A stretch of DNA of 64,000 bases, taken from contig NZ_CP059733.1 in the NCBI RefSeq assembly GCF_000948985.2, forward strand, positions 3,844,001 through 3,908,000. The letters run 5' to 3'. Shown here in pieces: positions 1 to 64,000 of the stretch. The notes below the pieces were generated by a model. It saw only the letters and a list, made by a program, of their open reading frames with translations, was not told where the DNA came from and searched no databases. This DNA is from Thalassomonas viridans. GTDB taxonomy: Bacteria; Pseudomonadota; Gammaproteobacteria; Enterobacterales; Alteromonadaceae. Made by a program: the position numbers and the translations under genes. How positions within the stretch are numbered: the stretch's first letter is position 1; each line of letters starts with the position of its first letter.

Positions 1-1290
1 GTAGTCGCTGCTTTGCTCTAAGGTATTGATCAGCTTATCCAGGTTATTGTGCTCCACCGTTTGATGGTAATGGGTGACATTGCGCTCACCATGGCCGTAA
101 AGGTTGATTTTACGGATCTCCAGCGGATCTTTGCCCAGATGGCGGGCGATATCGTCCATCACCATTTCTATGGTCATCATGCCCTGGGGGCCGCCAAAAC
201 CGCGGTAGGCGGTGTGGGAAACGGTATTGGTTTTACAACGGTTGCCCGTTACCCTGGCATTGTCCAGATAATAGGCATTGTCTGAGTGGAACATGGCCCG
301 GTCGACAATGGCATCGGACAGATCCGGCGAATAACCGCAGTTGCCGTTTACGGTAATATCTATGCCCTGGATACGGCCACTGTCGTCAAACCCCACCTTG
401 TAGTTATTTTCAAAAGGATGGCGTTTGCCGGTTAAACACATGTCGTCGCTGCGGCTTAGCTTCATTTTCACCGGCAACCGGCATTTATTCGCCAGCAAGG
501 CGGCAATACAGGCCCAGGGCGCTGCCTGGGTTTCTTTACCGCCGAAACCGCCCCCCATACGCCGGGTATCCACGGTTACTTTATTAAGGGGCACATCGAG
601 GACTTCCGCCACCAGCTTTTGCACTTCGCTCGGGTGCTGGGACGAGGAGAAAATCGTCATGCCGCCATCTTCGGTGGGCTCGGCGGTGGAAACCTGGCCT
701 TCAAGATAAAAATGCTCCTGGCCGCCGACGCTGATCTCGCCGCTTAACACATGTTTTGCCGAGGCAATGGCCGCAGCCGAATCACCCCTTTGCATGGTAA
801 AAGGCGGACGGACAAAGTTTTGCTTTGCCAGGGCGTCTTTCACCGTCAATACCGGCTCCAGCTCTTCGTATTCCACTTTGGCAAGCAGGGCCGCCTTTCG
901 CGCCAGGTCATGGCTGGTGGCCGCCACCGCAAACAGCGGCTGCCCCAGGTATTCCACTTCATCTATAGCCAGCACGGGATCGCCGGGAAAAACAGGCCCG
1001 ATATCGACATGGCCGGGCACATCTTTTACCGTGATCACCGCTTTTACCCCTTCGGCGGCTTTAACGGCGCTCAAGTCCATGCGCTTGATGCGGGCACGGG
1101 CAAACTGGCTTTGGCCTACCGCGGCATGTAACTGGCCGCGCAATTCCGGCCTGTCGTCTATATAAACCGCCTCGCCCGAGACATGTTTGTCGGCGCTTTC
1201 GTGCTTTTTACTGCGGCCAACGCCGCCCATTCCCGGGTCCTGAATACTTTCCCGGGCGCTTTGTTGCTCAACTTTTTTAAGACTACGCAT
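1..1290 (-). CDS. xdhB: Xanthine dehydrogenase, molybdopterin-binding subunit (partial)
   Basis: This is the N-terminal 430 codons of the large subunit; the gene runs off the left edge. The subunit carries the molybdenum cofactor and hydroxylates hypoxanthine and xanthine to urate in the cytoplasm. The visible protein has the molybdenum-hydroxylase motifs RRMGGGFGGKE and AYRGFGGPQGM, the latter containing the conserved substrate-pocket arginine of XDH. The start ATG (1288-1290) overlaps the xdhA stop by 8 bp, so the two subunits are translationally coupled in the usual xdhA-xdhB order. It fits a locus that otherwise degrades nucleosides: DeoD releases purine bases that XdhAB can oxidise. Family assignment is firm; the C-terminus and any xdhC lie outside the window. 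Confidence 0.93.
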   Translation of the reverse strand, partial: MRSLKKVEQQSARESIQDPGMGGVGRSKKHESADKHVSGEAVYIDDRPELRGQLHAAVGQSQFARARIKRMDLSAVKAAEGVKAVITVKDVPGHVDIGPVFPGDPVLAIDEVEYLGQPLFAVAATSHDLARKAALLAKVEYEELEPVLTVKDALAKQNFVRPPFTMQRGDSAAAIASAKHVLSGEISVGGQEHFYLEGQVSTAEPTEDGGMTIFSSSQHPSEVQKLVAEVLDVPLNKVTVDTRRMGGGFGGKETQAAPWACIAALLANKCRLPVKMKLSRSDDMCLTGKRHPFENNYKVGFDDSGRIQGIDITVNGNCGYSPDLSDAIVDRAMFHSDNAYYLDNARVTGNRCKTNTVSHTAYRGFGGPQGMMTIEMVMDDIARHLGKDPLEIRKINLYGHGERNVTHYHQTVEHNNLDKLINTLEQSSDY

Positions 1291-2743
1291 AATTCACTAC
1301 TCTTGTTTCAACATGGCGGTTTTGCAGCTCAAGAAAACATTTCTGTAAAATATTCTGCGCTACTGTCATACGGTATTTATCGGATGCCCGGACATCGGAC
1401 ATCGGCTGGAAATCCTGAGCCAGGGCCTGTTTCGCCGCATCTATGGTACTTTGCGTCCACGGCTGCCCTTTCAGTGCAGCCTCACAGGCAACCGCCCTTT
1501 TCGGAATCGCCGCCATACCGCCATAGGCGATGGACACGCTTTTCACGCTATCATCTTCGACTTCGATGGATATCGCCGCCAACACCGCGGAGATATCATC
1601 ATCGAGGCGTTTGGAAATCTTATAGACCTTACATTCCTGGCCGGCTTTGACCTTGGGAATGGTGATATCCTGGATAAATTCCGACTCTGCCAGGTCGGTC
1701 ATTTTATAACCTTTAAAATAATCCTCTACCGGCATTTCCCGGGTGCTGTCGCCACGCCTTAAGGTCATGGTTGCTCCTAAGGCGATCAGCGCCGGCGGCA
1801 TGTCGCCGATAGGAGAAGCATTGCCGATATTGCCCCCCAAGGTGCCGTTGTTGCGGATCTGGGTAGAGCCGATACGCTCTATCATTGCCCCCAGCTCGGG
1901 ATAGTGGTGATGCAATACCGGCGTAAACAAACTGTAGGGCACGGCAGAGCCGACGATAATGCTGTCCTCGGTTTCCCTGAGGCTATTCAGCTCTTTGACA
2001 TTGCCCAGGTAGACCAGCTTATCGACAGTATTAAGCTGCTGGGTGACGCTTAAGGCCAGATCGGTACCACCGCCAAGCAAAGTGGCCGTTGGATTTGCAA
2101 CCAGGTAGTTGGCAAGCTGGTCAACACCTGTGGGCGCATAGAAATCACGGCCACCGGCACTCAGCTCAGCCTGGGTTTGCAGGTGAATTTTTTTCAGTTC
2201 GGCTACGGTTTGGTGGTAACGGCGGGCAAAGCTGTCCGGCGGGCTGTCGGCACTGGAGGCCATGGCCGCATCGATAATGGAGCGGTAACCGGTGCAGCGG
2301 CATAAATTCCCCGCCAGGGCTTCCACCACTTGCGCCCGGTCCGGGCTGCTCACCGCTTTATGCAGGGCAAAAGAAGACATCACAAAACCCGGGGTACAAA
2401 AACCGCATTGCGAGCCGTGGAAGTCCACAATCGCCTGCTGTACCGGGTGCAGCTCTTCCCCTTCTTTTAAATGTTCCACCGTGATCAGCTGTTTGCCGTG
2501 CAGGCTGCCGACAAATAAAATACAGGCATTGGCGGACTTATAATTGAGTTCGTTAAATGCTTCCCCAGCCAGTTCGGCGAGGACAACGGTACAGGCGCCG
2601 CAATCGCCGGAAGCGCAGCCTTCTTTGGTACCTGACTGGAAACGTATCTCTCTCAGGTATTGCAGTACGGTTAAATTGGGATCGATATTTTCCAGCCTGA
2701 TAAGTTCATCATTCAGGAGAAAGCGGATTGTGTTGTCTGTCAT
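1283..2743 (-). CDS. xdhA: Xanthine dehydrogenase, FAD and 2Fe-2S subunit
   Basis: Small subunit of bacterial xanthine dehydrogenase (486 aa); it passes electrons from the molybdenum site to NAD through two [2Fe-2S] clusters and FAD. The plant-type ferredoxin domain shows Cys43, Cys48, Cys51 and Cys74. The second cluster domain shows CGFC (113-116) and CRC (148-150). An FAD domain follows from about residue 200, with LLGGGTDLAL and IRNNGTLGGNIGNASPIGD, and then a CO-dehydrogenase-flavoprotein C-terminal domain from about residue 370. It is the first gene of an xdhA-xdhB pair and is divergent from deoB. The 560-bp space between them carries a strong palindromic operator about 390 bp upstream of this start, so joint control with deoB is possible but not shown. 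Confidence 0.95.
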   Translation of the reverse strand: MTDNTIRFLLNDELIRLENIDPNLTVLQYLREIRFQSGTKEGCASGDCGACTVVLAELAGEAFNELNYKSANACILFVGSLHGKQLITVEHLKEGEELHPVQQAIVDFHGSQCGFCTPGFVMSSFALHKAVSSPDRAQVVEALAGNLCRCTGYRSIIDAAMASSADSPPDSFARRYHQTVAELKKIHLQTQAELSAGGRDFYAPTGVDQLANYLVANPTATLLGGGTDLALSVTQQLNTVDKLVYLGNVKELNSLRETEDSIIVGSAVPYSLFTPVLHHHYPELGAMIERIGSTQIRNNGTLGGNIGNASPIGDMPPALIALGATMTLRRGDSTREMPVEDYFKGYKMTDLAESEFIQDITIPKVKAGQECKVYKISKRLDDDISAVLAAISIEVEDDSVKSVSIAYGGMAAIPKRAVACEAALKGQPWTQSTIDAAKQALAQDFQPMSDVRASDKYRMTVAQNILQKCFLELQNRHVETRVVNYA

Positions 2744-3120
2744 GCTTGATTTCCATCAAATACTTGAAAGTTCAATTACTTATTAACGCTCTCGCGCACT
2801 TTATTTTATTGACTCATGTTCAAGCTTGCCTGTCTATAATTTAAGAAAAGCAAAGTTTCACCGAAAGGCAAGTACAGGGAGAAATTCCCTGAATGCCAAT
2901 TTTAAACTTTTGTCAAGTAACCTCGACGCAAGCCCGTTTATCTTAAAATGATGAAGGATATTTTTGATTGCTTTACCCCCTGCCGGCATAAGCCAAATGT
3001 CATGTAGCACGGCTACAAGTCCATTTTCCTGCCTTTGATGTAACCCCCTCAAAAGTCCTCATCCCCTTCCAAGATAAACAAAGCCGGATAAATGCCGGGG
3101 AGATTATTTATGTGCCTATT

Positions 3121-3164
3121 AAGATATTTAAAACTTGACAGTTGTGTCAAGTTTTAAATATCTT
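3121..3164. promoter_or_regulatory. Operator A: 20-bp-arm palindrome and promoter before deoB
   Basis: Arms 3121-3140 and 3145-3164 are perfect inverted complements separated by GTTG. The core TTGACAGTTGTGTCAA (3135-3150) is one of seven sites in the window of the form TTGAC-M-N4-K-GTCAA. The left half-site TTGACA also reads as a -35 box, with TATCTT (3159-3164) 18 nt downstream as a plausible -10 toward deoB. The sequence around it closely resembles the site before udk, including the shared ATATCTTA. The rest of 2744-3305 is AT-rich and holds no convincing gene. Confidence 0.75.
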
Positions 3165-3305
3165 ATGTGATTAATGTTTATCGAAAGCCGATAAAAGTGT
3201 TATCATAATGCCCTGTAGTACCTGAATTAGCAGGCTTTGGCGGTTTTTTACCCCACCTGCCGGTTTATCGCGCTATTTGGCGTGTTTTTATCTTTGGAGA
3301 ATTGA

Positions 3306-4514
3306 GTGGCTCGTGCAATTATTTTAGTTGTGGATGGTTTTGGTCTTGGCAGTGCCCCTGACGCAGAGCAGTTTGGTGATGTATCGGCAAATACTTTTGC
3401 CAATCTCGCCGATGCGTATTTTCAAGAAAAGGGTGTACCGTTAAATATTCCCAACCTTGCCGCCCTTGGTTTAGTTCAGGCATGTCAGCAGGCTTCCGGC
3501 CGCAGCTTCCCTTATAAAGGTGAAGCGCCGAGCAAAGGCGCCTACGGTTATGCCGCCGAAATCAGCACAGGTAAAGATACCCCCAGCGGTCACTGGGAAA
3601 TGGCCGGTGTGCCGGTATTGTTTGACTGGGGCTATTTCCACGACAAAGAAAACAGCTTTCCGCCGGCCTTATTGGAAAAGATTTATCAAAAAACCGGCAT
3701 TCCCGCGATCTTGGGTAACTGCCACGCCTCAGGCACCAACATTATCGCCGAGCTAGGGGAAGAGCATATCCGTACCGGCACCCCGATCTGCTACACCTCG
3801 GCAGACAGCGTTTTTCAGATTGCTGCCCATGAAGAACATTTCGGCCTGGAAAAACTTTATCAGTATTGTGAATATGTGCGTGAAGTGCTCGACGACATGA
3901 ATATCGGCCGGGTGATCGCCCGCCCCTTTGTCGGCACCAACAGCAACGATTTTGAACGTACCGGCAACCGCCGCGATTATTCGGTCTTGCCGCCGGCGCC
4001 GACGGTATTGGATAAGATGGCCGCCAAAGGCGACGTTATCAGTGTCGGTAAGATTGCCGACATCTTTGCCCACCAGGGCATCACGGCAAAAACCAAAGCC
4101 ACCGGCCTGCCGGCCCTGATTGACGCCACCATAGCGCATATCGACAGCGCGAAAGATAACAGCATCATCTTCACCAACCTGGTGAATTTCGATCAGGATT
4201 ACGGCCACAGGCGCGATCCGGTCGGCTACGGCGAAGCGCTGGAATATCTGGATGTCAGATTGGAAGATATCTACCAGCAGCTGCGCGACGACGATATCCT
4301 GTTTTTAACCTCAGATCACGGCTGCGACCCTACCTGGCATGGCAGCGACCATACCCGGGAATATGTGCCGGTACTGGCGTATTCCAAAGGTATGGGCTCA
4401 ATACCGCTGGGAGAGCGCAATACCTTTGCCGATTTAGGCCAGACCATTGCCGAAATGTTTGATTTGGAAAAAATGGCATACGGCGACTCGTTCTTCGCAA
4501 AAATTCGTCAGTAG
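3306..4514 (+). CDS. deoB: Phosphopentomutase
   Basis: DeoB (402 aa) interconverts ribose- or deoxyribose-1-phosphate and the 5-phosphate, linking nucleoside phosphorolysis to DeoC and the pentose phosphate pathway. It belongs to the alkaline phosphatase superfamily. The metal-binding Asp10 lies in [12 protein letters not shown], the phosphorylated threonine is Thr92 in DTPSGHWEM, and the C-terminal metal ligands lie in [15 protein letters not shown]. The start is GTG at 3306, with GGAG about 8 nt upstream. It stands alone rather than inside a deoCABD operon, behind operator A and before a strong terminator. Length is normal for the family. Confidence 0.96.
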
Positions 4515-4526
4515 TGACAAGAATTT

Positions 4527-4563
4527 AAAAGGTGAAACCATTTAATGGCTTCACCTTTTTTTT
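4527..4563 (+). terminator. Rho-independent terminator after deoB
   Basis: The stem AAGGTGAA/TTCACCTT is extended by CCAT/ATGG and followed by eight or more T residues, 12 nt after the deoB stop. It isolates deoB from the TonB receptor gene downstream. Confidence 0.85.
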
Positions 4564-4724
4564 GCGCTTTTTTTACAAAAAGCCACGCTGATTAGCCTAT
4601 CAGTAAAAAAAAGCTGAAAGGAATAGCAAACCTCGCCCGGGCCGTTGACAGACCGCCCGAGCGAAGATGTAACAAAAATAACATTAGACAACTATGACAA
4701 CATCGTTTATCTAGGGAGATAAAA

Positions 4725-6962
4725 ATGCAAACCATAAAGAAGTCACCGGTCTTTCTGTGTGTCCACGCAGCCTTGTTCGCCGGTAGTTTAGGTACATCGG
4801 CCATCGCCAGTGCTGAAGAAGCACAAGACATGAAGTTAGAGGTCATCGAAGTTACCGCGCGTAAGCGGGTGGAAAACGTGCAGGAAGTCCCTGTTTCCGT
4901 TTCTGCCATGCAGGGTGAAATGCTCGATGTCTACAGCTCGGCGGGTATGGATATACGCTTTATGAGCGCGAAAATTCCAAGCCTTTCTATTGAGTCATCT
5001 TTTGGCCGTACCTTCCCGCGCTTTTATGTGCGCGGTTTAGGTAATACCGACTTCGATCTGAACGGTTCTCAGCCTGTTTCCCTGGTCGTTGATGAAGTAG
5101 TACAGGAAAACCCTATCTTAAAAGGTTTCCCAGTTTTTGACGTAGAACGTGTTGAAGTACTGCGTGGCCCGCAAGGTACCCTGTTCGGCCGTAATACCCC
5201 GGCCGGCCTGGTCAAGTTCGACTCGAAAAAGCCTACCCAGGAATTTGACGGCTTCGCCTCTTATTCTTACGGCACCCACAATACCCAGGACTTTAAAGGT
5301 GCCGTCGGTTTTGGTTTAACCGACAAGCTTTCTACCCGCGTATCCCTGCTAAAGCAAAAGCGTGACGATTATATCGATAACGAAGCGCCGGGTTATGAAC
5401 AAGACAACGTGCTTGGCGGCTATGACGAAACGGCCGGCCGTGTCCAGTTCCTGTGGGAAGACGGCGACTTTACCGCCCTGTTGAACTACCACTTCCGCGA
5501 TTTGGAAGCCAAGCCGATCGTGTTTAATGCCAACCTGATTGAAAGCGGCACCAACAACATCCGCAAAGGTTTCAACGATGAAAAGGTTTTTCAGGACGCA
5601 GCCGGAAATGCCAAACAGGACGTGGAAACCAATGGCGGCAGCTTGAAGCTTGAATACACTTCGGATGAATACGTCTATACCTCCATCACAGGTTACGAGA
5701 GTGCGGAAATCTTCTCCCGCGCCGATGTTGACGGCGGTAACCCGGCCGGCCCTGGTTTTATTCCTTTCTCATCAGAAAGTGCCGATGCTATCCCGGATCA
5801 TGAGCAAATCACCCAGGAATTTCGCGTAACCAGCCTTTATGATGGCCCGATGAACTTCCAGGCAGGTCTTTTCTACTACTTTGAAGATCTCACCATTGAA
5901 AGCCTGAGCTACGACACCACAAATAACAGTGCCATCAACGGTTACGCCGTTCAGGAGCAGGAAACCCGTGCCTGGGCATTATTCGGCTCTATGGACTACC
6001 AGGTATCTGATGATCTGAAAATCACCACAGGTTTACGCTATTCAAAAGACGACAAAGAATTTGTTGCCGAGCGTTTTACCAACCCGACGCCGTGGAACGG
6101 CTCGCCTGACTACATCAAAGGTGAAGCCAACCCGGACGACTCCCATGTCAGCTGGGATATCAGCGCCAACTATAAAGTCAGCGACGACATAAACTGGTTC
6201 GGCCGTATCGCCAACAGCTTCCGCGCACCTAGTATCCAGGGCCGTATCCTGTTCGGTGATGAAGTGACGGTTGCCGATTCGGAAACCATTACCTCATTTG
6301 AAACCGGTTTAAAAACCGATGTACTGGACGGCCGTGGCCGCATTAACGGTTCGGTTTTCTACTACACCATGGATGATCAGCAGCTGACGGCTGTTGGTGG
6401 CGACGCCAACTTCAACCGCTTGGTCAATGCCGATGAAACCACAGGTTACGGTTTTGAAATCGATGCCGAATTTGTTGTTACCGAAAACTTACTGGTAACA
6501 GGTAACGTCAGTTACAACAATACCGAAATTAACGATAATGACTTATCAATCGCGGTATGTGCCCAGTGTACGGTAACCGACCCGCTTAACAGCGACGGAC
6601 GCGCCATCATCGACGGCAACAGCCTGCCGCACGCCCCTGAGTGGATCGCTAACTTTACCGCCCGCTACGCCCGTGAACTGGGTGACGGTGAGATCTTCAT
6701 CTACACCGACTGGTCATATCGCAGCGAAATCGACTTCTTCTTATACAACTCGGTTGAATTTGAAGGCAAGTCGCTGTTAGAAGGTGGCCTGCGTACCGGT
6801 TATGCCTGGTCCGGCGCCGATAACGATTACGAAGTTGCCCTGTTCGCACGTAATATCACGGACGAGCAAGTGGTGATCGGTGGTGTCGACTTCAATAACA
6901 ATACAGGTATTGTTAACGAAGGCCGCTTTGTCGGTGCTGAGTTCAAGGTTAATTTCTTTTAA
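4725..6962 (+). CDS. TonB-dependent outer membrane receptor
   Basis: A 745-aa TonB-dependent receptor. A signal peptide is seen at residues 1-30 (ending ASA), a TonB-box-like VIEVTA at about 40-45, and a plug domain at about 55-170 with FYVRGLGNTDFD, DVERVEVLRGPQGTLFGRN and AGLVKF. A beta-barrel follows, ending in a terminal Phe (KVNFF) as expected for BamA-dependent insertion. GGGAGA gives the ribosome site 7 nt before ATG. It sits between deoB and aroG; nucleoside uptake is a reasonable guess from position only. Unlike the three Oar-like receptors, it lacks a carboxypeptidase-regulatory N-terminal domain and lacks the TTGAC-M-N4-K-GTCAA operator. An imperfect dyad (4634-4642/4655-4663) flanks a TTGACA -35-like box upstream. 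Confidence 0.9.
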   Translation: MQTIKKSPVFLCVHAALFAGSLGTSAIASAEEAQDMKLEVIEVTARKRVENVQEVPVSVSAMQGEMLDVYSSAGMDIRFMSAKIPSLSIESSFGRTFPRFYVRGLGNTDFDLNGSQPVSLVVDEVVQENPILKGFPVFDVERVEVLRGPQGTLFGRNTPAGLVKFDSKKPTQEFDGFASYSYGTHNTQDFKGAVGFGLTDKLSTRVSLLKQKRDDYIDNEAPGYEQDNVLGGYDETAGRVQFLWEDGDFTALLNYHFRDLEAKPIVFNANLIESGTNNIRKGFNDEKVFQDAAGNAKQDVETNGGSLKLEYTSDEYVYTSITGYESAEIFSRADVDGGNPAGPGFIPFSSESADAIPDHEQITQEFRVTSLYDGPMNFQAGLFYYFEDLTIESLSYDTTNNSAINGYAVQEQETRAWALFGSMDYQVSDDLKITTGLRYSKDDKEFVAERFTNPTPWNGSPDYIKGEANPDDSHVSWDISANYKVSDDINWFGRIANSFRAPSIQGRILFGDEVTVADSETITSFETGLKTDVLDGRGRINGSVFYYTMDDQQLTAVGGDANFNRLVNADETTGYGFEIDAEFVVTENLLVTGNVSYNNTEINDNDLSIAVCAQCTVTDPLNSDGRAIIDGNSLPHAPEWIANFTARYARELGDGEIFIYTDWSYRSEIDFFLYNSVEFEGKSLLEGGLRTGYAWSGADNDYEVALFARNITDEQVVIGGVDFNNNTGIVNEGRFVGAEFKVNFF

Positions 6963-7003
6963 TTAACTTTGGATAGCTGTGGCGATATCCATATTGCCAC
7001 AGC

Positions 7004-7263
7004 ATTCGTCCTGAATATTGCTGCTCCCCGGCGTCCATGCCATCGCAGCATTCATCCTGAACATCGCTGCTCCTTGGCATCCATGCCACCGCAGCATTCA
7101 TCCTGAACATCGCTGCTCCCTGGCATCCATACCACCGCAGCATACCGTTCATCTTGAACATCGCTGCTCCCTGGCATCCATACCACCGCAGCATACCGTT
7201 CATCCTGAACATCGCTGCTCCCTGGCATCCATACCACCGCAGCATACCGTTCATCCTGAACAT
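7004..7263. repeat. Tandem repeat array, 46-51 bp units
   Basis: Five near-identical units start at 7004, 7050, 7096, 7147 and 7198, followed by a 15-bp partial unit at 7249. The first two are 46 bp; the next three are 51 bp and carry the extra ATACC. The last two full units differ at about one position. Short open frames run through the array on both strands, but none has a ribosome site or protein-like composition, so I regard the array as non-coding. It fills the 3' side of the TonB receptor gene and ends exactly at a terminator. Confidence 0.9.
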
Positions 7264-7298
7264 AAAAAAACCAGCAAGTTGTGTTGCTGGTTTTTTAT
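7264..7298. terminator. Bidirectional terminator between TonB receptor and aroG
   Basis: CCAGCAA (7271-7277), loop GTTGTG, and TTGCTGG (7284-7290) are flanked by seven A on the left and six T on the right. The terminator can therefore serve the receptor gene and the convergent aroG gene. Confidence 0.85.
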
Positions 7299-7336
7299 TG
7301 CCTAAGCCAGAAACTTCTGGCCGTGATAAATAATAA

Positions 7337-8395
7337 TTATTTGTTTGCCCGGCGTTTTGCTACCGCCTCACTCAACTGTGACAATAATTTTTCGCTGTCA
7401 TCCCAGCCGATACAGGCATCGGTAACGCTTTGTCCGTAAGTCAGCTCCTGGCCTTCCACCAGGTCCTGGCGACCTTCAACCAGGTTGCTTTCCACCATCA
7501 CGCCGAAAATAGACTGGTTGCCTTCGGCAATCTGCGAGCAGACATCCTGGCAAACCAGCATCTGGTTTTCAAATTTCTTCAGGCTGTTGGCATGGCTGAA
7601 ATCTATCATAATATTGTTTACCAGACCGGCGGCACTTAATTGATCGGTTACCGACTTGACACTTTCCTTGTCATAATTGGGCTGTTTGCCGCCGCGTAAA
7701 ATAATATGGCAATCCGGATTACCCGTAGTTTCGACAATGGCCGAGTGGCCGTATTTGGTTACCGACAGAAAGTGATGCGGAGCCCTGGCGGCGCCTATGG
7801 CATCGATGGCAATTTTAATGGTGCCGTCGGTGCCGTTTTTAAATCCTACCGGGCAGGACAAACCCGACGCTAACTCCCTGTGTACCTGGGACTCTGTGGT
7901 ACGGGCGCCGATTGCCCCCCAGCACATCAGATCCCCCATATACTGCGGGGTGATCATATCCAGAAATTCCCCCGCCGTAGGCAAACCGATATTATTGAGA
8001 TCCACCAGCAGCTTGCGCCCCAGGCGCAAGCCATCGTTCAATTTAAAGCTGTTGTCCATATAAGGGTCATTGATCAGCCCTTTCCAGCCCACTGTGGTTC
8101 TGGGTTTTTCAAAATATACCCGCATCACCACTTCCAGGGTGTCCTGATACTTTTCCCTTAGTTTTACCAGGCGCTGGCCGTACTCCAGCGCAGCTTTAGG
8201 ATCATGAATGGAACAGGGACCGATCACCACCAACAACCTGTCATCCTGGTTTTGAAATATCTTGTGGATCGCTTCGCGTCCGGCATAAACCGACTCTGAA
8301 GCCCGCTCTGTGGCCGGAAATCGTTCGAGCAAGGCAACGGGAGGTAATAACTCTTTGATTTTGTTGATGCGAATATCGTCGGTTTGGTAGAACAT
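7337..8395 (-). CDS. aroG: 3-deoxy-7-phosphoheptulonate synthase, class I (AroF/G/H type)
   Basis: This enzyme (352 aa) condenses phosphoenolpyruvate and erythrose-4-phosphate, the first step of aromatic amino acid synthesis. The class I family signatures are clear: VIGPCSIHDPKAALEYG with the metal cysteine, RVYFEKPRTTVGWKGLINDP, GARTTESQVHRELASG, PVGFKNGTDG, HIILRGG and MIDFSHANS. Length is typical. AAAGAGAAA precedes ATG at 8395. Whether it is the Phe-, Tyr- or Trp-inhibited isozyme cannot be decided by eye, so the symbol is nominal. It is a metabolic gene inserted among the nucleoside genes and shows no operator of their type. Confidence 0.93.
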   Translation of the reverse strand: MFYQTDDIRINKIKELLPPVALLERFPATERASESVYAGREAIHKIFQNQDDRLLVVIGPCSIHDPKAALEYGQRLVKLREKYQDTLEVVMRVYFEKPRTTVGWKGLINDPYMDNSFKLNDGLRLGRKLLVDLNNIGLPTAGEFLDMITPQYMGDLMCWGAIGARTTESQVHRELASGLSCPVGFKNGTDGTIKIAIDAIGAARAPHHFLSVTKYGHSAIVETTGNPDCHIILRGGKQPNYDKESVKSVTDQLSAAGLVNNIMIDFSHANSLKKFENQMLVCQDVCSQIAEGNQSIFGVMVESNLVEGRQDLVEGQELTYGQSVTDACIGWDDSEKLLSQLSEAVAKRRANK

Positions 8396-8607
8396 GCTGT
8401 TTCTCTTTAATTACTTAATCTATAAAATATTTACGTCTAGACACCTAAATGCTAATCCCGCAGCTAATCTATCAAGGTTAAACCGCTATTAGCAACACAT
8501 ATTAGTAAAAAAGGAAATAATCCGGCATTTTAAGCAGAAAAAAGCGCCTGGCGCTGAAAGCACAGGGGAATAAGCTAAAATAAGTGGGACCATATTAAGG
8601 AGGATAT

Positions 8608-8778
8608 ATGACCGAAATACTCATCGCCCTGGCAGCAGGCACTTTTATCGGCCTGGTGTTTTCACTGCTGAAATTACCCATACCCGCGCCCCAGGCGATT
8701 TCCGGCATTGCCGGAATTTTAGGCATTTACCTTGGAAGTATCACTTACAGCTGGATCATCGAAAGGTTTTTCAGTTAA
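8608..8778 (+). CDS. XapX domain small membrane protein
   Basis: A 56-aa protein beginning MTEILIALAAGTFIGL. It has two hydrophobic segments, at about residues 5-21 and 33-50, joined by the signature KLPIPAPQAISGIAGILGIYLG that defines XapX family proteins. AAGGAGG sits 6 nt before ATG, an almost perfect ribosome site, which supports it as a real gene. The role of XapX proteins is not established. It lies alone between the divergent aroG gene and deoD, in the same direction as deoD but 118 bp upstream of it. Confidence 0.85.
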   Translation: MTEILIALAAGTFIGLVFSLLKLPIPAPQAISGIAGILGIYLGSITYSWIIERFFS

Positions 8779-8896
8779 ACTTATCCGTCTGCTCTTTGAT
8801 AAACAAAGGCAGATTATACAAGAATTCAGTAAAACACCCTTGATAGCACAGGCTTGAAACTTACTGAGACATTAACATTTAAAAAGGTTAACTCTC

Positions 8897-9601
8897 ATGT
8901 CAACACCACATATTGAAGCGAAACCCGGTGACTTTGCAGAAACAGTCTTAATGCCAGGCGATCCGTTAAGAGCGAAATTTATCGCAGAAAACTTTCTCGA
9001 TGACGCCAAATGCGTAACCCGGGTACGTAATATGTTCGGTTATACCGGTACCTACAAAGGCAAACCTATCTCTGTGATGGGCTCAGGTATGGGTATTCCT
9101 TCAATCTCTATCTATGCCACCGAACTATATAAAGAATACGGCGTAGAAAACATTATCCGTATCGGCTCCTGCGGCGCGGTACGCGATGATATCAAGGTAC
9201 GGGATATCGTTATCGGTATGGCCGCCAGCACAGACTCCAATGTCAACCGCAGCCGTTTAAACCAGTGTGACTTTGCCGCCTGTGCCGATTTCGGCCTGCT
9301 GCAAAAAGTGGTTAATACCGCAGAAAAATTAAACAAACCGGTGCATGTCGGTAATGTATTCACCGCCGACTTGTTCTACACGCCGAATCCGGAAATGTTT
9401 GCCCTGATGGAAAAATACGGCATCCTGGCGGTAGAAATGGAAGCCGCCGGCCTGTTCGGCGTTGCCGCCGAATACGGCAAAAAAGCCTTAACCGTACTGA
9501 CGGTAAGCGATCATATCAAAACCGGTGAAGTAACCACCGCCGACGAAAGGGAAAATACCTTTAAAGATATGATGGAGCTGACGCTGGAAAGCATTTTATA
9601 A
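8897..9601 (+). CDS. deoD: Purine nucleoside phosphorylase, hexameric DeoD type
   Basis: DeoD (234 aa) phosphorolyses (deoxy)adenosine, inosine and guanosine to base and (deoxy)ribose-1-phosphate. The PNP/UDP family motifs are present: [12 protein letters not shown] (phosphate and ribose site), [32 protein letters not shown] and the catalytic Asp in [10 protein letters not shown]. Length is normal. AAAAAGG precedes ATG. Unlike deoB, udk and cdd it shows no TTGAC-M-N4-K-GTCAA palindrome upstream, so it may be constitutive or controlled otherwise. Its products feed DeoB (sugar) and XdhAB (purine base). Confidence 0.96.
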
Positions 9602-9675
9602 CTGCTGGCTTTTCGCTCTGGTAAGGGCTACTCGTTTACATCCAGATAAACGTATTCTCCTGCCATTCTGAATAT

Positions 9676-9712
9676 AAAAAGGGTTATCAACCGAAATTGA
9701 TAACCCTTTTTT
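9676..9712. terminator. Bidirectional terminator between deoD and Oar-like receptor 1
   Basis: A 10-bp perfect stem, GGGTTATCAA (9681-9690) and TTGATAACCC (9697-9706), has loop CCGAAA and is bracketed by A5 and T6. It serves the convergent deoD and receptor genes. Confidence 0.9.
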
Positions 9713-9728
9713 CATATCAACCAAACGC

Positions 9729-12700
9729 TTAAAAGCGGTAACGTATGCCCAGCTGTGCTTTCCACACCGAAGGGATTTTCGCCAGGGTTGGCGCCGGCCA
9801 GGTAAAGTTATCGTAAACATACTGACCCGCATCGTTGATGGATACATCCACTACCGGGGCATTAAACGGCTGCACATAAGACTCCGCCCTGCCCCAATCA
9901 TCGTTAAGCAGATTGCCCAGGTTTTCGATATCCAGCGTCAGCTCCAGCTTATGCTCACCGCTGATCTGGATCTCCTGCATCACATGCATGTCAAGGCGCT
10001 GTATCCAGCGGCTGGAGCAGGCATGCCTTCTGGAAATTTTCCCCGGACTCAGGCAATCCTTACTGTCGAGGAAGGCAAAAAAGGCATCGGTATCGAAACC
10101 GTCGGCATAGGTCACCAGAGGGTCATCCATACCGTCCGGGACATATAACAGCTGTGAATTATAACCGTCCCAGGTGGCGAAACCGGCAAAACCGCCAAAG
10201 GTGCCGCTGGATCTCATGGTATGGCTATAATGGCGTCCTTCCCGCGCGGTAAAGGATAAGGCGACTGTGGTCAGGTTACTGCCGAAGATTTCATCGCTCC
10301 AGCTGAAATTAATGGTCATCCTGTGTTGGACTTCATACTCGGAGTTATATTCGTTTTCCGCCTGGAAGTCATAGTTGGCGGGCATGGAATAACCTTCGAA
10401 CGCCACAAAGGCATTACCCGGGTTGATTTCGGTAATATCCTGGTAGGTATAGCCGATACCAAAGTTATAATTGCCGTGATCTGTATAAAAGTTCTTCTCG
10501 GCGGCAAAGGTCCAGACCTGGCCTTCCCCTTCATCGGTATTGGTTAAGCTCAAATCGAAAGGCGCCGGAGAATCGTATATGGGTCTGCCATCGGGCGCCA
10601 GGCGGATATTTCCGTCATCATCCAGCGCCGGCTGCATATTAAGCTCGGTATAGATGGCGGCATCTTTAACCTTACTGAAAATCACATCGGCAGTCAGCAG
10701 CCAGTCTTCGCCGAGAAAACCGAGATCCTGGCGCCGTTCGACTCCTATGTTCATTTTCCAGGTGCTGGGAATATCAAAGTCCGGGGCGATACTATTGGTA
10801 TCGCCGTTACCGCCGCCGCTGGCAAGGCCTTCAAGCACTTCTGCCGGCAACGTACGGCCGTCAAAACAACCGCCAAAACAACCGGCAAAGGTTTTTCTGA
10901 CGCCATCGTTACCATAGGAGTTGGACAGCCAGACATTAGGCGCCCCGCCGCCAAAGAGGCCGATACCGCCGCGGATCACGGTATCATCATCATAGGTCCA
11001 GTTAACCCCGAACCTGGGCTCAAACAAATCCAGGCCGTCATAATTATTCTGGTTGCTATAGCCGTGACGGTCGACAAAATTCTGGTTCAGCACCGGCTTA
11101 TCGTCATTGTCGTATTCGGTGTAACGGAAACCATAAGTCAGGGTAATGTCGTCTGTGATCGACCATTCGTCCTGCAGATAATAAGTGGTTGTGCTGTATT
11201 CAAACTTATCTACCGCATCGCTGGGATCGCCGGTCACCGCGTTTTGAAAAACATGAAAACCGTTGTTATTTTCAAAATCATCGATGCTGGCAAACTCCGT
11301 CATGCCCAAGGAGCCGAAGACAAAGGTATTTTCTATTTCCAGGATCTCATGCTCAACCCCAAAGGTGATCAAATGTTCATCGGTCAGGTAATAATCCCCT
11401 TTAAATTTAAACATATCCCTGTCGTTGGTTAAGGCATTGGCATGACGGAACTGATCCGGCCCGATATAAAGCGAAGCGCCATTGCCGGTATGGATAAGGA
11501 ACTGGGCAAAGTTTGCACCGAGCAACGGCACCTGCTGGGTTTCCACTTCTTTACGGGCAAACTTAAATTCGCTGGAGAAGTCTTCACTCCAGTCGGAAAA
11601 CACCTGCAGGCTGTATGCCTTTAAGGTTTCATTCATGTTATAGCGGTTAGACTCGGCAGTCGCCCAGGTGGCATTGGGAAAAGTTTCCGCCCAGTAATCC
11701 CTTACGGTATTGCCTTCATTGTCCTGATAGGTGAAAGACGCCCTATGGTCGTCTGAAACATACCAGTCAAATTTCACCAGCAGCTTCTCATCTTCTTCAT
11801 CGGAAGTGGTGTCATATCCGCCGATATCATAATTCCAGACATCCTGGGCAATTTGCGAAATACGGTCGAAATCCGCCTGGGTAACACCAATTTTTTCATT
11901 GGCTTCAATCACACCGTTTTCATTGTCCAGGGTAAACTGATAGGGTTTAGTGGCATCAAACTTTTCATAGGAAACAAAGAAAAATAGGGTATCTTCAACA
12001 ACCGGCCCCCCCAGGGTGAAACCATAGGTATCTTCTTCAAAATCACCGATACTCAGGTCTTCCCCTTTATTGTCTTCCCCTGCCATGCCCTCGTCGGAGC
12101 GGAAGAAAAAAGCCGAACCGTGAAATTCGTTGCTGCCGGACTTAGTGACGATATTGACATTGCCCCCCTGGAAGTCCCCGTAGGTAACCTCGAACGGCGC
12201 AACATTCACCGCCAGTTGCTCGATGGCGTCAAGAGAGATAGGGGTTCTGCGTCCCGGGTAACCGTTTTTATTCAGGCCAAAATCATCATTTTGTTTCACG
12301 CCATCCACGGTCAAACTGTTGCCGCGGACACTGCCGCCGGCAATGGAAAGCGCCGGGCCGCCATCGGCCGTGGTATCCACCACCATACGCGAATCGCTTT
12401 TAAGCACAGATTTCAGATCCCGGCTAATGGCCGCGGTGTTGGCAATTTCCTGCTCGGAAAACTCTTCACTGGGCCCTTTTTTATAGGTGCCCGCCATCGC
12501 CATCTGTCCCGTGACCTGGATACGTTCAAACTCCTGCGCCTGGACTTGTTGTTCGTTTAGTACCACTTTAGAGGTCTGGCCCAGCTGTAGTATCAGATCG
12601 TCGACTTCTTCAAACGTTTTTGAACTGCCGCCGGTCACTTTTACCGTATAAGGTCCGCCTATGGTTAACCCCCTGGCCTGAAAGACTCCCCCTTCCGTGG

Positions 12701-12881
12701 TTGTTACTGTTTTTGTCGTGCCTGTGGGGCCATGAATGATCTGCACAGTGACATTCGCCTGATTGACACCGCTCGCATCTACTACAAGCCCCCGAATTGC
12801 CGATGATGTGTCAGAAGCCAAGGCCGGACTCTGAACTGTTAATGCTGCAAACATCAACATAACCGCAATTAATCTGCTCAT
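9729..12881 (-). CDS. Oar-like TonB-dependent receptor 1 (carboxypeptidase-regulatory N-domain)
   Basis: A roughly 1050-aa outer membrane receptor. I chose ATG at 12881 (signal peptide MSRLIAVMLMFAALTVQSPA) over an upstream TTG at 12989, because GGGAG lies 9 nt upstream of the ATG and the longer start would begin inside an operator. After the signal peptide comes a carboxypeptidase-regulatory-like beta-sandwich (about 25-105, with GLVVDASGVNQANVTVQII). A plug follows (about 140-240, GGSVRGNSLTVDGVKQNDDFG and the motif GGNVNIVTKSGSNEFHGSAFF), then a long barrel ending KAQLGIRYRF. The architecture matches the Oar/OmpA-related family of marine gammaproteobacteria. Nucleoside or oligonucleotide uptake is inferred only from the operator and neighbours. 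Confidence 0.9.
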   Translation of the reverse strand: MSRLIAVMLMFAALTVQSPALASDTSSAIRGLVVDASGVNQANVTVQIIHGPTGTTKTVTTTEGGVFQARGLTIGGPYTVKVTGGSSKTFEEVDDLILQLGQTSKVVLNEQQVQAQEFERIQVTGQMAMAGTYKKGPSEEFSEQEIANTAAISRDLKSVLKSDSRMVVDTTADGGPALSIAGGSVRGNSLTVDGVKQNDDFGLNKNGYPGRRTPISLDAIEQLAVNVAPFEVTYGDFQGGNVNIVTKSGSNEFHGSAFFFRSDEGMAGEDNKGEDLSIGDFEEDTYGFTLGGPVVEDTLFFFVSYEKFDATKPYQFTLDNENGVIEANEKIGVTQADFDRISQIAQDVWNYDIGGYDTTSDEEDEKLLVKFDWYVSDDHRASFTYQDNEGNTVRDYWAETFPNATWATAESNRYNMNETLKAYSLQVFSDWSEDFSSEFKFARKEVETQQVPLLGANFAQFLIHTGNGASLYIGPDQFRHANALTNDRDMFKFKGDYYLTDEHLITFGVEHEILEIENTFVFGSLGMTEFASIDDFENNNGFHVFQNAVTGDPSDAVDKFEYSTTTYYLQDEWSITDDITLTYGFRYTEYDNDDKPVLNQNFVDRHGYSNQNNYDGLDLFEPRFGVNWTYDDDTVIRGGIGLFGGGAPNVWLSNSYGNDGVRKTFAGCFGGCFDGRTLPAEVLEGLASGGGNGDTNSIAPDFDIPSTWKMNIGVERRQDLGFLGEDWLLTADVIFSKVKDAAIYTELNMQPALDDDGNIRLAPDGRPIYDSPAPFDLSLTNTDEGEGQVWTFAAEKNFYTDHGNYNFGIGYTYQDITEINPGNAFVAFEGYSMPANYDFQAENEYNSEYEVQHRMTINFSWSDEIFGSNLTTVALSFTAREGRHYSHTMRSSGTFGGFAGFATWDGYNSQLLYVPDGMDDPLVTYADGFDTDAFFAFLDSKDCLSPGKISRRHACSSRWIQRLDMHVMQEIQISGEHKLELTLDIENLGNLLNDDWGRAESYVQPFNAPVVDVSINDAGQYVYDNFTWPAPTLAKIPSVWKAQLGIRYRF

Positions 12882-12973
12882 AAAATAAGCTCCCAATCGA
12901 ATAACAACCAAACAACATCCATTAATCTCAGTCAATAAATGTTGAACTTTGCAATGAAACCCGACATAAAAAC

Positions 12974-12989
12974 ATGACCAATTGGTCAA
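12974..12989. promoter_or_regulatory. Operator G before Oar-like receptor 1
   Basis: ATGACCAATTGGTCAA contains the 14-bp perfect palindrome TGACCAATTGGTCA and fits TTGAC-M-N4-K-GTCAA except for its first base. It lies 93 bp upstream of the receptor start. The rest of 12882-13260 is AT-rich promoter space shared with the divergent udk operon and contains no further gene. Confidence 0.7.
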
Positions 12990-13197
12990 GTTATGGTAAA
13001 TTTAACAAATAAATTAAATTATCCGCCGGATTACTACCGTCTTTTTACATAAAAATTATTTGTTTTCGGTATAATAGTAGTCTTATCAGTCTTATTGTCC
13101 ATTTTAGCAGCAACAAATTGATGCCTTGCCACCGCAAAGTGTCAACCGGGCTAGAATGTGCGAAAAATAAACCGTCGCCAGATAAGTAATTTAAAAC

Positions 13198-13213
13198 TTG
13201 ACACAAGTGTCAG
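13198..13213. promoter_or_regulatory. Operator B and promoter before udk-nupC-deoC
   Basis: TTGACACAAGTGTCAG matches the site family with one base off at the end. As at deoB, the left half TTGACA can be a -35 box and TATCTT (13222-13227) sits 18 nt downstream. The flanks TTTAAAAC and TTTTGAATATCTTA resemble those of operator A. It overlaps a spurious upstream TTG start for udk, which supports the internal ATG at 13261. Confidence 0.75.
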
Positions 13214-13260
13214 CTTTTGAATATCTTACTGCTGCGCCAAGAAAGCGGATAGCTAACTTA

Positions 13261-13923
13261 ATGAATCAAACTAAGGCAAAAAATTCTGTGCAACATAAAA
13301 AACCGACCGTTATCGCAATTGCAGGCGCTTCAGCCTCAGGAAAAACCCTTTTTGCACAGACCATATATGATGAGTTATTGCCGGAATTAGGAGCCGACGG
13401 CATCTCGATTATTAAGGAAGATGCCTACTATCGCGATCAATCGCATATGACTATGAGCGAGCGGGAAAAAACCAATTATGACGATCCCAACGCCTTTGAA
13501 CATGAACTGCTGTGCCGGCAAATAGAAGAGCTCACGCAGGGAAAATCAGTCGACTGTCCGGTATATTGCTACAAAACCCATACCCGCATCGACGAAACCA
13601 TCAAAATCAATTCCACCCCCATCATTTTAGTGGAAGGTATTTTGCTGTTTTGCAATGAAGAATTGCGCAACAGCTTCGATATCAAGATGTATATGGATAC
13701 CCCGCTGGACATCTGCCTGATCCGCCGTATCCAGCGTGATACCGTCGAGCGCGGACGCAGCATAGACTCCATCACCAACCAATATTTAGATACCGTACGT
13801 CCTATGTATTACCAGCATATAGAGCCTTCGAAATCTTACGCGGATATCGTCATCACCCGGGGCGGCAAAAACCGTATGGCAATAGAATTATTAAAAGCGA
13901 AAATTCGCCAACTTACAAAATAA
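13261..13923 (+). CDS. udk: Uridine kinase
   Basis: Udk (220 aa) phosphorylates uridine and cytidine with ATP or GTP for salvage. The P-loop GASASGKT lies at about 22-29, followed by the uridine-kinase motifs [42 protein letters not shown] and [18 protein letters not shown] chose ATG at 13261 rather than TTG at 13198, because the latter lies in the operator and promoter. It is the first gene of udk-nupC-deoC, with 16 and 9 bp gaps, so uptake, salvage and deoxyribose catabolism are transcribed together. The identity could extend to phosphoribulokinase-like relatives, but the motifs favour uridine kinase. Confidence 0.9.
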
Positions 13924-13939
13924 TAACAATGAGGTCTTC

Positions 13940-15187
13940 ATGGAATTAACGGCATTACGTGGCGTGTTCGGTATAGCATTTTTACTGGGCGTGGCCATTT
14001 TGTTATCACAGCATCGCAAGGCGATTAACTGGCGCACCGTAGGGCTTGCCTTTACCTTGCAGGCGCTGTTTGGTGCCTTCGTACTTTATGTTCCTTTTGG
14101 TAAGGATGTGTTGGAGTCGGTAACCGGCGGCGTACAGCAGGTCATTGACAGTGCCAAAGCCGGTATTGATTTCCTCTTCGGCGGCCTGGGTACAGACGCC
14201 ATGTATTCCAACGGTGTCGGCTTTGTCTTTGCCGTGCGGGTACTGCCCATTATTATCTTTTTCTCTTCCCTGATCGCCGTCCTCTACTACCTTGGCATCA
14301 TGCAGGTGGTAATTAAAGTGATCGGTGGCGGCCTGCAAAAATTGCTGAAAACCAGCCAGCCTGAGTCTTTGTCCGCTACCGCGAATATCTTCGTCGGCCA
14401 GACCGAAGCTCCCCTGGTGGTCCGCCCTTATATCGCAAAAATGACCCAGTCGGAATTATTCGCCATTATGGTGGGCGGCCTGGCTTCCGTTGCCGGTTCT
14501 ATCCTGGCCGGTTATGCCGGATTGGGTATAGAACTGAAATACCTGATCGCCGCCTCCTTTATGGCTGCGCCGGGCGGTTTATTGATGGCGAAAATCATCA
14601 TGCCGGAAACCGAACACGACAAACTCAAGGAAGGCCCGGTGGAATTTGAAGACAATATTGACGACAAACCCGCCAATGTTATCGATGCCGCCGCCGGCGG
14701 CGCCGCCTCCGGCTTAAAGCTGGCGGTTAATGTCGGCGCTATGCTGCTGGCCTTTATCGGTCTGATCGCCCTGTTGAATATGCTGATCGGCGGTATCGGC
14801 AACCTGCTCGGTTTTGAAGGCATCACCATAGAATTACTGCTCGGCTACCTCTTTGCGCCGCTGGCCTTTATCGTCGGTGTGCCTATGGATGAAATGTTGC
14901 AGGCGGGCAGCTTTATCGGACAAAAAATTGCCGTAAACGAGTTTTTCGCCTACGTCAATTTTGTTGAAGTCAAAGACAGCTTAAGTCACCACACGCAAAC
15001 CATAGTGACCTTTGCCCTTTGCGGTTTTGCCAACCTGTCTTCTATTGCCATTTTATTGGGTGGTTTAGGCTCTATGGCCCCTAGCAGACGACACGACATC
15101 GCCCGTATGGGTATGCGTGCCATGCTGGCAGCTACCTTAGCTAACTTGATGAGCGCGGCCATTGCCGGTGTTTTCGTCACATTATAA
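13940..15187 (+). CDS. nupC: Concentrative nucleoside transporter, CNT family
   Basis: NupC-type inner membrane symporter (415 aa) importing nucleosides with H+ or Na+. The CNT signatures are clear: [37 protein letters not shown] (substrate and ion site), [16 protein letters not shown] and [16 protein letters not shown]. The C-terminal repeat shows [17 protein letters not shown] and NEFFAYV. About nine to ten hydrophobic helices are visible. GAGGT precedes ATG. Its place between udk and deoC, and the outer membrane receptors nearby, make it the likely inner-membrane step of the scavenging pathway. Confidence 0.95.
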
Positions 15188-15196
15188 GGAACCAGA

Positions 15197-15967
15197 ATGA
15201 GTAACTTAACTGACTACGCGTTAACCGCGCTGCGTTTAATGGACTTGACCAGCTTAACCGATAGTGAAACCGAGCAGGACATTATTAACTTGTGTCACCA
15301 GGCAAAATCTCCTGCCGGCAATACCGCCGCTATCTGCATTTTCCCGCGTTTTATTCCGCTGGCGAAAAAAACACTGGCAGCCCAGGGTACCCCAGAAGTG
15401 CAAATCGCGACTGTCACTAACTTCCCTCACGGCAATGACGATATTGACATTGCCGTGGCCGAAACCAGGGCCGCTGTTGCCTACGGCGCCGATGAAGTAG
15501 ATGTGGTTTTCCCCTACCGCGCCCTGATGGACGGTAATGAAGACGTGGGCTTTGAACTGGTTAAAGCCTGTAAAGCCGCCTGCGGCGATATTATGCTGAA
15601 AGTGATCATAGAGTCCGGCGAGTTAAAAACCCATGCCCTGATCGAAAAAGCCAGTGAAATCTCCATTGCTGCCGGTGCCGATTTCATCAAAACCTCTACC
15701 GGCAAGGTGCCGGTGAACGCCACACCCGAGGCTGCCAAAATCATGCTGGACGTGATCAAAGCGAAAAATCCGAAAGTCGGTTTTAAAGCTGCCGGCGGCG
15801 TACGCAGCGCGGAAGATGCTGCGGTTTACCTGGATATGGCAAGCGAAACCTTAGGCGAAAGCTGGGCCACTGCCCAAACATTCCGCTTTGGCGCCAGCAG
15901 CCTGCTGGGCAACCTGCTGACCACCTTAGGCCATCAGGCCAAGCAAGAACAAAGCAGCGGTTACTAA
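15197..15967 (+). CDS. deoC: Deoxyribose-phosphate aldolase
   Basis: DeoC (256 aa) splits 2-deoxyribose-5-phosphate to glyceraldehyde-3-phosphate and acetaldehyde through a lysine Schiff base. The active-site lysine is Lys165 in [15 protein letters not shown], and the proton-relay lysine is in GFKAAGGVR. The Asp in [12 protein letters not shown] and Lys in LKVIIE also match the family. AAGGAA precedes ATG, 9 bp after nupC. It completes the deoxyribose branch: DeoA or DeoD, then DeoB, then DeoC. Confidence 0.97.
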
Positions 15968-15980
15968 ACTGCGTCCAAAC

Positions 15981-16013
15981 GGCAAGATAAGCAGATAAGC
16001 CCCTTATCTTGCC
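15981..16013. terminator. Stem-loop after deoC
   Basis: GGCAAGATAAG (15981-15991) and CTTATCTTGCC (16003-16013) form an 11-bp perfect stem just after the udk-nupC-deoC operon. There is no T-tract, so it may act as an mRNA 3' end rather than an intrinsic terminator. Nothing else is evident up to tdk. Confidence 0.55.
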
Positions 16014-16253
16014 GGATTTCCTCCAAGCTCTCCCCATAAAACCTGATTTCCCAGCCTTATTGCCGGCTTAATAGCCGCCTAAATCAAATCCCTTGATTAT
16101 TTTCCTTAGCCATTGGCGTTTTTTGTAATAGAATACCCAGCCAATAGCCCCCGGCCAGTCATTTTCGGGGTAAGCTACTGGTACTTCTTTGCTCTGACAA
16201 GCCACGCACAGTCACGCCAGTAAAACTAATTAAAAACAGGAAATTCATTTTTT

Positions 16254-16832
16254 ATGGCGCAGTTGTACTTTTATTACTCCGCAATGAATGCCGGTAAATC
16301 CACCCATTTATTACAATCTTCTTATAATTACCGCGAACGCGGCATGCATACCGTGATTTTTACCGCCAAAATCGATGACAGGTTCGCCGAAGGCAAGGTT
16401 GCCTCCCGCCTGGGCATTAATGCCGACGCCCGGGTATACAGCGAAGAAACCGATATTTTCACCGAAGTAGAAAAACTGCACCGGGAGCAAAAACTCAGTT
16501 GCGTCCTGATCGACGAGTCCCAGTTTTTATCCTCCAGGCAGGTAAAACAACTAACCGATATTGTCGACACCCTAAAAATTCCCGTGCTTGCCTACGGCCT
16601 GCGTACCGATTTTCTCGGGGAAACCTTCGAGGGCAGCGCCGCCCTGCTGGCCTGGGCCGACAAGCTGGTGGAGCTGAAAACCATTTGCCACTGCGGCCGC
16701 AAGGCCAACTTTGTCACCCGGTTAGATGAAAACAACCGCGCCATCACCTCGGGCGCCCAGGTAGAAGTGGGCGGCAATGAAAGATACGAATCCCTGTGCC
16801 GCGAGCATTTTAAGCAGCTTGTCTGGCAGTAA
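16254..16832 (+). CDS. tdk: Thymidine kinase
   Basis: Type II thymidine kinase (192 aa), which makes dTMP from thymidine. Evidence: the P-loop [10 protein letters not shown] near the N-terminus, the DESQF motif ([10 protein letters not shown]), the lasso and zinc region with CHCG, and the substrate loop [18 protein letters not shown]. Length is typical of the bacterial enzyme. AGGAAA lies about 11 nt before ATG. No operator of the local family is seen in the 286-bp upstream gap, so it is probably not in the same regulon despite its position. Most likely a monocistronic salvage gene. Confidence 0.96.
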
Positions 16833-16908
16833 TATTTAGTACCGGGCCTGAGGCAGCCTAAAGCCAGGACCCGGTTTCACCCGTTAACTATCATTTCAAG
16901 GAAACACT

Positions 16909-17535
16909 ATGGCCGTTTATCCCAGTAACCATCCCATGGTTAAACATAAAATCAGCCTGCTCAGAGAAGATACCATTTCACTGAAAAAATTCCGTGAGCT
17001 GGTCAATGAAGTCTCCACTATGCTTACCATGGAGGCCACCGCAGATCTTGAACTTAAGCAACAGCCGCTGACCTGCTGGTCCGGCAATATCTCCGCCCCG
17101 GTACTGGCCAACAAGCAGCCGACCCTGGTGCCTATCTTACGCGCCGGTTTAGGCATGTTAAACGGCGCCCAGGCCATCCTGCCCTGCGCCACCGTCAGTA
17201 TCGTGGGTATTCAGCGCAACGAAGAAACGCTGGAGCCGGAAAGTTATTACCAGAATATAGTCGCCGACATCGCCGAAAGGGAAGCCCTGATCATAGACCC
17301 TATGCTGGCGACCGGCGGCAGCGCCCTGGCCACCATAGATCTGCTTAAACAAAGCGGCTGTAAAAGAATTAAAGCCCTATTTCTGGTCGCCGCCCCGGAA
17401 GGCATAGCCCTGATAGAAAACGCCCATCCGGATGTCGACATGTATATCGGCAGTGTCGATGAAAAGCTCAACGACAAGGGTTATATCCTGCCCGGCCTGG
17501 GAGATGCCGGCGATAAGATCTTCGGTACCCTGTAA
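16909..17535 (+). CDS. upp: Uracil phosphoribosyltransferase
   Basis: Upp (208 aa) makes UMP from uracil and PRPP, capturing uracil released by pyrimidine phosphorolysis. The PRPP loop is LIIDPMLATGGSALATIDLL, the family motifs PILRAGLGML and VGIQRNEETLEPE are present, and the uracil-binding C-terminus GYILPGLGDAGDKIFGT is intact. AAGGAAA precedes ATG. It is 76 bp after tdk on the same strand and convergent with deoA. Length is normal. Confidence 0.97.
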   Translation: MAVYPSNHPMVKHKISLLREDTISLKKFRELVNEVSTMLTMEATADLELKQQPLTCWSGNISAPVLANKQPTLVPILRAGLGMLNGAQAILPCATVSIVGIQRNEETLEPESYYQNIVADIAEREALIIDPMLATGGSALATIDLLKQSGCKRIKALFLVAAPEGIALIENAHPDVDMYIGSVDEKLNDKGYILPGLGDAGDKIFGTL

Positions 17536-17567
17536 AAGCGGATAAACCGGCTTTTACGCGGGAAAAG

Positions 17568-17593
17568 CTTGGACAGAGAAAGCTCTGTCCAAG
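17568..17593. terminator. Stem-loop between upp and deoA
   Basis: CTTGGACAGA and TCTGTCCAAG form a 10-bp perfect stem around GAAAGC, midway between the convergent upp and deoA genes. There is no strong T-tract on either side, so intrinsic termination is plausible but unproven. Confidence 0.6.
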
Positions 17594-17614
17594 ATACCGA
17601 CTTCTGCCGGGAGA

Positions 17615-18934
17615 TTAACCGGCATTAACGCTGTGATAAATCACAGGCGGCAATTCTGCACGCTCTTCACCAAGCGTTAGGGCATTGGCGTAACGGCTGG
17701 CCGCCAGCGCCGCGCTGTCGCTGTCTTTGGCATGTACCCTGGCAATGACATCCCCGGCTTTTACCCGGGTGCCAAGCGGCGCTATGGCATCGAAACCGAC
17801 ACTATGATCGATTTGCTGGTCGCCGGCTAAACGGCCGCCCCCCAGCGCCACCACCGCCATGCCGATATCCCGGGTTTGCATGCCATTAATATAACCGTCC
17901 TGTTTAACAATAACATCCTGCACCACATTCGCCTGTTGCATCGAGCCCCAGGGGTTTTCCAGTAAGTCGCCGGGCCCACCCATGGCAAGAATCATATCGG
18001 CAAACTTTTCTGCCGCCTTGCCTGAACTCAATACCTGTTCGATTTGACTCCGGGCGCTGTTGTCATCTTTGGCAAGGCCGGCGTGGATCAGCATGGCGCT
18101 CGCCAGGGCAACCGTTACCTGATGCAGTCTCGGCTCGCGATAAACGCCGGTAAGGTAATCCACGGTTTCCTTGATTTCCAGGGCATTACCCGCACTCTTA
18201 CCCAACACCTGATTCATATCGGTAATAATGGCCTGGGTTTTCACCCCGGCGCCGGTGGCGACATTAACGATACTTTGCGCCAGGGCATTGGCCTGGGTTA
18301 TATCTGTCATCATAGCGCCGTTACCGACCTTAATGTCCATCACCAGGACGCCCAACCCGGCAGACAGCTTTTTCGATAAAATAGAGGCGGTGATCAGCGC
18401 AATCGAGTCCACCGTAGCCGTCACATCACGCACGCCGTATAAACGCTTGTCTGCAGGCGCCAGGTTGCTGGTTTGTGAAATGATCGCCAAACCGTGTTTG
18501 GCAACCAGAGATTTAAACTCCTGCAAACTCGGCTGGACATTAAAACCGACAATGCTCTCCAGTTTGTCCACCGTACCGCCGGTATGGCCCAGTCCCCTGC
18601 CCGAAATCATAGGTACATAACCGCCACAGGCCGCCACGATTGCCGACAGCATAAAGCTGACCTTATCGCCGACACCGCCGGTAGAGTGTTTATCGACAAC
18701 AGGGCCGTCAAGCTCAGGCCAGTCGATAACATCCCCGGAGTTTTTCATTGCCGTGGTAAAGGCGACAGTTTCATCCACCGTCATGCCCTGCTGGTAAATC
18801 GACATGGCCATAGCCCCTACCTGGGCATCGGTAAAACTACCTGTCACCAGGCCGTCGATAAAGGCCTGAATCTCCTCCTGGGTTAATGCGAGTCCGTCAC
18901 GCTTATGACGTATGATTTCTTGGGGTAATAACAT
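17615..18934 (-). CDS. deoA: Thymidine phosphorylase
   Basis: DeoA (439 aa) phosphorolyses thymidine and deoxyuridine to base and deoxyribose-1-phosphate. The pyrimidine-nucleoside-phosphorylase signature KHSTGGVGDKVSFML is intact. The N-terminal RHKRDGLALTQEEIQAFI, the substrate loop SGRGLGHTGGTVDKLES and the C-terminal VGFDAIAPLG-RVKAGD (barrel-sandwich domain) are also seen. Its ATG (18932-18934) starts one base after the cdd stop, so cdd and deoA are translationally coupled and share operator F. The product goes to DeoB and DeoC. Confidence 0.96.
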   Translation of the reverse strand: MLLPQEIIRHKRDGLALTQEEIQAFIDGLVTGSFTDAQVGAMAMSIYQQGMTVDETVAFTTAMKNSGDVIDWPELDGPVVDKHSTGGVGDKVSFMLSAIVAACGGYVPMISGRGLGHTGGTVDKLESIVGFNVQPSLQEFKSLVAKHGLAIISQTSNLAPADKRLYGVRDVTATVDSIALITASILSKKLSAGLGVLVMDIKVGNGAMMTDITQANALAQSIVNVATGAGVKTQAIITDMNQVLGKSAGNALEIKETVDYLTGVYREPRLHQVTVALASAMLIHAGLAKDDNSARSQIEQVLSSGKAAEKFADMILAMGGPGDLLENPWGSMQQANVVQDVIVKQDGYINGMQTRDIGMAVVALGGGRLAGDQQIDHSVGFDAIAPLGTRVKAGDVIARVHAKDSDSAALAASRYANALTLGEERAELPPVIYHSVNAG

Positions 18935-18935
18935 A

Positions 18936-19355
18936 CTACTGCTCTAATAAATTTTTGGGGGTAAAAGCATCCGGTAATAATTCTGCTACTGTCCAGGTTT
19001 TACGGTTATCAAGATGATTCACCGCCATCACCTCGGCCTCGGGGGCAAAAAATTCGGCAATTACCTGACGGCAGGCACCGCAAGGCGGGGTAAGTTTTTC
19101 CTGCTCGGTATACACCACCATGGCAGAAAAAGTCTGTTGTCCCTGGATCACCGCCTGGGCGATACAATTTCGCTCGGCGCATACCGTCAAACCGTAGGAA
19201 GCATTTTCAACATTACAGCCCCGGACGATAGTACCCTGTTTGGTCATAGCCGCAGCCCCGACATGAAACTTACTATATGGCGCATAGGCATTGTGATAAC
19301 CCTGCTGCGCACTGGCGATCAGCTGTTGCCAATCATTGTTTTTTTCAACAGACAT
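18936..19355 (-). CDS. cdd: Cytidine deaminase, homotetrameric type
   Basis: Cdd (139 aa) deaminates (deoxy)cytidine to (deoxy)uridine, which DeoA or Udk can then use. Zinc ligands are Cys59 (TVCAERN, with catalytic Glu61), Cys92 and Cys95 (PPCGACRQ). The substrate motif is NVENASYGLT. The short length fits the tetrameric form, not the long E. coli dimeric type. I chose ATG at 19355 (MSVEKNND), preceded by AAAGG; an upstream in-frame TTG at 19388 lies inside the operator and is rejected. It heads the cdd-deoA operon. Confidence 0.95.
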   Translation of the reverse strand: MSVEKNNDWQQLIASAQQGYHNAYAPYSKFHVGAAAMTKQGTIVRGCNVENASYGLTVCAERNCIAQAVIQGQQTFSAMVVYTEQEKLTPPCGACRQVIAEFFAPEAEVMAVNHLDNRKTWTVAELLPDAFTPKNLLEQ

Positions 19356-19372
19356 AAAAGAACCTTTAAAAT

Positions 19373-19388
19373 TTGACCATATGGTCAA
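19373..19388. promoter_or_regulatory. Operator F, perfect RutR-like palindrome before cdd-deoA
   Basis: TTGACCATATGGTCAA is a perfect 16-bp palindrome identical in form to the published RutR box (TTGACCANNTGGTCAA). On the minus strand a TATACT -10-like box lies just upstream of it, so a bound repressor would cover the transcription start. It sits 18 bp before the cdd ATG. Confidence 0.8.
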
Positions 19389-19495
19389 CTTTAGTATATC
19401 GAAGTAGCCAAAAGATTAAAATACAAATTATTTGATCTCAAAGATGAATCTGTCCTTTAATCGCAAACCAAGATCCCGGGCCTGGACCCGGAGAC

Positions 19496-19526
19496 AAAAA
19501 AGCCGCACTTTATCAAGTACGGCTTT
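19496..19526 (-). terminator. Terminator of Oar-like receptor 2
   Basis: Read on the minus strand, AAAGCCGTACTT and AAGTGCGGCTTT pair (one mismatch) around GATA, followed by a T-run. It lies 28 bp after the receptor stop. Confidence 0.8.
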
Positions 19527-19553
19527 CAATTTTACAACAAACTAATAAAAATA

Positions 19554-22500
19554 TTAGAAGTCGTATTTAACCCCTAAACGAACTTCCCACAACGAAGAAT
19601 CACGGTTACGGGATTGCTTCGGCGGATCAAGGAACTCGTTATAGGTGTAGGTTCCGTCGTCATTGATGCTGGCGGTTACCGCACCTTGCAGGTAAGAACC
19701 TTGTTTCAGCACGCCCCAATCGTCATTTAACAGGTTACCGACATTTTCAATGACAAAGAAAGCACTACCTTTATGACCTTCCATAAAGCCAGGGAATTCC
19801 TGCTCGACGCGGACGTCAAACTTCACCCACCAGTCACTGCTTAACTCGTTACGGTCCATGATTTCACCGCGTTTCAATCCTTCTGAATCAATGAAGTCAT
19901 TGAATGCGGCCACATCGAAGTTTTCCCCATAGTTCACCAGAGGATCGTTTTCTAACGGTACGTACAATAACTGGCGATCTAAGTCATTGTAGTCGAAGTC
20001 AAAACCGCCGCCGTTATTAGAGCCTGCGAACGACCAGGTGTAAGGACGCCCTTCATTCGCCTGGCCAAACAGGCTCAAAGTGGTTTCATAACCGGCAAAG
20101 AACTCGTGAACGTAACTAACATTCAATGTAAATCTGTGCGGAATTTCATAGTTAGAAGTTGCCTCTTCCAGACTGTTCGGGCTTGCCGTAGCAACATCAT
20201 GATAGTTGGTAAAGGCAACGGAACTGGTCATAGGATGCACGTCGTTAGACTCGGTATAAGCATATGAAGCAGTAAAGCTCAGGCCATTGTCGTAGCTTTT
20301 GCTGACAGCCAGTGACAATACCGTGGTATCGCCGCCGTCACTGACATTGGTTAACAGGTAGTCATCCCGGCCTGTGGTGATCGGACGGCCGTCCGGTGCC
20401 GGCTCATCTTTGTAGGTTTTACCTATATTTTGAATGATAGCCGAGTCCTGCTTATCGGTATAAAGCAAGTCCGCCATGATCACGTATTCGTCTTCTGTGG
20501 TGTAGGTGGCGCCTAAGGCGTATTTCCACTCAGAAGGAATTTCAAAATCAGGATCGGTCACGTTCACAGAACTGTCTGCTGAGCCGTTAGTCACAGCGTC
20601 AATCAAATCAACCGGAATATCGTAACCTGGACGGCCGGTACCATCGTATTCGATAGCATCAGGGCCAGTGATCTGGATTGGCGGACGGCTGCCGGTATCA
20701 TCGCGGTCATTACGTAATCGTGCCTGGATATTACGGACACCATCATTTGAATAACTGTTGGAAATCCACACGTTCGGGTTACCGCCGGAATATAAACCAA
20801 AGCCACCGCGTACTTCCAACTGGTCGCTTGCCGCCCAGTTAAAGCCGAATCTTGGCTGAACTAAATCAACGCCGTCCAGGTTCTGTGAGTTCGAATAGCC
20901 GTATCTTTCAACAAAGTTAGGGTTTTCCGTCGGCTTATCGCTACTCTTATACCAGTCATAGCGTACACCCACCATAATGGTCATATCATACTCGTACAAC
21001 TCAAATTTATCCTGGAAGTACAAGGTGTTTAACGCATATTCAAATTCACCGGCAGCATCGTCCGGGTTATGGGACTGGGCGTTACCGTATTCGATCTGCG
21101 ACGCTAAACCGTTCTCAAAATCTTCAACCGAGCTGAAGCGCGTTTCGGTCTGGCTGTGCTGGATAAACAGGTTGAAAACATCTAACTCTTCACGCTCATA
21201 ACCAAAGTACAACTCGTGATCGTCAAGATAATAGGTACCGGCCAATTTCAATGAAGTGGTATCGTATTTCAGCTTATTCGACTGACGGGAATCATCCGGC
21301 CCGATATAAACACGAATATCATCGGCCTGGACACGGAACTCACTGAAACCGCTGTCGGCATCCCTGGACACCTGGCGGTTGTCCAACTCCAGGTAACCTA
21401 ATCTGAACTCGGTTGAAAAATTATCCGTCCAGGTCGAGTAGATAGAAGTCACATAAGAAGTCAGCTCGGCGCCGCGCTCATACACGTGGTTGGATAAGGC
21501 GATTTCTACCGGGTCGGCATCAGATTGTCCCCATTCATAACCGTCGTTGTAGTTATAAACAAATACCGCCCTGTGGTCATCATTGATGTTCCAGTCAAGC
21601 TTCATCAGGATTTTTTCATCTTCAACCGGTAGGCTCGGCTCCATAGTACCGGGGTCGTAATCATAAACATCTTTGGAGATTTGAATGATACGGTCTACCT
21701 CTGCCTGGCTGATACGCTGCGGGCTGTCATTAAACGGAATATAATCAAGAATTTGTGTGCCGTCTAATTTCTCATAGCTACCAAAGAAGAACAACTTGTC
21801 TTCAATTAAAGGCAGGCCAAGGTTGAAACCGTAACGTTTCTCGGTGTAATTACCTACGTCTTGCTTGTCGCCTTCAAGGCTGTCGCCTTTTAAAGAATCG
21901 CTGGTGAAGTCGTAAAAGAAGCCGCCGTGTACTTCATTGGTACCGGACTTGGTAACGGCATTGATATTACAGGAAGTGAAACCACCATACTGGACATCAA
22001 ACGGAGCCAGTTCAACCGTTACCTGGTCGATAGAGTCATAGGAAAAAGGAATACGAACCGTAGGATAACCATTGCTGTTTAAGCCGAAGTTATCGTTCAT
22101 CCGGGTACCGTCAACCGTCAAGCTGTTAAACTTAGGGTTGCCGCCGGCACAGTTGATGGCATCATTATTGGTTTGGTCGATATAAATACGCGGGTCGACA
22201 CGGATCACATCTTTAATGTCCCGGTTTACCGTAGGCGCATTAACCAGGTCATCCAGGTTAAAGTTACTCGCCGGGCTGGTGCTGCCGGCATTCTTATCAA
22301 GAATACGGCCGGTTACCGCAATCACTTCCATATTCTGCTGGGCTTCCAGGCTACGGTCTAACTCATAGGTTTTACCCAATTGCAGGAAAATGTCCTTAAC
22401 TTCTTGATCTTCATAGGCATCGGAATCAATGGTTATCCTGTACGGACCACCGACACGTAAACCTTTGGCAGAGAAAACCCCGGCCTCATTAACGGTAACC

Positions 22501-22682
22501 TGTTTGGTAGTGCCCGAAGGTACGTGAGTAATAGACACGACAGTACCGGCAGCAGCGTTACCCTGCGGACCGGTAATATGACCTTTGATTGCGGAAGAAG
22601 TACTGTTAGCCTGGACACCGGCGCTAAGCCCCAGTCCCAATACTAATGCAGCGGCAACACGAGAGAGACGATGTGTTTTCAT
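19554..22682 (-). CDS. Oar-like TonB-dependent receptor 2
   Basis: A 1042-aa outer membrane receptor, paralogue of the receptors at 9.7 and 23.2 kb. It has signal peptide MKTHRLSRVAAALVLGLGLS ending VQA, then a carboxypeptidase-regulatory domain (about 30-110, IKGHITGPQGNAAAGTVVSI). The plug (about 130-235) has NSLTVDGTRMNDNFGLNSNG and INAVTKSGTNEVHGGFFYDF, and the barrel ends EVRLGVKYDF. AAAGGAAAA precedes ATG, and the 5' leader and signal peptide closely resemble those of receptor 3, suggesting tandem duplication. Upstream are operator C and a degenerate second site. A role in nucleoside or nucleic-acid uptake is inferred from the shared operator, not from sequence. Confidence 0.9.
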   Translation of the reverse strand: MKTHRLSRVAAALVLGLGLSAGVQANSTSSAIKGHITGPQGNAAAGTVVSITHVPSGTTKQVTVNEAGVFSAKGLRVGGPYRITIDSDAYEDQEVKDIFLQLGKTYELDRSLEAQQNMEVIAVTGRILDKNAGSTSPASNFNLDDLVNAPTVNRDIKDVIRVDPRIYIDQTNNDAINCAGGNPKFNSLTVDGTRMNDNFGLNSNGYPTVRIPFSYDSIDQVTVELAPFDVQYGGFTSCNINAVTKSGTNEVHGGFFYDFTSDSLKGDSLEGDKQDVGNYTEKRYGFNLGLPLIEDKLFFFGSYEKLDGTQILDYIPFNDSPQRISQAEVDRIIQISKDVYDYDPGTMEPSLPVEDEKILMKLDWNINDDHRAVFVYNYNDGYEWGQSDADPVEIALSNHVYERGAELTSYVTSIYSTWTDNFSTEFRLGYLELDNRQVSRDADSGFSEFRVQADDIRVYIGPDDSRQSNKLKYDTTSLKLAGTYYLDDHELYFGYEREELDVFNLFIQHSQTETRFSSVEDFENGLASQIEYGNAQSHNPDDAAGEFEYALNTLYFQDKFELYEYDMTIMVGVRYDWYKSSDKPTENPNFVERYGYSNSQNLDGVDLVQPRFGFNWAASDQLEVRGGFGLYSGGNPNVWISNSYSNDGVRNIQARLRNDRDDTGSRPPIQITGPDAIEYDGTGRPGYDIPVDLIDAVTNGSADSSVNVTDPDFEIPSEWKYALGATYTTEDEYVIMADLLYTDKQDSAIIQNIGKTYKDEPAPDGRPITTGRDDYLLTNVSDGGDTTVLSLAVSKSYDNGLSFTASYAYTESNDVHPMTSSVAFTNYHDVATASPNSLEEATSNYEIPHRFTLNVSYVHEFFAGYETTLSLFGQANEGRPYTWSFAGSNNGGGFDFDYNDLDRQLLYVPLENDPLVNYGENFDVAAFNDFIDSEGLKRGEIMDRNELSSDWWVKFDVRVEQEFPGFMEGHKGSAFFVIENVGNLLNDDWGVLKQGSYLQGAVTASINDDGTYTYNEFLDPPKQSRNRDSSLWEVRLGVKYDF

Positions 22683-22978
22683 CTGGTTTTCCTTTAGTGT
22701 TTTTTTGTTATGTTGAGCAATTTTTATTCTGTTTTATACATTGATGACAACTGCTTTCCCTGACAGCCATCATTTTCTGCTTTTCCAGCGTATTATTAGT
22801 TATCTTGTATTCGTACCCGGCAGAGCTGCTGCCCGGTATATAATCCAATCAGCCTGATAATGATCTAGTCCTCATAATAGACCATAGATAATTTACTGTT
22901 TAATGACACACCTTAATAACAACAGCCGGTAGCTTTATCAAAAGACGATAGAACTTCGGCATCACAGCCAGTTATCTC

Positions 22979-23004
22979 AATTGTTGACACAAGTGTCAAC
23001 AATT
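22979..23004. promoter_or_regulatory. Operator C before Oar-like receptor 2
   Basis: The 12-bp arms AATTGTTGACAC and GTGTCAACAATT flank AA; the 16-bp core TTGACACAAGTGTCAA spans 22984-22999. On the minus strand the half-site TTGACA has GATAAC 17 nt downstream, a plausible promoter toward the receptor. A weaker match, CTGACCATGCGTTCAA, follows at 23014-23029. The remainder of the 22683-23195 gap is AT-rich, with no gene seen. Confidence 0.75.
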
Positions 23005-23115
23005 GTCTAAAAACTGACCATGCGTTCAAGTTATTTTATCGCAAAGAAATAAAGGCAAACAAGAGATATTGCTTTCAATTTATTGTTTCTCTGGCAAATA
23101 ACGTAAACTGCAGGC

Positions 23116-23152
23116 AAAAAAAAACCTGCCGGAACATTACCGACAGGTTTTA
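23116..23152 (-). terminator. Terminator of Oar-like receptor 3
   Basis: On the minus strand AAACCTGTCGG pairs with CCGGCAGGTTT (one G-T pair) and a run of nine T follows. It lies about 45 bp after the receptor 3 stop. Confidence 0.85.
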
Positions 23153-23195
23153 TTAACTTAATGATTACATTCTTTAAATATAAAGAAATTTATCA

Positions 23196-26100
23196 TTAGA
23201 ACTTGTAGCTAATACCGATTTTAGCTTGCCATGCCGAAGCACCGGTATCGATAGTGTCGTAGTTGCGGGTATCCGCACCGTTGAAACGTGCATCGATAAT
23301 GTAACGGCCCTGGTCGTCTAAACCGCCAAAGTCATAAATGCTCTGGTTAGGGTAACGTAATTTCTTCTCTACGCCCCAGTCGTCGTTCAGCAGGTTGGCA
23401 AAGTTATCGATCATCAGGTAAATCTGACCGCTGTGACCTTCAGCAAAACCAGGGATTTCCTGCTTGATGCTGATGTCTAAGCTGGTTACCCAAGGCTGGG
23501 TACCTGTGTTACGATCCAGGATTTCACCACGCTCGCTGATACCAGCTTTATCCAACAATACCTCTAACTCGTTCCAGGAAATGCCGGACTCTTCCCAGTT
23601 AACAAACGGGTCGTCTGCACCTGTCGGAATGTAAGGCAGGTAAGCCGATTGCGAGTAGAAGGCTTCGTTGTCACCTAAGTCACGGTCACGGTACATGCCC
23701 ATAGTGTGGCTGTACGGACGGCCGGAACGACGCTCTAGGTACATGTTAAAGCGGGTAGCATAACCTTCAAAGAACTCAGTGGTATAGCCTAAGGTTAACT
23801 TGAAGCTATGCTCGATTTCATAAGAGCTGCGCTCTGCTGAGTTTTCGTTACGGTTCTTGATGATGTTATGCTTGTAGTTACCGGCAGCGGCAGAAGCTGA
23901 ACCAACATGGTTGTTGGTAATATCCTGGTGAGCATAGCTCATGGTCATGCTTACACCGTTATCCCAGGCTTTGGCTAATGACGTAGTGAAGATAACCGAA
24001 CGGCCGTCATCATCGGCATTGGTCATTTCAATATCGTAGTTCTCAGCCAGGTCGCCTTCATAGATGCTTTCGGTGATCACACGCTCACCATCGGCAGCAA
24101 CGCCAACAGGAGTGATAGACTTGTTCACCCAGATAGCTTCGTTTTCCAGCTTGTGGTACATCAACTCGTTGGTCCACTTGAAGCCTTCACCTAAGTAAGG
24201 CAGGTCGAAGGTATAGTCGAAACCAACCTGGGCACGCCAGCTTGAAGGCAGCTTGAAGTTAGGATCGGTATAAGTTGTGCTACCGGCACCCTGTACTAAA
24301 GAGTTCTTGATTTCATCAGGAACCTTGGTAATGTCTGCCAGGTTTTCTGCATAGTAAGCGTCAATCACGCTGTCCGGGGCAGAAACTAAGGTAATACCGT
24401 CCATCTGGAACGGGTTGTTATACCAAACATTTGGTACACCGCCCTGGAAACGGCCAACACCGGCACGTACCGTTAAGTCATCGCTGGCGTACCAGGTCAG
24501 GTTAAAGCGCGGCAGGATGATGTCTAAACCGTCAAGATTTTCAGTGTTATCGTAACCATAGGTGTTAACAAAGTTTTCATTAACAGTTGGCTTATCGCTG
24601 GACGCCAGGCGCTCGTAACGCACACCTGCGCTTACTTCGATGTCGTCGGTCAGGTAGAAAGTATCTTCAACATAAAGTGAGTACTGCTTTCTTACTGCTT
24701 CATAAGCGGTATCGTTCGGATCATTGGTGTAGGCATTGTCGTAAGAGAAGTCGTACTCGCCGCGGAAGTTACCTACTACACGGTTTTCAAAATCTTCGAA
24801 GTTGTCGAATTCCCATGAACCTAAAGAGTTACGGGCAAACAGGTTGTACAGGCGTAAACGCTCGTACTGGGCGCCAAACTCAATTTCATGGTCGCCTAAC
24901 AGGTAAGTGGCATCAAGTGACAATACGAAAGTTGACGTTTCGCTGGCGTTAGCATGACGCGTTTCGTCACGGCCAAACTCATAAGCAGGTCCGCGGAAGA
25001 ATTCTTCAACCTTAACGCTACCAACATCAGAGTTGGTCTTGCTGTCTGAAGTTACGTCTTTGTAGCTGATGCCGATTTCTGTGGTGAAATCGTCAGACCA
25101 GTCAGAGTAGATCTTAGTCGCGAAGTTATTGAACTTAGTCACGTAGTTGTAACGTGATGACGCGAACTTAACCGTGCTGCCGCCGGTACCGAAGTTTGAT
25201 TCAACCTGGTCGTCCTGCCACTGGTAAGTGAAGTCTAAACGGTGAGCATCGTTGATGTTCCAGCTTAGTTTAGCCAATACGTTTTCATTGGTGTCTTTAG
25301 GATCGCCACCTAAAGAGTCCTGCAGACCGTAGGTAGAGTCTAAAATGCGTAAGAATTCGTTAAAGTTTTCTTCAGAAACGTCATACTCGTGAGTAGCGCC
25401 GCTGCCTTCGAAACCATAGTCCATATCCAGCTCGCTGGTGAAATCGCTATAGTTAACGAAGAAGAATAACTTGTCTTCGATGATAGGACCGCCGACGTTG
25501 AAGCCAAAACGCTTCTCGGTCTGGATAGGCTCAACCTTGCTTACTTCATAGGTTCTGTGACCGTTTTCATCTAATACGGCACGCCCGTCTTCGTCAAATA
25601 CCTGGGAGATAGACTCAACGTCACCCGCCATGCTCGGCGTAGAAGTTTCATAGAAGCTTGAGAATTTAAATTCATTGGTACCAGACTTAGTAACCGCATT
25701 GATGGTACCGCCGCCGAACTTACCTTTTTTGGCAGTAAACGGAGAGGCATCAACAGAAATTTGTTCGATTGCATCTAAGGAAACCGGAGGTTGCGCCGTA
25801 GGGTAACCACCAAACTGAAGACCGAAATCATCGTTTTGACCGATACCGTCAACCGTCAGGCTGTTAGTACGCGGGTTACCGCCGGCAATACTCATTTCAC
25901 CGCTACCGTTGATAGTGGCTAACGGGTTCATACGGGCGATATCTTTAATATCTTTGTCAAAGCTTGGTGTATTTTCGATGGCGTCGGCGCCAAATACACT
26001 GTTAGATCCACCAACGTCTTGCGTAAAACGGTGACCGGTTACGGCAATACGCTCAACTTCCACTTGTGGTTCCAGTTGAGTGTTCAAACGGTAGGTATCA

Positions 26101-26408
26101 CCCAGGGACAGGAAAATGTTTTCTAATGCTGTGTCCTGATGCTGGTCCGAGTCGATATAAATCGTGTACGGACCACCAACCCTTAAGCCTTTAGCAATAA
26201 AAACACCACTGTCATTAGTAACGAATTCACTTACTGTGCCTGATGGTTGGTGTAATACAGTAATTTTTACATTTGCTGCATCATTACCTTGAGGGCCAAC
26301 AATTTTACCCCGCATCGACGACGAGGTCTCTGCCGCCATAGCAGATGTTGAAAGCCCGAGGGCGATAACTAACGCGCCAGTAATACGCGAAAGACGATAT
26401 GGTTTCAT
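23196..26408 (-). CDS. Oar-like TonB-dependent receptor 3
   Basis: A 1070-aa outer membrane receptor of the same family as receptors 1 and 2. Evidence: signal peptide MKPYRLSRITGALVIALGLS ending AMA, a carboxypeptidase-regulatory domain with MRGKIVGPQGNDAANVKITV, a plug with NSLTVDGIGQNDDFGLQFGG and GGGTINAVTKSGTNEFKF, and a barrel ending KIGISYKF. AAGGAAAA precedes ATG. Codon use is noticeably plainer (more AAG, GGT, CTG-poor stretches) than in receptor 1, as expected for a highly expressed member; this is an impression, not a calculation. Operator D lies 363 bp upstream. Confidence 0.9.
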   Translation of the reverse strand: MKPYRLSRITGALVIALGLSTSAMAAETSSSMRGKIVGPQGNDAANVKITVLHQPSGTVSEFVTNDSGVFIAKGLRVGGPYTIYIDSDQHQDTALENIFLSLGDTYRLNTQLEPQVEVERIAVTGHRFTQDVGGSNSVFGADAIENTPSFDKDIKDIARMNPLATINGSGEMSIAGGNPRTNSLTVDGIGQNDDFGLQFGGYPTAQPPVSLDAIEQISVDASPFTAKKGKFGGGTINAVTKSGTNEFKFSSFYETSTPSMAGDVESISQVFDEDGRAVLDENGHRTYEVSKVEPIQTEKRFGFNVGGPIIEDKLFFFVNYSDFTSELDMDYGFEGSGATHEYDVSEENFNEFLRILDSTYGLQDSLGGDPKDTNENVLAKLSWNINDAHRLDFTYQWQDDQVESNFGTGGSTVKFASSRYNYVTKFNNFATKIYSDWSDDFTTEIGISYKDVTSDSKTNSDVGSVKVEEFFRGPAYEFGRDETRHANASETSTFVLSLDATYLLGDHEIEFGAQYERLRLYNLFARNSLGSWEFDNFEDFENRVVGNFRGEYDFSYDNAYTNDPNDTAYEAVRKQYSLYVEDTFYLTDDIEVSAGVRYERLASSDKPTVNENFVNTYGYDNTENLDGLDIILPRFNLTWYASDDLTVRAGVGRFQGGVPNVWYNNPFQMDGITLVSAPDSVIDAYYAENLADITKVPDEIKNSLVQGAGSTTYTDPNFKLPSSWRAQVGFDYTFDLPYLGEGFKWTNELMYHKLENEAIWVNKSITPVGVAADGERVITESIYEGDLAENYDIEMTNADDDGRSVIFTTSLAKAWDNGVSMTMSYAHQDITNNHVGSASAAAGNYKHNIIKNRNENSAERSSYEIEHSFKLTLGYTTEFFEGYATRFNMYLERRSGRPYSHTMGMYRDRDLGDNEAFYSQSAYLPYIPTGADDPFVNWEESGISWNELEVLLDKAGISERGEILDRNTGTQPWVTSLDISIKQEIPGFAEGHSGQIYLMIDNFANLLNDDWGVEKKLRYPNQSIYDFGGLDDQGRYIIDARFNGADTRNYDTIDTGASAWQAKIGISYKF

Positions 26409-26770
26409 CTAGTTTTCCTTAGTGTGTAGTTATATATTTTTTGTCTGGTACGTTCTATAAAAGCTCTATTTTTTTATGAATCGTCCCTCATCAACAAAAA
26501 ATATTACTTCTAACTTGTAATTTTTTACCGGTGAAATTAGACCAGAGTTTCTTTACGATTTCATTACATTTTTTAAGAAACATACAAAAAATTAACTTTA
26601 ATCAATTCCTGAAAAACCTTAAAACAGCCAAAAACAAAAAATAAAAACCAGCAATTTCAGTGAATTAACACTACTTTTTATTAATCCACAAAAGTTCCCC
26701 GGCAATTTTACTTTTTTTCTAATTTTAATGAGAGCAAAAAACACACAGGCTTAAAAAAACCATTAATTTC

Positions 26771-26786
26771 CTGACCATATGGTCAA
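26771..26786. promoter_or_regulatory. Operator D upstream of Oar-like receptor 3
   Basis: CTGACCATATGGTCAA is identical to operator F except for its first base. It lies in the divergent gap, 363 bp from the receptor 3 start and 373 bp from the tetR start; it most likely serves receptor 3, whose leader would then be long. Confidence 0.7.
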
Positions 26787-27044
26787 CTTGACTATATTTA
26801 TCAACGAAAACTCCCGTAGTTTGCACCATATACCCTTAATCATTTACCAACCAAGTGAATAGTCTAAAACAAAAACTTCCCTTCCCCCGCGCCAATACCG
26901 GAGAAATTCACTCTTTTACCACGATTGAAATTTATTTCGCTAAAAACCCTGGCTTTTATTCTGTTATAATTGGGCGGAAACCAGTAAATCATGCAAGTTT
27001 ATCGACTAAATATGCATAAATAACGGCAAAACAGGAAAGCCTCC

Positions 27045-27072
27045 TTGACCTGCTGGTCAATAAAAATAGAAT
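27045..27072 (+). promoter_or_regulatory. Operator E and promoter of the RutR-like regulator gene
   Basis: TTGACCTGCTGGTCAA (27045-27060) is a perfect-arm palindrome of the same family. TTGACC can serve as the -35 box and TAGAAT (27067-27072) as the -10 with a 16-nt spacer, so repressor binding would block its own promoter. Confidence 0.75.
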
Positions 27073-27158
27073 AGCCGGTAGTGACAGTGAAACATTTCGC
27101 TGGTAAAACCACAGCCGCATAATAAAAACAAAAATTTACAACATGAGTAATCAAGCTG

Positions 27159-27794
27159 ATGAATGAAACTAAAAAGCCTAATAAACAAGGAAGAATTAGA
27201 GCTGAAAGTGAACTGAAAATAATTACCGCCGCCCAGGAAGAATTTATCTTACAAGGCTACCGCGGCGCCACGGTGCAGTCGATCGCCGACCGCTCCGGCC
27301 TGCCCAAAGCCAATATCCTTTATTACTTTAAAAATAAAGAAAACATCTACCACGCCGTACTGGAAAGAACCCTCAACATGTGGGATCAGGCCATTGGCGA
27401 TATCGACCCGGCACACGGCCCAAAAGTTGCGATAGAAAAATTTATTGCGGCAAAAGTCAGAGTCTCGTTTGAACATCCCGGTGCTTCCAAGATCTACGCC
27501 ATGGAAATCATCCAGGGTGCACAGCACTTAAAAGAGTTTACCCGCACCTACCAGCGCCAGTGGGTCAGGGAAAAAGCCAAGTTGTTCCAGCAATGGATCG
27601 ATAACGGCGAAATGAAAAACGTGGATCCGGTCAACCTGATTTTCCTGATCTGGTCATCCACCCAACACTATGCCGATTTTGAAACCCAGATCCTGCAGAT
27701 CATGAACCGCGCCGATTATGAAGAAGACGATGTCACCCATGTTACCCGGTTTCTTACCGACATCATCCTGCGCGGCTGTGGCTTAATCGACTAA
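27159..27794 (+). CDS. TetR/AcrR family regulator, RutR-like
   Basis: A 211-aa TetR-family repressor. The N-terminal helix-turn-helix (about 15-65) contains AAQEEFILQGYRGATVQSIA and GLPKANILYYFKNKENIYHA. The ligand domain resembles E. coli RutR (the uracil/thymine-sensing regulator) in ordered motifs: KVRVSFEHPGASKIYAMEI, GAQHLKE and DPVNLIFLIWSSTQHYADF. The palindromes around it match the RutR box, and one lies in its own promoter, so it is the obvious candidate regulator of the nucleoside genes, with a pyrimidine base as likely effector. It precedes the EEP gene by 15 bp. Resemblance was judged from memory, without alignment. Confidence 0.88.
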   Translation: MNETKKPNKQGRIRAESELKIITAAQEEFILQGYRGATVQSIADRSGLPKANILYYFKNKENIYHAVLERTLNMWDQAIGDIDPAHGPKVAIEKFIAAKVRVSFEHPGASKIYAMEIIQGAQHLKEFTRTYQRQWVREKAKLFQQWIDNGEMKNVDPVNLIFLIWSSTQHYADFETQILQIMNRADYEEDDVTHVTRFLTDIILRGCGLID

Positions 27795-27809
27795 ATTTTA
27801 GGAATTTAA

Positions 27810-29090
27810 ATGAAACGCTACTTGATGTTACCTTTAATGTTGTTAACCGCCTGCGAGGGAACCAGCATAAACCAACCAGCCCCGCAAAGCGAACAAGCAG
27901 CCTTGAGCAGACAAACAGATTTAAGCAAGCAAACCGCCATGAGCACTAAACTGCGCATTGCCACCTTTAATGTCAGCATGGAAGCGTTGAATTACCTGCC
28001 TGTTTCTCATGGAGAAGATAAAGGACAGGCCCCCCAGGTCAAAGGCGATGAGCTGGCAAAATCCCTGGCGGCCAACCACCAGCAAATCCGCAATATTGCC
28101 GAAATTATCCAGCGTATTAACCCGGATATTATTCTGCTTAATGAATTCGACCGCCAGGATGACTCGCACCAGGCCTTAAGAACATTCCTGCAAGACTATT
28201 TAGGCAAAAGCCAGCAGGGACAGGCACCGCAACATTTCCCTTACTTTTTCCAGGGACCGGTCAATACCGGCGTCCCCGCGCCTTTTGACATCAACAACAA
28301 CGGCACCGAAGGCGAATCCCCTGCCGATACCTATGGCTTTGGCTTTTTCCCCGGCCACTTTGCCATGGCGCTCTTGTCCAAGTATCCGATCTCACATAAA
28401 GAAATCAGAACCTTCCAGCATTTTAAATGGCAGGATATGCCGGGAGCACTGCAACCTGTAGACCCGGAAACCAACAAGCCCTGGTATAACGCGGATGCCT
28501 GGCAACAAATGCGCTTATCTTCCAAGTCCCACTGGGACGTACCGGTTAGCGTCAACGGCCAGACGGTACATATACTGGCAAGCCACCCGACCCCGCCGGT
28601 TTTTGACGGCCCGGAAGATCGCAACGGCAAACGTAACCATGACGAAATCCGCTTCTGGCTTGACTATATCACCCCGGGCAAAGGCGATTATATCTACGAC
28701 GACAATCAAGGAAAAGGCGGATACCAGAGCCGGGATCCCTTCGTGATCATGGGCGACCAGAATGCCTCCAGTGTCGAAGGCGACGCCATTAACACCGGCA
28801 TACACGCCCTGCTCGACAGCAAGCAAATACAAGATCCCCAGCCCGCCAGCCCGGGAGCCGAAGAATACACCCAGGGCAACCCCCACGGTAAATACCATAC
28901 CGCCTACTGGGGTATGCGCGCCGATTATGTCCTGCCTTCGTCTTTTGGTTGGAAAATCACTGACAGCGGCGTATTCTGGCCTAAAGCCGGTGACGACACC
29001 TACAGGCTGATTAAAGACCGCCAGGCTTCATCGGATCACCGCCTGGTATGGGTAGATCTGGAACTGCCGGCAGCCGACAGCGCCAATTAA
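27810..29090 (+). CDS. Endonuclease/exonuclease/phosphatase family lipoprotein
   Basis: A 426-aa exported protein of the EEP fold (DNase I, sphingomyelinase and phosphodiesterase relatives). The N-terminus MKRYLMLPLMLLTAC carries a lipobox (LTAC), so it should be anchored to a membrane facing the periplasm or outside. EEP motifs appear in order: LRIATFNVSMEAL (metal Asn), INPDIILLNEFDR (metal Glu), SHPTPPVFDG, IMGDQNASSVEGD (catalytic Asp-x-Asn) and SSDHRLVWVDL (catalytic Asp-His). It is 15 bp after the RutR-like gene and probably in its operon, so a nuclease or nucleotide phosphodiesterase role is likely; sphingomyelinase-type activity cannot be excluded. Confidence 0.87.
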   Translation: MKRYLMLPLMLLTACEGTSINQPAPQSEQAALSRQTDLSKQTAMSTKLRIATFNVSMEALNYLPVSHGEDKGQAPQVKGDELAKSLAANHQQIRNIAEIIQRINPDIILLNEFDRQDDSHQALRTFLQDYLGKSQQGQAPQHFPYFFQGPVNTGVPAPFDINNNGTEGESPADTYGFGFFPGHFAMALLSKYPISHKEIRTFQHFKWQDMPGALQPVDPETNKPWYNADAWQQMRLSSKSHWDVPVSVNGQTVHILASHPTPPVFDGPEDRNGKRNHDEIRFWLDYITPGKGDYIYDDNQGKGGYQSRDPFVIMGDQNASSVEGDAINTGIHALLDSKQIQDPQPASPGAEEYTQGNPHGKYHTAYWGMRADYVLPSSFGWKITDSGVFWPKAGDDTYRLIKDRQASSDHRLVWVDLELPAADSAN

Positions 29091-29111
29091 ACAATAACCG
29101 ACATAAACACA

Positions 29112-29193
29112 GGGCCCGCGAATGTAAAAATAAAGGGCCCGTTATTATAAAAATAAACCTAAGCACAATAACAAGCCCGGCAATAACCGGGCT
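29112..29193. other. Two stem-loops between the EEP and alkaline phosphatase genes
   Basis: GGGCCC occurs at 29112-29117 and 29135-29140 and can self-pair; AGCCCGG (29174-29180) and CCGGGCT (29187-29193) form a second stem with loop CAATAA. Neither has a good T-tract. They may attenuate or process a transcript between the two genes. Confidence 0.45.
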
Positions 29194-29223
29194 GGTATTG
29201 GCTTGACAACCTCAGGAAAGTAT

Positions 29224-30594
29224 ATGAAACGCGTATTATCTACACTTTTTCTCTGTATGAGTTCGATCACTTATGCCAAGACAAGCGCCCCGGAAAATAT
29301 CATCATGATCGTCGGCGACGGCATGGGACCGGCCTACGCCAGCGCCTATCGTTATTTTCATGATAATCCCAACACCCCGGAAATCGAACAAACGGTTTTT
29401 GACCGCCACCTGGTAGGCATGAGCAGCACCTACCCGGCGCAGGTTTCCGGTGTTGTTACCGACTCGGCCGCAGGCGCCACCGCCCTGGCCACGGGCATTA
29501 AGAGCTATAACGGCGCCATCGGGGTTGACGTAGACAAAAAGCCGCTGGAAAGCGTACTGGTATGGGCGAAAAAACAGGGCAAGAAAACCGGTATCGTCGT
29601 GACTTCACGCATCAACCACGCCACCCCGGCTTCTTACCTGAGCCATAATGAAAGCCGCCGCAACTATGATGAAATTGCCGACAGTTATGTCGACGACACG
29701 CTCAACGGCCAGTTCAAGGCAGATCTGATGCTGGGCGGCGGTTGGAAACACTTTATCCGTGAAGACCGCAACCTGGTCAACGAATTCAAACAGGCCGGTT
29801 TTCATTACCTCGACAGTTACGCCGGCTTAAGCAAGTTGCCGAAAAACCAGCCGGTACTGGGACTTTTTGCCGACGCCGGCCTGCCCTGGGCACTGGATGA
29901 CAGCAATAAGCACAGATTGTCCGCCATGACCAAAGCCGCCACCGCACATCTGGAAAACAAAAACGGTTACTTTATGCTGATCGAAGCCAGCCAGGTAGAC
30001 TGGGGCGGACACAGCAATGACATTGCCGCCGCCATGGCAGAAATGGACGACCTGGCAAAAACCCTGGAGTTTTTAGAAACCTATGTCGAGAAAAATCCCA
30101 ATACCCTAGTGGTATTAACGGCGGATCACAGCACAGGCGGTTTCACCATAGGCGCCCATGGCGAATACGCCTGGCGTCCTGAAGTACTGCGTACCATGAC
30201 CATGTCGCCGGAAACCATAGCCGAAAAGCTGTCTGAAAAGGCCATCAACCAGGCATACGCCAAAAGCCTGTTTAAATTTGCCCTGACGGAAGTTGAACTG
30301 GCACAGCTGCAACTGGATAAGGCCGAAGCAGCAGCTGAAGTGAAAGCCTATGAAGCAGCCAAAGCCGCCGGTAAAGCGAAAAAGATGGCCGAGCCTGAGC
30401 AGGTAGCTTCGGTACTGGAAACCAGCGTTAAACAGTTAATCGACAAGCGCACCAATACCGGCTGGACCTCTGGCGGCCATACCGGGGTCGATGTGCCGGT
30501 ATTTGCCTTTGGCCCGCAAAGCGAACGCTTTAACGGTTTGCAGGACAATACCGATATCGCCAAAAAAATCTTCACCCTGCTGGGGAAAAACTAA
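29224..30594 (+). CDS. phoA: Alkaline phosphatase (PhoA family), exported
   Basis: A 456-aa secreted alkaline phosphatase that can release phosphate from nucleotides and other monoesters. Signal peptide MKRVLSTLFLCMSSITYA. Metal site Asp32 lies in MIVGDGMGPAYA. The phosphorylated serine is Ser81 in VVTDSAAGATALATG. Metal ligands also appear in SQVDWGGHSNDI, VLTADHSTGGFTIG and SGGHTGVDVPVFAFG. I chose ATG at 29224, preceded by AGGAAAG, over TTG at 29203. It lies 133 bp after the EEP gene on the same strand. An alanine/lysine-rich insert (about 355-395) is unusual. The symbol reflects the family, not proven orthology to E. coli PhoA. Confidence 0.92.
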   Translation: MKRVLSTLFLCMSSITYAKTSAPENIIMIVGDGMGPAYASAYRYFHDNPNTPEIEQTVFDRHLVGMSSTYPAQVSGVVTDSAAGATALATGIKSYNGAIGVDVDKKPLESVLVWAKKQGKKTGIVVTSRINHATPASYLSHNESRRNYDEIADSYVDDTLNGQFKADLMLGGGWKHFIREDRNLVNEFKQAGFHYLDSYAGLSKLPKNQPVLGLFADAGLPWALDDSNKHRLSAMTKAATAHLENKNGYFMLIEASQVDWGGHSNDIAAAMAEMDDLAKTLEFLETYVEKNPNTLVVLTADHSTGGFTIGAHGEYAWRPEVLRTMTMSPETIAEKLSEKAINQAYAKSLFKFALTEVELAQLQLDKAEAAAEVKAYEAAKAAGKAKKMAEPEQVASVLETSVKQLIDKRTNTGWTSGGHTGVDVPVFAFGPQSERFNGLQDNTDIAKKIFTLLGKN

Positions 30595-30624
30595 ACCCGG
30601 CAATAAAGGTTTAAACGAATAGCG

Positions 30625-30651
30625 AAGGGGGCATTTTAGCCCTCTTTTTTT
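30625..30651 (+). terminator. Terminator after the alkaline phosphatase gene
   Basis: AGGGGGC and GCCCTCT pair with one mismatch around ATTTTA, followed by seven T. It closes the regulator-nuclease-phosphatase stretch. Confidence 0.7.
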
Positions 30652-30746
30652 ATCTCAGGTTTATCTCAGTTTGCCTCAAGCACCTGCCCCGTCAGCCACA
30701 ATAACTCCTTCCCGCCAGTGCCTGAATACAGGCCCTACCACAAGCT

Positions 30747-30908
30747 TATACCAGACGTAATAAAGAATCGATCAAGATTCAATGAGGATAAACAGTCAAG
30801 TTCAAGGCGCGTGATTGAGTAATAGCCAGCTATTGGGATTGAGCGCAACGAAGAAGTTGACTGTTTAGACCATTGAAGGTGATTGATTCATTATTTCGTT
30901 TGGTATTA
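30747..30908. repeat. MITE-like imperfect inverted repeat
   Basis: Outer arms of about 28 bp (30747-30774 and 30880-30908) are inverted complements with a few mismatches, beginning TATACCAGACG and ending TTTGGTATTA. Inner arms AAACAGTCAA (30790-30799) and TTGACTGTTT (30857-30866) are exact complements. The whole unit of about 162 bp has no open frame. It resembles small non-autonomous elements of Alteromonadales, but no second copy is in this window. It occupies most of the 396-bp gap before the oxoamine synthase gene. Confidence 0.65.
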
Positions 30909-30990
30909 GTCATTGATCGCCAGGATCGATGCAGTAATAATAACCGCGGAACAATTATAAAAAAGCAGTAATTTTAAGGATTAAAATATT

Positions 30991-32235
30991 ATGCTGACGA
31001 AGTATGAAGCTCAGTTAAAAACCATGAAACAAAGTGGTCAGGCAGCAATCGAGCAGGGCCTGTTCTTTATTACCCCCGACGACGAACAATTTAGTGAAGG
31101 CAGGTTCAACCTCAAGGGCAAACCTGTGATCAACCTGTCGTCCTGCTCCTATCTGGGGCTGGAATTAGACCCCCGCCTGGCAAAAGCCGCCGCTGAAGCC
31201 GCACGGAAATTCGGCACCCAGTACTCTTCCTGCCGGGCCTTTGCCCAGTGCCCGCTGTATGATGAGCTGGAAGATTTGCTGTCACAAATTTTCCAGGCGC
31301 CTACCCTGGCCAACCTCAGCACCACCATAGGCCATATTGCTACCTTGCCGATACTGGTGAAAGACAACAGCCACCTGGTGCTGGATATCCAGTCCCACCA
31401 CTGCCTGCGCATGAGCGCCGACTACCTGGCAAACCGCGGCATAGGCTCGAAAACCATACGCCACAACAGCCTGGAACAGCTGGAGCAGGAGATTCTTGCT
31501 CATCCGGACAAAGACGTCTGGTACCTGATCGACGGCCTCTACTCCATGTACGGCGACTATGCCCCGATATCCGAGCTTTTACTTATGCTGGATCGCTACC
31601 CTAACCTGCACCTGTATGTCGATGACGCCCACGGCACCAGCTGGACCGGCAAAAACGGCCAGGGTTATGCCCTGGAGCAGGGCCGCCATCCACGTATGGT
31701 GGTTTCCCATTCCTTCACGAAAGCCTTCGGCGGCAGCGGCGGCTGCGTGGTATTTCCGGATCAGCAAACCCGGGATCAGGTACGCCTGCTCGGCGGTCCT
31801 TTCTATTGGGGCAGCCCGATAGCACCACCGGTATTGGGCACGGCCGTGGCCTCGGCCAAATTGCACCTGGACGGCACCATCACTAAGCTGCAACAAACCT
31901 TAATGGCAAAAATCAAGCTGTTTAACCGTTTATGCCAGGAGCAGCAAATTCCGCTGATTGCCAACAATGACACCCCGATCCGTTACATCGGCCTGGGCAA
32001 ACAGGAAACCACCAATACCGTTGCCAAGTCATTACTGGAACAAGGTTTTTACGCTTCCGCCGTATGCTATCCTTCGGTATCAAAAAACAAAACCGGCTTA
32101 CGCTTGGGCATCACCAACCATTTAACGGAAAATGAAATTCATCGCCTGGTACAAACCCTGGCGGATATCCTTAAACGTGAAGTTAGCACCGACACCCGCG
32201 ACTTTATCGACAAGGCGTTTAAGCGCGCTTTTTAA
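30991..32235 (+). CDS. Alpha-oxoamine synthase family PLP enzyme
   Basis: A 414-aa fold-type I PLP enzyme related to KBL, BioF, serine palmitoyltransferase and CqsA, which condense an amino acid with an acyl-CoA and lose CO2. Evidence: INLSSCSYLGLELDP near the N-terminus, LYVDDAHGTSWTGKNG (PLP-binding Asp and His), SHSFTKAFGGSGG (Schiff-base lysine in FTKAFG) and GLRLGITNHLTENEI near the end. AAGGA precedes ATG. No neighbour encodes an acyl carrier, a short-chain dehydrogenase or a biotin gene, so the product (sphingoid base, aminoketone signal or other) cannot be named. It lies alone, ending at its own terminator. Confidence 0.85.
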   Translation: MLTKYEAQLKTMKQSGQAAIEQGLFFITPDDEQFSEGRFNLKGKPVINLSSCSYLGLELDPRLAKAAAEAARKFGTQYSSCRAFAQCPLYDELEDLLSQIFQAPTLANLSTTIGHIATLPILVKDNSHLVLDIQSHHCLRMSADYLANRGIGSKTIRHNSLEQLEQEILAHPDKDVWYLIDGLYSMYGDYAPISELLLMLDRYPNLHLYVDDAHGTSWTGKNGQGYALEQGRHPRMVVSHSFTKAFGGSGGCVVFPDQQTRDQVRLLGGPFYWGSPIAPPVLGTAVASAKLHLDGTITKLQQTLMAKIKLFNRLCQEQQIPLIANNDTPIRYIGLGKQETTNTVAKSLLEQGFYASAVCYPSVSKNKTGLRLGITNHLTENEIHRLVQTLADILKREVSTDTRDFIDKAFKRAF

Positions 32236-32251
32236 CTACAGGCTGACACAC

Positions 32252-32284
32252 AGGCCGGGCCTTTCCCCGTCCGGCCTAAGTTTT
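32252..32284 (+). terminator. Terminator after the oxoamine synthase gene
   Basis: AGGCCGG (32252-32258) and CCGGCCT (32271-32277) form a perfect 7-bp stem, followed by AAGTTTTA. It lies between two convergent genes. Confidence 0.6.
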
Positions 32285-32301
32285 AACTATCTGCAACAAT
32301 A

Positions 32302-33543
32302 TTAAAAAGGTACTGCGAATATCTCAGCAAAAGCCTCATCAAAATCTGCAAAAGGAAAGCTTCTGTATGACTTTAACCGCTCCTGCAACCTGGTTTTGAT
32401 CTTTTTAACGATATTATTTTCCGTCACAAAAGCATGGATATCATCACACTCTTTCTGTAAATCTTCGACATGATTTAGAATGTTCTGATCAGTTATTTTC
32501 TGACTACGGCCTTTGAACTGCTTCCATACCAGTGACTCAAGTGAAGGGTTATCTTTAAGCTCACGGTATTCAGCATTAAGCTGTTTTACCTTATGCTCCA
32601 GCAAAGAAGTCACTGCCGTCAGGGTATCCCCATCAAAGTCCAATAAATCATCTTCAAAGTGCTGGCTATAAAGCTGGAGTATGGTAAAGACATCTTTATT
32701 TTTACGCGCCGTCGCCAGCTCTTTCATCAGTGCCTGCTTGTTGGCTTTCTTCTCAGAGTCACTTTCTTTATCCGGGTGAAGTTTAGCCGCAAGACGTTTA
32801 TAGAGCTTATTAAGCTGACTGCCTTTAAAGAGCCTGTCAAATCCTTTTAATTGCTCCTGAAGATAATCTTGATGTTCTTGATAATAGTCTTGATGTCCTT
32901 GGTAGTCATTCTGCTGGCGATGAAAAAACTCCTGCTCGAACTCCAGCTCCTCTTCATCAAAACCAATATCTGAGGTGTCTATGTCCTCATCTTGCATCCG
33001 CTCACGTAGCGCAACTATATGTTTTTCAAGCTGGGTAGGATCCTTTGCCACTTCTTCCAATTCTTCCCGGCTTAACTGCAGGGCGCCGTCAAACATTTCC
33101 TCCAGCATAGCTTCAAGCTGGCAAAGGGCCTCTTCATCCGCAGAAATATTCTCTTGTCCGGCAAACTCTGCTATCGCAGCATTGACACGGCCTCTTAACG
33201 CTTGGGTATCGATATTTCCGGCAAAAGGATGACTTTCCAGATATTGTATATCGCTCAAAACCCAATCGAGTAACTCTTCTCTTTCCGGGTGAGTCAATGA
33301 TTTTCGGGTTATAAAACCGATAAGATGTTCAATTTGTCCCCGAAGCATTTCAGCCTGTTTTTGCTCAGCCGGTGCAGCCTTTGCCTGGAACTGAGCATAA
33401 ATTTTTGCCTGCTTGTTAGTAAGGTTTTGATTCCTTTTTTGGTGTTTTTCTATTTTAAGCCACAACCCCGACAGCTGATGAAGATTATTTCCAACGTCCT
33501 CTGTCGAATTTAACCGGCTAATAACGGGTATCGATTGATTCAT
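32302..33543 (-). CDS. J-domain-like coiled-coil protein
   Basis: A 413-aa cytoplasmic protein, acidic and Gln/Lys/Glu-rich. Residues about 240-290 resemble a J-domain: LNKLYKRLAAKLHPDKES, with the hallmark HPD tripeptide, then KKANKQALMKELATARKNKD. J-domains recruit Hsp70 (DnaK). The flanks look helical and partly coiled-coil, with a repeat of YQGHQDYYQEHQDYLQEQ before the J-like region. No signal peptide or membrane segment is seen, and no clear ribosome site precedes ATG at 33543. The partner is unknown; it stands alone between two convergent or parallel metabolic genes. Confidence 0.75.
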   Translation of the reverse strand: MNQSIPVISRLNSTEDVGNNLHQLSGLWLKIEKHQKRNQNLTNKQAKIYAQFQAKAAPAEQKQAEMLRGQIEHLIGFITRKSLTHPEREELLDWVLSDIQYLESHPFAGNIDTQALRGRVNAAIAEFAGQENISADEEALCQLEAMLEEMFDGALQLSREELEEVAKDPTQLEKHIVALRERMQDEDIDTSDIGFDEEELEFEQEFFHRQQNDYQGHQDYYQEHQDYLQEQLKGFDRLFKGSQLNKLYKRLAAKLHPDKESDSEKKANKQALMKELATARKNKDVFTILQLYSQHFEDDLLDFDGDTLTAVTSLLEHKVKQLNAEYRELKDNPSLESLVWKQFKGRSQKITDQNILNHVEDLQKECDDIHAFVTENNIVKKIKTRLQERLKSYRSFPFADFDEAFAEIFAVPF

Positions 33544-33642
33544 TTAGGCCAACATAAGTTCAAAAAATTCAGGCCCAAAGTCTAACGAAAAGCTGTCGGG
33601 CAAGCTATTTTTTAGCGCAAAAAATTTACCCGAAAATACATT

Positions 33643-34821
33643 TTAACCTGCAAGCACCTGATTAAAACGCTCAAAACCTTTTTGCAAATCTTCAACTAAA
33701 TCCTCGACATCTTCCAGACCAACATGCAAGCGTACCAGCGGGTATTGATAAGGCCATTTGGTCGCGGTGCGCATAGAGCCTATACTGTTCACCCCGATGA
33801 TCAGGCTCTCAAAACCGCCCCAGGAATATCCCATTTTAAAATGCTCCATGCCGTCGAGAAACGCCGTCAATGCCGCCTGATTGCCCTTGTTTAACACAAA
33901 AGAAAACAAACCATTGGCGCCGGTAAAATCCCGCTGCCAGAGTTCATGTCCGGGACAGGAAGCAAATGCCGGATGCAAAATAGTTTCCACTTCCTGCCGC
34001 TCCGACAGCCAGTTCGCCACCTTTAACGCACTTTGCTGGTGCTGCTTCATGCGCACCCCTAAAGTACGTATGCCCCGCAGCGCCAGGTAAAGATCATCCG
34101 GAGAAGTACACTGCCCCATCAGGTAAGAGTTTTCCCTTAGCTGCGGCCAGCATTTTTCCGTGGCGGTTGCGGTGCCCAGCATCACGTCCGAGTGACCGAC
34201 AATATATTTGGTCGCCGCCTGGATAGACACATCAACCCCATAATCAAACGGCTGGAAATTAATGCCCGCCCCCCAGGTATTGTCCAGCATCACGATGCAA
34301 TCGTGTTTATGGGCCGCTTCGGCAATGGCAGGCACATCCTGTACTTCCATGGTCAGGGAGCCGGGAGACTCAAGAAAAATCACCCGGGTATTGGGGCGGA
34401 TCAAGTCTTCAATACCCGCTCCTATCAGGGGATCGTAATAGGTGGTTTCCACCCCGAGATTGGTCAGCATCTTATCGCAAAAATCCCGGGTGGGTTCATA
34501 GGCGGTATCCACCATCAGCAAGTGATCGCCGCTTTTGATAAAAGATAAAATTGCATTGGTAATGGCGGCGGTACCGGACGGATAAATGGCACAGCCCGCT
34601 CCCCCTTCCAGCTCGGTCATGGCATCGGAAAAAGCAAAAGAGGTGGTAGTGCCGCGGCGGCCGTAAAACATCACCTGGTTAGCCTTATTGGCGGTGGCAT
34701 GTTTCATCTCTTTAACACTGTCAAATACCACGGTAGAAGCCCGGGTAACCGAAGGGTTTACCACTCCCTGGGTCCATTTTAAATGTCGCCCGGCGTTAAT
34801 TATTTTTGTATCTCTTTTCAT
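33643..34821 (-). CDS. metC: Cystathionine beta-lyase
   Basis: MetC (392 aa) cleaves cystathionine to homocysteine, pyruvate and ammonia in methionine synthesis. Cys/Met-metabolism PLP family motifs are present: YGRRGTTTSFAF, AIYPSGTAAITNAIL, VMLDNTWGAGINFQPF and SIQAATKYIVGHSDVMLG with the PLP lysine. RENSYLMGQCTSPDDLYLALRGIRTL is typical of MetC rather than MetB. A MetJ-like operator lies upstream, supporting the pathway. GGAACAAGT precedes ATG at 34821. Length is normal. Confidence 0.94.
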   Translation of the reverse strand: MKRDTKIINAGRHLKWTQGVVNPSVTRASTVVFDSVKEMKHATANKANQVMFYGRRGTTTSFAFSDAMTELEGGAGCAIYPSGTAAITNAILSFIKSGDHLLMVDTAYEPTRDFCDKMLTNLGVETTYYDPLIGAGIEDLIRPNTRVIFLESPGSLTMEVQDVPAIAEAAHKHDCIVMLDNTWGAGINFQPFDYGVDVSIQAATKYIVGHSDVMLGTATATEKCWPQLRENSYLMGQCTSPDDLYLALRGIRTLGVRMKQHQQSALKVANWLSERQEVETILHPAFASCPGHELWQRDFTGANGLFSFVLNKGNQAALTAFLDGMEHFKMGYSWGGFESLIIGVNSIGSMRTATKWPYQYPLVRLHVGLEDVEDLVEDLQKGFERFNQVLAG

Positions 34822-35176
34822 ACTTGTTCCAATGCTTTTACGTAAATGCAGCCAATAAATTGCACCAACAAATTAGCTATCTAGCCATCTAAACATCTTT
34901 ATAACCCGAAATGCCACTAAGTGCACCAACTAATTCACAATTATTATTTATTCATAACCATTCCCTGCCATTTTCACACCTGATTAGCCTGTTTTTCAAT
35001 CTATTTTATTACCCAAGGCAACAAGCAAACGAGCCGGGAGCTTCTCCATATCCAGATGACCAAACTGCAACACGGCCGACCTTCAACTGAAATAATTACA
35101 TGTAACTATATCTTTGCGCAATGGAAACGGATTGCGCCAAATATTCACTGATGATTAAAAAGAAAGGAAAATAAAA
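34822..35176. other. Gap between metC and the small secreted protein gene
   Basis: This 355-bp divergent gap contains the MetJ-like boxes and, on either side of them, a 14-bp direct repeat TGCACCAACAAATT / TGCACCAACTAATT (34861 and 34922). No gene is seen. Confidence 0.5.
34875..34898. promoter_or_regulatory. MetJ-like operator, three tandem 8-bp boxes
   Basis: AGCTATCT, AGCCATCT and AAACATCT lie head to tail, matching the MetJ consensus AGACGTCT at 5, 6 and 6 of 8 positions. They are 54-77 bp upstream of metC. MetJ binds tandem 8-mers cooperatively, so spacing and number fit S-adenosylmethionine-dependent repression of metC. Confidence 0.6.
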
Positions 35177-35494
35177 ATGAAAAAGCTGTTATTGGGTGCT
35201 GCGTTAATTTTAGGGCTGACTTCTGCTGCCCAGGCTCGTGAGGTGGTATTTAACAATGTTACTGCCGTGAACGATTACGGCTGGTCGCTTTCTATCTGGA
35301 GCGGCGCCTACAACGCCTATGGTTTCTGCCGCGCCAACGGTTTTGCCGACGCGGTAACTTTCACCTCGACTTGCGGTGAAGACGAAATGATTTTCTTAAA
35401 CTATGCCGGTGGCCGCTGGACAGAACAAGACAGCGGCAGCGCCAACCGCTGCTATGCCATTTTGGATTCGGTTACTTGTAAGTCATACCAGTAA
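35177..35494 (+). CDS. Small secreted cysteine-containing protein
   Basis: A 105-aa protein with a clear signal peptide, MKKLLLGAALILGLTSAAQA, leaving a mature protein of about 85 aa. The mature part is rich in aromatic residues and Gly/Asn and has four cysteines, in YGFCRANGF, TSTCGED, NRCYAI and VTCKSY, likely two disulfides. AAGGAAA precedes ATG. I do not recognise the family. It is a single gene with its own weak terminator. Size, export and paired cysteines would suit a small enzyme inhibitor or surface protein, but nothing proves this. Confidence 0.75.
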   Translation: MKKLLLGAALILGLTSAAQAREVVFNNVTAVNDYGWSLSIWSGAYNAYGFCRANGFADAVTFTSTCGEDEMIFLNYAGGRWTEQDSGSANRCYAILDSVTCKSYQ

Positions 35495-35522
35495 ACTCCA
35501 AGCCTGGCTTGTCTGCTAAAAC

Positions 35523-35553
35523 CCTGATCCCGCCTTCATATGGCCGGATCAGG
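35523..35553 (+). terminator. Stem-loop after the small secreted protein gene
   Basis: CCTGATCCCGCC and GGCCGGATCAGG pair over 12 bp with one mismatch around TTCATAT. No T-tract follows. Confidence 0.5.
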
Positions 35554-35612
35554 CTTCCCGTTTATGCCCCACGGCAAGTTGCTTACCGGTGCACACCTGG
35601 CATTTTAAGCGC

Positions 35613-35966
35613 TTATAACTGGTTTTTACCGTCGAACTGGCTCACCGGCAGGGTTCGGGGTTCAAGGTTTTCGATACAGCCCAGGTTAACCCGGTACTTG
35701 CCCGGCTCATATATACTGTCGTGGAAAGGATAAATGCCGCAGGTTTTGCAAAAATAGTGGTTAACGTCCTTATCTCCCCAGTGGTAAACAGACAGGTTTT
35801 CCTTTCCCTGCACTAAAGTAAACTTTTCCGGCTCAATACTTTGTTTTGACATCAAGGCATTCTTGCGGATACAGATAGAGCAATTGCATTGCAGCGCCGA
35901 AACCATTTCCTCGCATTCAAATTCAAAACGAACCGAACGGCAATGGCAGCTTCCTTTATATTTCAT
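35613..35966 (-). CDS. GFA/CENP-V fold zinc protein
   Basis: A 117-aa protein of the GFA family (named for glutathione-dependent formaldehyde-activating enzyme; most members have no proven activity). Zinc motifs: GSCHCRSVRFEF near the N-terminus, LQCNCSICIRKNA, then HYFCKTCGIYPFH. Length is normal. AGGAAAAG precedes ATG. No formaldehyde-oxidation gene (frmA, frmB) is nearby, so I give no substrate. Confidence 0.88.
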   Translation of the reverse strand: MKYKGSCHCRSVRFEFECEEMVSALQCNCSICIRKNALMSKQSIEPEKFTLVQGKENLSVYHWGDKDVNHYFCKTCGIYPFHDSIYEPGKYRVNLGCIENLEPRTLPVSQFDGKNQL

Positions 35967-36038
35967 ATCTTTTCCTGAGCATAAGCATAAAAAGAAAACT
36001 GTATATACAAACAGCCAACAAGTAAACTATTTATATGC

Positions 36039-36509
36039 TTAAGCTTTGTTGCGAAGAAAATCAATAGTATAACTTTTGCCGTCACCGCCGCTTACGGTCA
36101 CGGTTAACTTGTCCTCAGCCTCCAGCTGATAATGCAGCTTTTGGGGAAAGTCATGCTCCGGATTTTCAAAAATAGCGCTGCGGCGGGTACACTTACTGAG
36201 CTTAAAAGCAACGGGAAGTTCATTTTGTCTCACCTTTGCCAGGTAAAACACTTTCTTTGACATCTCCACCAATCTCATCGACTCACTGCCTTTGAGGGCA
36301 TTCGAGGCTTTAGAGCGCTTCTCCCCCGTACCTTCATAAGTCAATGGGCTGACCTTCTGCCATGACTCTATCATCACATTATTGCCTTTAACCCCGCTCC
36401 AGCTGCCCTGCAGCCAGTCAAGGGCTCTGAGTGAGTGGCAAGGTTGGGCATAGCTATAGCAACTAAAACCGCTGGCAAAAATAATTAACAGTACAATGAT
36501 TGTTTTCAT
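36039..36509 (-). CDS. DUF6265-like exported protein
   Basis: A 156-aa protein with an N-terminal signal sequence (MKTIIVLLIIFASGFSCYSYAQ). The mature part has LDWLQGSWSG, ESWQKVSPLTYEGTGE, IFENPEHDFPQKLHYQ and a terminal SGGDGKSYTIDFLR, the pattern of DUF6265 proteins with a lipocalin-like beta fold. ATG at 36509 is chosen; GTG at 36518 is an alternative that adds three residues. No strong ribosome site is visible. Function is unknown. Confidence 0.75.
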   Translation of the reverse strand: MKTIIVLLIIFASGFSCYSYAQPCHSLRALDWLQGSWSGVKGNNVMIESWQKVSPLTYEGTGEKRSKASNALKGSESMRLVEMSKKVFYLAKVRQNELPVAFKLSKCTRRSAIFENPEHDFPQKLHYQLEAEDKLTVTVSGGDGKSYTIDFLRNKA

Positions 36510-36665
36510 AGTCGGCACTTGAAGGAGTTAATTTAATCTCTTTTTGTTTTTTTTACTATTTAACCAAATAAAGCTTAAACCAATCAAAGAGATATTGGTA
36601 GTGGCCGGAGAAAAATGCCTCACTCGGCGAGCCGGATACAGGAACAAAACCCAAGCAGGCACCGG

Positions 36666-37061
36666 CTATTTGACGATATACATGCCTTCGCTACGGGGCC
36701 TGACAAACTGAAAACCAAATTTTTCATAAAGCGCAGGCACATCCGCCATCAGGCAGATATAGGCGCCCTTGGCCGCTTCCCTGTCCAAATAATCCATAAT
36801 ATGCTGCATTACCGTGCGGCCAAGCCCCTGCCCCTGATATTCAGGTTCAACGGCAATATCGACAATGTCGAAATTCAGCACGCCATCCCCGACAACACGC
36901 CCCATGGCTATAACCTTGTTACCATGTTTGATATGGAGGCCATAAAGGCTGTTGGGCAGGGCCTTTTCAGCCGCCTCTTTGGGCCTGGGGGTCAAGCCGG
37001 TGATTTTTCTCAAGCGGACAAAATTGTCGGCATCGACCACTTCTTCAATGACTTCAAACAT
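36666..37061 (-). CDS. GNAT family N-acetyltransferase
   Basis: A 131-aa single-domain acetyltransferase. The acetyl-CoA loop is in VEPEYQGQGLGRTVMQHIM (Q/R-x-x-G-x-G/A type), and the terminal ADVPALYEKFGFQFVRP is typical of small-molecule GNATs. Substrate unknown. ATG at 37061 follows GAGAG. It is isolated, with the terminator of the SymE-like gene just upstream. Confidence 0.87.
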   Translation of the reverse strand: MFEVIEEVVDADNFVRLRKITGLTPRPKEAAEKALPNSLYGLHIKHGNKVIAMGRVVGDGVLNFDIVDIAVEPEYQGQGLGRTVMQHIMDYLDREAAKGAYICLMADVPALYEKFGFQFVRPRSEGMYIVK

Positions 37062-37114
37062 TATCTCTCACTGTACTGTTAAGGCTTCTACATCTCTGTA
37101 CCCGTGTTTAAAAG

Positions 37115-37142
37115 CAAAAAGCCCGGCTCTTTCAAGCCGGGC
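37115..37142 (-). terminator. Terminator of the SymE-like gene
   Basis: GCCCGGCT (37121-37128) and AGCCGGGC (37135-37142) form a perfect 8-bp stem; on the minus strand five T follow. It lies 126 bp beyond the SymE-like stop. Confidence 0.7.
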
Positions 37143-37267
37143 GTATAACAGGCTAACCACAGGTTCCCGAAAAATAGCTTTATACCAAGCTCTTTTGCCG
37201 GGATCCAATGTTATTCGGGGAATTCCTCCTGATAGCTTAACATTTAATTAAAAATATCCTTCAGAGC

Positions 37268-37552
37268 CTAGCCGACAACAATCGGTTTTAAACCGGACTG
37301 TTTAGGGGCGATAACAATTCTTTCCTGATGTACCGCGACACTGATCTTTTGCCCGGCGGAAAACCCGGCCTGGCGCAGCCATTTCCCCCTGAGCACAACA
37401 CAAGGTTCAAGCTTTACCGGAACATAGTTAATACCTATGCCGCGGGTCTTTGTTGCCGTGCAGCAGACGGTTTCCTGTACGGTAAGTTGCCGATAAATGG
37501 GATATTTTGCTTTTGCCGAAGCGGGCTCTGGCGTATGATGATATGCAGCCAT
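37268..37552 (-). CDS. SymE-like AbrB-fold toxin
   Basis: A 94-aa protein whose second half (about 44-84: VKLEPCVVLRGKWLRQAGFS, then AGQKISVAVHQERIVIAPK) matches the SymE family, an AbrB-fold toxin made under SOS control in E. coli and held down by the antisense RNA SymR. The YRQLTVQET stretch upstream also matches the family. AAGGAG gives an excellent ribosome site. No LexA box is seen before it, and no antisense RNA can be proven, though the 338-bp leader region is structured. It could instead be a benign AbrB-like regulator. Confidence 0.75.
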   Translation of the reverse strand: MAAYHHTPEPASAKAKYPIYRQLTVQETVCCTATKTRGIGINYVPVKLEPCVVLRGKWLRQAGFSAGQKISVAVHQERIVIAPKQSGLKPIVVG

Positions 37553-37890
37553 TGCGTACTCCTTATAAGTGCGTGGTGGTTAGCAATCTCCGGGTGCGGT
37601 TACACTCGGGGGTTGCGACTTTAATTACTGCCAGCGAACAACGGCGCTCTTGCCGCCATTAGCAACTGGCAACCATGGAAGTGAATGCTCTCCTTTGTTG
37701 ATGGGATCGCCCCTTAAATAAAGCCTAGGGGGATGAATAAATCAACGCAGGGGGGAATTTTTTTCTGAGGAATTTACAGAGATTTGTACAGGAAAAATTG
37801 CGCTTGAACGGCGCATATTAAAACATTTTATATCAACGCCATTAAGGGCTTGATAAACCAAAAATAACAGCCCGCCTTTGCCGTCGGCAG
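37553..37890. other. Structured leader region upstream of the SymE-like gene
   Basis: This non-coding gap lies between the SymE-like gene and the end of the solute-binding protein gene. It holds G-rich segments (GGTTAGCAATCTCCGGGTGC, and CTCGGGGGTTGCG) that can form stems, as a SymR-like RNA or a 5' leader might. No open frame with a ribosome site was found. Confidence 0.35.
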
Positions 37891-38700
37891 TTACTTTATC
37901 CAGTCACCAACGCCATATTTCTCCATAATGGCTGCCAGCTGTCCCGATTGCCTTAACTCAACAATGCCATCGGTTAAAATTCGGGTAAGTTTTTGGCTTT
38001 TTTCAGGCGGCAGCGCCGGGGAAAACACGATATAAACCCGGGAATGACCTCCCATAGCACCGGCGCTGCTGATTTGTCCGGATACGCCCATTTTTCTGAA
38101 GTAATAGCGGGCGACCTTATCATCTTCGACTATGGCATCAACCCTGTCTAACAGTAACCTTGAAACATTACGCTCAAAAGGTTTGTTTCCTGTTGTCATC
38201 ACAGTTTTTTCAGGATGGGTGTCGATATAGAGCTGAAATTCAGAATCTCCATAGTCATAACCTAAAACCAAACCGATTCGCTCAATATTCTTTAACGAAG
38301 ATATGCCGCTGAATTTCCAGCCAACTCCCCTTTTGGTATAAAAGTAATTGCGACTAACCCCTTGATGGCGAACAGGAAAGATAAAATCAGGCACATCTCC
38401 CCGGTATACGCCTATGATACCGTCGATCTCACCGGCACGGGTTAATTTAATGCTCCTTGCATAAGGGAGTAATTGCGTGGTTACCTTGTATCCGGCCTTA
38501 TGAAAAACATTTTTCATAATCTCGACCAAATAACCTTCTTTGCCCTCCTCTGAGGAAGGTTCGCAAACATAAGGACACCAGTCGCCGGTCGCCATAATAA
38601 CTTCTCCGGCTTTAACCTGAATATTAAAACACAGGCAGGCCAGCAAAAGTAAAAACGAGAAAGAGACTTGAATGGACTCAATATTCTTCCTATAGAACAC
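37891..38700 (-). CDS. Periplasmic solute-binding protein, family 3 type
   Basis: A 269-aa exported protein resembling the amino-acid-type substrate-binding fold (SBP_bac_3). GTG at 38700 gives an N-terminus with a hydrophobic segment (SFSFLLLLACLCFNIQVKAGE). The body shows GYLVEIMKNVFHKAGYKV, LTRAGEIDGIIGVYRGD and a terminal RQSGQLAAIMEKYGVGDW, which are family-typical. No permease or ATPase gene is adjacent, so it may be an orphan binding protein or a sensor partner. Cys42 and Cys46 (CPYVC) may form a disulfide. Confidence 0.82.
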   Translation of the reverse strand: MFYRKNIESIQVSFSFLLLLACLCFNIQVKAGEVIMATGDWCPYVCEPSSEEGKEGYLVEIMKNVFHKAGYKVTTQLLPYARSIKLTRAGEIDGIIGVYRGDVPDFIFPVRHQGVSRNYFYTKRGVGWKFSGISSLKNIERIGLVLGYDYGDSEFQLYIDTHPEKTVMTTGNKPFERNVSRLLLDRVDAIVEDDKVARYYFRKMGVSGQISSAGAMGGHSRVYIVFSPALPPEKSQKLTRILTDGIVELRQSGQLAAIMEKYGVGDWIK

Positions 38701-38820
38701 AGCTCACCAGTTCATATAAACAGCACTTAGTAAGAAACATACTGCACTACAGGATAATTTTCATCTGTTAATTCAACGTCGCTTACTTGAAAAACGAAAC
38801 GCAGATTATCACAGAATCAA

Positions 38821-38840
38821 CCCGGCTCTTGCGGGCCGGG
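38821..38840. terminator. Stem-loop between sulfatase and solute-binding protein genes
   Basis: CCCGGC and GCCGGG form a 6-bp G+C stem around an 8-nt loop, about 65 bp from the sulfatase end. No T-tract follows, so termination is only possible. Confidence 0.4.
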
Positions 38841-38904
38841 CATTAAAATAACCTCAACTTTGCCGGTTGCTGAATTGACTTAAAACTCCACAACCCAGTT
38901 ACAA

Positions 38905-40947
38905 CTACTCAGGCGTAGAAAGCATCTCTTGCTCCAGCGACACCATAAGCGCCATTAAATCTACCGCTTTTTGATGGATATCGACACCAGTTGCAATCAA
39001 CGCAGGCGGAATAAGTTCCTCATCGACCACTTCCGGGAAAACCGTGTCCTTACACACTAGCAAATTTGATTTCTCACAGGGATCTGTCGTCAGCTCGTAA
39101 AGCTCATATTGATCGCTTTCCCGGCCCGAGGGATCGAAATAACGCACCAGTTTCCAGTTATCCTTGCTCATCACACAATGAATGTTATTGGGCTGCATAA
39201 CCGGGCCGGATGCAAGCGAGCGGGCATCGTCGGGATATTCCCCGTCAGCGCTGTTCCTGAGCCGGTCAACCGCAGCTTCAAAGACTTGAAACTGGGTCAG
39301 CGGCAGTTCACCCGCAGTGCCGACATTTTCATCGCCAAGGGTTTCCGTAATGGTGTCGTAAGTGATAAATAAAACCCCTTCCCGCTCGTTATCACCGACT
39401 GGGGGTTTTATTTCAGCCTCTGCACCTATGATGAGCCGGCTAAGGTCCGCCCCTACGGGATACAAAGCCTTGGAATGGCTTTGCTCCAATTGCTCTTTCA
39501 GCGCTGTTATGTCTTCAGGACCTGCACCTGCTAAACCGAGCACGGTAGGTAGAATATCAATATGGCTGGTAACATCGCTGATCTGCCTGAGTCCTTCGGA
39601 CACCTTATGCACAGATTCCGGGAAACGGACAAGCATAGGTACATGCACAACTTCCTCATAAGCCGTATGCCACTTTTCCATCATCATATGATGGGCGCCG
39701 CCGCATTCACCATGATCCGGACAAAAGAGCACGATAGTATTGTCTGCCTGACCCGATTCATCCAACGCCTTAAGCACTGCACTGACATGCTGATCCACTT
39801 CATGTATCAGATAACCGTAATATTGAATAAAGGCGCGGCAAGCAAGCTCTTTATCTTCCGTCAGCGTAAAGGGCAACCCCATCACATTGGTACTGAGTGT
39901 TGCCTCGACCGCGAAATTAAGTTGCTGCTCCCAGGTATCCAGCGACGAGTTTTGCTCCGAAGCCAGCCAGCCCCCCATAGAAGCGAGTGCAAGCCCCATT
40001 TTATAGGCATAATCCAGCTGACAGCTTGGTTTGTTTAACAAGGCTTCATTCCAGGTTGGCGGCAGGTTGGCGTTGTCCTGGGGAAAACCTAAGCGGTTAA
40101 GCTCGATGGCCATAGTGCCGGACTTGGGCAACCTGCCCGAGGCCCCCTGTGGCGGCACCGCCAGGGTGAACGGCGCCCCCTGTACCGTGTCTTTTGAAAC
40201 AGTGCCGGGTAAAACGGGATAAGATGCAATATCATGGGGATTGGTAAAAGAAGATACCGCAAACCAGGGAACTGCAGGATCCTGGGGCGGCTCAACCGGG
40301 TGGCCGTCCGGATCCGCTTCGGCGGCATTGTTTTTGGCATTGGCAATATTATAAGGCACGCCAAGTCCCTGCCGCTTAAAAAAGCTAGTCACCAGATCGG
40401 CAAACTGATAATCACGGTAATAACCTAAATTATTGGGTAAAGCACCGTGCGGGTCAGGGTAACTCAGGTTCCAGTCAGAAAAACCATAGTGGTTCAGCTG
40501 TTCGGTTGCTTCTCCGGAAACATGCCATTTGCCAAAATAATGGCTGGTATAGCCGTATTCCCGCATCCAGTGACCGATAGTGGGATATTCCCCCGGGGTA
40601 AGCCATGGAAAGTTCGGCGAGCTGCCATCTTTAAACAGGCCATCGGTTTGAGTCGCTTTGGTGCGGGTGCCGTACTGGCCGGTAAACAGAGCCGTACGGC
40701 TTGGTACGCAAGCCGAAGAAGCTACCTTGTGGTTATTGAGCACAACGGCATTGTTGCGCAGCGCCCAAAGCCCGGGGAAAAACTGCTTAAATTCATTTTC
40801 TTCGTCAACACTGCCTTGAAAACCAAAAATTTTCTTGAGCGGATCGACAAAGCCGTGGTCTTCACCGTAACCAAAACGCGGAAAACGCATCTGGTCAACC
40901 ATTATCAGCAGAATATTGGGTTTCTGTGCCGGAGTGGGATCTGACAT
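38905..40947 (-). CDS. Sulfatase, formylglycine-dependent type I
   Basis: A 680-aa sulfatase that removes sulfate esters. The active-site motif is SSACVPSRTALFTGQYGTR, with Cys80 as the residue converted to formylglycine (C-x-P-S-R). Metal ligands: ILLIMVDQM near the N-terminus and CPDHGECGGAHHM at about residue 410. It is longer than usual, and has no signal peptide (starts MSDPTPAQKPNILL), so it should act in the cytoplasm. No FGE or anaerobic maturase is in the window. AAGGAC precedes ATG. Substrate unknown; choline-sulfatase-like or aryl-sulfatase-like are both possible. Confidence 0.88.
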   Translation of the reverse strand: MSDPTPAQKPNILLIMVDQMRFPRFGYGEDHGFVDPLKKIFGFQGSVDEENEFKQFFPGLWALRNNAVVLNNHKVASSACVPSRTALFTGQYGTRTKATQTDGLFKDGSSPNFPWLTPGEYPTIGHWMREYGYTSHYFGKWHVSGEATEQLNHYGFSDWNLSYPDPHGALPNNLGYYRDYQFADLVTSFFKRQGLGVPYNIANAKNNAAEADPDGHPVEPPQDPAVPWFAVSSFTNPHDIASYPVLPGTVSKDTVQGAPFTLAVPPQGASGRLPKSGTMAIELNRLGFPQDNANLPPTWNEALLNKPSCQLDYAYKMGLALASMGGWLASEQNSSLDTWEQQLNFAVEATLSTNVMGLPFTLTEDKELACRAFIQYYGYLIHEVDQHVSAVLKALDESGQADNTIVLFCPDHGECGGAHHMMMEKWHTAYEEVVHVPMLVRFPESVHKVSEGLRQISDVTSHIDILPTVLGLAGAGPEDITALKEQLEQSHSKALYPVGADLSRLIIGAEAEIKPPVGDNEREGVLFITYDTITETLGDENVGTAGELPLTQFQVFEAAVDRLRNSADGEYPDDARSLASGPVMQPNNIHCVMSKDNWKLVRYFDPSGRESDQYELYELTTDPCEKSNLLVCKDTVFPEVVDEELIPPALIATGVDIHQKAVDLMALMVSLEQEMLSTPE

Positions 40948-41200
40948 GGGATAAGTCCTTTTATCTTGTTAATATTTTAGATTAAATATAAATGTCATTG
41001 TTATTATTCAACAATGTACCTAGAGGTATAGACCACCCTATCGGAATGTCAATTTGTTTACGGCCAGCCAGGGATAGATTGAAAAAAAGATCATACCCAG
41101 TGATAAGTCACAGTAAGTCATCCCGGGTCAAAGTTGATATCAACAACCGCAGATTTAAATAAATCAGGGCAAATTTTTCTGTCTCCTGATTCGTCATTAA

Positions 41201-43603
41201 CTACGAAAACAAATTCAACTGGGCATCGGTGATTTCGGCAAAACTAGTGCCGATAAAAGGCAAAATCGCATCAGCTACCGCTTCCAGCTGACGCTCGATA
41301 TAAAGATCATAATCCAACGGCGCCGACAAATGCTCCTTCGTTTGCGGGCCGTTGAGGGTGAGCAGGTATTCCACCCAGCCCTTGCTCTGGTATCTTAACG
41401 GTTTTCCTTCTTTAGCATTTTGTTCATCCGCCAACCGGGCGGCTTTTACATGGGGTGGCACATTTTTCACATAGTCTTTAAGTTTGCGCCTCAGGCGCTT
41501 GCGGTAAACCAGGCAGTCGTCAAACTCCCCTGCCCGGGTTTTTGCCACCATATCCCGGATATAATCGGCGACTTCCAGGTTATTAAATACCTTATGGTAC
41601 AACTCCCTTTGAAAGATTTTCGCCAGCTCGGTCCAGTCGGTGCGCACGCTTTCCAGTCCTTTGAAAATGATCTTCTGCTTGCCGTCATTTTCCACTAAAC
41701 CGGCATAGCGCTTTTTCGTGCCGACATCCAAACCGCGTATTGTCGGCATTAAAAAGCGGCTGAAATGGGTTTCGAATTCTATTTCCAGCTGGCTTTCCAG
41801 GCCGTAATCATCGGCTATGGTTTGTTGCCATTTTTCATTGATTAAGTCCTGCAATTCCTTACCTAACGCCCTGCTCTGCTTTTGATCATAGTTGGCACTG
41901 ATATCGACAAATATCGAATCGGTATCGCCGTAAATCACTTTGTAGCCCTTGTCTTCAATCCATTCCTGGGTGGTTTTTAAGATCGCATGGCTGCGTTTGG
42001 TGATGGAGCCTGACAGGCGCGGATCGAAAAAGCGGCAACCGCTTGAACCCAGTACCCCGTAAAAGGAGTTCATGATGATTTTAATCGCCTGCGATAAGGC
42101 GGCATTTTTATCCTGCTTGGCCTTATCACGCTCCGACCATAAGTCTTCAATAATATGGGGCAGAAAATGCTGCTCGCGGGAGAAATATGCACCGTCAAAG
42201 CCGGGGATACTGGTATCCGGTGTTTTTAGTCCTTCGATCATGCCCATAGGATCAATTTTAAAGGTGCGGATAATGCTCGGGTACAGGCTTTTAAAATCCA
42301 GCACCAGCACATTGGTATACAGGCCGGGCACCGAGTCCATCACATAACCGCCGGGAGATACCAGCCCGGAATGGCCGTCTCCCATGTTGGGGGCAACATA
42401 TCCGCTGCGGTGTAGTTTCGGCAGGTATAAATTGGTAAAGGCCGCCACCGAGCCGCCGACACGGTCAACCGACAGCCCGGTGAGTTGTGCCCTGAGCTTG
42501 GCAAAGTCCAGCAGCAAGGTTTCTTCAAAAATCAGCCATACCAGGCGGCAGTCTTCCAGGTTATAGGCCGCCAGCGCCGGTTTGTTATGCAGGAAGTTAT
42601 CGGTAATTTCCTTGATACGGTTATCGACATCTTCGACTTTTTTACCTAACCCCAGCAAGGTATTGGCGACATAATCCAGGGTAAAACTCGGAAAGTTATA
42701 GGTGGCGGTTTTTAATACGTCTATACCGTCGAGCACCACGCGACCGGCAATTTCCAGGTATTTCTGTTCGCTGTTTTTATTTTTCCGCCAGTAGGCGGGT
42801 TTGTTGTCGCGGCCAATGGCAAAGCTGATGTCGTATTTATCGCAGCGTTTTTGCAGCAGGTCCATGTCGAAGTTGATAACGTTCCAGCCGATGATGATGT
42901 CGGGATCATAAGCCCGCAGCCAGGATAAAAAGGTATTTAACAGCCCCACCTCGTTTTCAACCCAGACAATATACCCGGGACAGTCGGCAATATTTTCAGG
43001 CACCGGACCTATCATAAACACCTTCTGGCAAGTGTCGCTGTAGGCGCCTATGGAGTACAGGGCTCCGTCCATGGCACATTCAATATCCACAGAAATCATC
43101 ACCAGGGGAATATCCACCTGCTGCGGCCGGCAACGGGCATTGGCCACTTCCAGATATTGGTTGCCCGGACTGTTGCCGTTTTTTACCTGGTATATGCATT
43201 CGTCGCCGATAAAGCTTATCCCGGCGGTGATAAAACGCTCCATCAAATAGCGGTCGTCAGGCCGGAAATCGTCTTCATAACATTTTACCCCGCCGGTTTT
43301 TAAACAGTCCCGGGCGCTGTAAAAGTCACGCATGGTGTTAAAATAAAAACCTGTGACTTCCTCCTGGCCAAAGGTTTTGAGGGATAAAGGCGATATTTTC
43401 GCAAGCGGTATCTGCTGTTCATTCAGCAGTTTTTGGGCGAAAGGTGCCTGCTCATTGGTAACAAAAAATACCGATTGTTCATTTTCTATCAGTAACTTCA
43501 CCGCCCCCTGCGCCGTTTTTAACCACAGGGTGATCACTGTGCCCTGACCATAATCTTGGGACTGGCGGGTAAGCAGAAAACCATTTTTCACTAATTGATT
43601 CAT
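41201..43603 (-). CDS. polB: DNA polymerase II
   Basis: Family B DNA polymerase (800 aa) acting in translesion synthesis and replication restart. Exonuclease motifs: SVDIECAM (about 173), IIGWNVINFDMDLL and YNLEDCRLVW. Polymerase motifs: VLDFKSLYPSIIRTF, KIIMNSFYGVLGS and VIYGDTDSIFVD. I chose ATG at 43603 (MNQLVKNGFLL); a longer start at 43660 would lie over the LexA box. Length fits the E. coli enzyme (783 aa). The LexA box 29-44 bp upstream says it is SOS-induced, as in E. coli. It is divergent from dinG. Confidence 0.95.
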   Translation of the reverse strand: MNQLVKNGFLLTRQSQDYGQGTVITLWLKTAQGAVKLLIENEQSVFFVTNEQAPFAQKLLNEQQIPLAKISPLSLKTFGQEEVTGFYFNTMRDFYSARDCLKTGGVKCYEDDFRPDDRYLMERFITAGISFIGDECIYQVKNGNSPGNQYLEVANARCRPQQVDIPLVMISVDIECAMDGALYSIGAYSDTCQKVFMIGPVPENIADCPGYIVWVENEVGLLNTFLSWLRAYDPDIIIGWNVINFDMDLLQKRCDKYDISFAIGRDNKPAYWRKNKNSEQKYLEIAGRVVLDGIDVLKTATYNFPSFTLDYVANTLLGLGKKVEDVDNRIKEITDNFLHNKPALAAYNLEDCRLVWLIFEETLLLDFAKLRAQLTGLSVDRVGGSVAAFTNLYLPKLHRSGYVAPNMGDGHSGLVSPGGYVMDSVPGLYTNVLVLDFKSLYPSIIRTFKIDPMGMIEGLKTPDTSIPGFDGAYFSREQHFLPHIIEDLWSERDKAKQDKNAALSQAIKIIMNSFYGVLGSSGCRFFDPRLSGSITKRSHAILKTTQEWIEDKGYKVIYGDTDSIFVDISANYDQKQSRALGKELQDLINEKWQQTIADDYGLESQLEIEFETHFSRFLMPTIRGLDVGTKKRYAGLVENDGKQKIIFKGLESVRTDWTELAKIFQRELYHKVFNNLEVADYIRDMVAKTRAGEFDDCLVYRKRLRRKLKDYVKNVPPHVKAARLADEQNAKEGKPLRYQSKGWVEYLLTLNGPQTKEHLSAPLDYDLYIERQLEAVADAILPFIGTSFAEITDAQLNLFS

Positions 43604-43631
43604 TAAGCTGAAATAAACTGATAAAATAAAA

Positions 43632-43647
43632 CTGTTAATATATACAG
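43632..43647. promoter_or_regulatory. LexA box before polB
   Basis: CTGTTAATATATACAG has the exact CTGT-N8-ACAG form of the gammaproteobacterial LexA site, with an AT spacer. It lies 29 bp from the polB start and 191 bp from the dinG start. Both genes are LexA-regulated in E. coli. Confidence 0.85.
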
Positions 43648-43704
43648 CAGTGTAAAACATCTACTACACTTTGAACATCAAAATTGTCATCTTGGGCCGC
43701 CAAA

Positions 43705-43806
43705 GTGAAAAAATACCTGCTGCTACTGTCATTTTCCTTGCCATTAGCGACTTTAGCAAGTGAAATAGCGCCTGCGGCGATACGGGTATCATCAGCGAAA
43801 CAATGA
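43705..43806 (+). CDS. Possible 33-aa exported micropeptide or gene remnant
   Basis: A short frame from GTG at 43705: MKKYLLLLSFSLPLATLASE, then a short polar tail. This has the pattern of a signal peptide with a cleavage site (LAS). No convincing ribosome site is visible, and it ends 31 bp before dinG. It could be a leader peptide, a decayed secreted-protein gene or a chance frame. Confidence 0.3.
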   Translation: MKKYLLLLSFSLPLATLASEIAPAAIRVSSAKQ

Positions 43807-43837
43807 ACAAGATTACTATCAGGAAACAATACCAGGC

Positions 43838-45910
43838 ATGTTAAGCGACAAGTTAAAGCAAGCGATCAGACAAGCATATAAAGCCATAGGTGAAAACTTG
43901 CCTAACTTTAATCCCCGCAAACAGCAAACCTTCCTGATTGCGGAAATCGCCAAGACCCTGGCGGGGGACTATGAAAAGTCCCGGAAAATTATCACCATAG
44001 AAGCCGGAACCGGCACAGGTAAATCCCTGGCCTACAGCCTGGGCTCTATTCCCATCGGCCTGTCCCGGCAAAAGAAGGTCTGTATTTCTACCGCCACGGT
44101 AGCCCTGCAGGAGCAGCTGGTGGACAAAGACCTGCCGTTCCTGAAAAAGCATTCCGGCCTGAATTTTAAATTCACCCTGGCCAAGGGACGCCAGCGTTAT
44201 GTGTGCAGGCAAAAGCTCAGCCACGCAGTCACCACGGACGATCCCCAGGCAGGTTTTACCTTTGCCGAGAAACCCAGGGCCAGCGATATCAAAACCCTGA
44301 ATAAAATGTTCAAGGCCCTTAATGAGGGCAAATGGTCCGGGGATATCGACTCCTGGCCTGAAAGCGTGCATCCCAATATCTGGCAGCAGATCCAAAGCGA
44401 CAAGCACAGCTGCCTGCGGCATTTGTCGGAGCACAGCCATTGCCCCTTCCACAAGGCCAGGGACACCATGGACGAGTCGGATGTTTTGGTGATCAACCAC
44501 AGCCTGCTGCTGGCAGACTTAGATCTCGGCGGCGGCGTGATCTTACCGGCGCCGGAAGACACCTTTTATATTATCGACGAAGCCCACCACCTGCCGAAAG
44601 TCACCCGGGACTTTGCCAGCGCCAGCGTTACCGTCAAGGGGGCCATCGACTGGCTCAGCAAACTCAGGGAAACCGGCGATAAAATTGCCAAACTGATCAA
44701 GTCGCAACGGGCGATTGCTCCTTCGCTAAGCCTGGCGGACGACTGCCAGGACTTACTGGTGGAGCTGCAAAAAGTGCAAACCTTTATCGACAGCAACCAG
44801 AGCGTGTATTTTCACCAAGAAGCCCTATACCGTTTTGAAAGCGGCATCTTGCCGAAAACGCTGAAAACCTGGTCCGGGGATATCAGCGAACTGAGCAAAA
44901 AAGCCCTCGGCCATATCAACAAGCTTTATGCCCAGCTAATGGAGTCCATCAAAGACGGCGATACCCAGATGTACTTGGCAGAGCCCTTGCTGGCAGAAGC
45001 TGGCTTTATGATCTCGCGCCTGGAGAACTTCTCTGCCCTGTGGCAGATGTTTGATAAAACCGACAGCGACAAGGCCGCACCGCTGGCCCGCTGGATAGAA
45101 AAACTCGAAGGCAAGCGCCAGGACTACCTGCTGTCCGCCTCCCCTATCGAGGTAGGTTTTACCCTGGAAGATAAGCTGTGGAGCAAGTGCGAGGGGGCGG
45201 TATTATGCTCGGCAACCATTATGGCGCTGAACTCTTTTGACCATTTCCGTTTCCAGGCGGGACTAAAAGCCAACGACGGCAGCCAGTACCAACAGGTAAA
45301 CTCGCCGTTTGACTATATCAATAAGGCCAAGCTGGTGATCCCGAAAATGCGCTATGAACCCAGCGCCGATCAGTTCACCGATGAAATCATCAGCAAATTG
45401 CCCGCCCTGCTGAAACAGGGCAATGCTTCCCTGGTGCTGTTTTCTTCCTACTGGCAAATGGAGAAAGTCGTCACCGCATTGAGAGACAAACACAAGCTGG
45501 AAATCCAAGTGCAGGGGGAGCAATCGCGCCAGCATATTATCGACAGCCATAAAAAGCGTTGCGATAAAGATCAAACCAGCATTATCTTCGGCACCCAGAG
45601 TTTTTCCGAAGGGCTGGATCTGCCCGGCAAATACCTCACCAATTTAATAATTACCAAGCTGCCGTTTTCCGTGCCCACCTCGCCGGTGGAAGAGGCCCAG
45701 GCGGAATATATCACCACCAAAGGCGGCAACCCCTTTATGTCGATTTCGGTGCCGGAAACCTCGAAAAAACTGATCCAGGCCACAGGCCGCCTGCTGCGAA
45801 ATGAAAAAGACGAAGGTATTATCACCCTGATGGACCGCCGGGTGGTCAGCAAACGTTACGGCAAGCAGCTGCTGGACTCCCTGCCGCCGTTTAAACGTAT
45901 CGTTGAATGA
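43838..45910 (+). CDS. dinG: ATP-dependent DNA helicase DinG
   Basis: DinG (690 aa) is a superfamily 2, XPD-like 5'-3' helicase that unwinds forks, D-loops and R-loops. Walker A is EAGTGTGKSLAY; the iron-sulfur cysteines lie in RYVCRQK (about 120) and SCLRHLSEHSHCPFH (about 194-205), as in E. coli DinG. The DEAH box is YIIDEAHHLPK, and motif VI is QATGRLLRNEKDEG. It is divergent from polB across a gap with a LexA box. Length is close to the E. coli protein. Confidence 0.95.
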   Translation: MLSDKLKQAIRQAYKAIGENLPNFNPRKQQTFLIAEIAKTLAGDYEKSRKIITIEAGTGTGKSLAYSLGSIPIGLSRQKKVCISTATVALQEQLVDKDLPFLKKHSGLNFKFTLAKGRQRYVCRQKLSHAVTTDDPQAGFTFAEKPRASDIKTLNKMFKALNEGKWSGDIDSWPESVHPNIWQQIQSDKHSCLRHLSEHSHCPFHKARDTMDESDVLVINHSLLLADLDLGGGVILPAPEDTFYIIDEAHHLPKVTRDFASASVTVKGAIDWLSKLRETGDKIAKLIKSQRAIAPSLSLADDCQDLLVELQKVQTFIDSNQSVYFHQEALYRFESGILPKTLKTWSGDISELSKKALGHINKLYAQLMESIKDGDTQMYLAEPLLAEAGFMISRLENFSALWQMFDKTDSDKAAPLARWIEKLEGKRQDYLLSASPIEVGFTLEDKLWSKCEGAVLCSATIMALNSFDHFRFQAGLKANDGSQYQQVNSPFDYINKAKLVIPKMRYEPSADQFTDEIISKLPALLKQGNASLVLFSSYWQMEKVVTALRDKHKLEIQVQGEQSRQHIIDSHKKRCDKDQTSIIFGTQSFSEGLDLPGKYLTNLIITKLPFSVPTSPVEEAQAEYITTKGGNPFMSISVPETSKKLIQATGRLLRNEKDEGIITLMDRRVVSKRYGKQLLDSLPPFKRIVE

Positions 45911-45928
45911 TCTGAGGTCACACTAATA

Positions 45929-45949
45929 AGGGGCGGTAAAACCGCCCCT
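45929..45949. terminator. Stem-loop between dinG and the subtilase gene
   Basis: AGGGGCGGT and ACCGCCCCT form a perfect 9-bp stem with an AAA loop between convergent genes. No T-tract follows. Confidence 0.55.
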
Positions 45950-45967
45950 GTATCAAGTCAGGTCAAG

Positions 45968-48900
45968 TCAGGACTTCACCACAGCAATAACTGTGTTGAA
46001 GATAGCTTCTCCTATGCCACTACCGCTGGTGGAGATAGGACAAACAATAGGCTGTCCCGCCGCCACTTCAATGGTAGCATCACTGTCACAGTTGACGCCT
46101 TCCGGCGGCGCCAGGGTATTGGTACCCGACACTACCCGACGCAGATCATTAATGGCTCCGGCTCCTGCCCCTATGCCTATCACCTTAATCTCTTTATCAT
46201 TTAAGGCAGTTATGGTTTCGGCAAAGGTTGGACCGGGATAACCGATAACAGGCTCAAGATCCGAATTCGAGTCATTCTTGACATGGAAATTGGCATCTGT
46301 CCACAGGATCATGATCCGGATAGGCTTCAGGCTATCCACCGGCGATTTGCGGAAGGTTGCTCCCTTACCGGCAGGAATATTGGCAGCACCGTGTCCGGCT
46401 ATCGTCTGTCCGGCACCGGTAGCCCCCTGGATCAAGGCCACCAACTGGCTCTCGCGGAAATCATTGCCGTTGCGCACCGACAGTGCATTGATAGCGTCGA
46501 TGATGGGCTTACCGCCAGTGGCATCTTCAATGCTTTGCACGTCTAATACCCGGTTATAGGCCCGGTCTGTGCCGGCTCCCCACGGCGAAATAGGATAGTC
46601 CTCAAATTGCGCCAGCCCCATATGGATATTCAATCCGCTTTCATCCAGTTCGTTCACTAAAGAAAGTGCCTCTGCGCGGAAAGAAGCCAGGTCATCGCGG
46701 AAACTGCCGGAGGTATCGACAATCATAAAGAGGTCAACCGGTATCAGTAAGAACTCGATGGCCGCCCCCATATCCAACACCTTGCCGCTGATGTTATTTA
46801 CCCCGGCATTCTTGGTGGCGGTTGCCAGCAGGATCTTTCTCAGCTGCTTTAACTCCAGCGCGCCGTCGGTGGCTAGCATTAGACCGAGCGTGCCCGCCGT
46901 TAAAGGTGCGGAAAACGAAGTGCCGTTCACGCGCCTGTAGTCGGCGGCATCCAAAGGAGCGGTAAAGTCAGTCGGTGCATACACCGACACCCCGGGCGCC
47001 GCGATATCCACACCGGCCCCTGTATTGGTGAAACTTGCCGCCCCTGCGGTTTTCGCATCCGTCGAAGCATCAGTAGCCCCCACGGTCAGCACATTGTCCG
47101 CGTTAATATTGGAAGGGTAAGAGTCGGCGACTGAGATAGAACTGTTACCGGCAGACAAGACAAACATCACATCCGGATGCGCGTTAAAGCGGCCCCGGTA
47201 AAAATTTGTCAGCGCCGTAAAAGTTGCATTAGATGCTCCAAAACACTGGCGTTCGGTTCTTGCCGTGGCGACAGTCGCCTGCGCCTGAAGCGTTGCCGCA
47301 TGTACCAGTGCCTGTGCCTCTGTGGTTGCGTTTACCTTGAGCTTGACGCGCGTACTGCCAGCACTGATCACTGTCCCGCCCACTAAAGTCGCCAGGGCTG
47401 CTGCGGTACCTGCAGGTGCTCCGGGATTGAGGAAAACGATAACCGTATCTACCGGCAGTGCACTCTTTTTCGAACCGCCAAAGCTCATATTAATAACCTT
47501 GGCACCGGCATTGACCATACGGGAAATAAGCGTCTGGTTTGCGATCAGGGTAGAGCCCAGCCGCCGGGTATCAAGCTTATACGGCACACTGGAACCGTCG
47601 GCAGAAGTGTCGGTTACCCCACCGAGTACGCCGTTGGTCTGAAATGCGCCACCACCACCGGCTTTATTACCGGCTCCTATAACCCCGGCAACAGCCGTGC
47701 CGTGATCTTTGCTGCCGCTACTGCATCCGGGCCGGGCCGCCCAACCGGCATCGCTACGGGTGGAGCCCGGGGTAAACGCCACACCGTCAAATTCACCATG
47801 CCGCTGGAATCCCCGGTCCAGCACGCCTACCACCACAGGCGAAAACTTATGTTTGGCATCGAATAAAAGATCCCATGCCTCTGACGCCCTCATTTGTTCA
47901 TAAGCCGTTTTATTTATTGCCGGTAAGGCTTGGGCATCGTTGCCCGCTGCAGTCGGCTCAAGTACCGAATCTGTGGTGTAGTTGCGTATCGCCATGGTCA
48001 CCCTGGAATCGAGCAGCAAAGCGTTAATGACCAGATCAAGTGCTTCAATTGTCGCACTGGGCACCCTGAACTGGTACAGGTTAGCCGTCGGCGCAAAACC
48101 TACCACTTCTCCCGAATGGCTTGCCGCCAAACTTTCAGCGGTAGTCATGCCCTCGCCGTCGATAAGGGATACCAGCACCTCATCGACAGCAAATTCCGCC
48201 CCTTCGCTGCTGACAAGTTTTTCAGCCGGGGTCGGACTGAAAAAAGGTTCAAGATCTGTGCGCACCAGCACGATATCTGAATGGGTGCGCCGCATCGTAC
48301 CCCGGTAAGCAACGGAAACCCGGTATCTCAGTACACTGGGAGTTGCCACCTGCACGTTAAGCTCAGTGGTAAAAACCAGATCTCCCGCAGTGCTGTCGCC
48401 GTTGCTGCCGTCATCAAACATAGTTGCGGCAACAGCAAGCCTGCCGTCTTCCTGCACCTGCAACAAACGCACGCTTGCCGGGATCAAGTTGTCATCCGGC
48501 GCCACCCTGGCCGCAAACCTGACCGAGGTTGGCGTATCGACAAACACCAGCGCAGGCGTGGCGACAACCGATTCGACCCGCTGCACGGCGTAGGAAGGAG
48601 GCACGGTAAAAACACAAACACCCAGCGCCAACATCAGCTGAATATTGTGGCCTTTAATCCGTTTTGCCCGCACCACAAACAATAACAACAAGGCCATCAG
48701 GGTCAAAATCAGTATCGACGGTTCAGGCACTGAGCTTGTTAAAGGCGTAAAATCAAACTGGTCAAGGGTAAAGGAACCGCCAAAAGGGTCGCCTTCAAAA
48801 ACCACCCGGGAAATACCTAAGGCTGAGCTTAACGACAGCAGCTCATTAGGCGAAGACCCGGCATCACCGCTAAGTGCGAGGTTGTTGAAATAATCAGACG

Positions 48901-49243
48901 TGTCCGTATCCAGCAGAGAATCGCTCAAATCGAATGCCGAGGCAGTCAGGCCGGCGGTATAGGTAAAAAAGCCGGAAACGCTGAATACCGGCGTATCGAA
49001 CAGCACCTCGATCGCACCGAATTCGTCAAACACGACCTTGTCTCCCGATACGGGCGGAAACTCGAACTCGTTCAATGAGATGCCTGCGGTCAAAACCGTA
49101 GCCCCGGAAAAGGTAAGCCCGGTGAATTGGGTTGTCACAGCTTCAAGATCAGAAAGGGTATCGAATGTTATGGGTATCGCCGCAGCTAACCCCGATGTCG
49201 TTAGCATGATCGATGCGAAAATGGCTCTAATGAGTCTAGTCAT
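45968..49243 (-). CDS. Subtilase/VWA protein with an internal PEP-CTERM signal
   Basis: A 1091-aa exported protein with an unusual layout. Residues 1-22 are a signal peptide. Residues 23-170 form a PEP-CTERM-type beta domain. Residues 172-195 are a full PEP-CTERM sorting signal (VPEPS, then a hydrophobic span and RAKR), normally found at a C-terminus. Residues 197-222 look like a second signal peptide (KGHNIQLMLALGVCVF). An S8 peptidase follows: Asp476 (GVLDRG), His514 (DHGTAVAG), Asn700 (SAGN) and Ser776 (NGTSFSAP), with a long insert at about 598-672. A VWA domain from about 836 has MIDAS motif DTSGS (843-847). The ribosome site AAGGAGG is excellent. The simplest reading is an in-frame fusion of two genes; a subtilase that is processed in the middle is an alternative. 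Confidence 0.85.
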   Translation of the reverse strand: MTRLIRAIFASIMLTTSGLAAAIPITFDTLSDLEAVTTQFTGLTFSGATVLTAGISLNEFEFPPVSGDKVVFDEFGAIEVLFDTPVFSVSGFFTYTAGLTASAFDLSDSLLDTDTSDYFNNLALSGDAGSSPNELLSLSSALGISRVVFEGDPFGGSFTLDQFDFTPLTSSVPEPSILILTLMALLLLFVVRAKRIKGHNIQLMLALGVCVFTVPPSYAVQRVESVVATPALVFVDTPTSVRFAARVAPDDNLIPASVRLLQVQEDGRLAVAATMFDDGSNGDSTAGDLVFTTELNVQVATPSVLRYRVSVAYRGTMRRTHSDIVLVRTDLEPFFSPTPAEKLVSSEGAEFAVDEVLVSLIDGEGMTTAESLAASHSGEVVGFAPTANLYQFRVPSATIEALDLVINALLLDSRVTMAIRNYTTDSVLEPTAAGNDAQALPAINKTAYEQMRASEAWDLLFDAKHKFSPVVVGVLDRGFQRHGEFDGVAFTPGSTRSDAGWAARPGCSSGSKDHGTAVAGVIGAGNKAGGGGAFQTNGVLGGVTDTSADGSSVPYKLDTRRLGSTLIANQTLISRMVNAGAKVINMSFGGSKKSALPVDTVIVFLNPGAPAGTAAALATLVGGTVISAGSTRVKLKVNATTEAQALVHAATLQAQATVATARTERQCFGASNATFTALTNFYRGRFNAHPDVMFVLSAGNSSISVADSYPSNINADNVLTVGATDASTDAKTAGAASFTNTGAGVDIAAPGVSVYAPTDFTAPLDAADYRRVNGTSFSAPLTAGTLGLMLATDGALELKQLRKILLATATKNAGVNNISGKVLDMGAAIEFLLIPVDLFMIVDTSGSFRDDLASFRAEALSLVNELDESGLNIHMGLAQFEDYPISPWGAGTDRAYNRVLDVQSIEDATGGKPIIDAINALSVRNGNDFRESQLVALIQGATGAGQTIAGHGAANIPAGKGATFRKSPVDSLKPIRIMILWTDANFHVKNDSNSDLEPVIGYPGPTFAETITALNDKEIKVIGIGAGAGAINDLRRVVSGTNTLAPPEGVNCDSDATIEVAAGQPIVCPISTSGSGIGEAIFNTVIAVVKS

Positions 49244-50046
49244 GGCAAAACCTCCTTACATTATCAGTTTGCCGACATGTACAGTTTTGTTGCGTGTTCT
49301 GTTACGGCGGATAAAATCTACTGCCACCACTTTTCGTGGTTTTCCGCCAGAGCCCGGGGAAATATTGTTAGCTTTTGCCGGTTCATTCAGGTCAAAAAAC
49401 CTTAATGAAACAGCTGCTCCTCCTTAGTGATACTGGTATGGGCTTAGATAGTGTAGACAAGTATCGGCAAAACAAACGAAACACTTCGTAGAAATTTAAA
49501 TATGCTATTCCCTGTTATTCATAGCTGCCCCTTTTAGCTCTAAATAGAGGCTCGGCTTGAAGTCGAGAAAATTTTCAGGCAGCGAAATAGTAAAAAACAA
49601 CCATTTAAACCATTAAAGAAGGTGTCCGTTTTCTTGTCTTATACTTACCTTGGCATTCAATATCCAAGCTGGTTTGCACGAATATAGCGGCAACCGGTTC
49701 AGGTCATTCACGTATAAATAACCTATGCCGAGTCAAGCCACCACAGCCCTCTATAAAGTGCCGCCTGGGCGGTGAATCTCTCACCCAAAAAACATTAAAA
49801 TTTCGTGAAAACCCTTTACCTGTCGCAACGGGCTGAATTTGTGAATATTTGCATTTTGAATGCGCGTTAAATTGAGCGGTAAACATTCAGTACCGTCACC
49901 GAGCTGATTCTTATTCAGGACCTTGAAGGTATGTAAAACGCCAATCTTTTGTTTTCAAAAAAGATTTAAGACATAATAGCCACAAGAAAAATACGCCTGT
50001 TTAATCTCAGGCAAGCGGCAACACCAAAAATAAGAATCACCGTCCT
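49244..50046. other. 803-bp gap with no supported gene
   Basis: The divergent gap between the subtilase and the first MshQ-like gene. Reading both strands I see no frame with a ribosome site and no riboswitch fold that I recognise. A stem with GGGTGAGA and short inverted elements lies near 49770-49790 (minus strand), but it is weak. Confidence 0.4.
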
Positions 50047-53025
50047 ATGAACAAAATATTTACCCGTACAGGTAATGCATTATTATGTTTGCTGTTTGGC
50101 AGCTACAGCCAGCTTGCTTCCGCCGCCTGCTCTGACTATAAAGGCCAGGCGAGCATCAACGAGGCCGGCAAGGTGGGGTTCGTCGAGGTGAAACTGCTCA
50201 ATGCCGCTATCACCAGCAGTACCTACAGGAACTGGAAGATCGATATCTGCGAGGTGCAAAATAAAAACAAGACAAACTGTTATTACGACTTGTCCCTGAG
50301 CGACGCAAGCGTCAACAACAGTGTTTACCTGGTGCTGGACACCAGTGTCATTCCCAGTAACAAGGCTTTCGATATCCTGCTGCAAGACAGCAGCAACAAC
50401 ACCATAGATTATCTGAGTGTCGGCAATACCGATCTTCAGGACACCGGCTGTGCCCTGGATTTTGACTGGAGTACCGGCATCAGCAACAGTCATGACTATA
50501 TCCGCAGCCCTGACGGCAGCGGCAACTGGACAGACAATGGTAGCGGCAATTCAGGGGGCGATAGCCAGGGCGATGTCAATGAAGGCAGCGACACCAACAA
50601 CCCGGATATCAGCATCAACAATGTCACGGTAATGCAGGGAGAAAGCGCCGCTTTCACCGTCTCCATGTCGTCAAACAGCTCAAACGACGTCACCTTTGAC
50701 TATCATACCCAGGACAACACGGATAAGGCACTCAGCTATTACACCGACACCAATGCCAGCGCGACCATTCCCGCGGGCGATACCGAAGCCACAATCACCA
50801 TAGCCACCCAAAGCCTGGGGGATAATGTCACCCGGGACTTCTCCCTGTTTATTGAAAATTCCACCCATGCCAACATCACCAACCACCTGGGCACAGCTAC
50901 CATCACCCCGGCGGCCACTGCGGTGCACCATTACGAAATCATCCATAACGACCGGGCATTAACCTGCAAGGCGGAAGAAATCACCATCAGGGCCTGCGAA
51001 ACAGCCGATTGCAGCACCTTAAGCACGCAAAACGTCACCCTGGACTTTATGGTTGATAATGCCAAAGTCGGCGATTCCCTCACCTTCTTAGGCAGCACCA
51101 CCTTTAATTTGCAACAGCTGACTCCGGGCACCCTGACCCTGTCGCTGGACAATACCACACCGCTCGCCGATAACGACCTGCTCTGCTCTGAAAATGACTG
51201 CCAAATCGCCTTTAATGATGCCGGTTTTGTGTTTTCAGCCATAAGCGACCAGGTGGCGGGAGTGCCCTTTTCAGATATCAGCATACAGGCGATACAGCCA
51301 GGTGATGACGGCAACGGCGGCGTATCCTGCGATCCCAATATCGACTTTGACAATGCCACTGTCGATATCGATCTTTCACAGCAAAACGTGACGCCGTCCG
51401 GCACTTCCGGACTGGCATTTCTGGTGACAGGCGATAACACCAGCCTGGGCAAATACCCGGGCTCCACCCCGGTGACGCTGAAATTCGTCAACAGCTTCGC
51501 CACTATCAGCAGCCCGAATTATCTTGATGCCGGGGAAATACAATTACGGGCCAGCTTTGATACCGGTTCGGGCGGCGATATTACCGGCATCAGCAACAAT
51601 TTCTGGGTCAGGCCGGACAGGCTTGAGCTGAGCGCACAGGCAAAAGATACCGAGTTAAACGCCGCATCTGTCAGCGCCACTCCTGCCCATAACGCCGGCG
51701 GCGACTTTACCCTTAAGGTTACCGCACTCAATGCAGCAGGAGATGTAACAGCAAACTATTCCCCCGGACAAATGCAGCTCAAACTCACCAGAACCGGTCC
51801 CACCGGCGGCAGCAACGAAGGCCAGTTAACCTATGCCGCAAATAAACAGCTGACATCGGCACTTTCCGCCGACTTTAAAGATGTCACCTTAACCGGTTTC
51901 TCCTCAGGCAGCTCAAGCTTTGACGGAGCCAGTTATTCCGAAGTCGGGCTGATTAACCTGGATGTACAGGACAGCAGCTATGGCAGTAGCAGTGCTACCG
52001 TCTCCGGCAGTGACATCAATATCGGCCGTTTTATTCCAGATCATTTTACTTTGGTTGACAACAATGCCGAAGTGGCCGGCTGGTGCGGCATCGGCGCCAG
52101 CAAATTCACCTATATGGACCAGGCCCAGCTGCAAGTAGATTACCTGCTTGAAGCAAGAAACAAAGCGGGAGAGGTAACCAAAAATTATTTCGACCATGCC
52201 GACCCCGATCAGGACTATGCCAGGGCCGCGGTCGCCCTGGTGGCGGAGAACAACAACAGCGGCGACGGCGAAACCTTCCCCGACAGGCTCACCGCCTTTA
52301 GCAGCAGCTGGATTGAGGGCAGCTACCGGCCCGCAAACGCCATCGCCGCCTTTTCGCGGCTCGGCAGCCATGCCGACGGCCCTTTTGAGCTGTTGCAGTT
52401 TGGCCTGACCCTGGCAGATAAAGACGGGGTTTTGTTGGAAGAGCCCTTTGATATGCTGGCAACCGAGTCCGGGGCATGCACCCAAGATGAAGATCCCCTC
52501 ACCGACTGCAATGCCATCCAGCTTTCCGGCAGCGCCAAACTGCTTTATGGCCGCTGGTACATAGAAAACAACTTCGGCCCGGAAACCGAAAATCTGCCGC
52601 TGGTGATGTCGGTGCAATACTGGAACGGCAGCAATTTTGTCACTAACCTTGACGACAGTTGTACCACTTATGACGGTGAAACCGTCAACAACTACCTCTT
52701 CGACAACACGGGTCTGAACCCCGCCCTGGCCGGTGCTCCCGGCATTGAAGCCGCCTCAGGCTCAGGCACTTTTGTTAACGGCAGCAACCGCCTGTTGCCG
52801 CTGATGATAAGCGCCCCCGGTGCAGGCAATGTCGGTAACATCTACTACAGCTACGGCGGCGGCAATAACATTACCCCCGCCTGGTTAAAATACGACTGGG
52901 ATAACCAGGACGGCCAGTTGGACGGTCCTTTTGACGACAACCCCAAAGCCCTGGTCAGCTTCGGCCAATACCACGGCAATGACCGCGTACTCTACTGGCG
53001 GGAAATTATCACTGCCAATAACTGA
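50047..53025 (+). CDS. MshQ-like DUF6701 surface protein 1
   Basis: A 992-aa exported protein. Signal peptide 1-26 (ending ASA), a lamin-tail-like N-domain (about 28-165, ending YIRSPDGSGNW), a Gly/Ser/Asn linker, and a Calx-beta-like repeat (about 187-290, ISINNVTVMQGESAAFTV). A module starting HHYEIIHNDRALTC follows (about 294-400). The C-terminal 560 residues match DUF6701 (IGRFIPDHFTL, AGWCGIGAS, KNYFDHADP, YGRWYIENNFGPE, PAWLKYDWD), as in MshQ of MSHA pilus clusters. No other pilus genes are here. Paired cysteines suggest disulfides. Surface adhesion is likely but unproven. Confidence 0.85.
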   Translation: MNKIFTRTGNALLCLLFGSYSQLASAACSDYKGQASINEAGKVGFVEVKLLNAAITSSTYRNWKIDICEVQNKNKTNCYYDLSLSDASVNNSVYLVLDTSVIPSNKAFDILLQDSSNNTIDYLSVGNTDLQDTGCALDFDWSTGISNSHDYIRSPDGSGNWTDNGSGNSGGDSQGDVNEGSDTNNPDISINNVTVMQGESAAFTVSMSSNSSNDVTFDYHTQDNTDKALSYYTDTNASATIPAGDTEATITIATQSLGDNVTRDFSLFIENSTHANITNHLGTATITPAATAVHHYEIIHNDRALTCKAEEITIRACETADCSTLSTQNVTLDFMVDNAKVGDSLTFLGSTTFNLQQLTPGTLTLSLDNTTPLADNDLLCSENDCQIAFNDAGFVFSAISDQVAGVPFSDISIQAIQPGDDGNGGVSCDPNIDFDNATVDIDLSQQNVTPSGTSGLAFLVTGDNTSLGKYPGSTPVTLKFVNSFATISSPNYLDAGEIQLRASFDTGSGGDITGISNNFWVRPDRLELSAQAKDTELNAASVSATPAHNAGGDFTLKVTALNAAGDVTANYSPGQMQLKLTRTGPTGGSNEGQLTYAANKQLTSALSADFKDVTLTGFSSGSSSFDGASYSEVGLINLDVQDSSYGSSSATVSGSDINIGRFIPDHFTLVDNNAEVAGWCGIGASKFTYMDQAQLQVDYLLEARNKAGEVTKNYFDHADPDQDYARAAVALVAENNNSGDGETFPDRLTAFSSSWIEGSYRPANAIAAFSRLGSHADGPFELLQFGLTLADKDGVLLEEPFDMLATESGACTQDEDPLTDCNAIQLSGSAKLLYGRWYIENNFGPETENLPLVMSVQYWNGSNFVTNLDDSCTTYDGETVNNYLFDNTGLNPALAGAPGIEAASGSGTFVNGSNRLLPLMISAPGAGNVGNIYYSYGGGNNITPAWLKYDWDNQDGQLDGPFDDNPKALVSFGQYHGNDRVLYWREIITANN

Positions 53026-53064
53026 TCACCGCTTTAACGGCCCGGGCCGTTAAAGCGGTGATCA
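53023..53064. terminator. Perfect 42-bp palindrome at the end of MshQ-like gene 1
   Basis: Starting at the TGA stop, a 21-bp arm (TGATCACCGCTTTAACGGCC plus C) is followed directly by its exact complement with no loop. As RNA it would be a very stable hairpin. There is no T-tract, so it may stop transcription with Rho or protect the 3' end. Confidence 0.7.
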
Positions 53065-53196
53065 GGCAAACACTCCTTCCCCCTCGGATAGCTAAGCAAT
53101 GGAAAGCTGGCGATTTTTTGGTCTTCCCTCGTATTTGCTTCCATACTCAAAGAAACACAAATAAATTTCTGCCTGATTAAGCCAAGGAAGAAAGGA

Positions 53197-56100
53197 ATGC
53201 CTTTTCGTCTGCTGCTGTTGCTGATACTTGCTTTGCTGCCTTTTCATCGGCTGCTGGCTACTGAATGTTCCGCAGTTTTCACTTCAAGCCAGTCATTTAA
53301 TGTCAACGGTTCAAGTACTATTAACAATAGCAACCAATGCAATAGCAGCAGCTGTATTTCGCCACCGACATTTACTCCGGTTGCCTTACCCGCCATCAGC
53401 CCATCGGGAGCTTTTAACAGCACTTCAGTCAGCAACGGCTCTTTTGAATACACAAGCTGGGGACTGCCTAAAGAGAGCACAATTACTTATACGGGTAGCA
53501 GCAACGGCACGGCGGTATTGTACTTTTCCGGCAACGTCAGCATAGATAAAACCACCCTGATTAATGCCGGGGGAGATCCCGCCAATGTCATGCTGGTGGT
53601 TTACGGCAATTTAACCATAGATAAAGACTCGCAAATCAACGCCCATGTTTATGTTGCCGGCAGTGCTTCCCTGCAAAAAGACATCACCTTCAACGGCGCC
53701 CTGGCGGTGGCCGGCTCACTGAGTGTTGATAAAGACGGCAGTTACAATTTTGACCCGTCAGATGTGACAGAGATTGTTGCCCCCGGCTTTTGTGATGTTA
53801 CGGCCTCAACGGTTCATCATTATGAAATTATCCATGACGGCAGCGGCTCTACCTGCGCGGCAGAAACGGTTACCGTCAAAGCTTGTCTTGACGCCGCCTG
53901 TGCCAGTTTAAGCACAGACACTATCTCCCTGGATTTCCAGGCAAACAGCGTTACCAAAAGTTCGCCGAGTTTTACCGGCAGCACAACTTTCACCTTTACC
54001 CATACCACGGCTGAAACCCTGACCTTGTCGGTGGCCAATCCCAGCGCAACGCCGAATAATGTCCTGGTTTGCGACAGCGGTGGCGGCAACAGCTGTGATA
54101 TCAGTTTTACCACCACCGGCTGCGTAAATACTTGCTCAAGTTATTTCCCCGGCGCAGTGCAGGGAAATGACGGAGGCAGTTCATTAACATTTAAAGATAC
54201 CGGCCAGGTGCTGCAGGATGCCGGCAATATTTTCGCCTTTCCAAGCCTTAACGATGAAACCTCAGGCAGCCATAATACCTGCGGCAGCACCGACTGCTCG
54301 GTATCGAACACTACCGTATCGGCCTTTACCTTATCAAGCTTTGAAACCACCTCATCGTCAACAAAGATTGACCTGTCCGGCGGCAGCTCTACCATAGGCC
54401 CCGGAGGTGATTACGCAGTTACCGAATTAGAGGAAGTAAAATTAAGCAGCAATGCCAATGCTACTTTTTTAGCCACGGCAAGTGACTATAAAATCACCAA
54501 GGGATTGTTCAACGACAATTCCGTCATTACCTTCAATGCCGGCACTTATTGGTTCGACTTGCTCGAAATAAAAAATTCCACGCAAGTCATCATCAACGGC
54601 CCTGTGGTGATTTATGTCAATCAAGCGTTTAAAATCGAAGACGACAGCCAGGTTAATGTCGGCGGTGTCGCCAAAAACCTGGTGTTTATCGGTTATCAGC
54701 AAATTAATTTAAAAGGCGACGTACAAGCCAAAGCCGTGCTCTACGGCGCCAGTCAGGATGTTCTCCTGGAGGACAATGCCCGGCTTAACGGCGTGATCTC
54801 GGCAAACGGCACCCTGGAAATTAAAGGCACCAGTGCCGTTACCTATGAAGATATTGCCGGACTGACCATAGAAGGTCTTTGTGAAGATGCCGCCGCCGAT
54901 ATCCATCATTACCAGATCATCCATGAGAACGAAGGTTTAACCTGCGCCGAAGAAGAGATCACCATCAATGCCTGTGAAGTTGCCGACTGCTCGGTATTAA
55001 GCTCGCAAAACGTCACTATGGACGTATACGCCGGTACCAAGAAAATTGCCGATAGCCTCACTTTCCAGGGTACCAGCACCTTTACTTTTACCTATGTCCT
55101 CGCCGAAACCATCTCCCTGTCCCTGGATAACGCCACCCCCAATGCCAGCAATGCCCTGGAATGCTCCTACAGCAACTGCGAGATCACCTTTACCGATGCC
55201 GAATTTACCTTTTCCACCATAACCAACCAGGTGGCCGGGGTCGAGTTTGCCGATATCGTATTAACCGCCACTAAATCCAAGCGGGCCGGCGCGGGATTTT
55301 CCTGTATCAGCGACGATACCTTTGTCAGCAAAACCGTAACCATAGACCTGGCCCAGGAAAATATCGCCCCTTCCGGCACCGGCGGCCTGTCATTTACCTT
55401 AAACAGCGACGCCACCAGCCTGGCCAAATACCCGAGTTTTACTGCGGTGGATTTAGTGTTTGATGCCGATGCCAAGGCCGTTATCCCCAAGCCCAACTAT
55501 AAAGATGCCGGACAGATACGCCTGCAGGCCAGCTACGACAGCGGCGGCACAGATATCTCGGGCGCCAGCAACAGCTTCTGGGTGCGCCCGGATGCCCTCA
55601 CCTTAAGCGCCGCATCCGGCGGCACAGAGTTAAATGCCACCACGGTTAGCGCCAGTCCCACCCATAAGGCGGGCGCCGATTTTGACCTTAACGTTACCGC
55701 CGTCAATGCCGACGGCGACACAACCCAAAACTATGCCCCCGGACAAATACAATTAAAGCTGGAAAGAACCGGTCCCACCTCCGGCAGCAACGAAGGCAAC
55801 TTTACCTATGCCGCCGGTAACAGCCTGCCGACGTCATTGTCGCCGGCTTTTACCGATGTTACCTTAACCGCCTTTTCCTTTGGCGGCTCAGGTTATAGCG
55901 GCGCTAAATATTCCGATGTCGGCCTGCTTAACCTGGATGTCCAGGACACCAGCTACGGTGACGGCAGCATGACAATATCCGCCAGTGCCATAGATATCGG
56001 CCGCTTTGTCCCGGATCATTTCACTTTATTCAGCTCGCAGGTATCCGGCTGGTGCGGCGCCGGCGACCCGAATAATTTCGTTTATATGGACCAGCCGGAG

Positions 56101-56973
56101 CTGGAAATCAGCTATCAGCTCCAGGCCCAGAACCAGGGCGGCGAAGTGACCAAAAACTATTTCGACCATGCCGACAGCGCCCAGGATTACGCCAAAGCCG
56201 GCGTCGGCCTGGTGGCGGAGAATAATAATGACGGCGCCGACCTGGCATTGCGGTTATCGGGCTTTTCCGGCAACTGGGTGGAAGGGGTCTATGCACTGGG
56301 GAACGTCAAAGGCAGCTTTAACCGCAATGCAAGCGCCCTGGACGGTCCGTTCGAAAACCTGCTGTTTGGCATAAATGTCGATGACGGTGAAACGCCCGCG
56401 CCACTCTCTCTGCTCACCGGCCAGGATATGCGCGCCGATACAAACGATGCCTGCACCACCAACACAGATCCGGCCACCGACTGCAATGCCAAGCAACTGA
56501 CCGGCACGGCCAACATACGTTTTGGCCGCTGGTTTGTGGAAAATAACTTTGGTCCGGAAACCGCAAACCTGCCTCTGGTGATGTCGGTGCAGTACTGGGA
56601 CGGGGCCAATTTCATCACCAACCCCGACGACAGCTGCACCTCCTATAACGGCGAAACCGCCAATAACTATGCCTTTGACAACACCAGCCTTAATCCGGCC
56701 CTGGCTGCTAACCCGGGCATAGTGGCCACCACAGGCACCGGGATTTTCCTTAACGGCAGCAACAGCAACGCGCCGCTGATGTTAATGGCTCCCGGCGCAG
56801 ACAATGTCGGTAATATTCATTACATTTATGGCGGCAGTAATGACGTAACCCCCGCCTGGCTAAAATATGACTGGGACGGCGACAACAGCCATGACGATAA
56901 CCCTAAGGGCCTGGCCAGTTTTGGTTATTTCCGCGGCAATGACCGCATTATTTCCTGGCGCGAGGCTTTTTAG
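53197..56973 (+). CDS. MshQ-like DUF6701 surface protein 2
   Basis: A 1258-aa paralogue of the preceding protein. Signal peptide 1-21 (ending LLA). The N-terminal part has a beta-solenoid-like stretch (about 85-190, AVLYFSGNVSIDKTTLINAG), and a second similar one lies at about 415-555 (TFNAGTYWFDLLEIKNSTQ). Modules beginning HHYEIIHDGSGSTC (about 207) and HHYQIIHENEGLTC (about 569) duplicate the module in protein 1. The C-terminal DUF6701 half (IGRFVPDHFTLF, GWCGAGDPN, KNYFDHADSA, FGRWFVENNFGPE, PAWLKYDWD) is close to protein 1. It is 171 bp downstream on the same strand, preceded by AAGGAAGAAAGGA. Tandem duplication followed by N-terminal domain exchange explains the pair. Confidence 0.85.
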   Translation: MPFRLLLLLILALLPFHRLLATECSAVFTSSQSFNVNGSSTINNSNQCNSSSCISPPTFTPVALPAISPSGAFNSTSVSNGSFEYTSWGLPKESTITYTGSSNGTAVLYFSGNVSIDKTTLINAGGDPANVMLVVYGNLTIDKDSQINAHVYVAGSASLQKDITFNGALAVAGSLSVDKDGSYNFDPSDVTEIVAPGFCDVTASTVHHYEIIHDGSGSTCAAETVTVKACLDAACASLSTDTISLDFQANSVTKSSPSFTGSTTFTFTHTTAETLTLSVANPSATPNNVLVCDSGGGNSCDISFTTTGCVNTCSSYFPGAVQGNDGGSSLTFKDTGQVLQDAGNIFAFPSLNDETSGSHNTCGSTDCSVSNTTVSAFTLSSFETTSSSTKIDLSGGSSTIGPGGDYAVTELEEVKLSSNANATFLATASDYKITKGLFNDNSVITFNAGTYWFDLLEIKNSTQVIINGPVVIYVNQAFKIEDDSQVNVGGVAKNLVFIGYQQINLKGDVQAKAVLYGASQDVLLEDNARLNGVISANGTLEIKGTSAVTYEDIAGLTIEGLCEDAAADIHHYQIIHENEGLTCAEEEITINACEVADCSVLSSQNVTMDVYAGTKKIADSLTFQGTSTFTFTYVLAETISLSLDNATPNASNALECSYSNCEITFTDAEFTFSTITNQVAGVEFADIVLTATKSKRAGAGFSCISDDTFVSKTVTIDLAQENIAPSGTGGLSFTLNSDATSLAKYPSFTAVDLVFDADAKAVIPKPNYKDAGQIRLQASYDSGGTDISGASNSFWVRPDALTLSAASGGTELNATTVSASPTHKAGADFDLNVTAVNADGDTTQNYAPGQIQLKLERTGPTSGSNEGNFTYAAGNSLPTSLSPAFTDVTLTAFSFGGSGYSGAKYSDVGLLNLDVQDTSYGDGSMTISASAIDIGRFVPDHFTLFSSQVSGWCGAGDPNNFVYMDQPELEISYQLQAQNQGGEVTKNYFDHADSAQDYAKAGVGLVAENNNDGADLALRLSGFSGNWVEGVYALGNVKGSFNRNASALDGPFENLLFGINVDDGETPAPLSLLTGQDMRADTNDACTTNTDPATDCNAKQLTGTANIRFGRWFVENNFGPETANLPLVMSVQYWDGANFITNPDDSCTSYNGETANNYAFDNTSLNPALAANPGIVATTGTGIFLNGSNSNAPLMLMAPGADNVGNIHYIYGGSNDVTPAWLKYDWDGDNSHDDNPKGLASFGYFRGNDRIISWREAF

Positions 56974-56990
56974 CCGCCTGCAAACCGGGA

Positions 56991-57827
56991 TTAAATCACC
57001 TGCAGCGCCTTAAGGTGTGCCTTCACCAGCCCGGGGCGCTTTTGCTGTACCTCGGCAAAGGTTCTGCCCTCAAGGTTAAAGGCGAAATAAAAAGTGCCCC
57101 GGTTATTTTCAACAAAGCCCACATACCAGCCGATATAGACGCCTTCGCCTATGGAGCCCGTGCCGGTTTTGGCAAAAAGCTGGTAACGGCTTCCTTCTTC
57201 AACAAACATCAGATCTTTTAAGCTGCCTATGCTCGCCTGCGACAGGGCAAACTCATTGTTTTTCAGCGCCCGTAAAAAATACACCTGCTCCAGGGCGGAT
57301 ATTTTCAAGCTGCCGTTCAGCCAGAAATTGTCCAGTCCCGAGCTGATATCCAGATTGCCGTAGCGGAATTTCTGCATCATGGCCGCCATTTTCGCGGCGC
57401 CGATCTCCATTGCCAGTTGCCGGTACACCGGCACCACGGAATGTTTAAAGGCGCTTTTTAAATGATGCTGTTTCAGCCAGGATTTCGGCCACCAGTTTTG
57501 CCCGGGGTATTTCTCCTTGTCATAGCTAAGCGGCTGATAAATACTGCTCACGACGCCGGTTTCCAGCGCTATCATGGAATTGGTGATTTTAAAACTTGAA
57601 TAAGGGGACATGGCAACCGCTGCCCTGTCAGGGTTTATCTGAATAAGTTTTTCCTGCCCTCTTTTCCCCATATCTGCGCCATCGCTCAGCAACACGAAAG
57701 TACATTGGTTTTTAGGATCATCACAGGGAAGTTCTGCAGGCGTTTTCGCCTGGCTAACATTGGAAGTTGCAACCATCACACTCAAGGCGGCAACAAAAAA
57801 CTGGGGGGCCAATCGGAACCGGAACAA
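56991..57827 (-). CDS. Class D (OXA-type) beta-lactamase family protein
   Basis: A 278-aa exported serine hydrolase with all class D motifs: Ser77-x-x-Lys80 (PYSSFKI, where STFK is usual), Ser130-Val-Val, Tyr156-Gly-Asn (FRYGNLDIS), FWLNGSLKISALEQ, Lys220-Thr-Gly and the GWYVG strand (233-237). Signal peptide MFRFRLAPQFFVAALSVM ending SQA. The TTG start at 57827 follows AAGGAAAG at good spacing. It is likely an intrinsic chromosomal OXA enzyme; there is no integron, IS or resistance context. Sequence motifs cannot say whether it hydrolyses carbapenems. Confidence 0.9.
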   Translation of the reverse strand: MFRFRLAPQFFVAALSVMVATSNVSQAKTPAELPCDDPKNQCTFVLLSDGADMGKRGQEKLIQINPDRAAVAMSPYSSFKITNSMIALETGVVSSIYQPLSYDKEKYPGQNWWPKSWLKQHHLKSAFKHSVVPVYRQLAMEIGAAKMAAMMQKFRYGNLDISSGLDNFWLNGSLKISALEQVYFLRALKNNEFALSQASIGSLKDLMFVEEGSRYQLFAKTGTGSIGEGVYIGWYVGFVENNRGTFYFAFNLEGRTFAEVQQKRPGLVKAHLKALQVI

Positions 57828-57872
57828 AATACTTTCCTTCTTTTATTATTTTTTACAGGAAGAGAGCCATTA

Positions 57873-57913
57873 AAATAAAACCGGATTTCGCTCTCTCCTC
57901 AAAATCCGGCTTT
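57873..57913 (-). terminator. Terminator of pdsO
   Basis: CCGGATTT (57881-57888) and AAATCCGG (57902-57909) form an 8-bp stem; on the minus strand TTTTATTTT follows. It separates pdsO from the beta-lactamase gene, so those two are probably not one operon. Confidence 0.75.
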
Positions 57914-58037
57914 CACATAACATTTAATTACTTTTAGTCACTTTAGGAATAAGATGTTAACTCTAACATATTCGGCTATTTCCAGCCCGGCCTCACCTCC
58001 TTAATATCAGATTGATAGCTTTACCTTGTCACAGAGA

Positions 58038-58841
58038 TCAGTTTTTAGCAGTTTGCTCTACATTCTGGTGCAGTTTCACCACCACGCGGCGGTCATAGAA
58101 GCTGACTTCTTTTTCGGCACTGGCCACCACAGGGCTGTTTTCACCATGGGCATAGGTCTGGATACGGCTTCCTGTGACGCCCAGGGCCACCAGGGCATTT
58201 TTCACCGAATCCACCCGGGCCACGGACAAGTTGTGGTTTAAGGTTTCATCCCCCTGCATATCGGTATAACCGGAAAGATCTATCGACAAGCCGGGAGAGC
58301 GCTTCAGCAGGTTGGCCAGGGCCGCTATCTGCTCCCGGTAATGGGGGGCAATCTCACTGGAGCCGGTGGAAAACTGCAGGCTCATCAACAGGTTTTCCGC
58401 CTGCAGCTGGCCGGTTGCCCGGTAGCTTTGCTCAAGCGCCAGCAGCTCCGCCTGATAGGCCTGCTCCGCCTGTTCCAGCTTACGGTTAAGGGCCATCAAA
58501 CTGTGCTCCTGCTCCTGTTTTTGCTCAGACAGGGCAAGTTCCAGCTGGTCCACTTCTTCGGTGGCGTTGATGTTTTTGGCGATAAAAGTACCGGCAATAC
58601 CGGTAATAAAGGCGCCGGCAGGACCGCCGAATATTGCCCCTACCACCATACCGGTACCCAGGCCGACCTCTTCACGCACTTTGGCCGACTCCTGTAATTC
58701 TTCCTGGCTTTTAAGCGTGCCGGCATAACTGTTGGCGCTGATTAGCGGCGCACAGCTTAATGCTCCGATAAGCAGCATATTGATCATTTTGCCTTTAGCG
58801 GCGAATTTGCGGTTTGGGTTTGAAATCATTGTCTTGTTCAT
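58038..58841 (-). CDS. pdsO: Sortase-associated OmpA-like protein PdsO
   Basis: A 267-aa envelope protein. After a signal sequence (about 1-41, ending SYA) comes a glycine-zipper segment (about 60-88, GMVVGAIFGGPAGAFITGIA), a Gln/Glu-rich coiled coil (about 95-145) and an OmpA C-terminal peptidoglycan-binding domain (LMSLQFSTGSSEIAPHY, IDLSGYTDMQGDETLN, NLSVARVDSVKNAL). This layout is that of PdsO of the proteobacterial dedicated sortase system. AGGAC precedes ATG. It is divergent from pdsR-pdsS, as expected. No sortase or target gene follows it. Confidence 0.85.
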   Translation of the reverse strand: MNKTMISNPNRKFAAKGKMINMLLIGALSCAPLISANSYAGTLKSQEELQESAKVREEVGLGTGMVVGAIFGGPAGAFITGIAGTFIAKNINATEEVDQLELALSEQKQEQEHSLMALNRKLEQAEQAYQAELLALEQSYRATGQLQAENLLMSLQFSTGSSEIAPHYREQIAALANLLKRSPGLSIDLSGYTDMQGDETLNHNLSVARVDSVKNALVALGVTGSRIQTYAHGENSPVVASAEKEVSFYDRRVVVKLHQNVEQTAKN

Positions 58842-59064
58842 AATAGTGTCCTGTTGTGAGTTTCATTCGTGCTTTGCTTGATGACTAGTATTAAACGGCA
58901 TAAAAACGACACGGGGCGGACGCAAAAAAGGCAATTTGCCGGGAAAATGTGGCAACAAAATGGCAATTTCAATAAAACAGCGCACAGAGAAAAATTTTTC
59001 GTTATAGTGACCCCATAAAATGGCCCGCCCCGCAGTGAAAATAGAGAAAGCAAAAGAGAAAGCA

Positions 59065-59781
59065 ATGAGCAAACGTATAGCCATAGTAGAAGATGAAGCA
59101 GCGATCCGGGAAAACTATGCCGACGTGCTGCGCACCCAGGGATACCAAGTGCAAACTTATGAAAACCGCGAAACCGCCACCGCAGCCTTTAGCCTGCGCC
59201 TGCCCCATTTAGTGATTTTGGATATAGGGTTGGAGCAGGAATACGACGGCGGCTTTACCCTGTGCCAGTGGCTCAGGGGCTTGTCGAAAACCTTGCCGAT
59301 TATTTTCCTCACCGCCCGGGACAACGACTTTGATACCGTTTCCGGGCTTAGAATGGGCGCGGATGACTATTTAACCAAAGACATCAGCCTGCCCCATTTA
59401 AGCGCTCGCATCGCCGCCCTGTTCCGCCGCCAGGATGCCCTGGACCTGCCCACCCAGCAAGAGCACCTACTGGTGTCCGGGCCGCTGAGCATCGACAGCC
59501 AGCGCATGACCATTGCCTGGCAGCAGCAAACCGTAGATCTGACGGTAACCGAATTCTGGATGGTATTCGCCCTAGCCAAACACCCAGGCCACGTCAAAAA
59601 TCGCCAGCAGCTGATGCAGGACTCGAAAATTTATGTCGACGACAGCACCATCACCTCCCATATCAAACGTATCCGCAAAAAGTTTATGCGTATCGATGCG
59701 GAATTTGACTGCATCGAAACCGTCTACGGTATGGGTTATCGCTGGAACGATCCCAAACATACCGGCCCGGAAGAGGATTAA
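59065..59781 (+). CDS. pdsR: Proteobacterial dedicated sortase system response regulator
   Basis: A 238-aa OmpR/PhoB-type regulator. Receiver domain: acidic pocket EDE (9-11), phosphoacceptor Asp53 (VILDIGLE), Thr in FLTARDN, and Lys in YLTKD. The winged-helix DNA-binding domain lies at about 125-230 (VDLTVTEFWMVFALAKHPG, SHIKRIRKKF, GMGYRW). ATG at 59065 is preceded by GAGAAAG; the upstream ATG at 59020 lacks a ribosome site. It is followed by pdsS after 5 bp. Matches the marine sortase regulator family in form; target genes are unknown here. Confidence 0.87.
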   Translation: MSKRIAIVEDEAAIRENYADVLRTQGYQVQTYENRETATAAFSLRLPHLVILDIGLEQEYDGGFTLCQWLRGLSKTLPIIFLTARDNDFDTVSGLRMGADDYLTKDISLPHLSARIAALFRRQDALDLPTQQEHLLVSGPLSIDSQRMTIAWQQQTVDLTVTEFWMVFALAKHPGHVKNRQQLMQDSKIYVDDSTITSHIKRIRKKFMRIDAEFDCIETVYGMGYRWNDPKHTGPEED

Positions 59782-59786
59782 CGGCT

Positions 59787-61961
59787 TTGAAGATGCCTTT
59801 TCGCTTTGGCCTGCGCGGTAAACTGTTTTTACTTTCCACCTTTTTGTTTTCCATCCCCTGGTTCGGTTACCAGTATGTCTGGGAAATGGAGAAATATTTA
59901 CGTTACGGCCAGGAGCAAACCCTGGTAGGCACGGCACGCGCCCTGGCCACCACATTGCACGACCGGCCGAATTTGTTTAACAGCCACGCCAGCTTTCTGC
60001 CCAGCGTGGAAAAAGGCCGGGACCTGTACGGCTACCAGCTGAAAAATCCCATTCGCCTCGACGGCCAGTACCGGGACTGGCCCAACTTTACCAGCCGCGC
60101 CCATGAATACGGCGCCGACCACCTCCTGTACCGGGACGCGAAATCAACAACCGCCGATGCCCTGACCATGGACTTTAAAACCACCCTGGGCAAGTACGAC
60201 AAATACCTGTACCTGTTCTTTAATATTACCGACGACAAGGTGGTTTACCGCGCGAAAAACATGATCAATATCGACCGGAATGATCACCTGGAGCTGGCCT
60301 TTGTCGATGAAACCGGCAAATTCAGCCGTTACCTGGTCAGCAATAAAAAACCCGGCTGGCTCGATACCTACCGCATTACCGACCTGGAAAACGGCATTCC
60401 CGTGGTGACCCCGCAAATCCAGGGACAATGGCTGGATACGCCACAGGGCTACAACATAGAACTGCGCGTTCCCCTGTCTATGGTGGGGGATAAAATCGCT
60501 TTCGCGGTGCATGATGTCGACCAGGAACAGGGCAAAGTGCTCAATACCGTCGGCTCGGCGGATCCCCGCTTTGCCAAAACCTTAGGCACGGTGCTGGTGC
60601 CTTCCCCGGAAATCGAACGTATCGTACGCAGCATGCGTTATACCAATTCCAGCATCTGGGTGGTGGACCAACACCACAGGGTACTGGCTACCGCCGGTGA
60701 CATCCGCCAGGCCGCCGGGGTCTGGCATAAAAAGAGCGCCGGCAGTGACAGTAACAGCTGGTGGCGCAACTTAGAGCAAAAATGGCTGATCCCGCTGTAT
60801 TACATGGTGCTGACCCGGCCACCGAGCGATTTTATCGACCAGCTGTATGACGCCAGCAACCTGACCGGCAAACATATCGTCGGCGCCCTCCAGGGGGCAG
60901 CCACCTCACAGTGGCGCCTGACCCAAGACCAGCAGGCGGTGATCTTATCCGCCGCCTACCCTATTTTTATCAATAATCAGGTGCAGGGGGCGGTTATTGT
61001 CGAGGAAACCACCAACGGCATACGTACCCTGAGGAACCGGGCGCTGGAGAAATTGTTCAGCTCGATCCTGGCCATTATGCTGCTCGGCGCGGTGGCATTT
61101 TTCCTGTTTGCCTCACGCATTTCCAGCCGCATCCGCACCTTAAGGAACCAGGCGGAGCAGGCCATCGACGAACACGGCCGCATCAAGCAGGCGCTGCCGC
61201 TATCAACCACCAATGATGAAATCGGCGACCTGTCCCGCAGCTTTACCACGGCGGTGAACCGCTTAAGCCAGTACAACCATTACCTGGAAAACATGTCGTC
61301 ACGCCTGTCCCACGAACTGAGGACGCCGATTGCCGTGGTGCGGACCTCGCTGGAGAACCTTTCGATGCAGACCATGCCGGACATGGCGTCCGCCTATATC
61401 GACCGGGCGCAGTCAGGGATCACCCGCCTCAACCTGATCTTAACCAATATGAGCGAAGCCACCCGCATCGAGCAGATGCTGCATACCACGGAAAAAATCG
61501 AGTTTGATTTTAGTCAGTTATTAAAGGGCTGCGTCCAGGGTTACCAGCAAATCTACCCTAAGGTCGGCTTTACCATTAACGACGGCGAACCGCTTAAAGG
61601 CCTGAATTTTCTCGGCTCCCCGGAGCATATTGCCCAGCTGCTGGATAAGGTGGTGGCCAATGCGGTGGAATTTACCCGCGACAGCAAGGTAGAGCTTGCC
61701 GTGCGTGAGGAAAAGTCCCAGCTGATATTAACCATCAGCAACAACGGCGAATTGCTGCCGGAGCAGATGCAGGAACGCCTGTTTGATTCCATGGTATCGG
61801 TAAGGTCTTCGAAAAAGCAGGAACAGCCGCATTTGGGCCTGGGTTTATATATCGCCCGGTTAATCTGTGAATTCCACCAGGGCAAGATCAGCGCCAGCAA
61901 CCATCATGACCCGGACGGGGTAACCGTCACCATCAGCTTGCCGTTAGGCGCGAAAAGCTGA
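59787..61961 (+). CDS. pdsS: Proteobacterial dedicated sortase system histidine kinase
   Basis: A 724-aa membrane sensor kinase. TM1 at about 11-30, a large periplasmic domain with a CBM9-like stretch (about 85-255: IRLDGQYRDWPNF, YLYLFFNITDDKVVY, GYNIELRVPLSMVGD), TM2 at about 422-440, HAMP, H-box SRLSHELRTPIAVV with His509, and an ATPase domain (NAVEFTRD, HLGLGLYIARLICEFHQG). TTG at 59787 fits GAGG spacing; ATG at 59793 is an alternative. The carbohydrate-binding-like sensor suggests it watches a glycan or envelope ligand. Its terminal stop lies in an 18-bp tandem repeat. Confidence 0.87.
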   Translation: MKMPFRFGLRGKLFLLSTFLFSIPWFGYQYVWEMEKYLRYGQEQTLVGTARALATTLHDRPNLFNSHASFLPSVEKGRDLYGYQLKNPIRLDGQYRDWPNFTSRAHEYGADHLLYRDAKSTTADALTMDFKTTLGKYDKYLYLFFNITDDKVVYRAKNMINIDRNDHLELAFVDETGKFSRYLVSNKKPGWLDTYRITDLENGIPVVTPQIQGQWLDTPQGYNIELRVPLSMVGDKIAFAVHDVDQEQGKVLNTVGSADPRFAKTLGTVLVPSPEIERIVRSMRYTNSSIWVVDQHHRVLATAGDIRQAAGVWHKKSAGSDSNSWWRNLEQKWLIPLYYMVLTRPPSDFIDQLYDASNLTGKHIVGALQGAATSQWRLTQDQQAVILSAAYPIFINNQVQGAVIVEETTNGIRTLRNRALEKLFSSILAIMLLGAVAFFLFASRISSRIRTLRNQAEQAIDEHGRIKQALPLSTTNDEIGDLSRSFTTAVNRLSQYNHYLENMSSRLSHELRTPIAVVRTSLENLSMQTMPDMASAYIDRAQSGITRLNLILTNMSEATRIEQMLHTTEKIEFDFSQLLKGCVQGYQQIYPKVGFTINDGEPLKGLNFLGSPEHIAQLLDKVVANAVEFTRDSKVELAVREEKSQLILTISNNGELLPEQMQERLFDSMVSVRSSKKQEQPHLGLGLYIARLICEFHQGKISASNHHDPDGVTVTISLPLGAKS

Positions 61962-61989
61962 TGCAGCTAGCAAAGCTGATGCAACCAGC
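61954..61989. repeat. 18-bp tandem duplication at the pdsS stop
   Basis: AAAGCTGATGCAGCTAGC (61954-61971) is followed directly by AAAGCTGATGCAACCAGC (61972-61989), 16 of 18 identical. The first copy contains the pdsS stop TGA (61959-61961). Confidence 0.75.
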
Positions 61990-61997
61990 AAAGCAAA

Positions 61998-62018
61998 GGG
62001 GATGCTGAAAACATCCCC
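61998..62018. terminator. Stem-loop between pdsS and the molybdenum hydroxylase gene
   Basis: GGGGATG and CATCCCC form a 7-bp stem with a 7-nt loop, followed by CTTGTTATTT. It lies between convergent genes. Confidence 0.65.
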
Positions 62019-62071
62019 CTTGTTATTTACCAGCTTAAGCTATTTATCCGCTTCTGCCTGCCCTTAGGGCA

Positions 62072-64000
62072 TTAAACAGATAACGGCTTCATCGGCAGGT
62101 CGCGGTAGCGTTTGCCACTGGCGGCAAAAATGGCATTGCTTAATGCCGGCGCAAACGGTGCCACCCCGGGTTCACCTAAACCTGTCGGTTTATGATCTGA
62201 CTCTACAATATGCACGGCAACTTCCGGCATATCCGAGATACGCATCACAGGATAATCGTGGAAGTTGGAGTTAACCACGGCCCCGTCCTTAAAGCTGATT
62301 TCCGTGCTCAGCGCCAGAGACATGCCCATGACCACGGCCCCTTCCATTTGCGCGGTCGCGCCGTCGACATTGAGCACCTGGCCGCAATCTATGGCGCAAT
62401 CCACCTTCAGCACCTTGATATCATCGCCGTCGACTGCAACCCGCACCGCCATGGCGACATAGGAATTAAAGCTGTAATGTACCGCCAGGCCAATGCCCTG
62501 CCCCTTGGGCAGCTTATTGCGCTGATCCCAGCCGGCTTTTTTCGCCGCCAGGGCCAGTACCCCTTTCGAGCGTGCCGCCCGCTCTTTTTGCCTGTCGTTG
62601 ATATTGCTGCTGTCGTCATAAAGCTGGTTGAGAAAATCAAAGGTGTTTTTTTCCGCCTTATGGGCCAGCTCGTCGGCAAAGGTGCCAAAGGCAAAACCGT
62701 AGAAAATGGCATAAACCGCCCGGTACCAGCCGATACGGGTATGGGCTTTGGCTTCACCGCTTTCGGCGCGGAAATTCTCTACCGCAAACGGATGGTTGGC
62801 AACATCTTCCAGGCTGCCCTTCGACGCCCGATCCAGCGAGGGATTAAATAACGACCCTATGGAAGGAAAAGCGGCGCGGTGCAGCCAGCCGGTCACTTTG
62901 CCGTTTTCATCCAATGAGGCCTCAATATGCTGGGCGCTGGTGGAATGGTAATAGCCGGTGCGCATATCTTCTTCACGCGACCAGATCAATTGGATCGGCA
63001 TCTTCATCTGCCGGGAGATCACCGCCGCTTCATGCACATAATCGCACTTAAACTTGCGGCCAAAGGCGCCCCCCGCCATAGTGACATGCACCAGGATATC
63101 TTTAGGATCCCGTTTCAGGTACTGACCCAGCACTTTTTGGATATCCGCCGGACTCTGGGTCGCGGCCCAGACTTCGCAGCTGTCTTCCTGTACCCAGACG
63201 ACACTGGCATTGGGCTCCATAGGGGAATGGGATAAATGGCCGCCGGTATAGGTGGCGCTGAATTTTTGCTTAGCTTTGGCAAATGCCTGGTCGATATCCC
63301 CCCGTTCATGGGTAAGCTGTGCCGGTTTCTCAACATTGGCCACCAGCTGCTGCTTATACGCTTTGGTGTTGTAGACCTGGTTTTCCCCAAGATCCCAGCT
63401 GATTTTCAGCTTTTTCAGGGCCTGCTGCGCCGTCCAGCTGTTGTCCGCCACCACGGCGACCCCGCCGATAGAGCCGTAAGGCACGTCGAAACGGGGAATT
63501 TCCACCACGCCGAGCACACCTTTAACTTTTAGCGCCCCGGTTTTATCCAGGCTTTTCAGTTTGCCGCCCAATACCGGACAATGGGTTATGGCTGCGTATT
63601 TCAGGCCGGGAAGTTTGGTATCAACACCGTAGGTACGCTTACCGACCACGACCTCGTCCTGATCATGGCGCGCCAGCGCATGGCCGATATAGCGGAATTC
63701 CTCTTTGCTTTTCAATGCCGGGTTTTCAGGCACCGGCATATTGGCGGCGATAATGGCCAGCTCGCCATAGGCAAGTTTTTGCTTATTCAGTTTGTTATGG
63801 ACAAAATGTGACCGGGCATAACAATTATCCGCCGAAGTTTTCCAGACCTTGGCCGCCGCGGCAATCAGCATTGCTTTGGCAGCCGCCCCGGCTTCGCGCA
63901 TCGGCTGGTACATGCGTACTATACTGGCGGAGCCGCCGGTGGCCTGGGGACCGTATTTATCTTCATTGCCGTCCGCCTGCTCGATACGCACCCGCGACCA
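62072..64000 (-). CDS. Molybdopterin-dependent hydroxylase, IorB-like large subunit (partial)
   Basis: The C-terminal 642 codons of a large molybdenum hydroxylase subunit; the N-terminus lies beyond the right edge, and the frame stays open to base 64000. It resembles isoquinoline 1-oxidoreductase beta (IorB), which oxidises N-heterocycles or aldehydes at the periplasmic side: MEPNASVVWVQEDSCEVWAATQ, MAGGAFGRKFKCDYVHEA, SREEDMRTGYYHSTS, DGDDIKVLKVDCAIDCGQVL and the terminal GEPGVAPFAPALSNAIFAA. This differs from XdhB at the left edge, which is a cytoplasmic type. The expected IorA [2Fe-2S] subunit is outside the window. Substrate unknown. Confidence 0.87.
   Translation of the reverse strand, partial: WSRVRIEQADGNEDKYGPQATGGSASIVRMYQPMREAGAAAKAMLIAAAAKVWKTSADNCYARSHFVHNKLNKQKLAYGELAIIAANMPVPENPALKSKEEFRYIGHALARHDQDEVVVGKRTYGVDTKLPGLKYAAITHCPVLGGKLKSLDKTGALKVKGVLGVVEIPRFDVPYGSIGGVAVVADNSWTAQQALKKLKISWDLGENQVYNTKAYKQQLVANVEKPAQLTHERGDIDQAFAKAKQKFSATYTGGHLSHSPMEPNASVVWVQEDSCEVWAATQSPADIQKVLGQYLKRDPKDILVHVTMAGGAFGRKFKCDYVHEAAVISRQMKMPIQLIWSREEDMRTGYYHSTSAQHIEASLDENGKVTGWLHRAAFPSIGSLFNPSLDRASKGSLEDVANHPFAVENFRAESGEAKAHTRIGWYRAVYAIFYGFAFGTFADELAHKAEKNTFDFLNQLYDDSSNINDRQKERAARSKGVLALAAKKAGWDQRNKLPKGQGIGLAVHYSFNSYVAMAVRVAVDGDDIKVLKVDCAIDCGQVLNVDGATAQMEGAVVMGMSLALSTEISFKDGAVVNSNFHDYPVMRISDMPEVAVHIVESDHKPTGLGEPGVAPFAPALSNAIFAASGKRYRDLPMKPLSV

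Follow-up and report, generated by a model that had tools for sequence, protein, structure and literature searches.

The window analysed here, the whole stretch of 64,000 nt, covers positions 3,844,001-3,908,000 (forward strand) of NZ_CP059733.1 in the Thalassomonas viridans assembly GCF_000948985.2. It carries genes for nucleoside use and outer-membrane receptors together with the gene of a TetR-family regulator, RutRL (Table 1). The gene names proposed in a preliminary description were borne out by profile matches, except that RutRL is not called RutR by NCBIfam TIGR03613, because it scored 153 bits against a cut-off of 368. It was also below the cut-off of PRK15008 (139 versus 230 bits); PF00440 and PF08362 were both above cut-off, giving a TetR_N plus TetR_C_3 (YcdC-like) architecture. 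The adjacent gene for an endonuclease/exonuclease/phosphatase-fold (EEP) enzyme, which neighbours rutRL in 67 loci, probably shares its operon.

Table 1. Genes and operators of the window, numbered from its first nucleotide
Feature	Position	Strand	Profile match or remark
xdhA, xanthine dehydrogenase small subunit	1283..2743	-	TIGR02963, 627 bits; divergent from deoB
Class A operator TTGACAGTTGTGTCAA	3135..3150		Divergent xdhA/deoB gap, 156 bp 5' of deoB; identical in 4/4 genus genomes
deoB, phosphopentomutase	3306..4514	+	TIGR01696, 475 bits
TonB-dependent receptor, 3' of deoB	4725..6962	+	PF00593, PF07715; adjoins deoB also in L315, L316
Oar1, Oar-like outer-membrane receptor	9729..12881	-	PF25183, PF13620, PF00593; ORF to 12989, likely ATG 12881
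Class C operator ATGACCAATTGGTCAA	12974..12989		~92 bp 5' of likely Oar1 ATG
Class A operator TTGACACAAGTGTCAG	13198..13213		45 bp 5' of likely udk ATG (13258); over predicted -35 hexamer
udk, uridine kinase	13258..13923	+	TIGR00235, 258 bits
nupC, nucleoside transporter	13940..15187	+	TIGR00804, 468 bits
deoC, deoxyribose-phosphate aldolase	15197..15967	+	TIGR00126, 255 bits
tdk, thymidine kinase	16254..16832	+	PF00265; operator absent upstream
upp, uracil phosphoribosyltransferase	16909..17535	+	PF14681; operator absent upstream
deoA, thymidine phosphorylase	17615..18934	-	TIGR02643, 610 bits
cdd, cytidine deaminase	18936..19355	-	TIGR01354, 149 bits; ORF runs to 19388
Class C operator TTGACCATATGGTCAA	19373..19388		Directly 5' of cdd-deoA; likely cdd ATG 19355
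Oar2, Oar-like outer-membrane receptor	19554..22682	-	PF25183, PF13620
Class A operator TTGACACAAGTGTCAA	22984..22999		302 bp 5' of Oar2
Weak class C-like site CTGACCATGCGTTCAA	23014..23029		2 mismatches; adjoins Oar2's class A site, 30 bp away
Oar3, Oar-like outer-membrane receptor	23196..26408	-	PF25183, PF13620, PF07715
Class C operator CTGACCATATGGTCAA	26771..26786		363 bp 5' of Oar3; core 11/12 invariant, 4 genomes
Class C operator TTGACCTGCTGGTCAA	27045..27060		99 bp 5' of rutRL; over predicted -35 hexamer
RutRL, TetR-family regulator, YcdC/RutR C-terminal domain	27159..27794	+	PF08362, E 5.5e-44
EEP enzyme, lipoprotein-like N-terminus	27810..29090	+	PF03372, E 1.2e-34
phoA, alkaline phosphatase	29203..30594	+	PF00245, E 3.2e-101; likely ATG 29224

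The seven palindromes of the preliminary description were all found where it placed them, none departing from TTGACMNNNNKGTCAA by more than a single end base. The 14-bp core TGACMNNNNKGTCA (TGACM-N4-KGTCA) has seven matches in the window, exactly these palindromes, whereas 100 dinucleotide shuffles gave 0.11 on average and never more than 2, so chance is excluded. A scan of the 7.95-Mb genome for the 16-bp motif had also been proposed. Four of the six exact matches lay inside the window; with up to one mismatch, 98 places were found versus 145 for the reversed control pattern, and the loose motif is therefore not enriched genome-wide. The scan at one mismatch was uninformative, and stricter patterns were taken in its place. 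Two operator classes can be told apart among the palindromes, class C (TTGACCAnnTGGTCAA) and class A (TTGACACnnGTGTCAA), with two differing positions in each half-site. Class C resembles the operator of E. coli RutR, a 16-bp palindrome with the consensus TTGACCAnnTGGTCAA. The operators upstream of udk and rutRL lie over the two highest-ranking -35-like hexamers of the interval 12800-28000, although promoter-like matches overall were at chance level (17 versus 20.9).

Comparison with related genomes, likewise suggested earlier, revealed the palindromes again in three other members of the genus. Across the four genomes, 83 of 84 core positions are invariant, versus a fraction of 0.61-0.86 invariant columns in the same gaps with the sites included. 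At the Oar1 site, all 12 core positions are invariant and both centre bases vary. The class of each of the seven sites is unchanged in 4/4 genomes.

The genome encodes a second RutR-family protein, RutR2 (C1:3833474-3834097), in a purine-catabolism cluster some 10 kb to the left of the window. RutR2 scored 170 bits on PF08362 and was also below the cut-offs of TIGR03613 (185 versus 368 bits) and PRK15008 (150 versus 230 bits). In the tree, E. coli RutR and four rutA-adjacent RutRs formed one group (5 rows, 100/100), and both RutRL (30 rows) and RutR2 (20 rows) were placed apart from it; the RutRL orthologues of the genus formed their own clade. The RutR2 type has R and H at the positions of E. 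coli K52 and L56, and the rows with this R/H helix constitute a single clade (support 100/97). Sequences of solved RutR align directly with these proteins. The uracil-contact residues of E. coli RutR given in the available part of PMC10891134 include W77, Y97, W167, Q171 and Q179; W77, W167, Q171 and Q179 are retained by both RutRL and RutR2, and the Y97 position is F in RutRL and Y in RutR2. RutA was not found above cut-off in the T. viridans genome and was present in 6 of 98 family genomes, which agrees with the earlier remark that no rut genes are here as far as rutA, the rut gene searched, is concerned.

For a broader comparison, the 98 family genomes were divided into 58 with and 40 without a RutR-family gene. 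In Colwelliaceae loci, a dyad count blind to the motif found TGACC-N4-GGTCA in 40 of 53 cdd gaps (50 of 53 with a site at up to three mismatches) and in 17 of 17 deoB-udk gaps outside the genus, where class A occurred in none; across 20 base shuffles, no dyad reached more than 3 and 4 gaps, respectively. The proposed tie between a RutR relative and nucleoside genes thus holds by position and conservation. A per-gene upstream count gave 22/50 for cdd, which is too low because the cdd ORF in the window has an N-terminal overhang, and the gap-based counts were preferred. No site at up to two mismatches was present in the 295 upstream regions of inner genes, and none preceded tdk (0/36 loci) or upp (0/18 loci). 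At the same threshold, sites were found in 8 of 60 Oar upstream regions (7 class C, 1 class A) and 10 of 63 rutRL upstream regions outside the genus. The link to the receptors, for which the sites are conserved within the genus, is therefore weak outside it and mainly a feature of the genus. The top dyad of the Oar-rutRL gap, GATGA-N4-TCATC (30/61), was rejected as the Oar coding start within the extended region.

Exact class C cores numbered 91 versus 13 reversed controls in the 58 genomes with a RutR-family gene, and 20 versus 18 in the 40 without. The 15 genomes with RutRL as the sole family member, a count that excludes G044 (RutRL plus two other members), contained 14 class C cores (controls 2) and 1 class A core (controls 2), with the exact class C core absent from 8 of the 15. 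These counts bear on whether RutRL alone binds all seven sites, relaxed at positions 6-7 of each half-site, with RutR2 working elsewhere. Such an arrangement would suit the TTGAC/GTCAA ends common to all sites, their location in one gene cluster with rutRL, and the pairing of a class A with a weak class C-like site at the Oar2 promoter. However, a relaxed RutRL is difficult to reconcile with the single class A core among the 15 RutRL-only genomes together and with the uniform class C of the deoB-udk gap outside the genus, and we consider it unlikely.

Class A was found to accompany RutR2. Among 17 genomes with an R/H paralog and xdhA, class A lies 5' of xdhA in 16 and class C in none, and in the seventeenth class A precedes deoD adjoining xdhA (L135); among 26 genomes with xdhA and without the R/H paralog, class C was found in 23, neither in 3 and class A in none. 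Since the R/H helix is confined to one clade, this partition amounts to repeated sightings of a single event. Class A is found at xdhA together with RutR2 also in genomes without RutRL (G003, G049), which further argues against RutRL as the only regulator of these sites. Two genomes with RutR2 as the sole family member had 3 class A cores and no class C core. No site at up to two mismatches was found in the 450 bp upstream of RutR2 itself in 16 close orthologues. The single regulon with one regulator that was originally proposed for the seven sites was not upheld, as three of them belong to class A, the companion of RutR2, whose gene lies beyond the window. We rejected the idea that K52R by itself brought about the operator change, since E. 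coli RutR K52R binds normal boxes in vitro according to the available part of PMC10891134. Taken with this result, the class C-like site of a protein that combines K and H (L270) means that the switch cannot be put down to either substitution alone.

Class A sites might instead belong to an unrelated regulator, e.g., of the LacI family. The sequence TGACACnnGTGTCA, mostly as TGACACCGGTGTCA, occurs also in genomes without RutR-family genes, and TTGACAGCGCTGTCAT precedes some pgi genes; the latter, which we take to be probably a LacI-type site, was set aside. Class A cores numbered 12 versus 4 controls where a RutR-family gene but no RutR2 was present, and 27 versus 6 in genomes without any family member, where 19 of the 27 had a CCGG centre. 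However, these look-alikes in RutR-less genomes have a CG centre, whereas the class A centres of T. viridans are AA, TT or, at deoB, TT-type. Together with the association of class A and RutR2 at xdhA, this makes an unrelated regulator very improbable.

The two paralogs could also share control, both binding both classes at different affinities so that every gene integrates both signals. The Oar1/udk and Oar2 gaps contain sites of both classes, and the paralogs share conserved pockets at about 41% identity. However, shared specificity would not require every one of the seven sites to retain its class across the genus, and we regard overlapping control as unlikely.

Judging from these sequence comparisons, two paralogous RutR-kind TetR repressors with separated operators probably run a nucleic-acid-utilisation regulon jointly, comprising nucleases, phosphatase, receptors, nupC, udk, cdd, deo genes, pgi and tal. 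RutRL would bind class C and control cdd-deoA, Oar1, Oar3 and its own operon with the nuclease and phosphatase, and probably, elsewhere in the genome, secreted endonuclease I and a chemoreceptor. RutR2 would bind class A and control xdhA/deoB, udk-nupC-deoC, Oar2, pgi, tal and a xanthine/uracil-type permease. Each repressor would block RNA polymerase at its own sites until a small molecule frees it; the molecule for RutRL may be a pyrimidine base, if E. coli RutR is a guide. The sites, their classes, their conservation and their co-occurrence with each paralog are the direct results, from which we infer binding, repression and ligands.

The regulon seems to extend outside the window, to pgi, tal, the permease, endonuclease I and the chemoreceptor. 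The tal and permease sites were chosen by eye from the one-mismatch list for their class A fit and are therefore weaker than exact ones. Four out-of-window one-mismatch places (L116, L117, L121, L122) were inspected closely, with genes annotated for two, and seven more TGACC-N4-GGTCA places (L096, L097, L098/L119, L099, L105, L106, L108), which may be linked to the regulon, were compared with ORFs alone. The sites at C2:1085414 and C2:1085457, which flank genes for a TetR protein and an ABC transporter, were rejected as probably that regulator's own.

In E. coli, CytR and DeoR control the deo genes, the same kind of catabolic genes as here, and belong to regulator families unrelated to the RutR kind. 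The system described here shares with E. coli RutR the TetR family, the YcdC-type C-terminal domain and an operator of similar length (about 16 bp for RutR in the available part of PMC10891134). In contrast to E. coli RutR (32% identical), there are two paralogs, each probably with operators of its own, RutRL has F in place of Y97, RutA was not found, and the predicted targets are nucleoside catabolism and nucleases. Proteobacterial RutR regulons have been predicted in 68 genomes from 13 groups, with about 10.9 genes per regulon and motifs that change between taxa (PMC5343134); the available part of that paper, its supplement and RegPrecise aside, names no nucleoside or purine-catabolism targets and no paralog split, and overlap is possible. 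We found no published description of a two-paralog nucleoside regulon in the literature, RegPrecise aside.

The deoB and udk promoters have class A in T. viridans and class C in relatives. It is conceivable, and we suggest it tentatively, that the deoB and udk-nupC-deoC promoters, and perhaps that of pgi, passed in the Thalassomonas lineage from RutRL, on the pyrimidine side, to RutR2, on the purine side. This would have taken a two-base change per half-site after the duplicated repressor had gained a new recognition helix (K52R plus L56H). If so, one regulon for nucleic-acid use would now read two base signals. The system would then be a compact natural case of duplicated repressors separating their DNA words, with target genes then changing masters, and one that two small proteins and several short DNA duplexes suffice to check. 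It also offers a consistent scheme of regulation by which marine Colwelliaceae could feed on DNA and RNA outside the cell, starting with nuclease and phosphatase, continuing with outer-membrane receptors and ending with pentose-phosphate enzymes.

All seven 16-bp palindromes that the preliminary description had located in the window were present at their coordinates. The TGACMNNNNKGTCA core matched seven times in 64 kb, exactly at these sites, where dinucleotide shuffles expect 0.11. A genome-wide scan bore out only the strict form of the motif: the exact 16-mer occurs at six places in the 7.95 Mb genome, four of them inside the window, but sites with up to one mismatch were not enriched (98 versus 145 reversed controls). 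The palindromes are therefore real and local, and meaningful as a strict motif only. The assignments of deoB, udk, nupC, deoC, deoA and cdd were confirmed by family models, as was xdhA, and tdk, upp and phoA were also found in the window. All three Oar-like receptors carry OMP_b-brl_4 and CarboxypepD_reg domains. An Exo_endo_phos enzyme starts 15 bp after the gene of the RutR relative RutRL, with alkaline phosphatase next; no RutA above the cut-off was found in this genome.

The sites fall into two classes, with per-position letters pooled with out-of-window sites: TTGACC..GGTCAA at 12974, 19373, 26771 and 27045 (class C), and TTGACA..TGTCAA at 3135, 13198 and 22984 (class A). A TetR_C_3 search of the genome revealed two genes, RutRL and a paralog, RutR2 (C1:3833480-3833902), about 10 kb left of the window. 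RutR2 neighbours adenosine deaminase, malate synthase G, guanine deaminase, ureidoglycolate lyase, allantoicase and xanthine dehydrogenase. The segment left of the window (L113, C1:3824001-3844000) holds a purine-catabolism cluster of add, rutR2, glcB, guaD, ureidoglycolate lyase, allantoicase and xdh genes.

A single regulator for all seven sites, as originally proposed, was not supported, because class A tracks RutR2. The 15 genomes with RutRL as sole family member have 14 class C cores (2 in reversed controls), spread over seven genomes, and only one class A core (2 controls). Where RutR2 is the sole member (G003 and G049), there are no class C cores, and class A cores number two and one. 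Class C cores number 91 versus 13 controls in the 58 genomes with a family member, and 20 versus 18 in the 40 without. Class A cores number 26 versus 1 control in the 18 genomes with a RutR2-type protein, which has R and H at E. coli RutR K52 and L56 (R/H protein), and 12 versus 4 in the 40 with other family members only. Contrary to a simple link with RutR2, 27 versus 6 occur in the 40 genomes without any family member; 19 of these 27 have a CCGG centre, and such cores probably serve another regulator. The sequence TGACACCGGTGTCA, found three to four times per genome in G017, G018, G043, G060, G061 and G092, all without R/H RutR2, likewise probably serves a different regulator as its operator. 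A class A pair in G003 is flanked by a class V aminotransferase and a sub-threshold Tsx-like match, and in G079 a class A site lies upstream of a similar aminotransferase; this position could suit purine breakdown.

Among the 98 family genomes, 58 have RutR-family homologues and 43 have xdhA. The tree contained 81 rows, 2 of the 83 distinct proteins (<185 residues) being omitted; the window's RutRL is not itself a row, and genus copies 97-98% identical to it are included. The 20 RutR2-type rows form one clade (100/97), all with R and H; K occurs in all 61 other rows and L in all but two. Where an R/H protein and xdhA coexist, class A lies upstream of xdhA in 16 of 17 genomes (14 at <=2 mismatches, 2 at 3). 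This genome counts among the 16 through site 3135, whose position (-392) falls narrowly outside the 400-bp scan; the scan alone gave a 3-mismatch site and nothing better. In the remaining genome, G066, class A is absent before xdhA and present before the adjoining deoD (L135). Among the 26 genomes that have xdhA but lack an R/H protein, none has class A before xdhA, 23 have class C at <=3 mismatches (20 at <=2), and three have neither, one of which (G022) lacks any RutR-family gene. The association is significant with ancestry ignored (Fisher p 3e-11). Because the R/H helix is confined to one clade, this partition is strong as consistency and weak as independent replication. G066 and G039 each have a second R/H paralog next to a GntR/FCD regulator (L246, L247), with neither class of site upstream of the paralog at <=2 mismatches.

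Targets may also have moved between paralogs, as suggested by class changes at deoB/udk and pgi. The deoB-udk gap has class C in 17/17 relatives; in this genus, deoB and udk are each preceded by class A, and Oar1 by class C. The pgi survey covered 20 upstream regions of 37 matches in 14 genomes with an R/H protein, and the copies compared may not be orthologous. Two regions (G007, G086; pgi 74% identical) have class C at one mismatch, one has a class A-like site at two, four have sites at three mismatches only, a CG-centred look-alike in all four, and 13 have none. The look-alike TTGACAGCGCTGTCAT, similar to class A apart from its CG centre, lies about 64-71 bp before pgi in L346, L348 (one variant), L349 and L353, and the same 16-mer occurs at C1:2271853 in this genome. 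G003 has seven glucose-6-phosphate isomerase matches, against two to four in ten of the 13 other genomes searched.

For class C, we kept 80 of 85 RutRL-relative loci, mostly from Colwelliaceae as judged by record titles. The recurrent order among the loci listed is deoB, udk-nupC-deoC-tdk(-upp), cdd-deoA, Oar and rutRL-nuclease-phoA. Enumeration of dyads with 5-base half-sites, the motif not being supplied, ranked TGACC-N4-GGTCA first in two gaps, cdd-Oar (40/53, including one from this genus) and deoB-udk (17/17); the maxima in 20 base shuffles were 3 and 4, respectively. Inner genes (nupC, deoC, tdk, upp, deoA, nuclease, phoA) had no site at <=2 mismatches in 295 upstream regions. Outside the genus, such sites were scarce before rutRL (10/63; weaker ones often lie near -100) and Oar (8/60). 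On this basis cdd-deoA and deoB/udk form the predicted RutRL core regulon; of the proposed wiring to nucleoside genes and receptors, the former part is conserved in relatives and predicted receptor control is seen in this genus only. A Colwelliaceae-type nucleoside cluster with a 69% RutRL in Endozoicomonas sp. G2_1 (L078) may reflect a wrong genus label or an acquired cluster.

Within the genus, the seven sites are all kept, each with its own class, in three further genomes. Cores are invariant at 12/12 positions at six sites and 11/12 at 26771, compared with invariant fractions of 0.61 to 0.86 across the same gaps, sites included. The half-sites at 12974 are constant among the genomes, and its two central bases vary. 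RutRL of Thalassomonas sp. RHCl1 (L016) is 97% identical.

Predicted operators outside the window, and deoD within it
Feature	Position	Basis
deoD	8897-9601	family model
pgi	C1:510190	class A site in upstream gap
transaldolase (tal)	C1:1227433	class A site in upstream gap, one mismatch
Xan_ur_permease	C1:2476392	class A site in upstream gap, one mismatch
unassigned 262-aa protein, signal-like N-terminus	C2:223778	class A site in upstream gap
Endonuclease_1 protein, 472 aa	C1:3521244	class C site upstream
chemoreceptor	C1:6398279	class C site upstream

The tal and permease sites were chosen by eye from the genome's one-mismatch list. Class A is kept in 4/4 genus genomes at pgi and tal and in 3/4 at the permease (exact pattern); at the endonuclease, the three others have a weak match (3 mismatches, -242 to -247). 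Pgi and transaldolase help the use of ribose phosphate, so both suit a nucleoside diet. An ISAs1-type transposase (L116:1987-3123) lies directly upstream of the tal site in this genome. Two TGACC-N4-GGTCA palindromes (C2:1085414 and C2:1085457, L120) between a TetR gene and an ABC transporter are probably operators of that TetR regulator itself.

The natural reading is that these TetR-family repressors would block polymerase at their operators. Operators 13198 and 27045 coincide with the two top-scoring -35-like hexamers of the 12800-28000 interval (10/12 matches each); promoter-like matches there are at chance level overall (17 versus 20.9). According to excerpts of PMC10891134, E. coli RutR contacts uracil, which weakens its DNA binding, through W77, W167, Q171, Y97 via water and partner-chain Q179. 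In our alignment RutR2 has the same pocket throughout, whereas RutRL has F for Y97. The RutRL inducer may be a pyrimidine base, which is plausible because cdd and deoA contribute to the release of uracil and thymine. The same excerpts presume by homology a guanine contact for K52 and report normal in vitro binding of K52R alone to E. coli boxes (PMC10891134). Since K52R alone binds normally and a K/H protein (L270) adjoins a class C-like site, the predicted specificity change requires both helix changes, or others.

Predicted RutR regulons span 68 genomes, the motif changing from taxon to taxon (PMC5343134), and the excerpts of that paper name none of the targets proposed here. Literature listings on RutR in Alteromonadales and Shewanella, and in connection with nucleoside/TonB, thymidine phosphorylase or xanthine dehydrogenase, contained no description of the arrangement. 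Parts of the two-paralog arrangement may already be predicted in RegPrecise. In this organism, the purine-catabolism cluster abuts the nucleoside cluster, forming one long nucleic-acid catabolic region.
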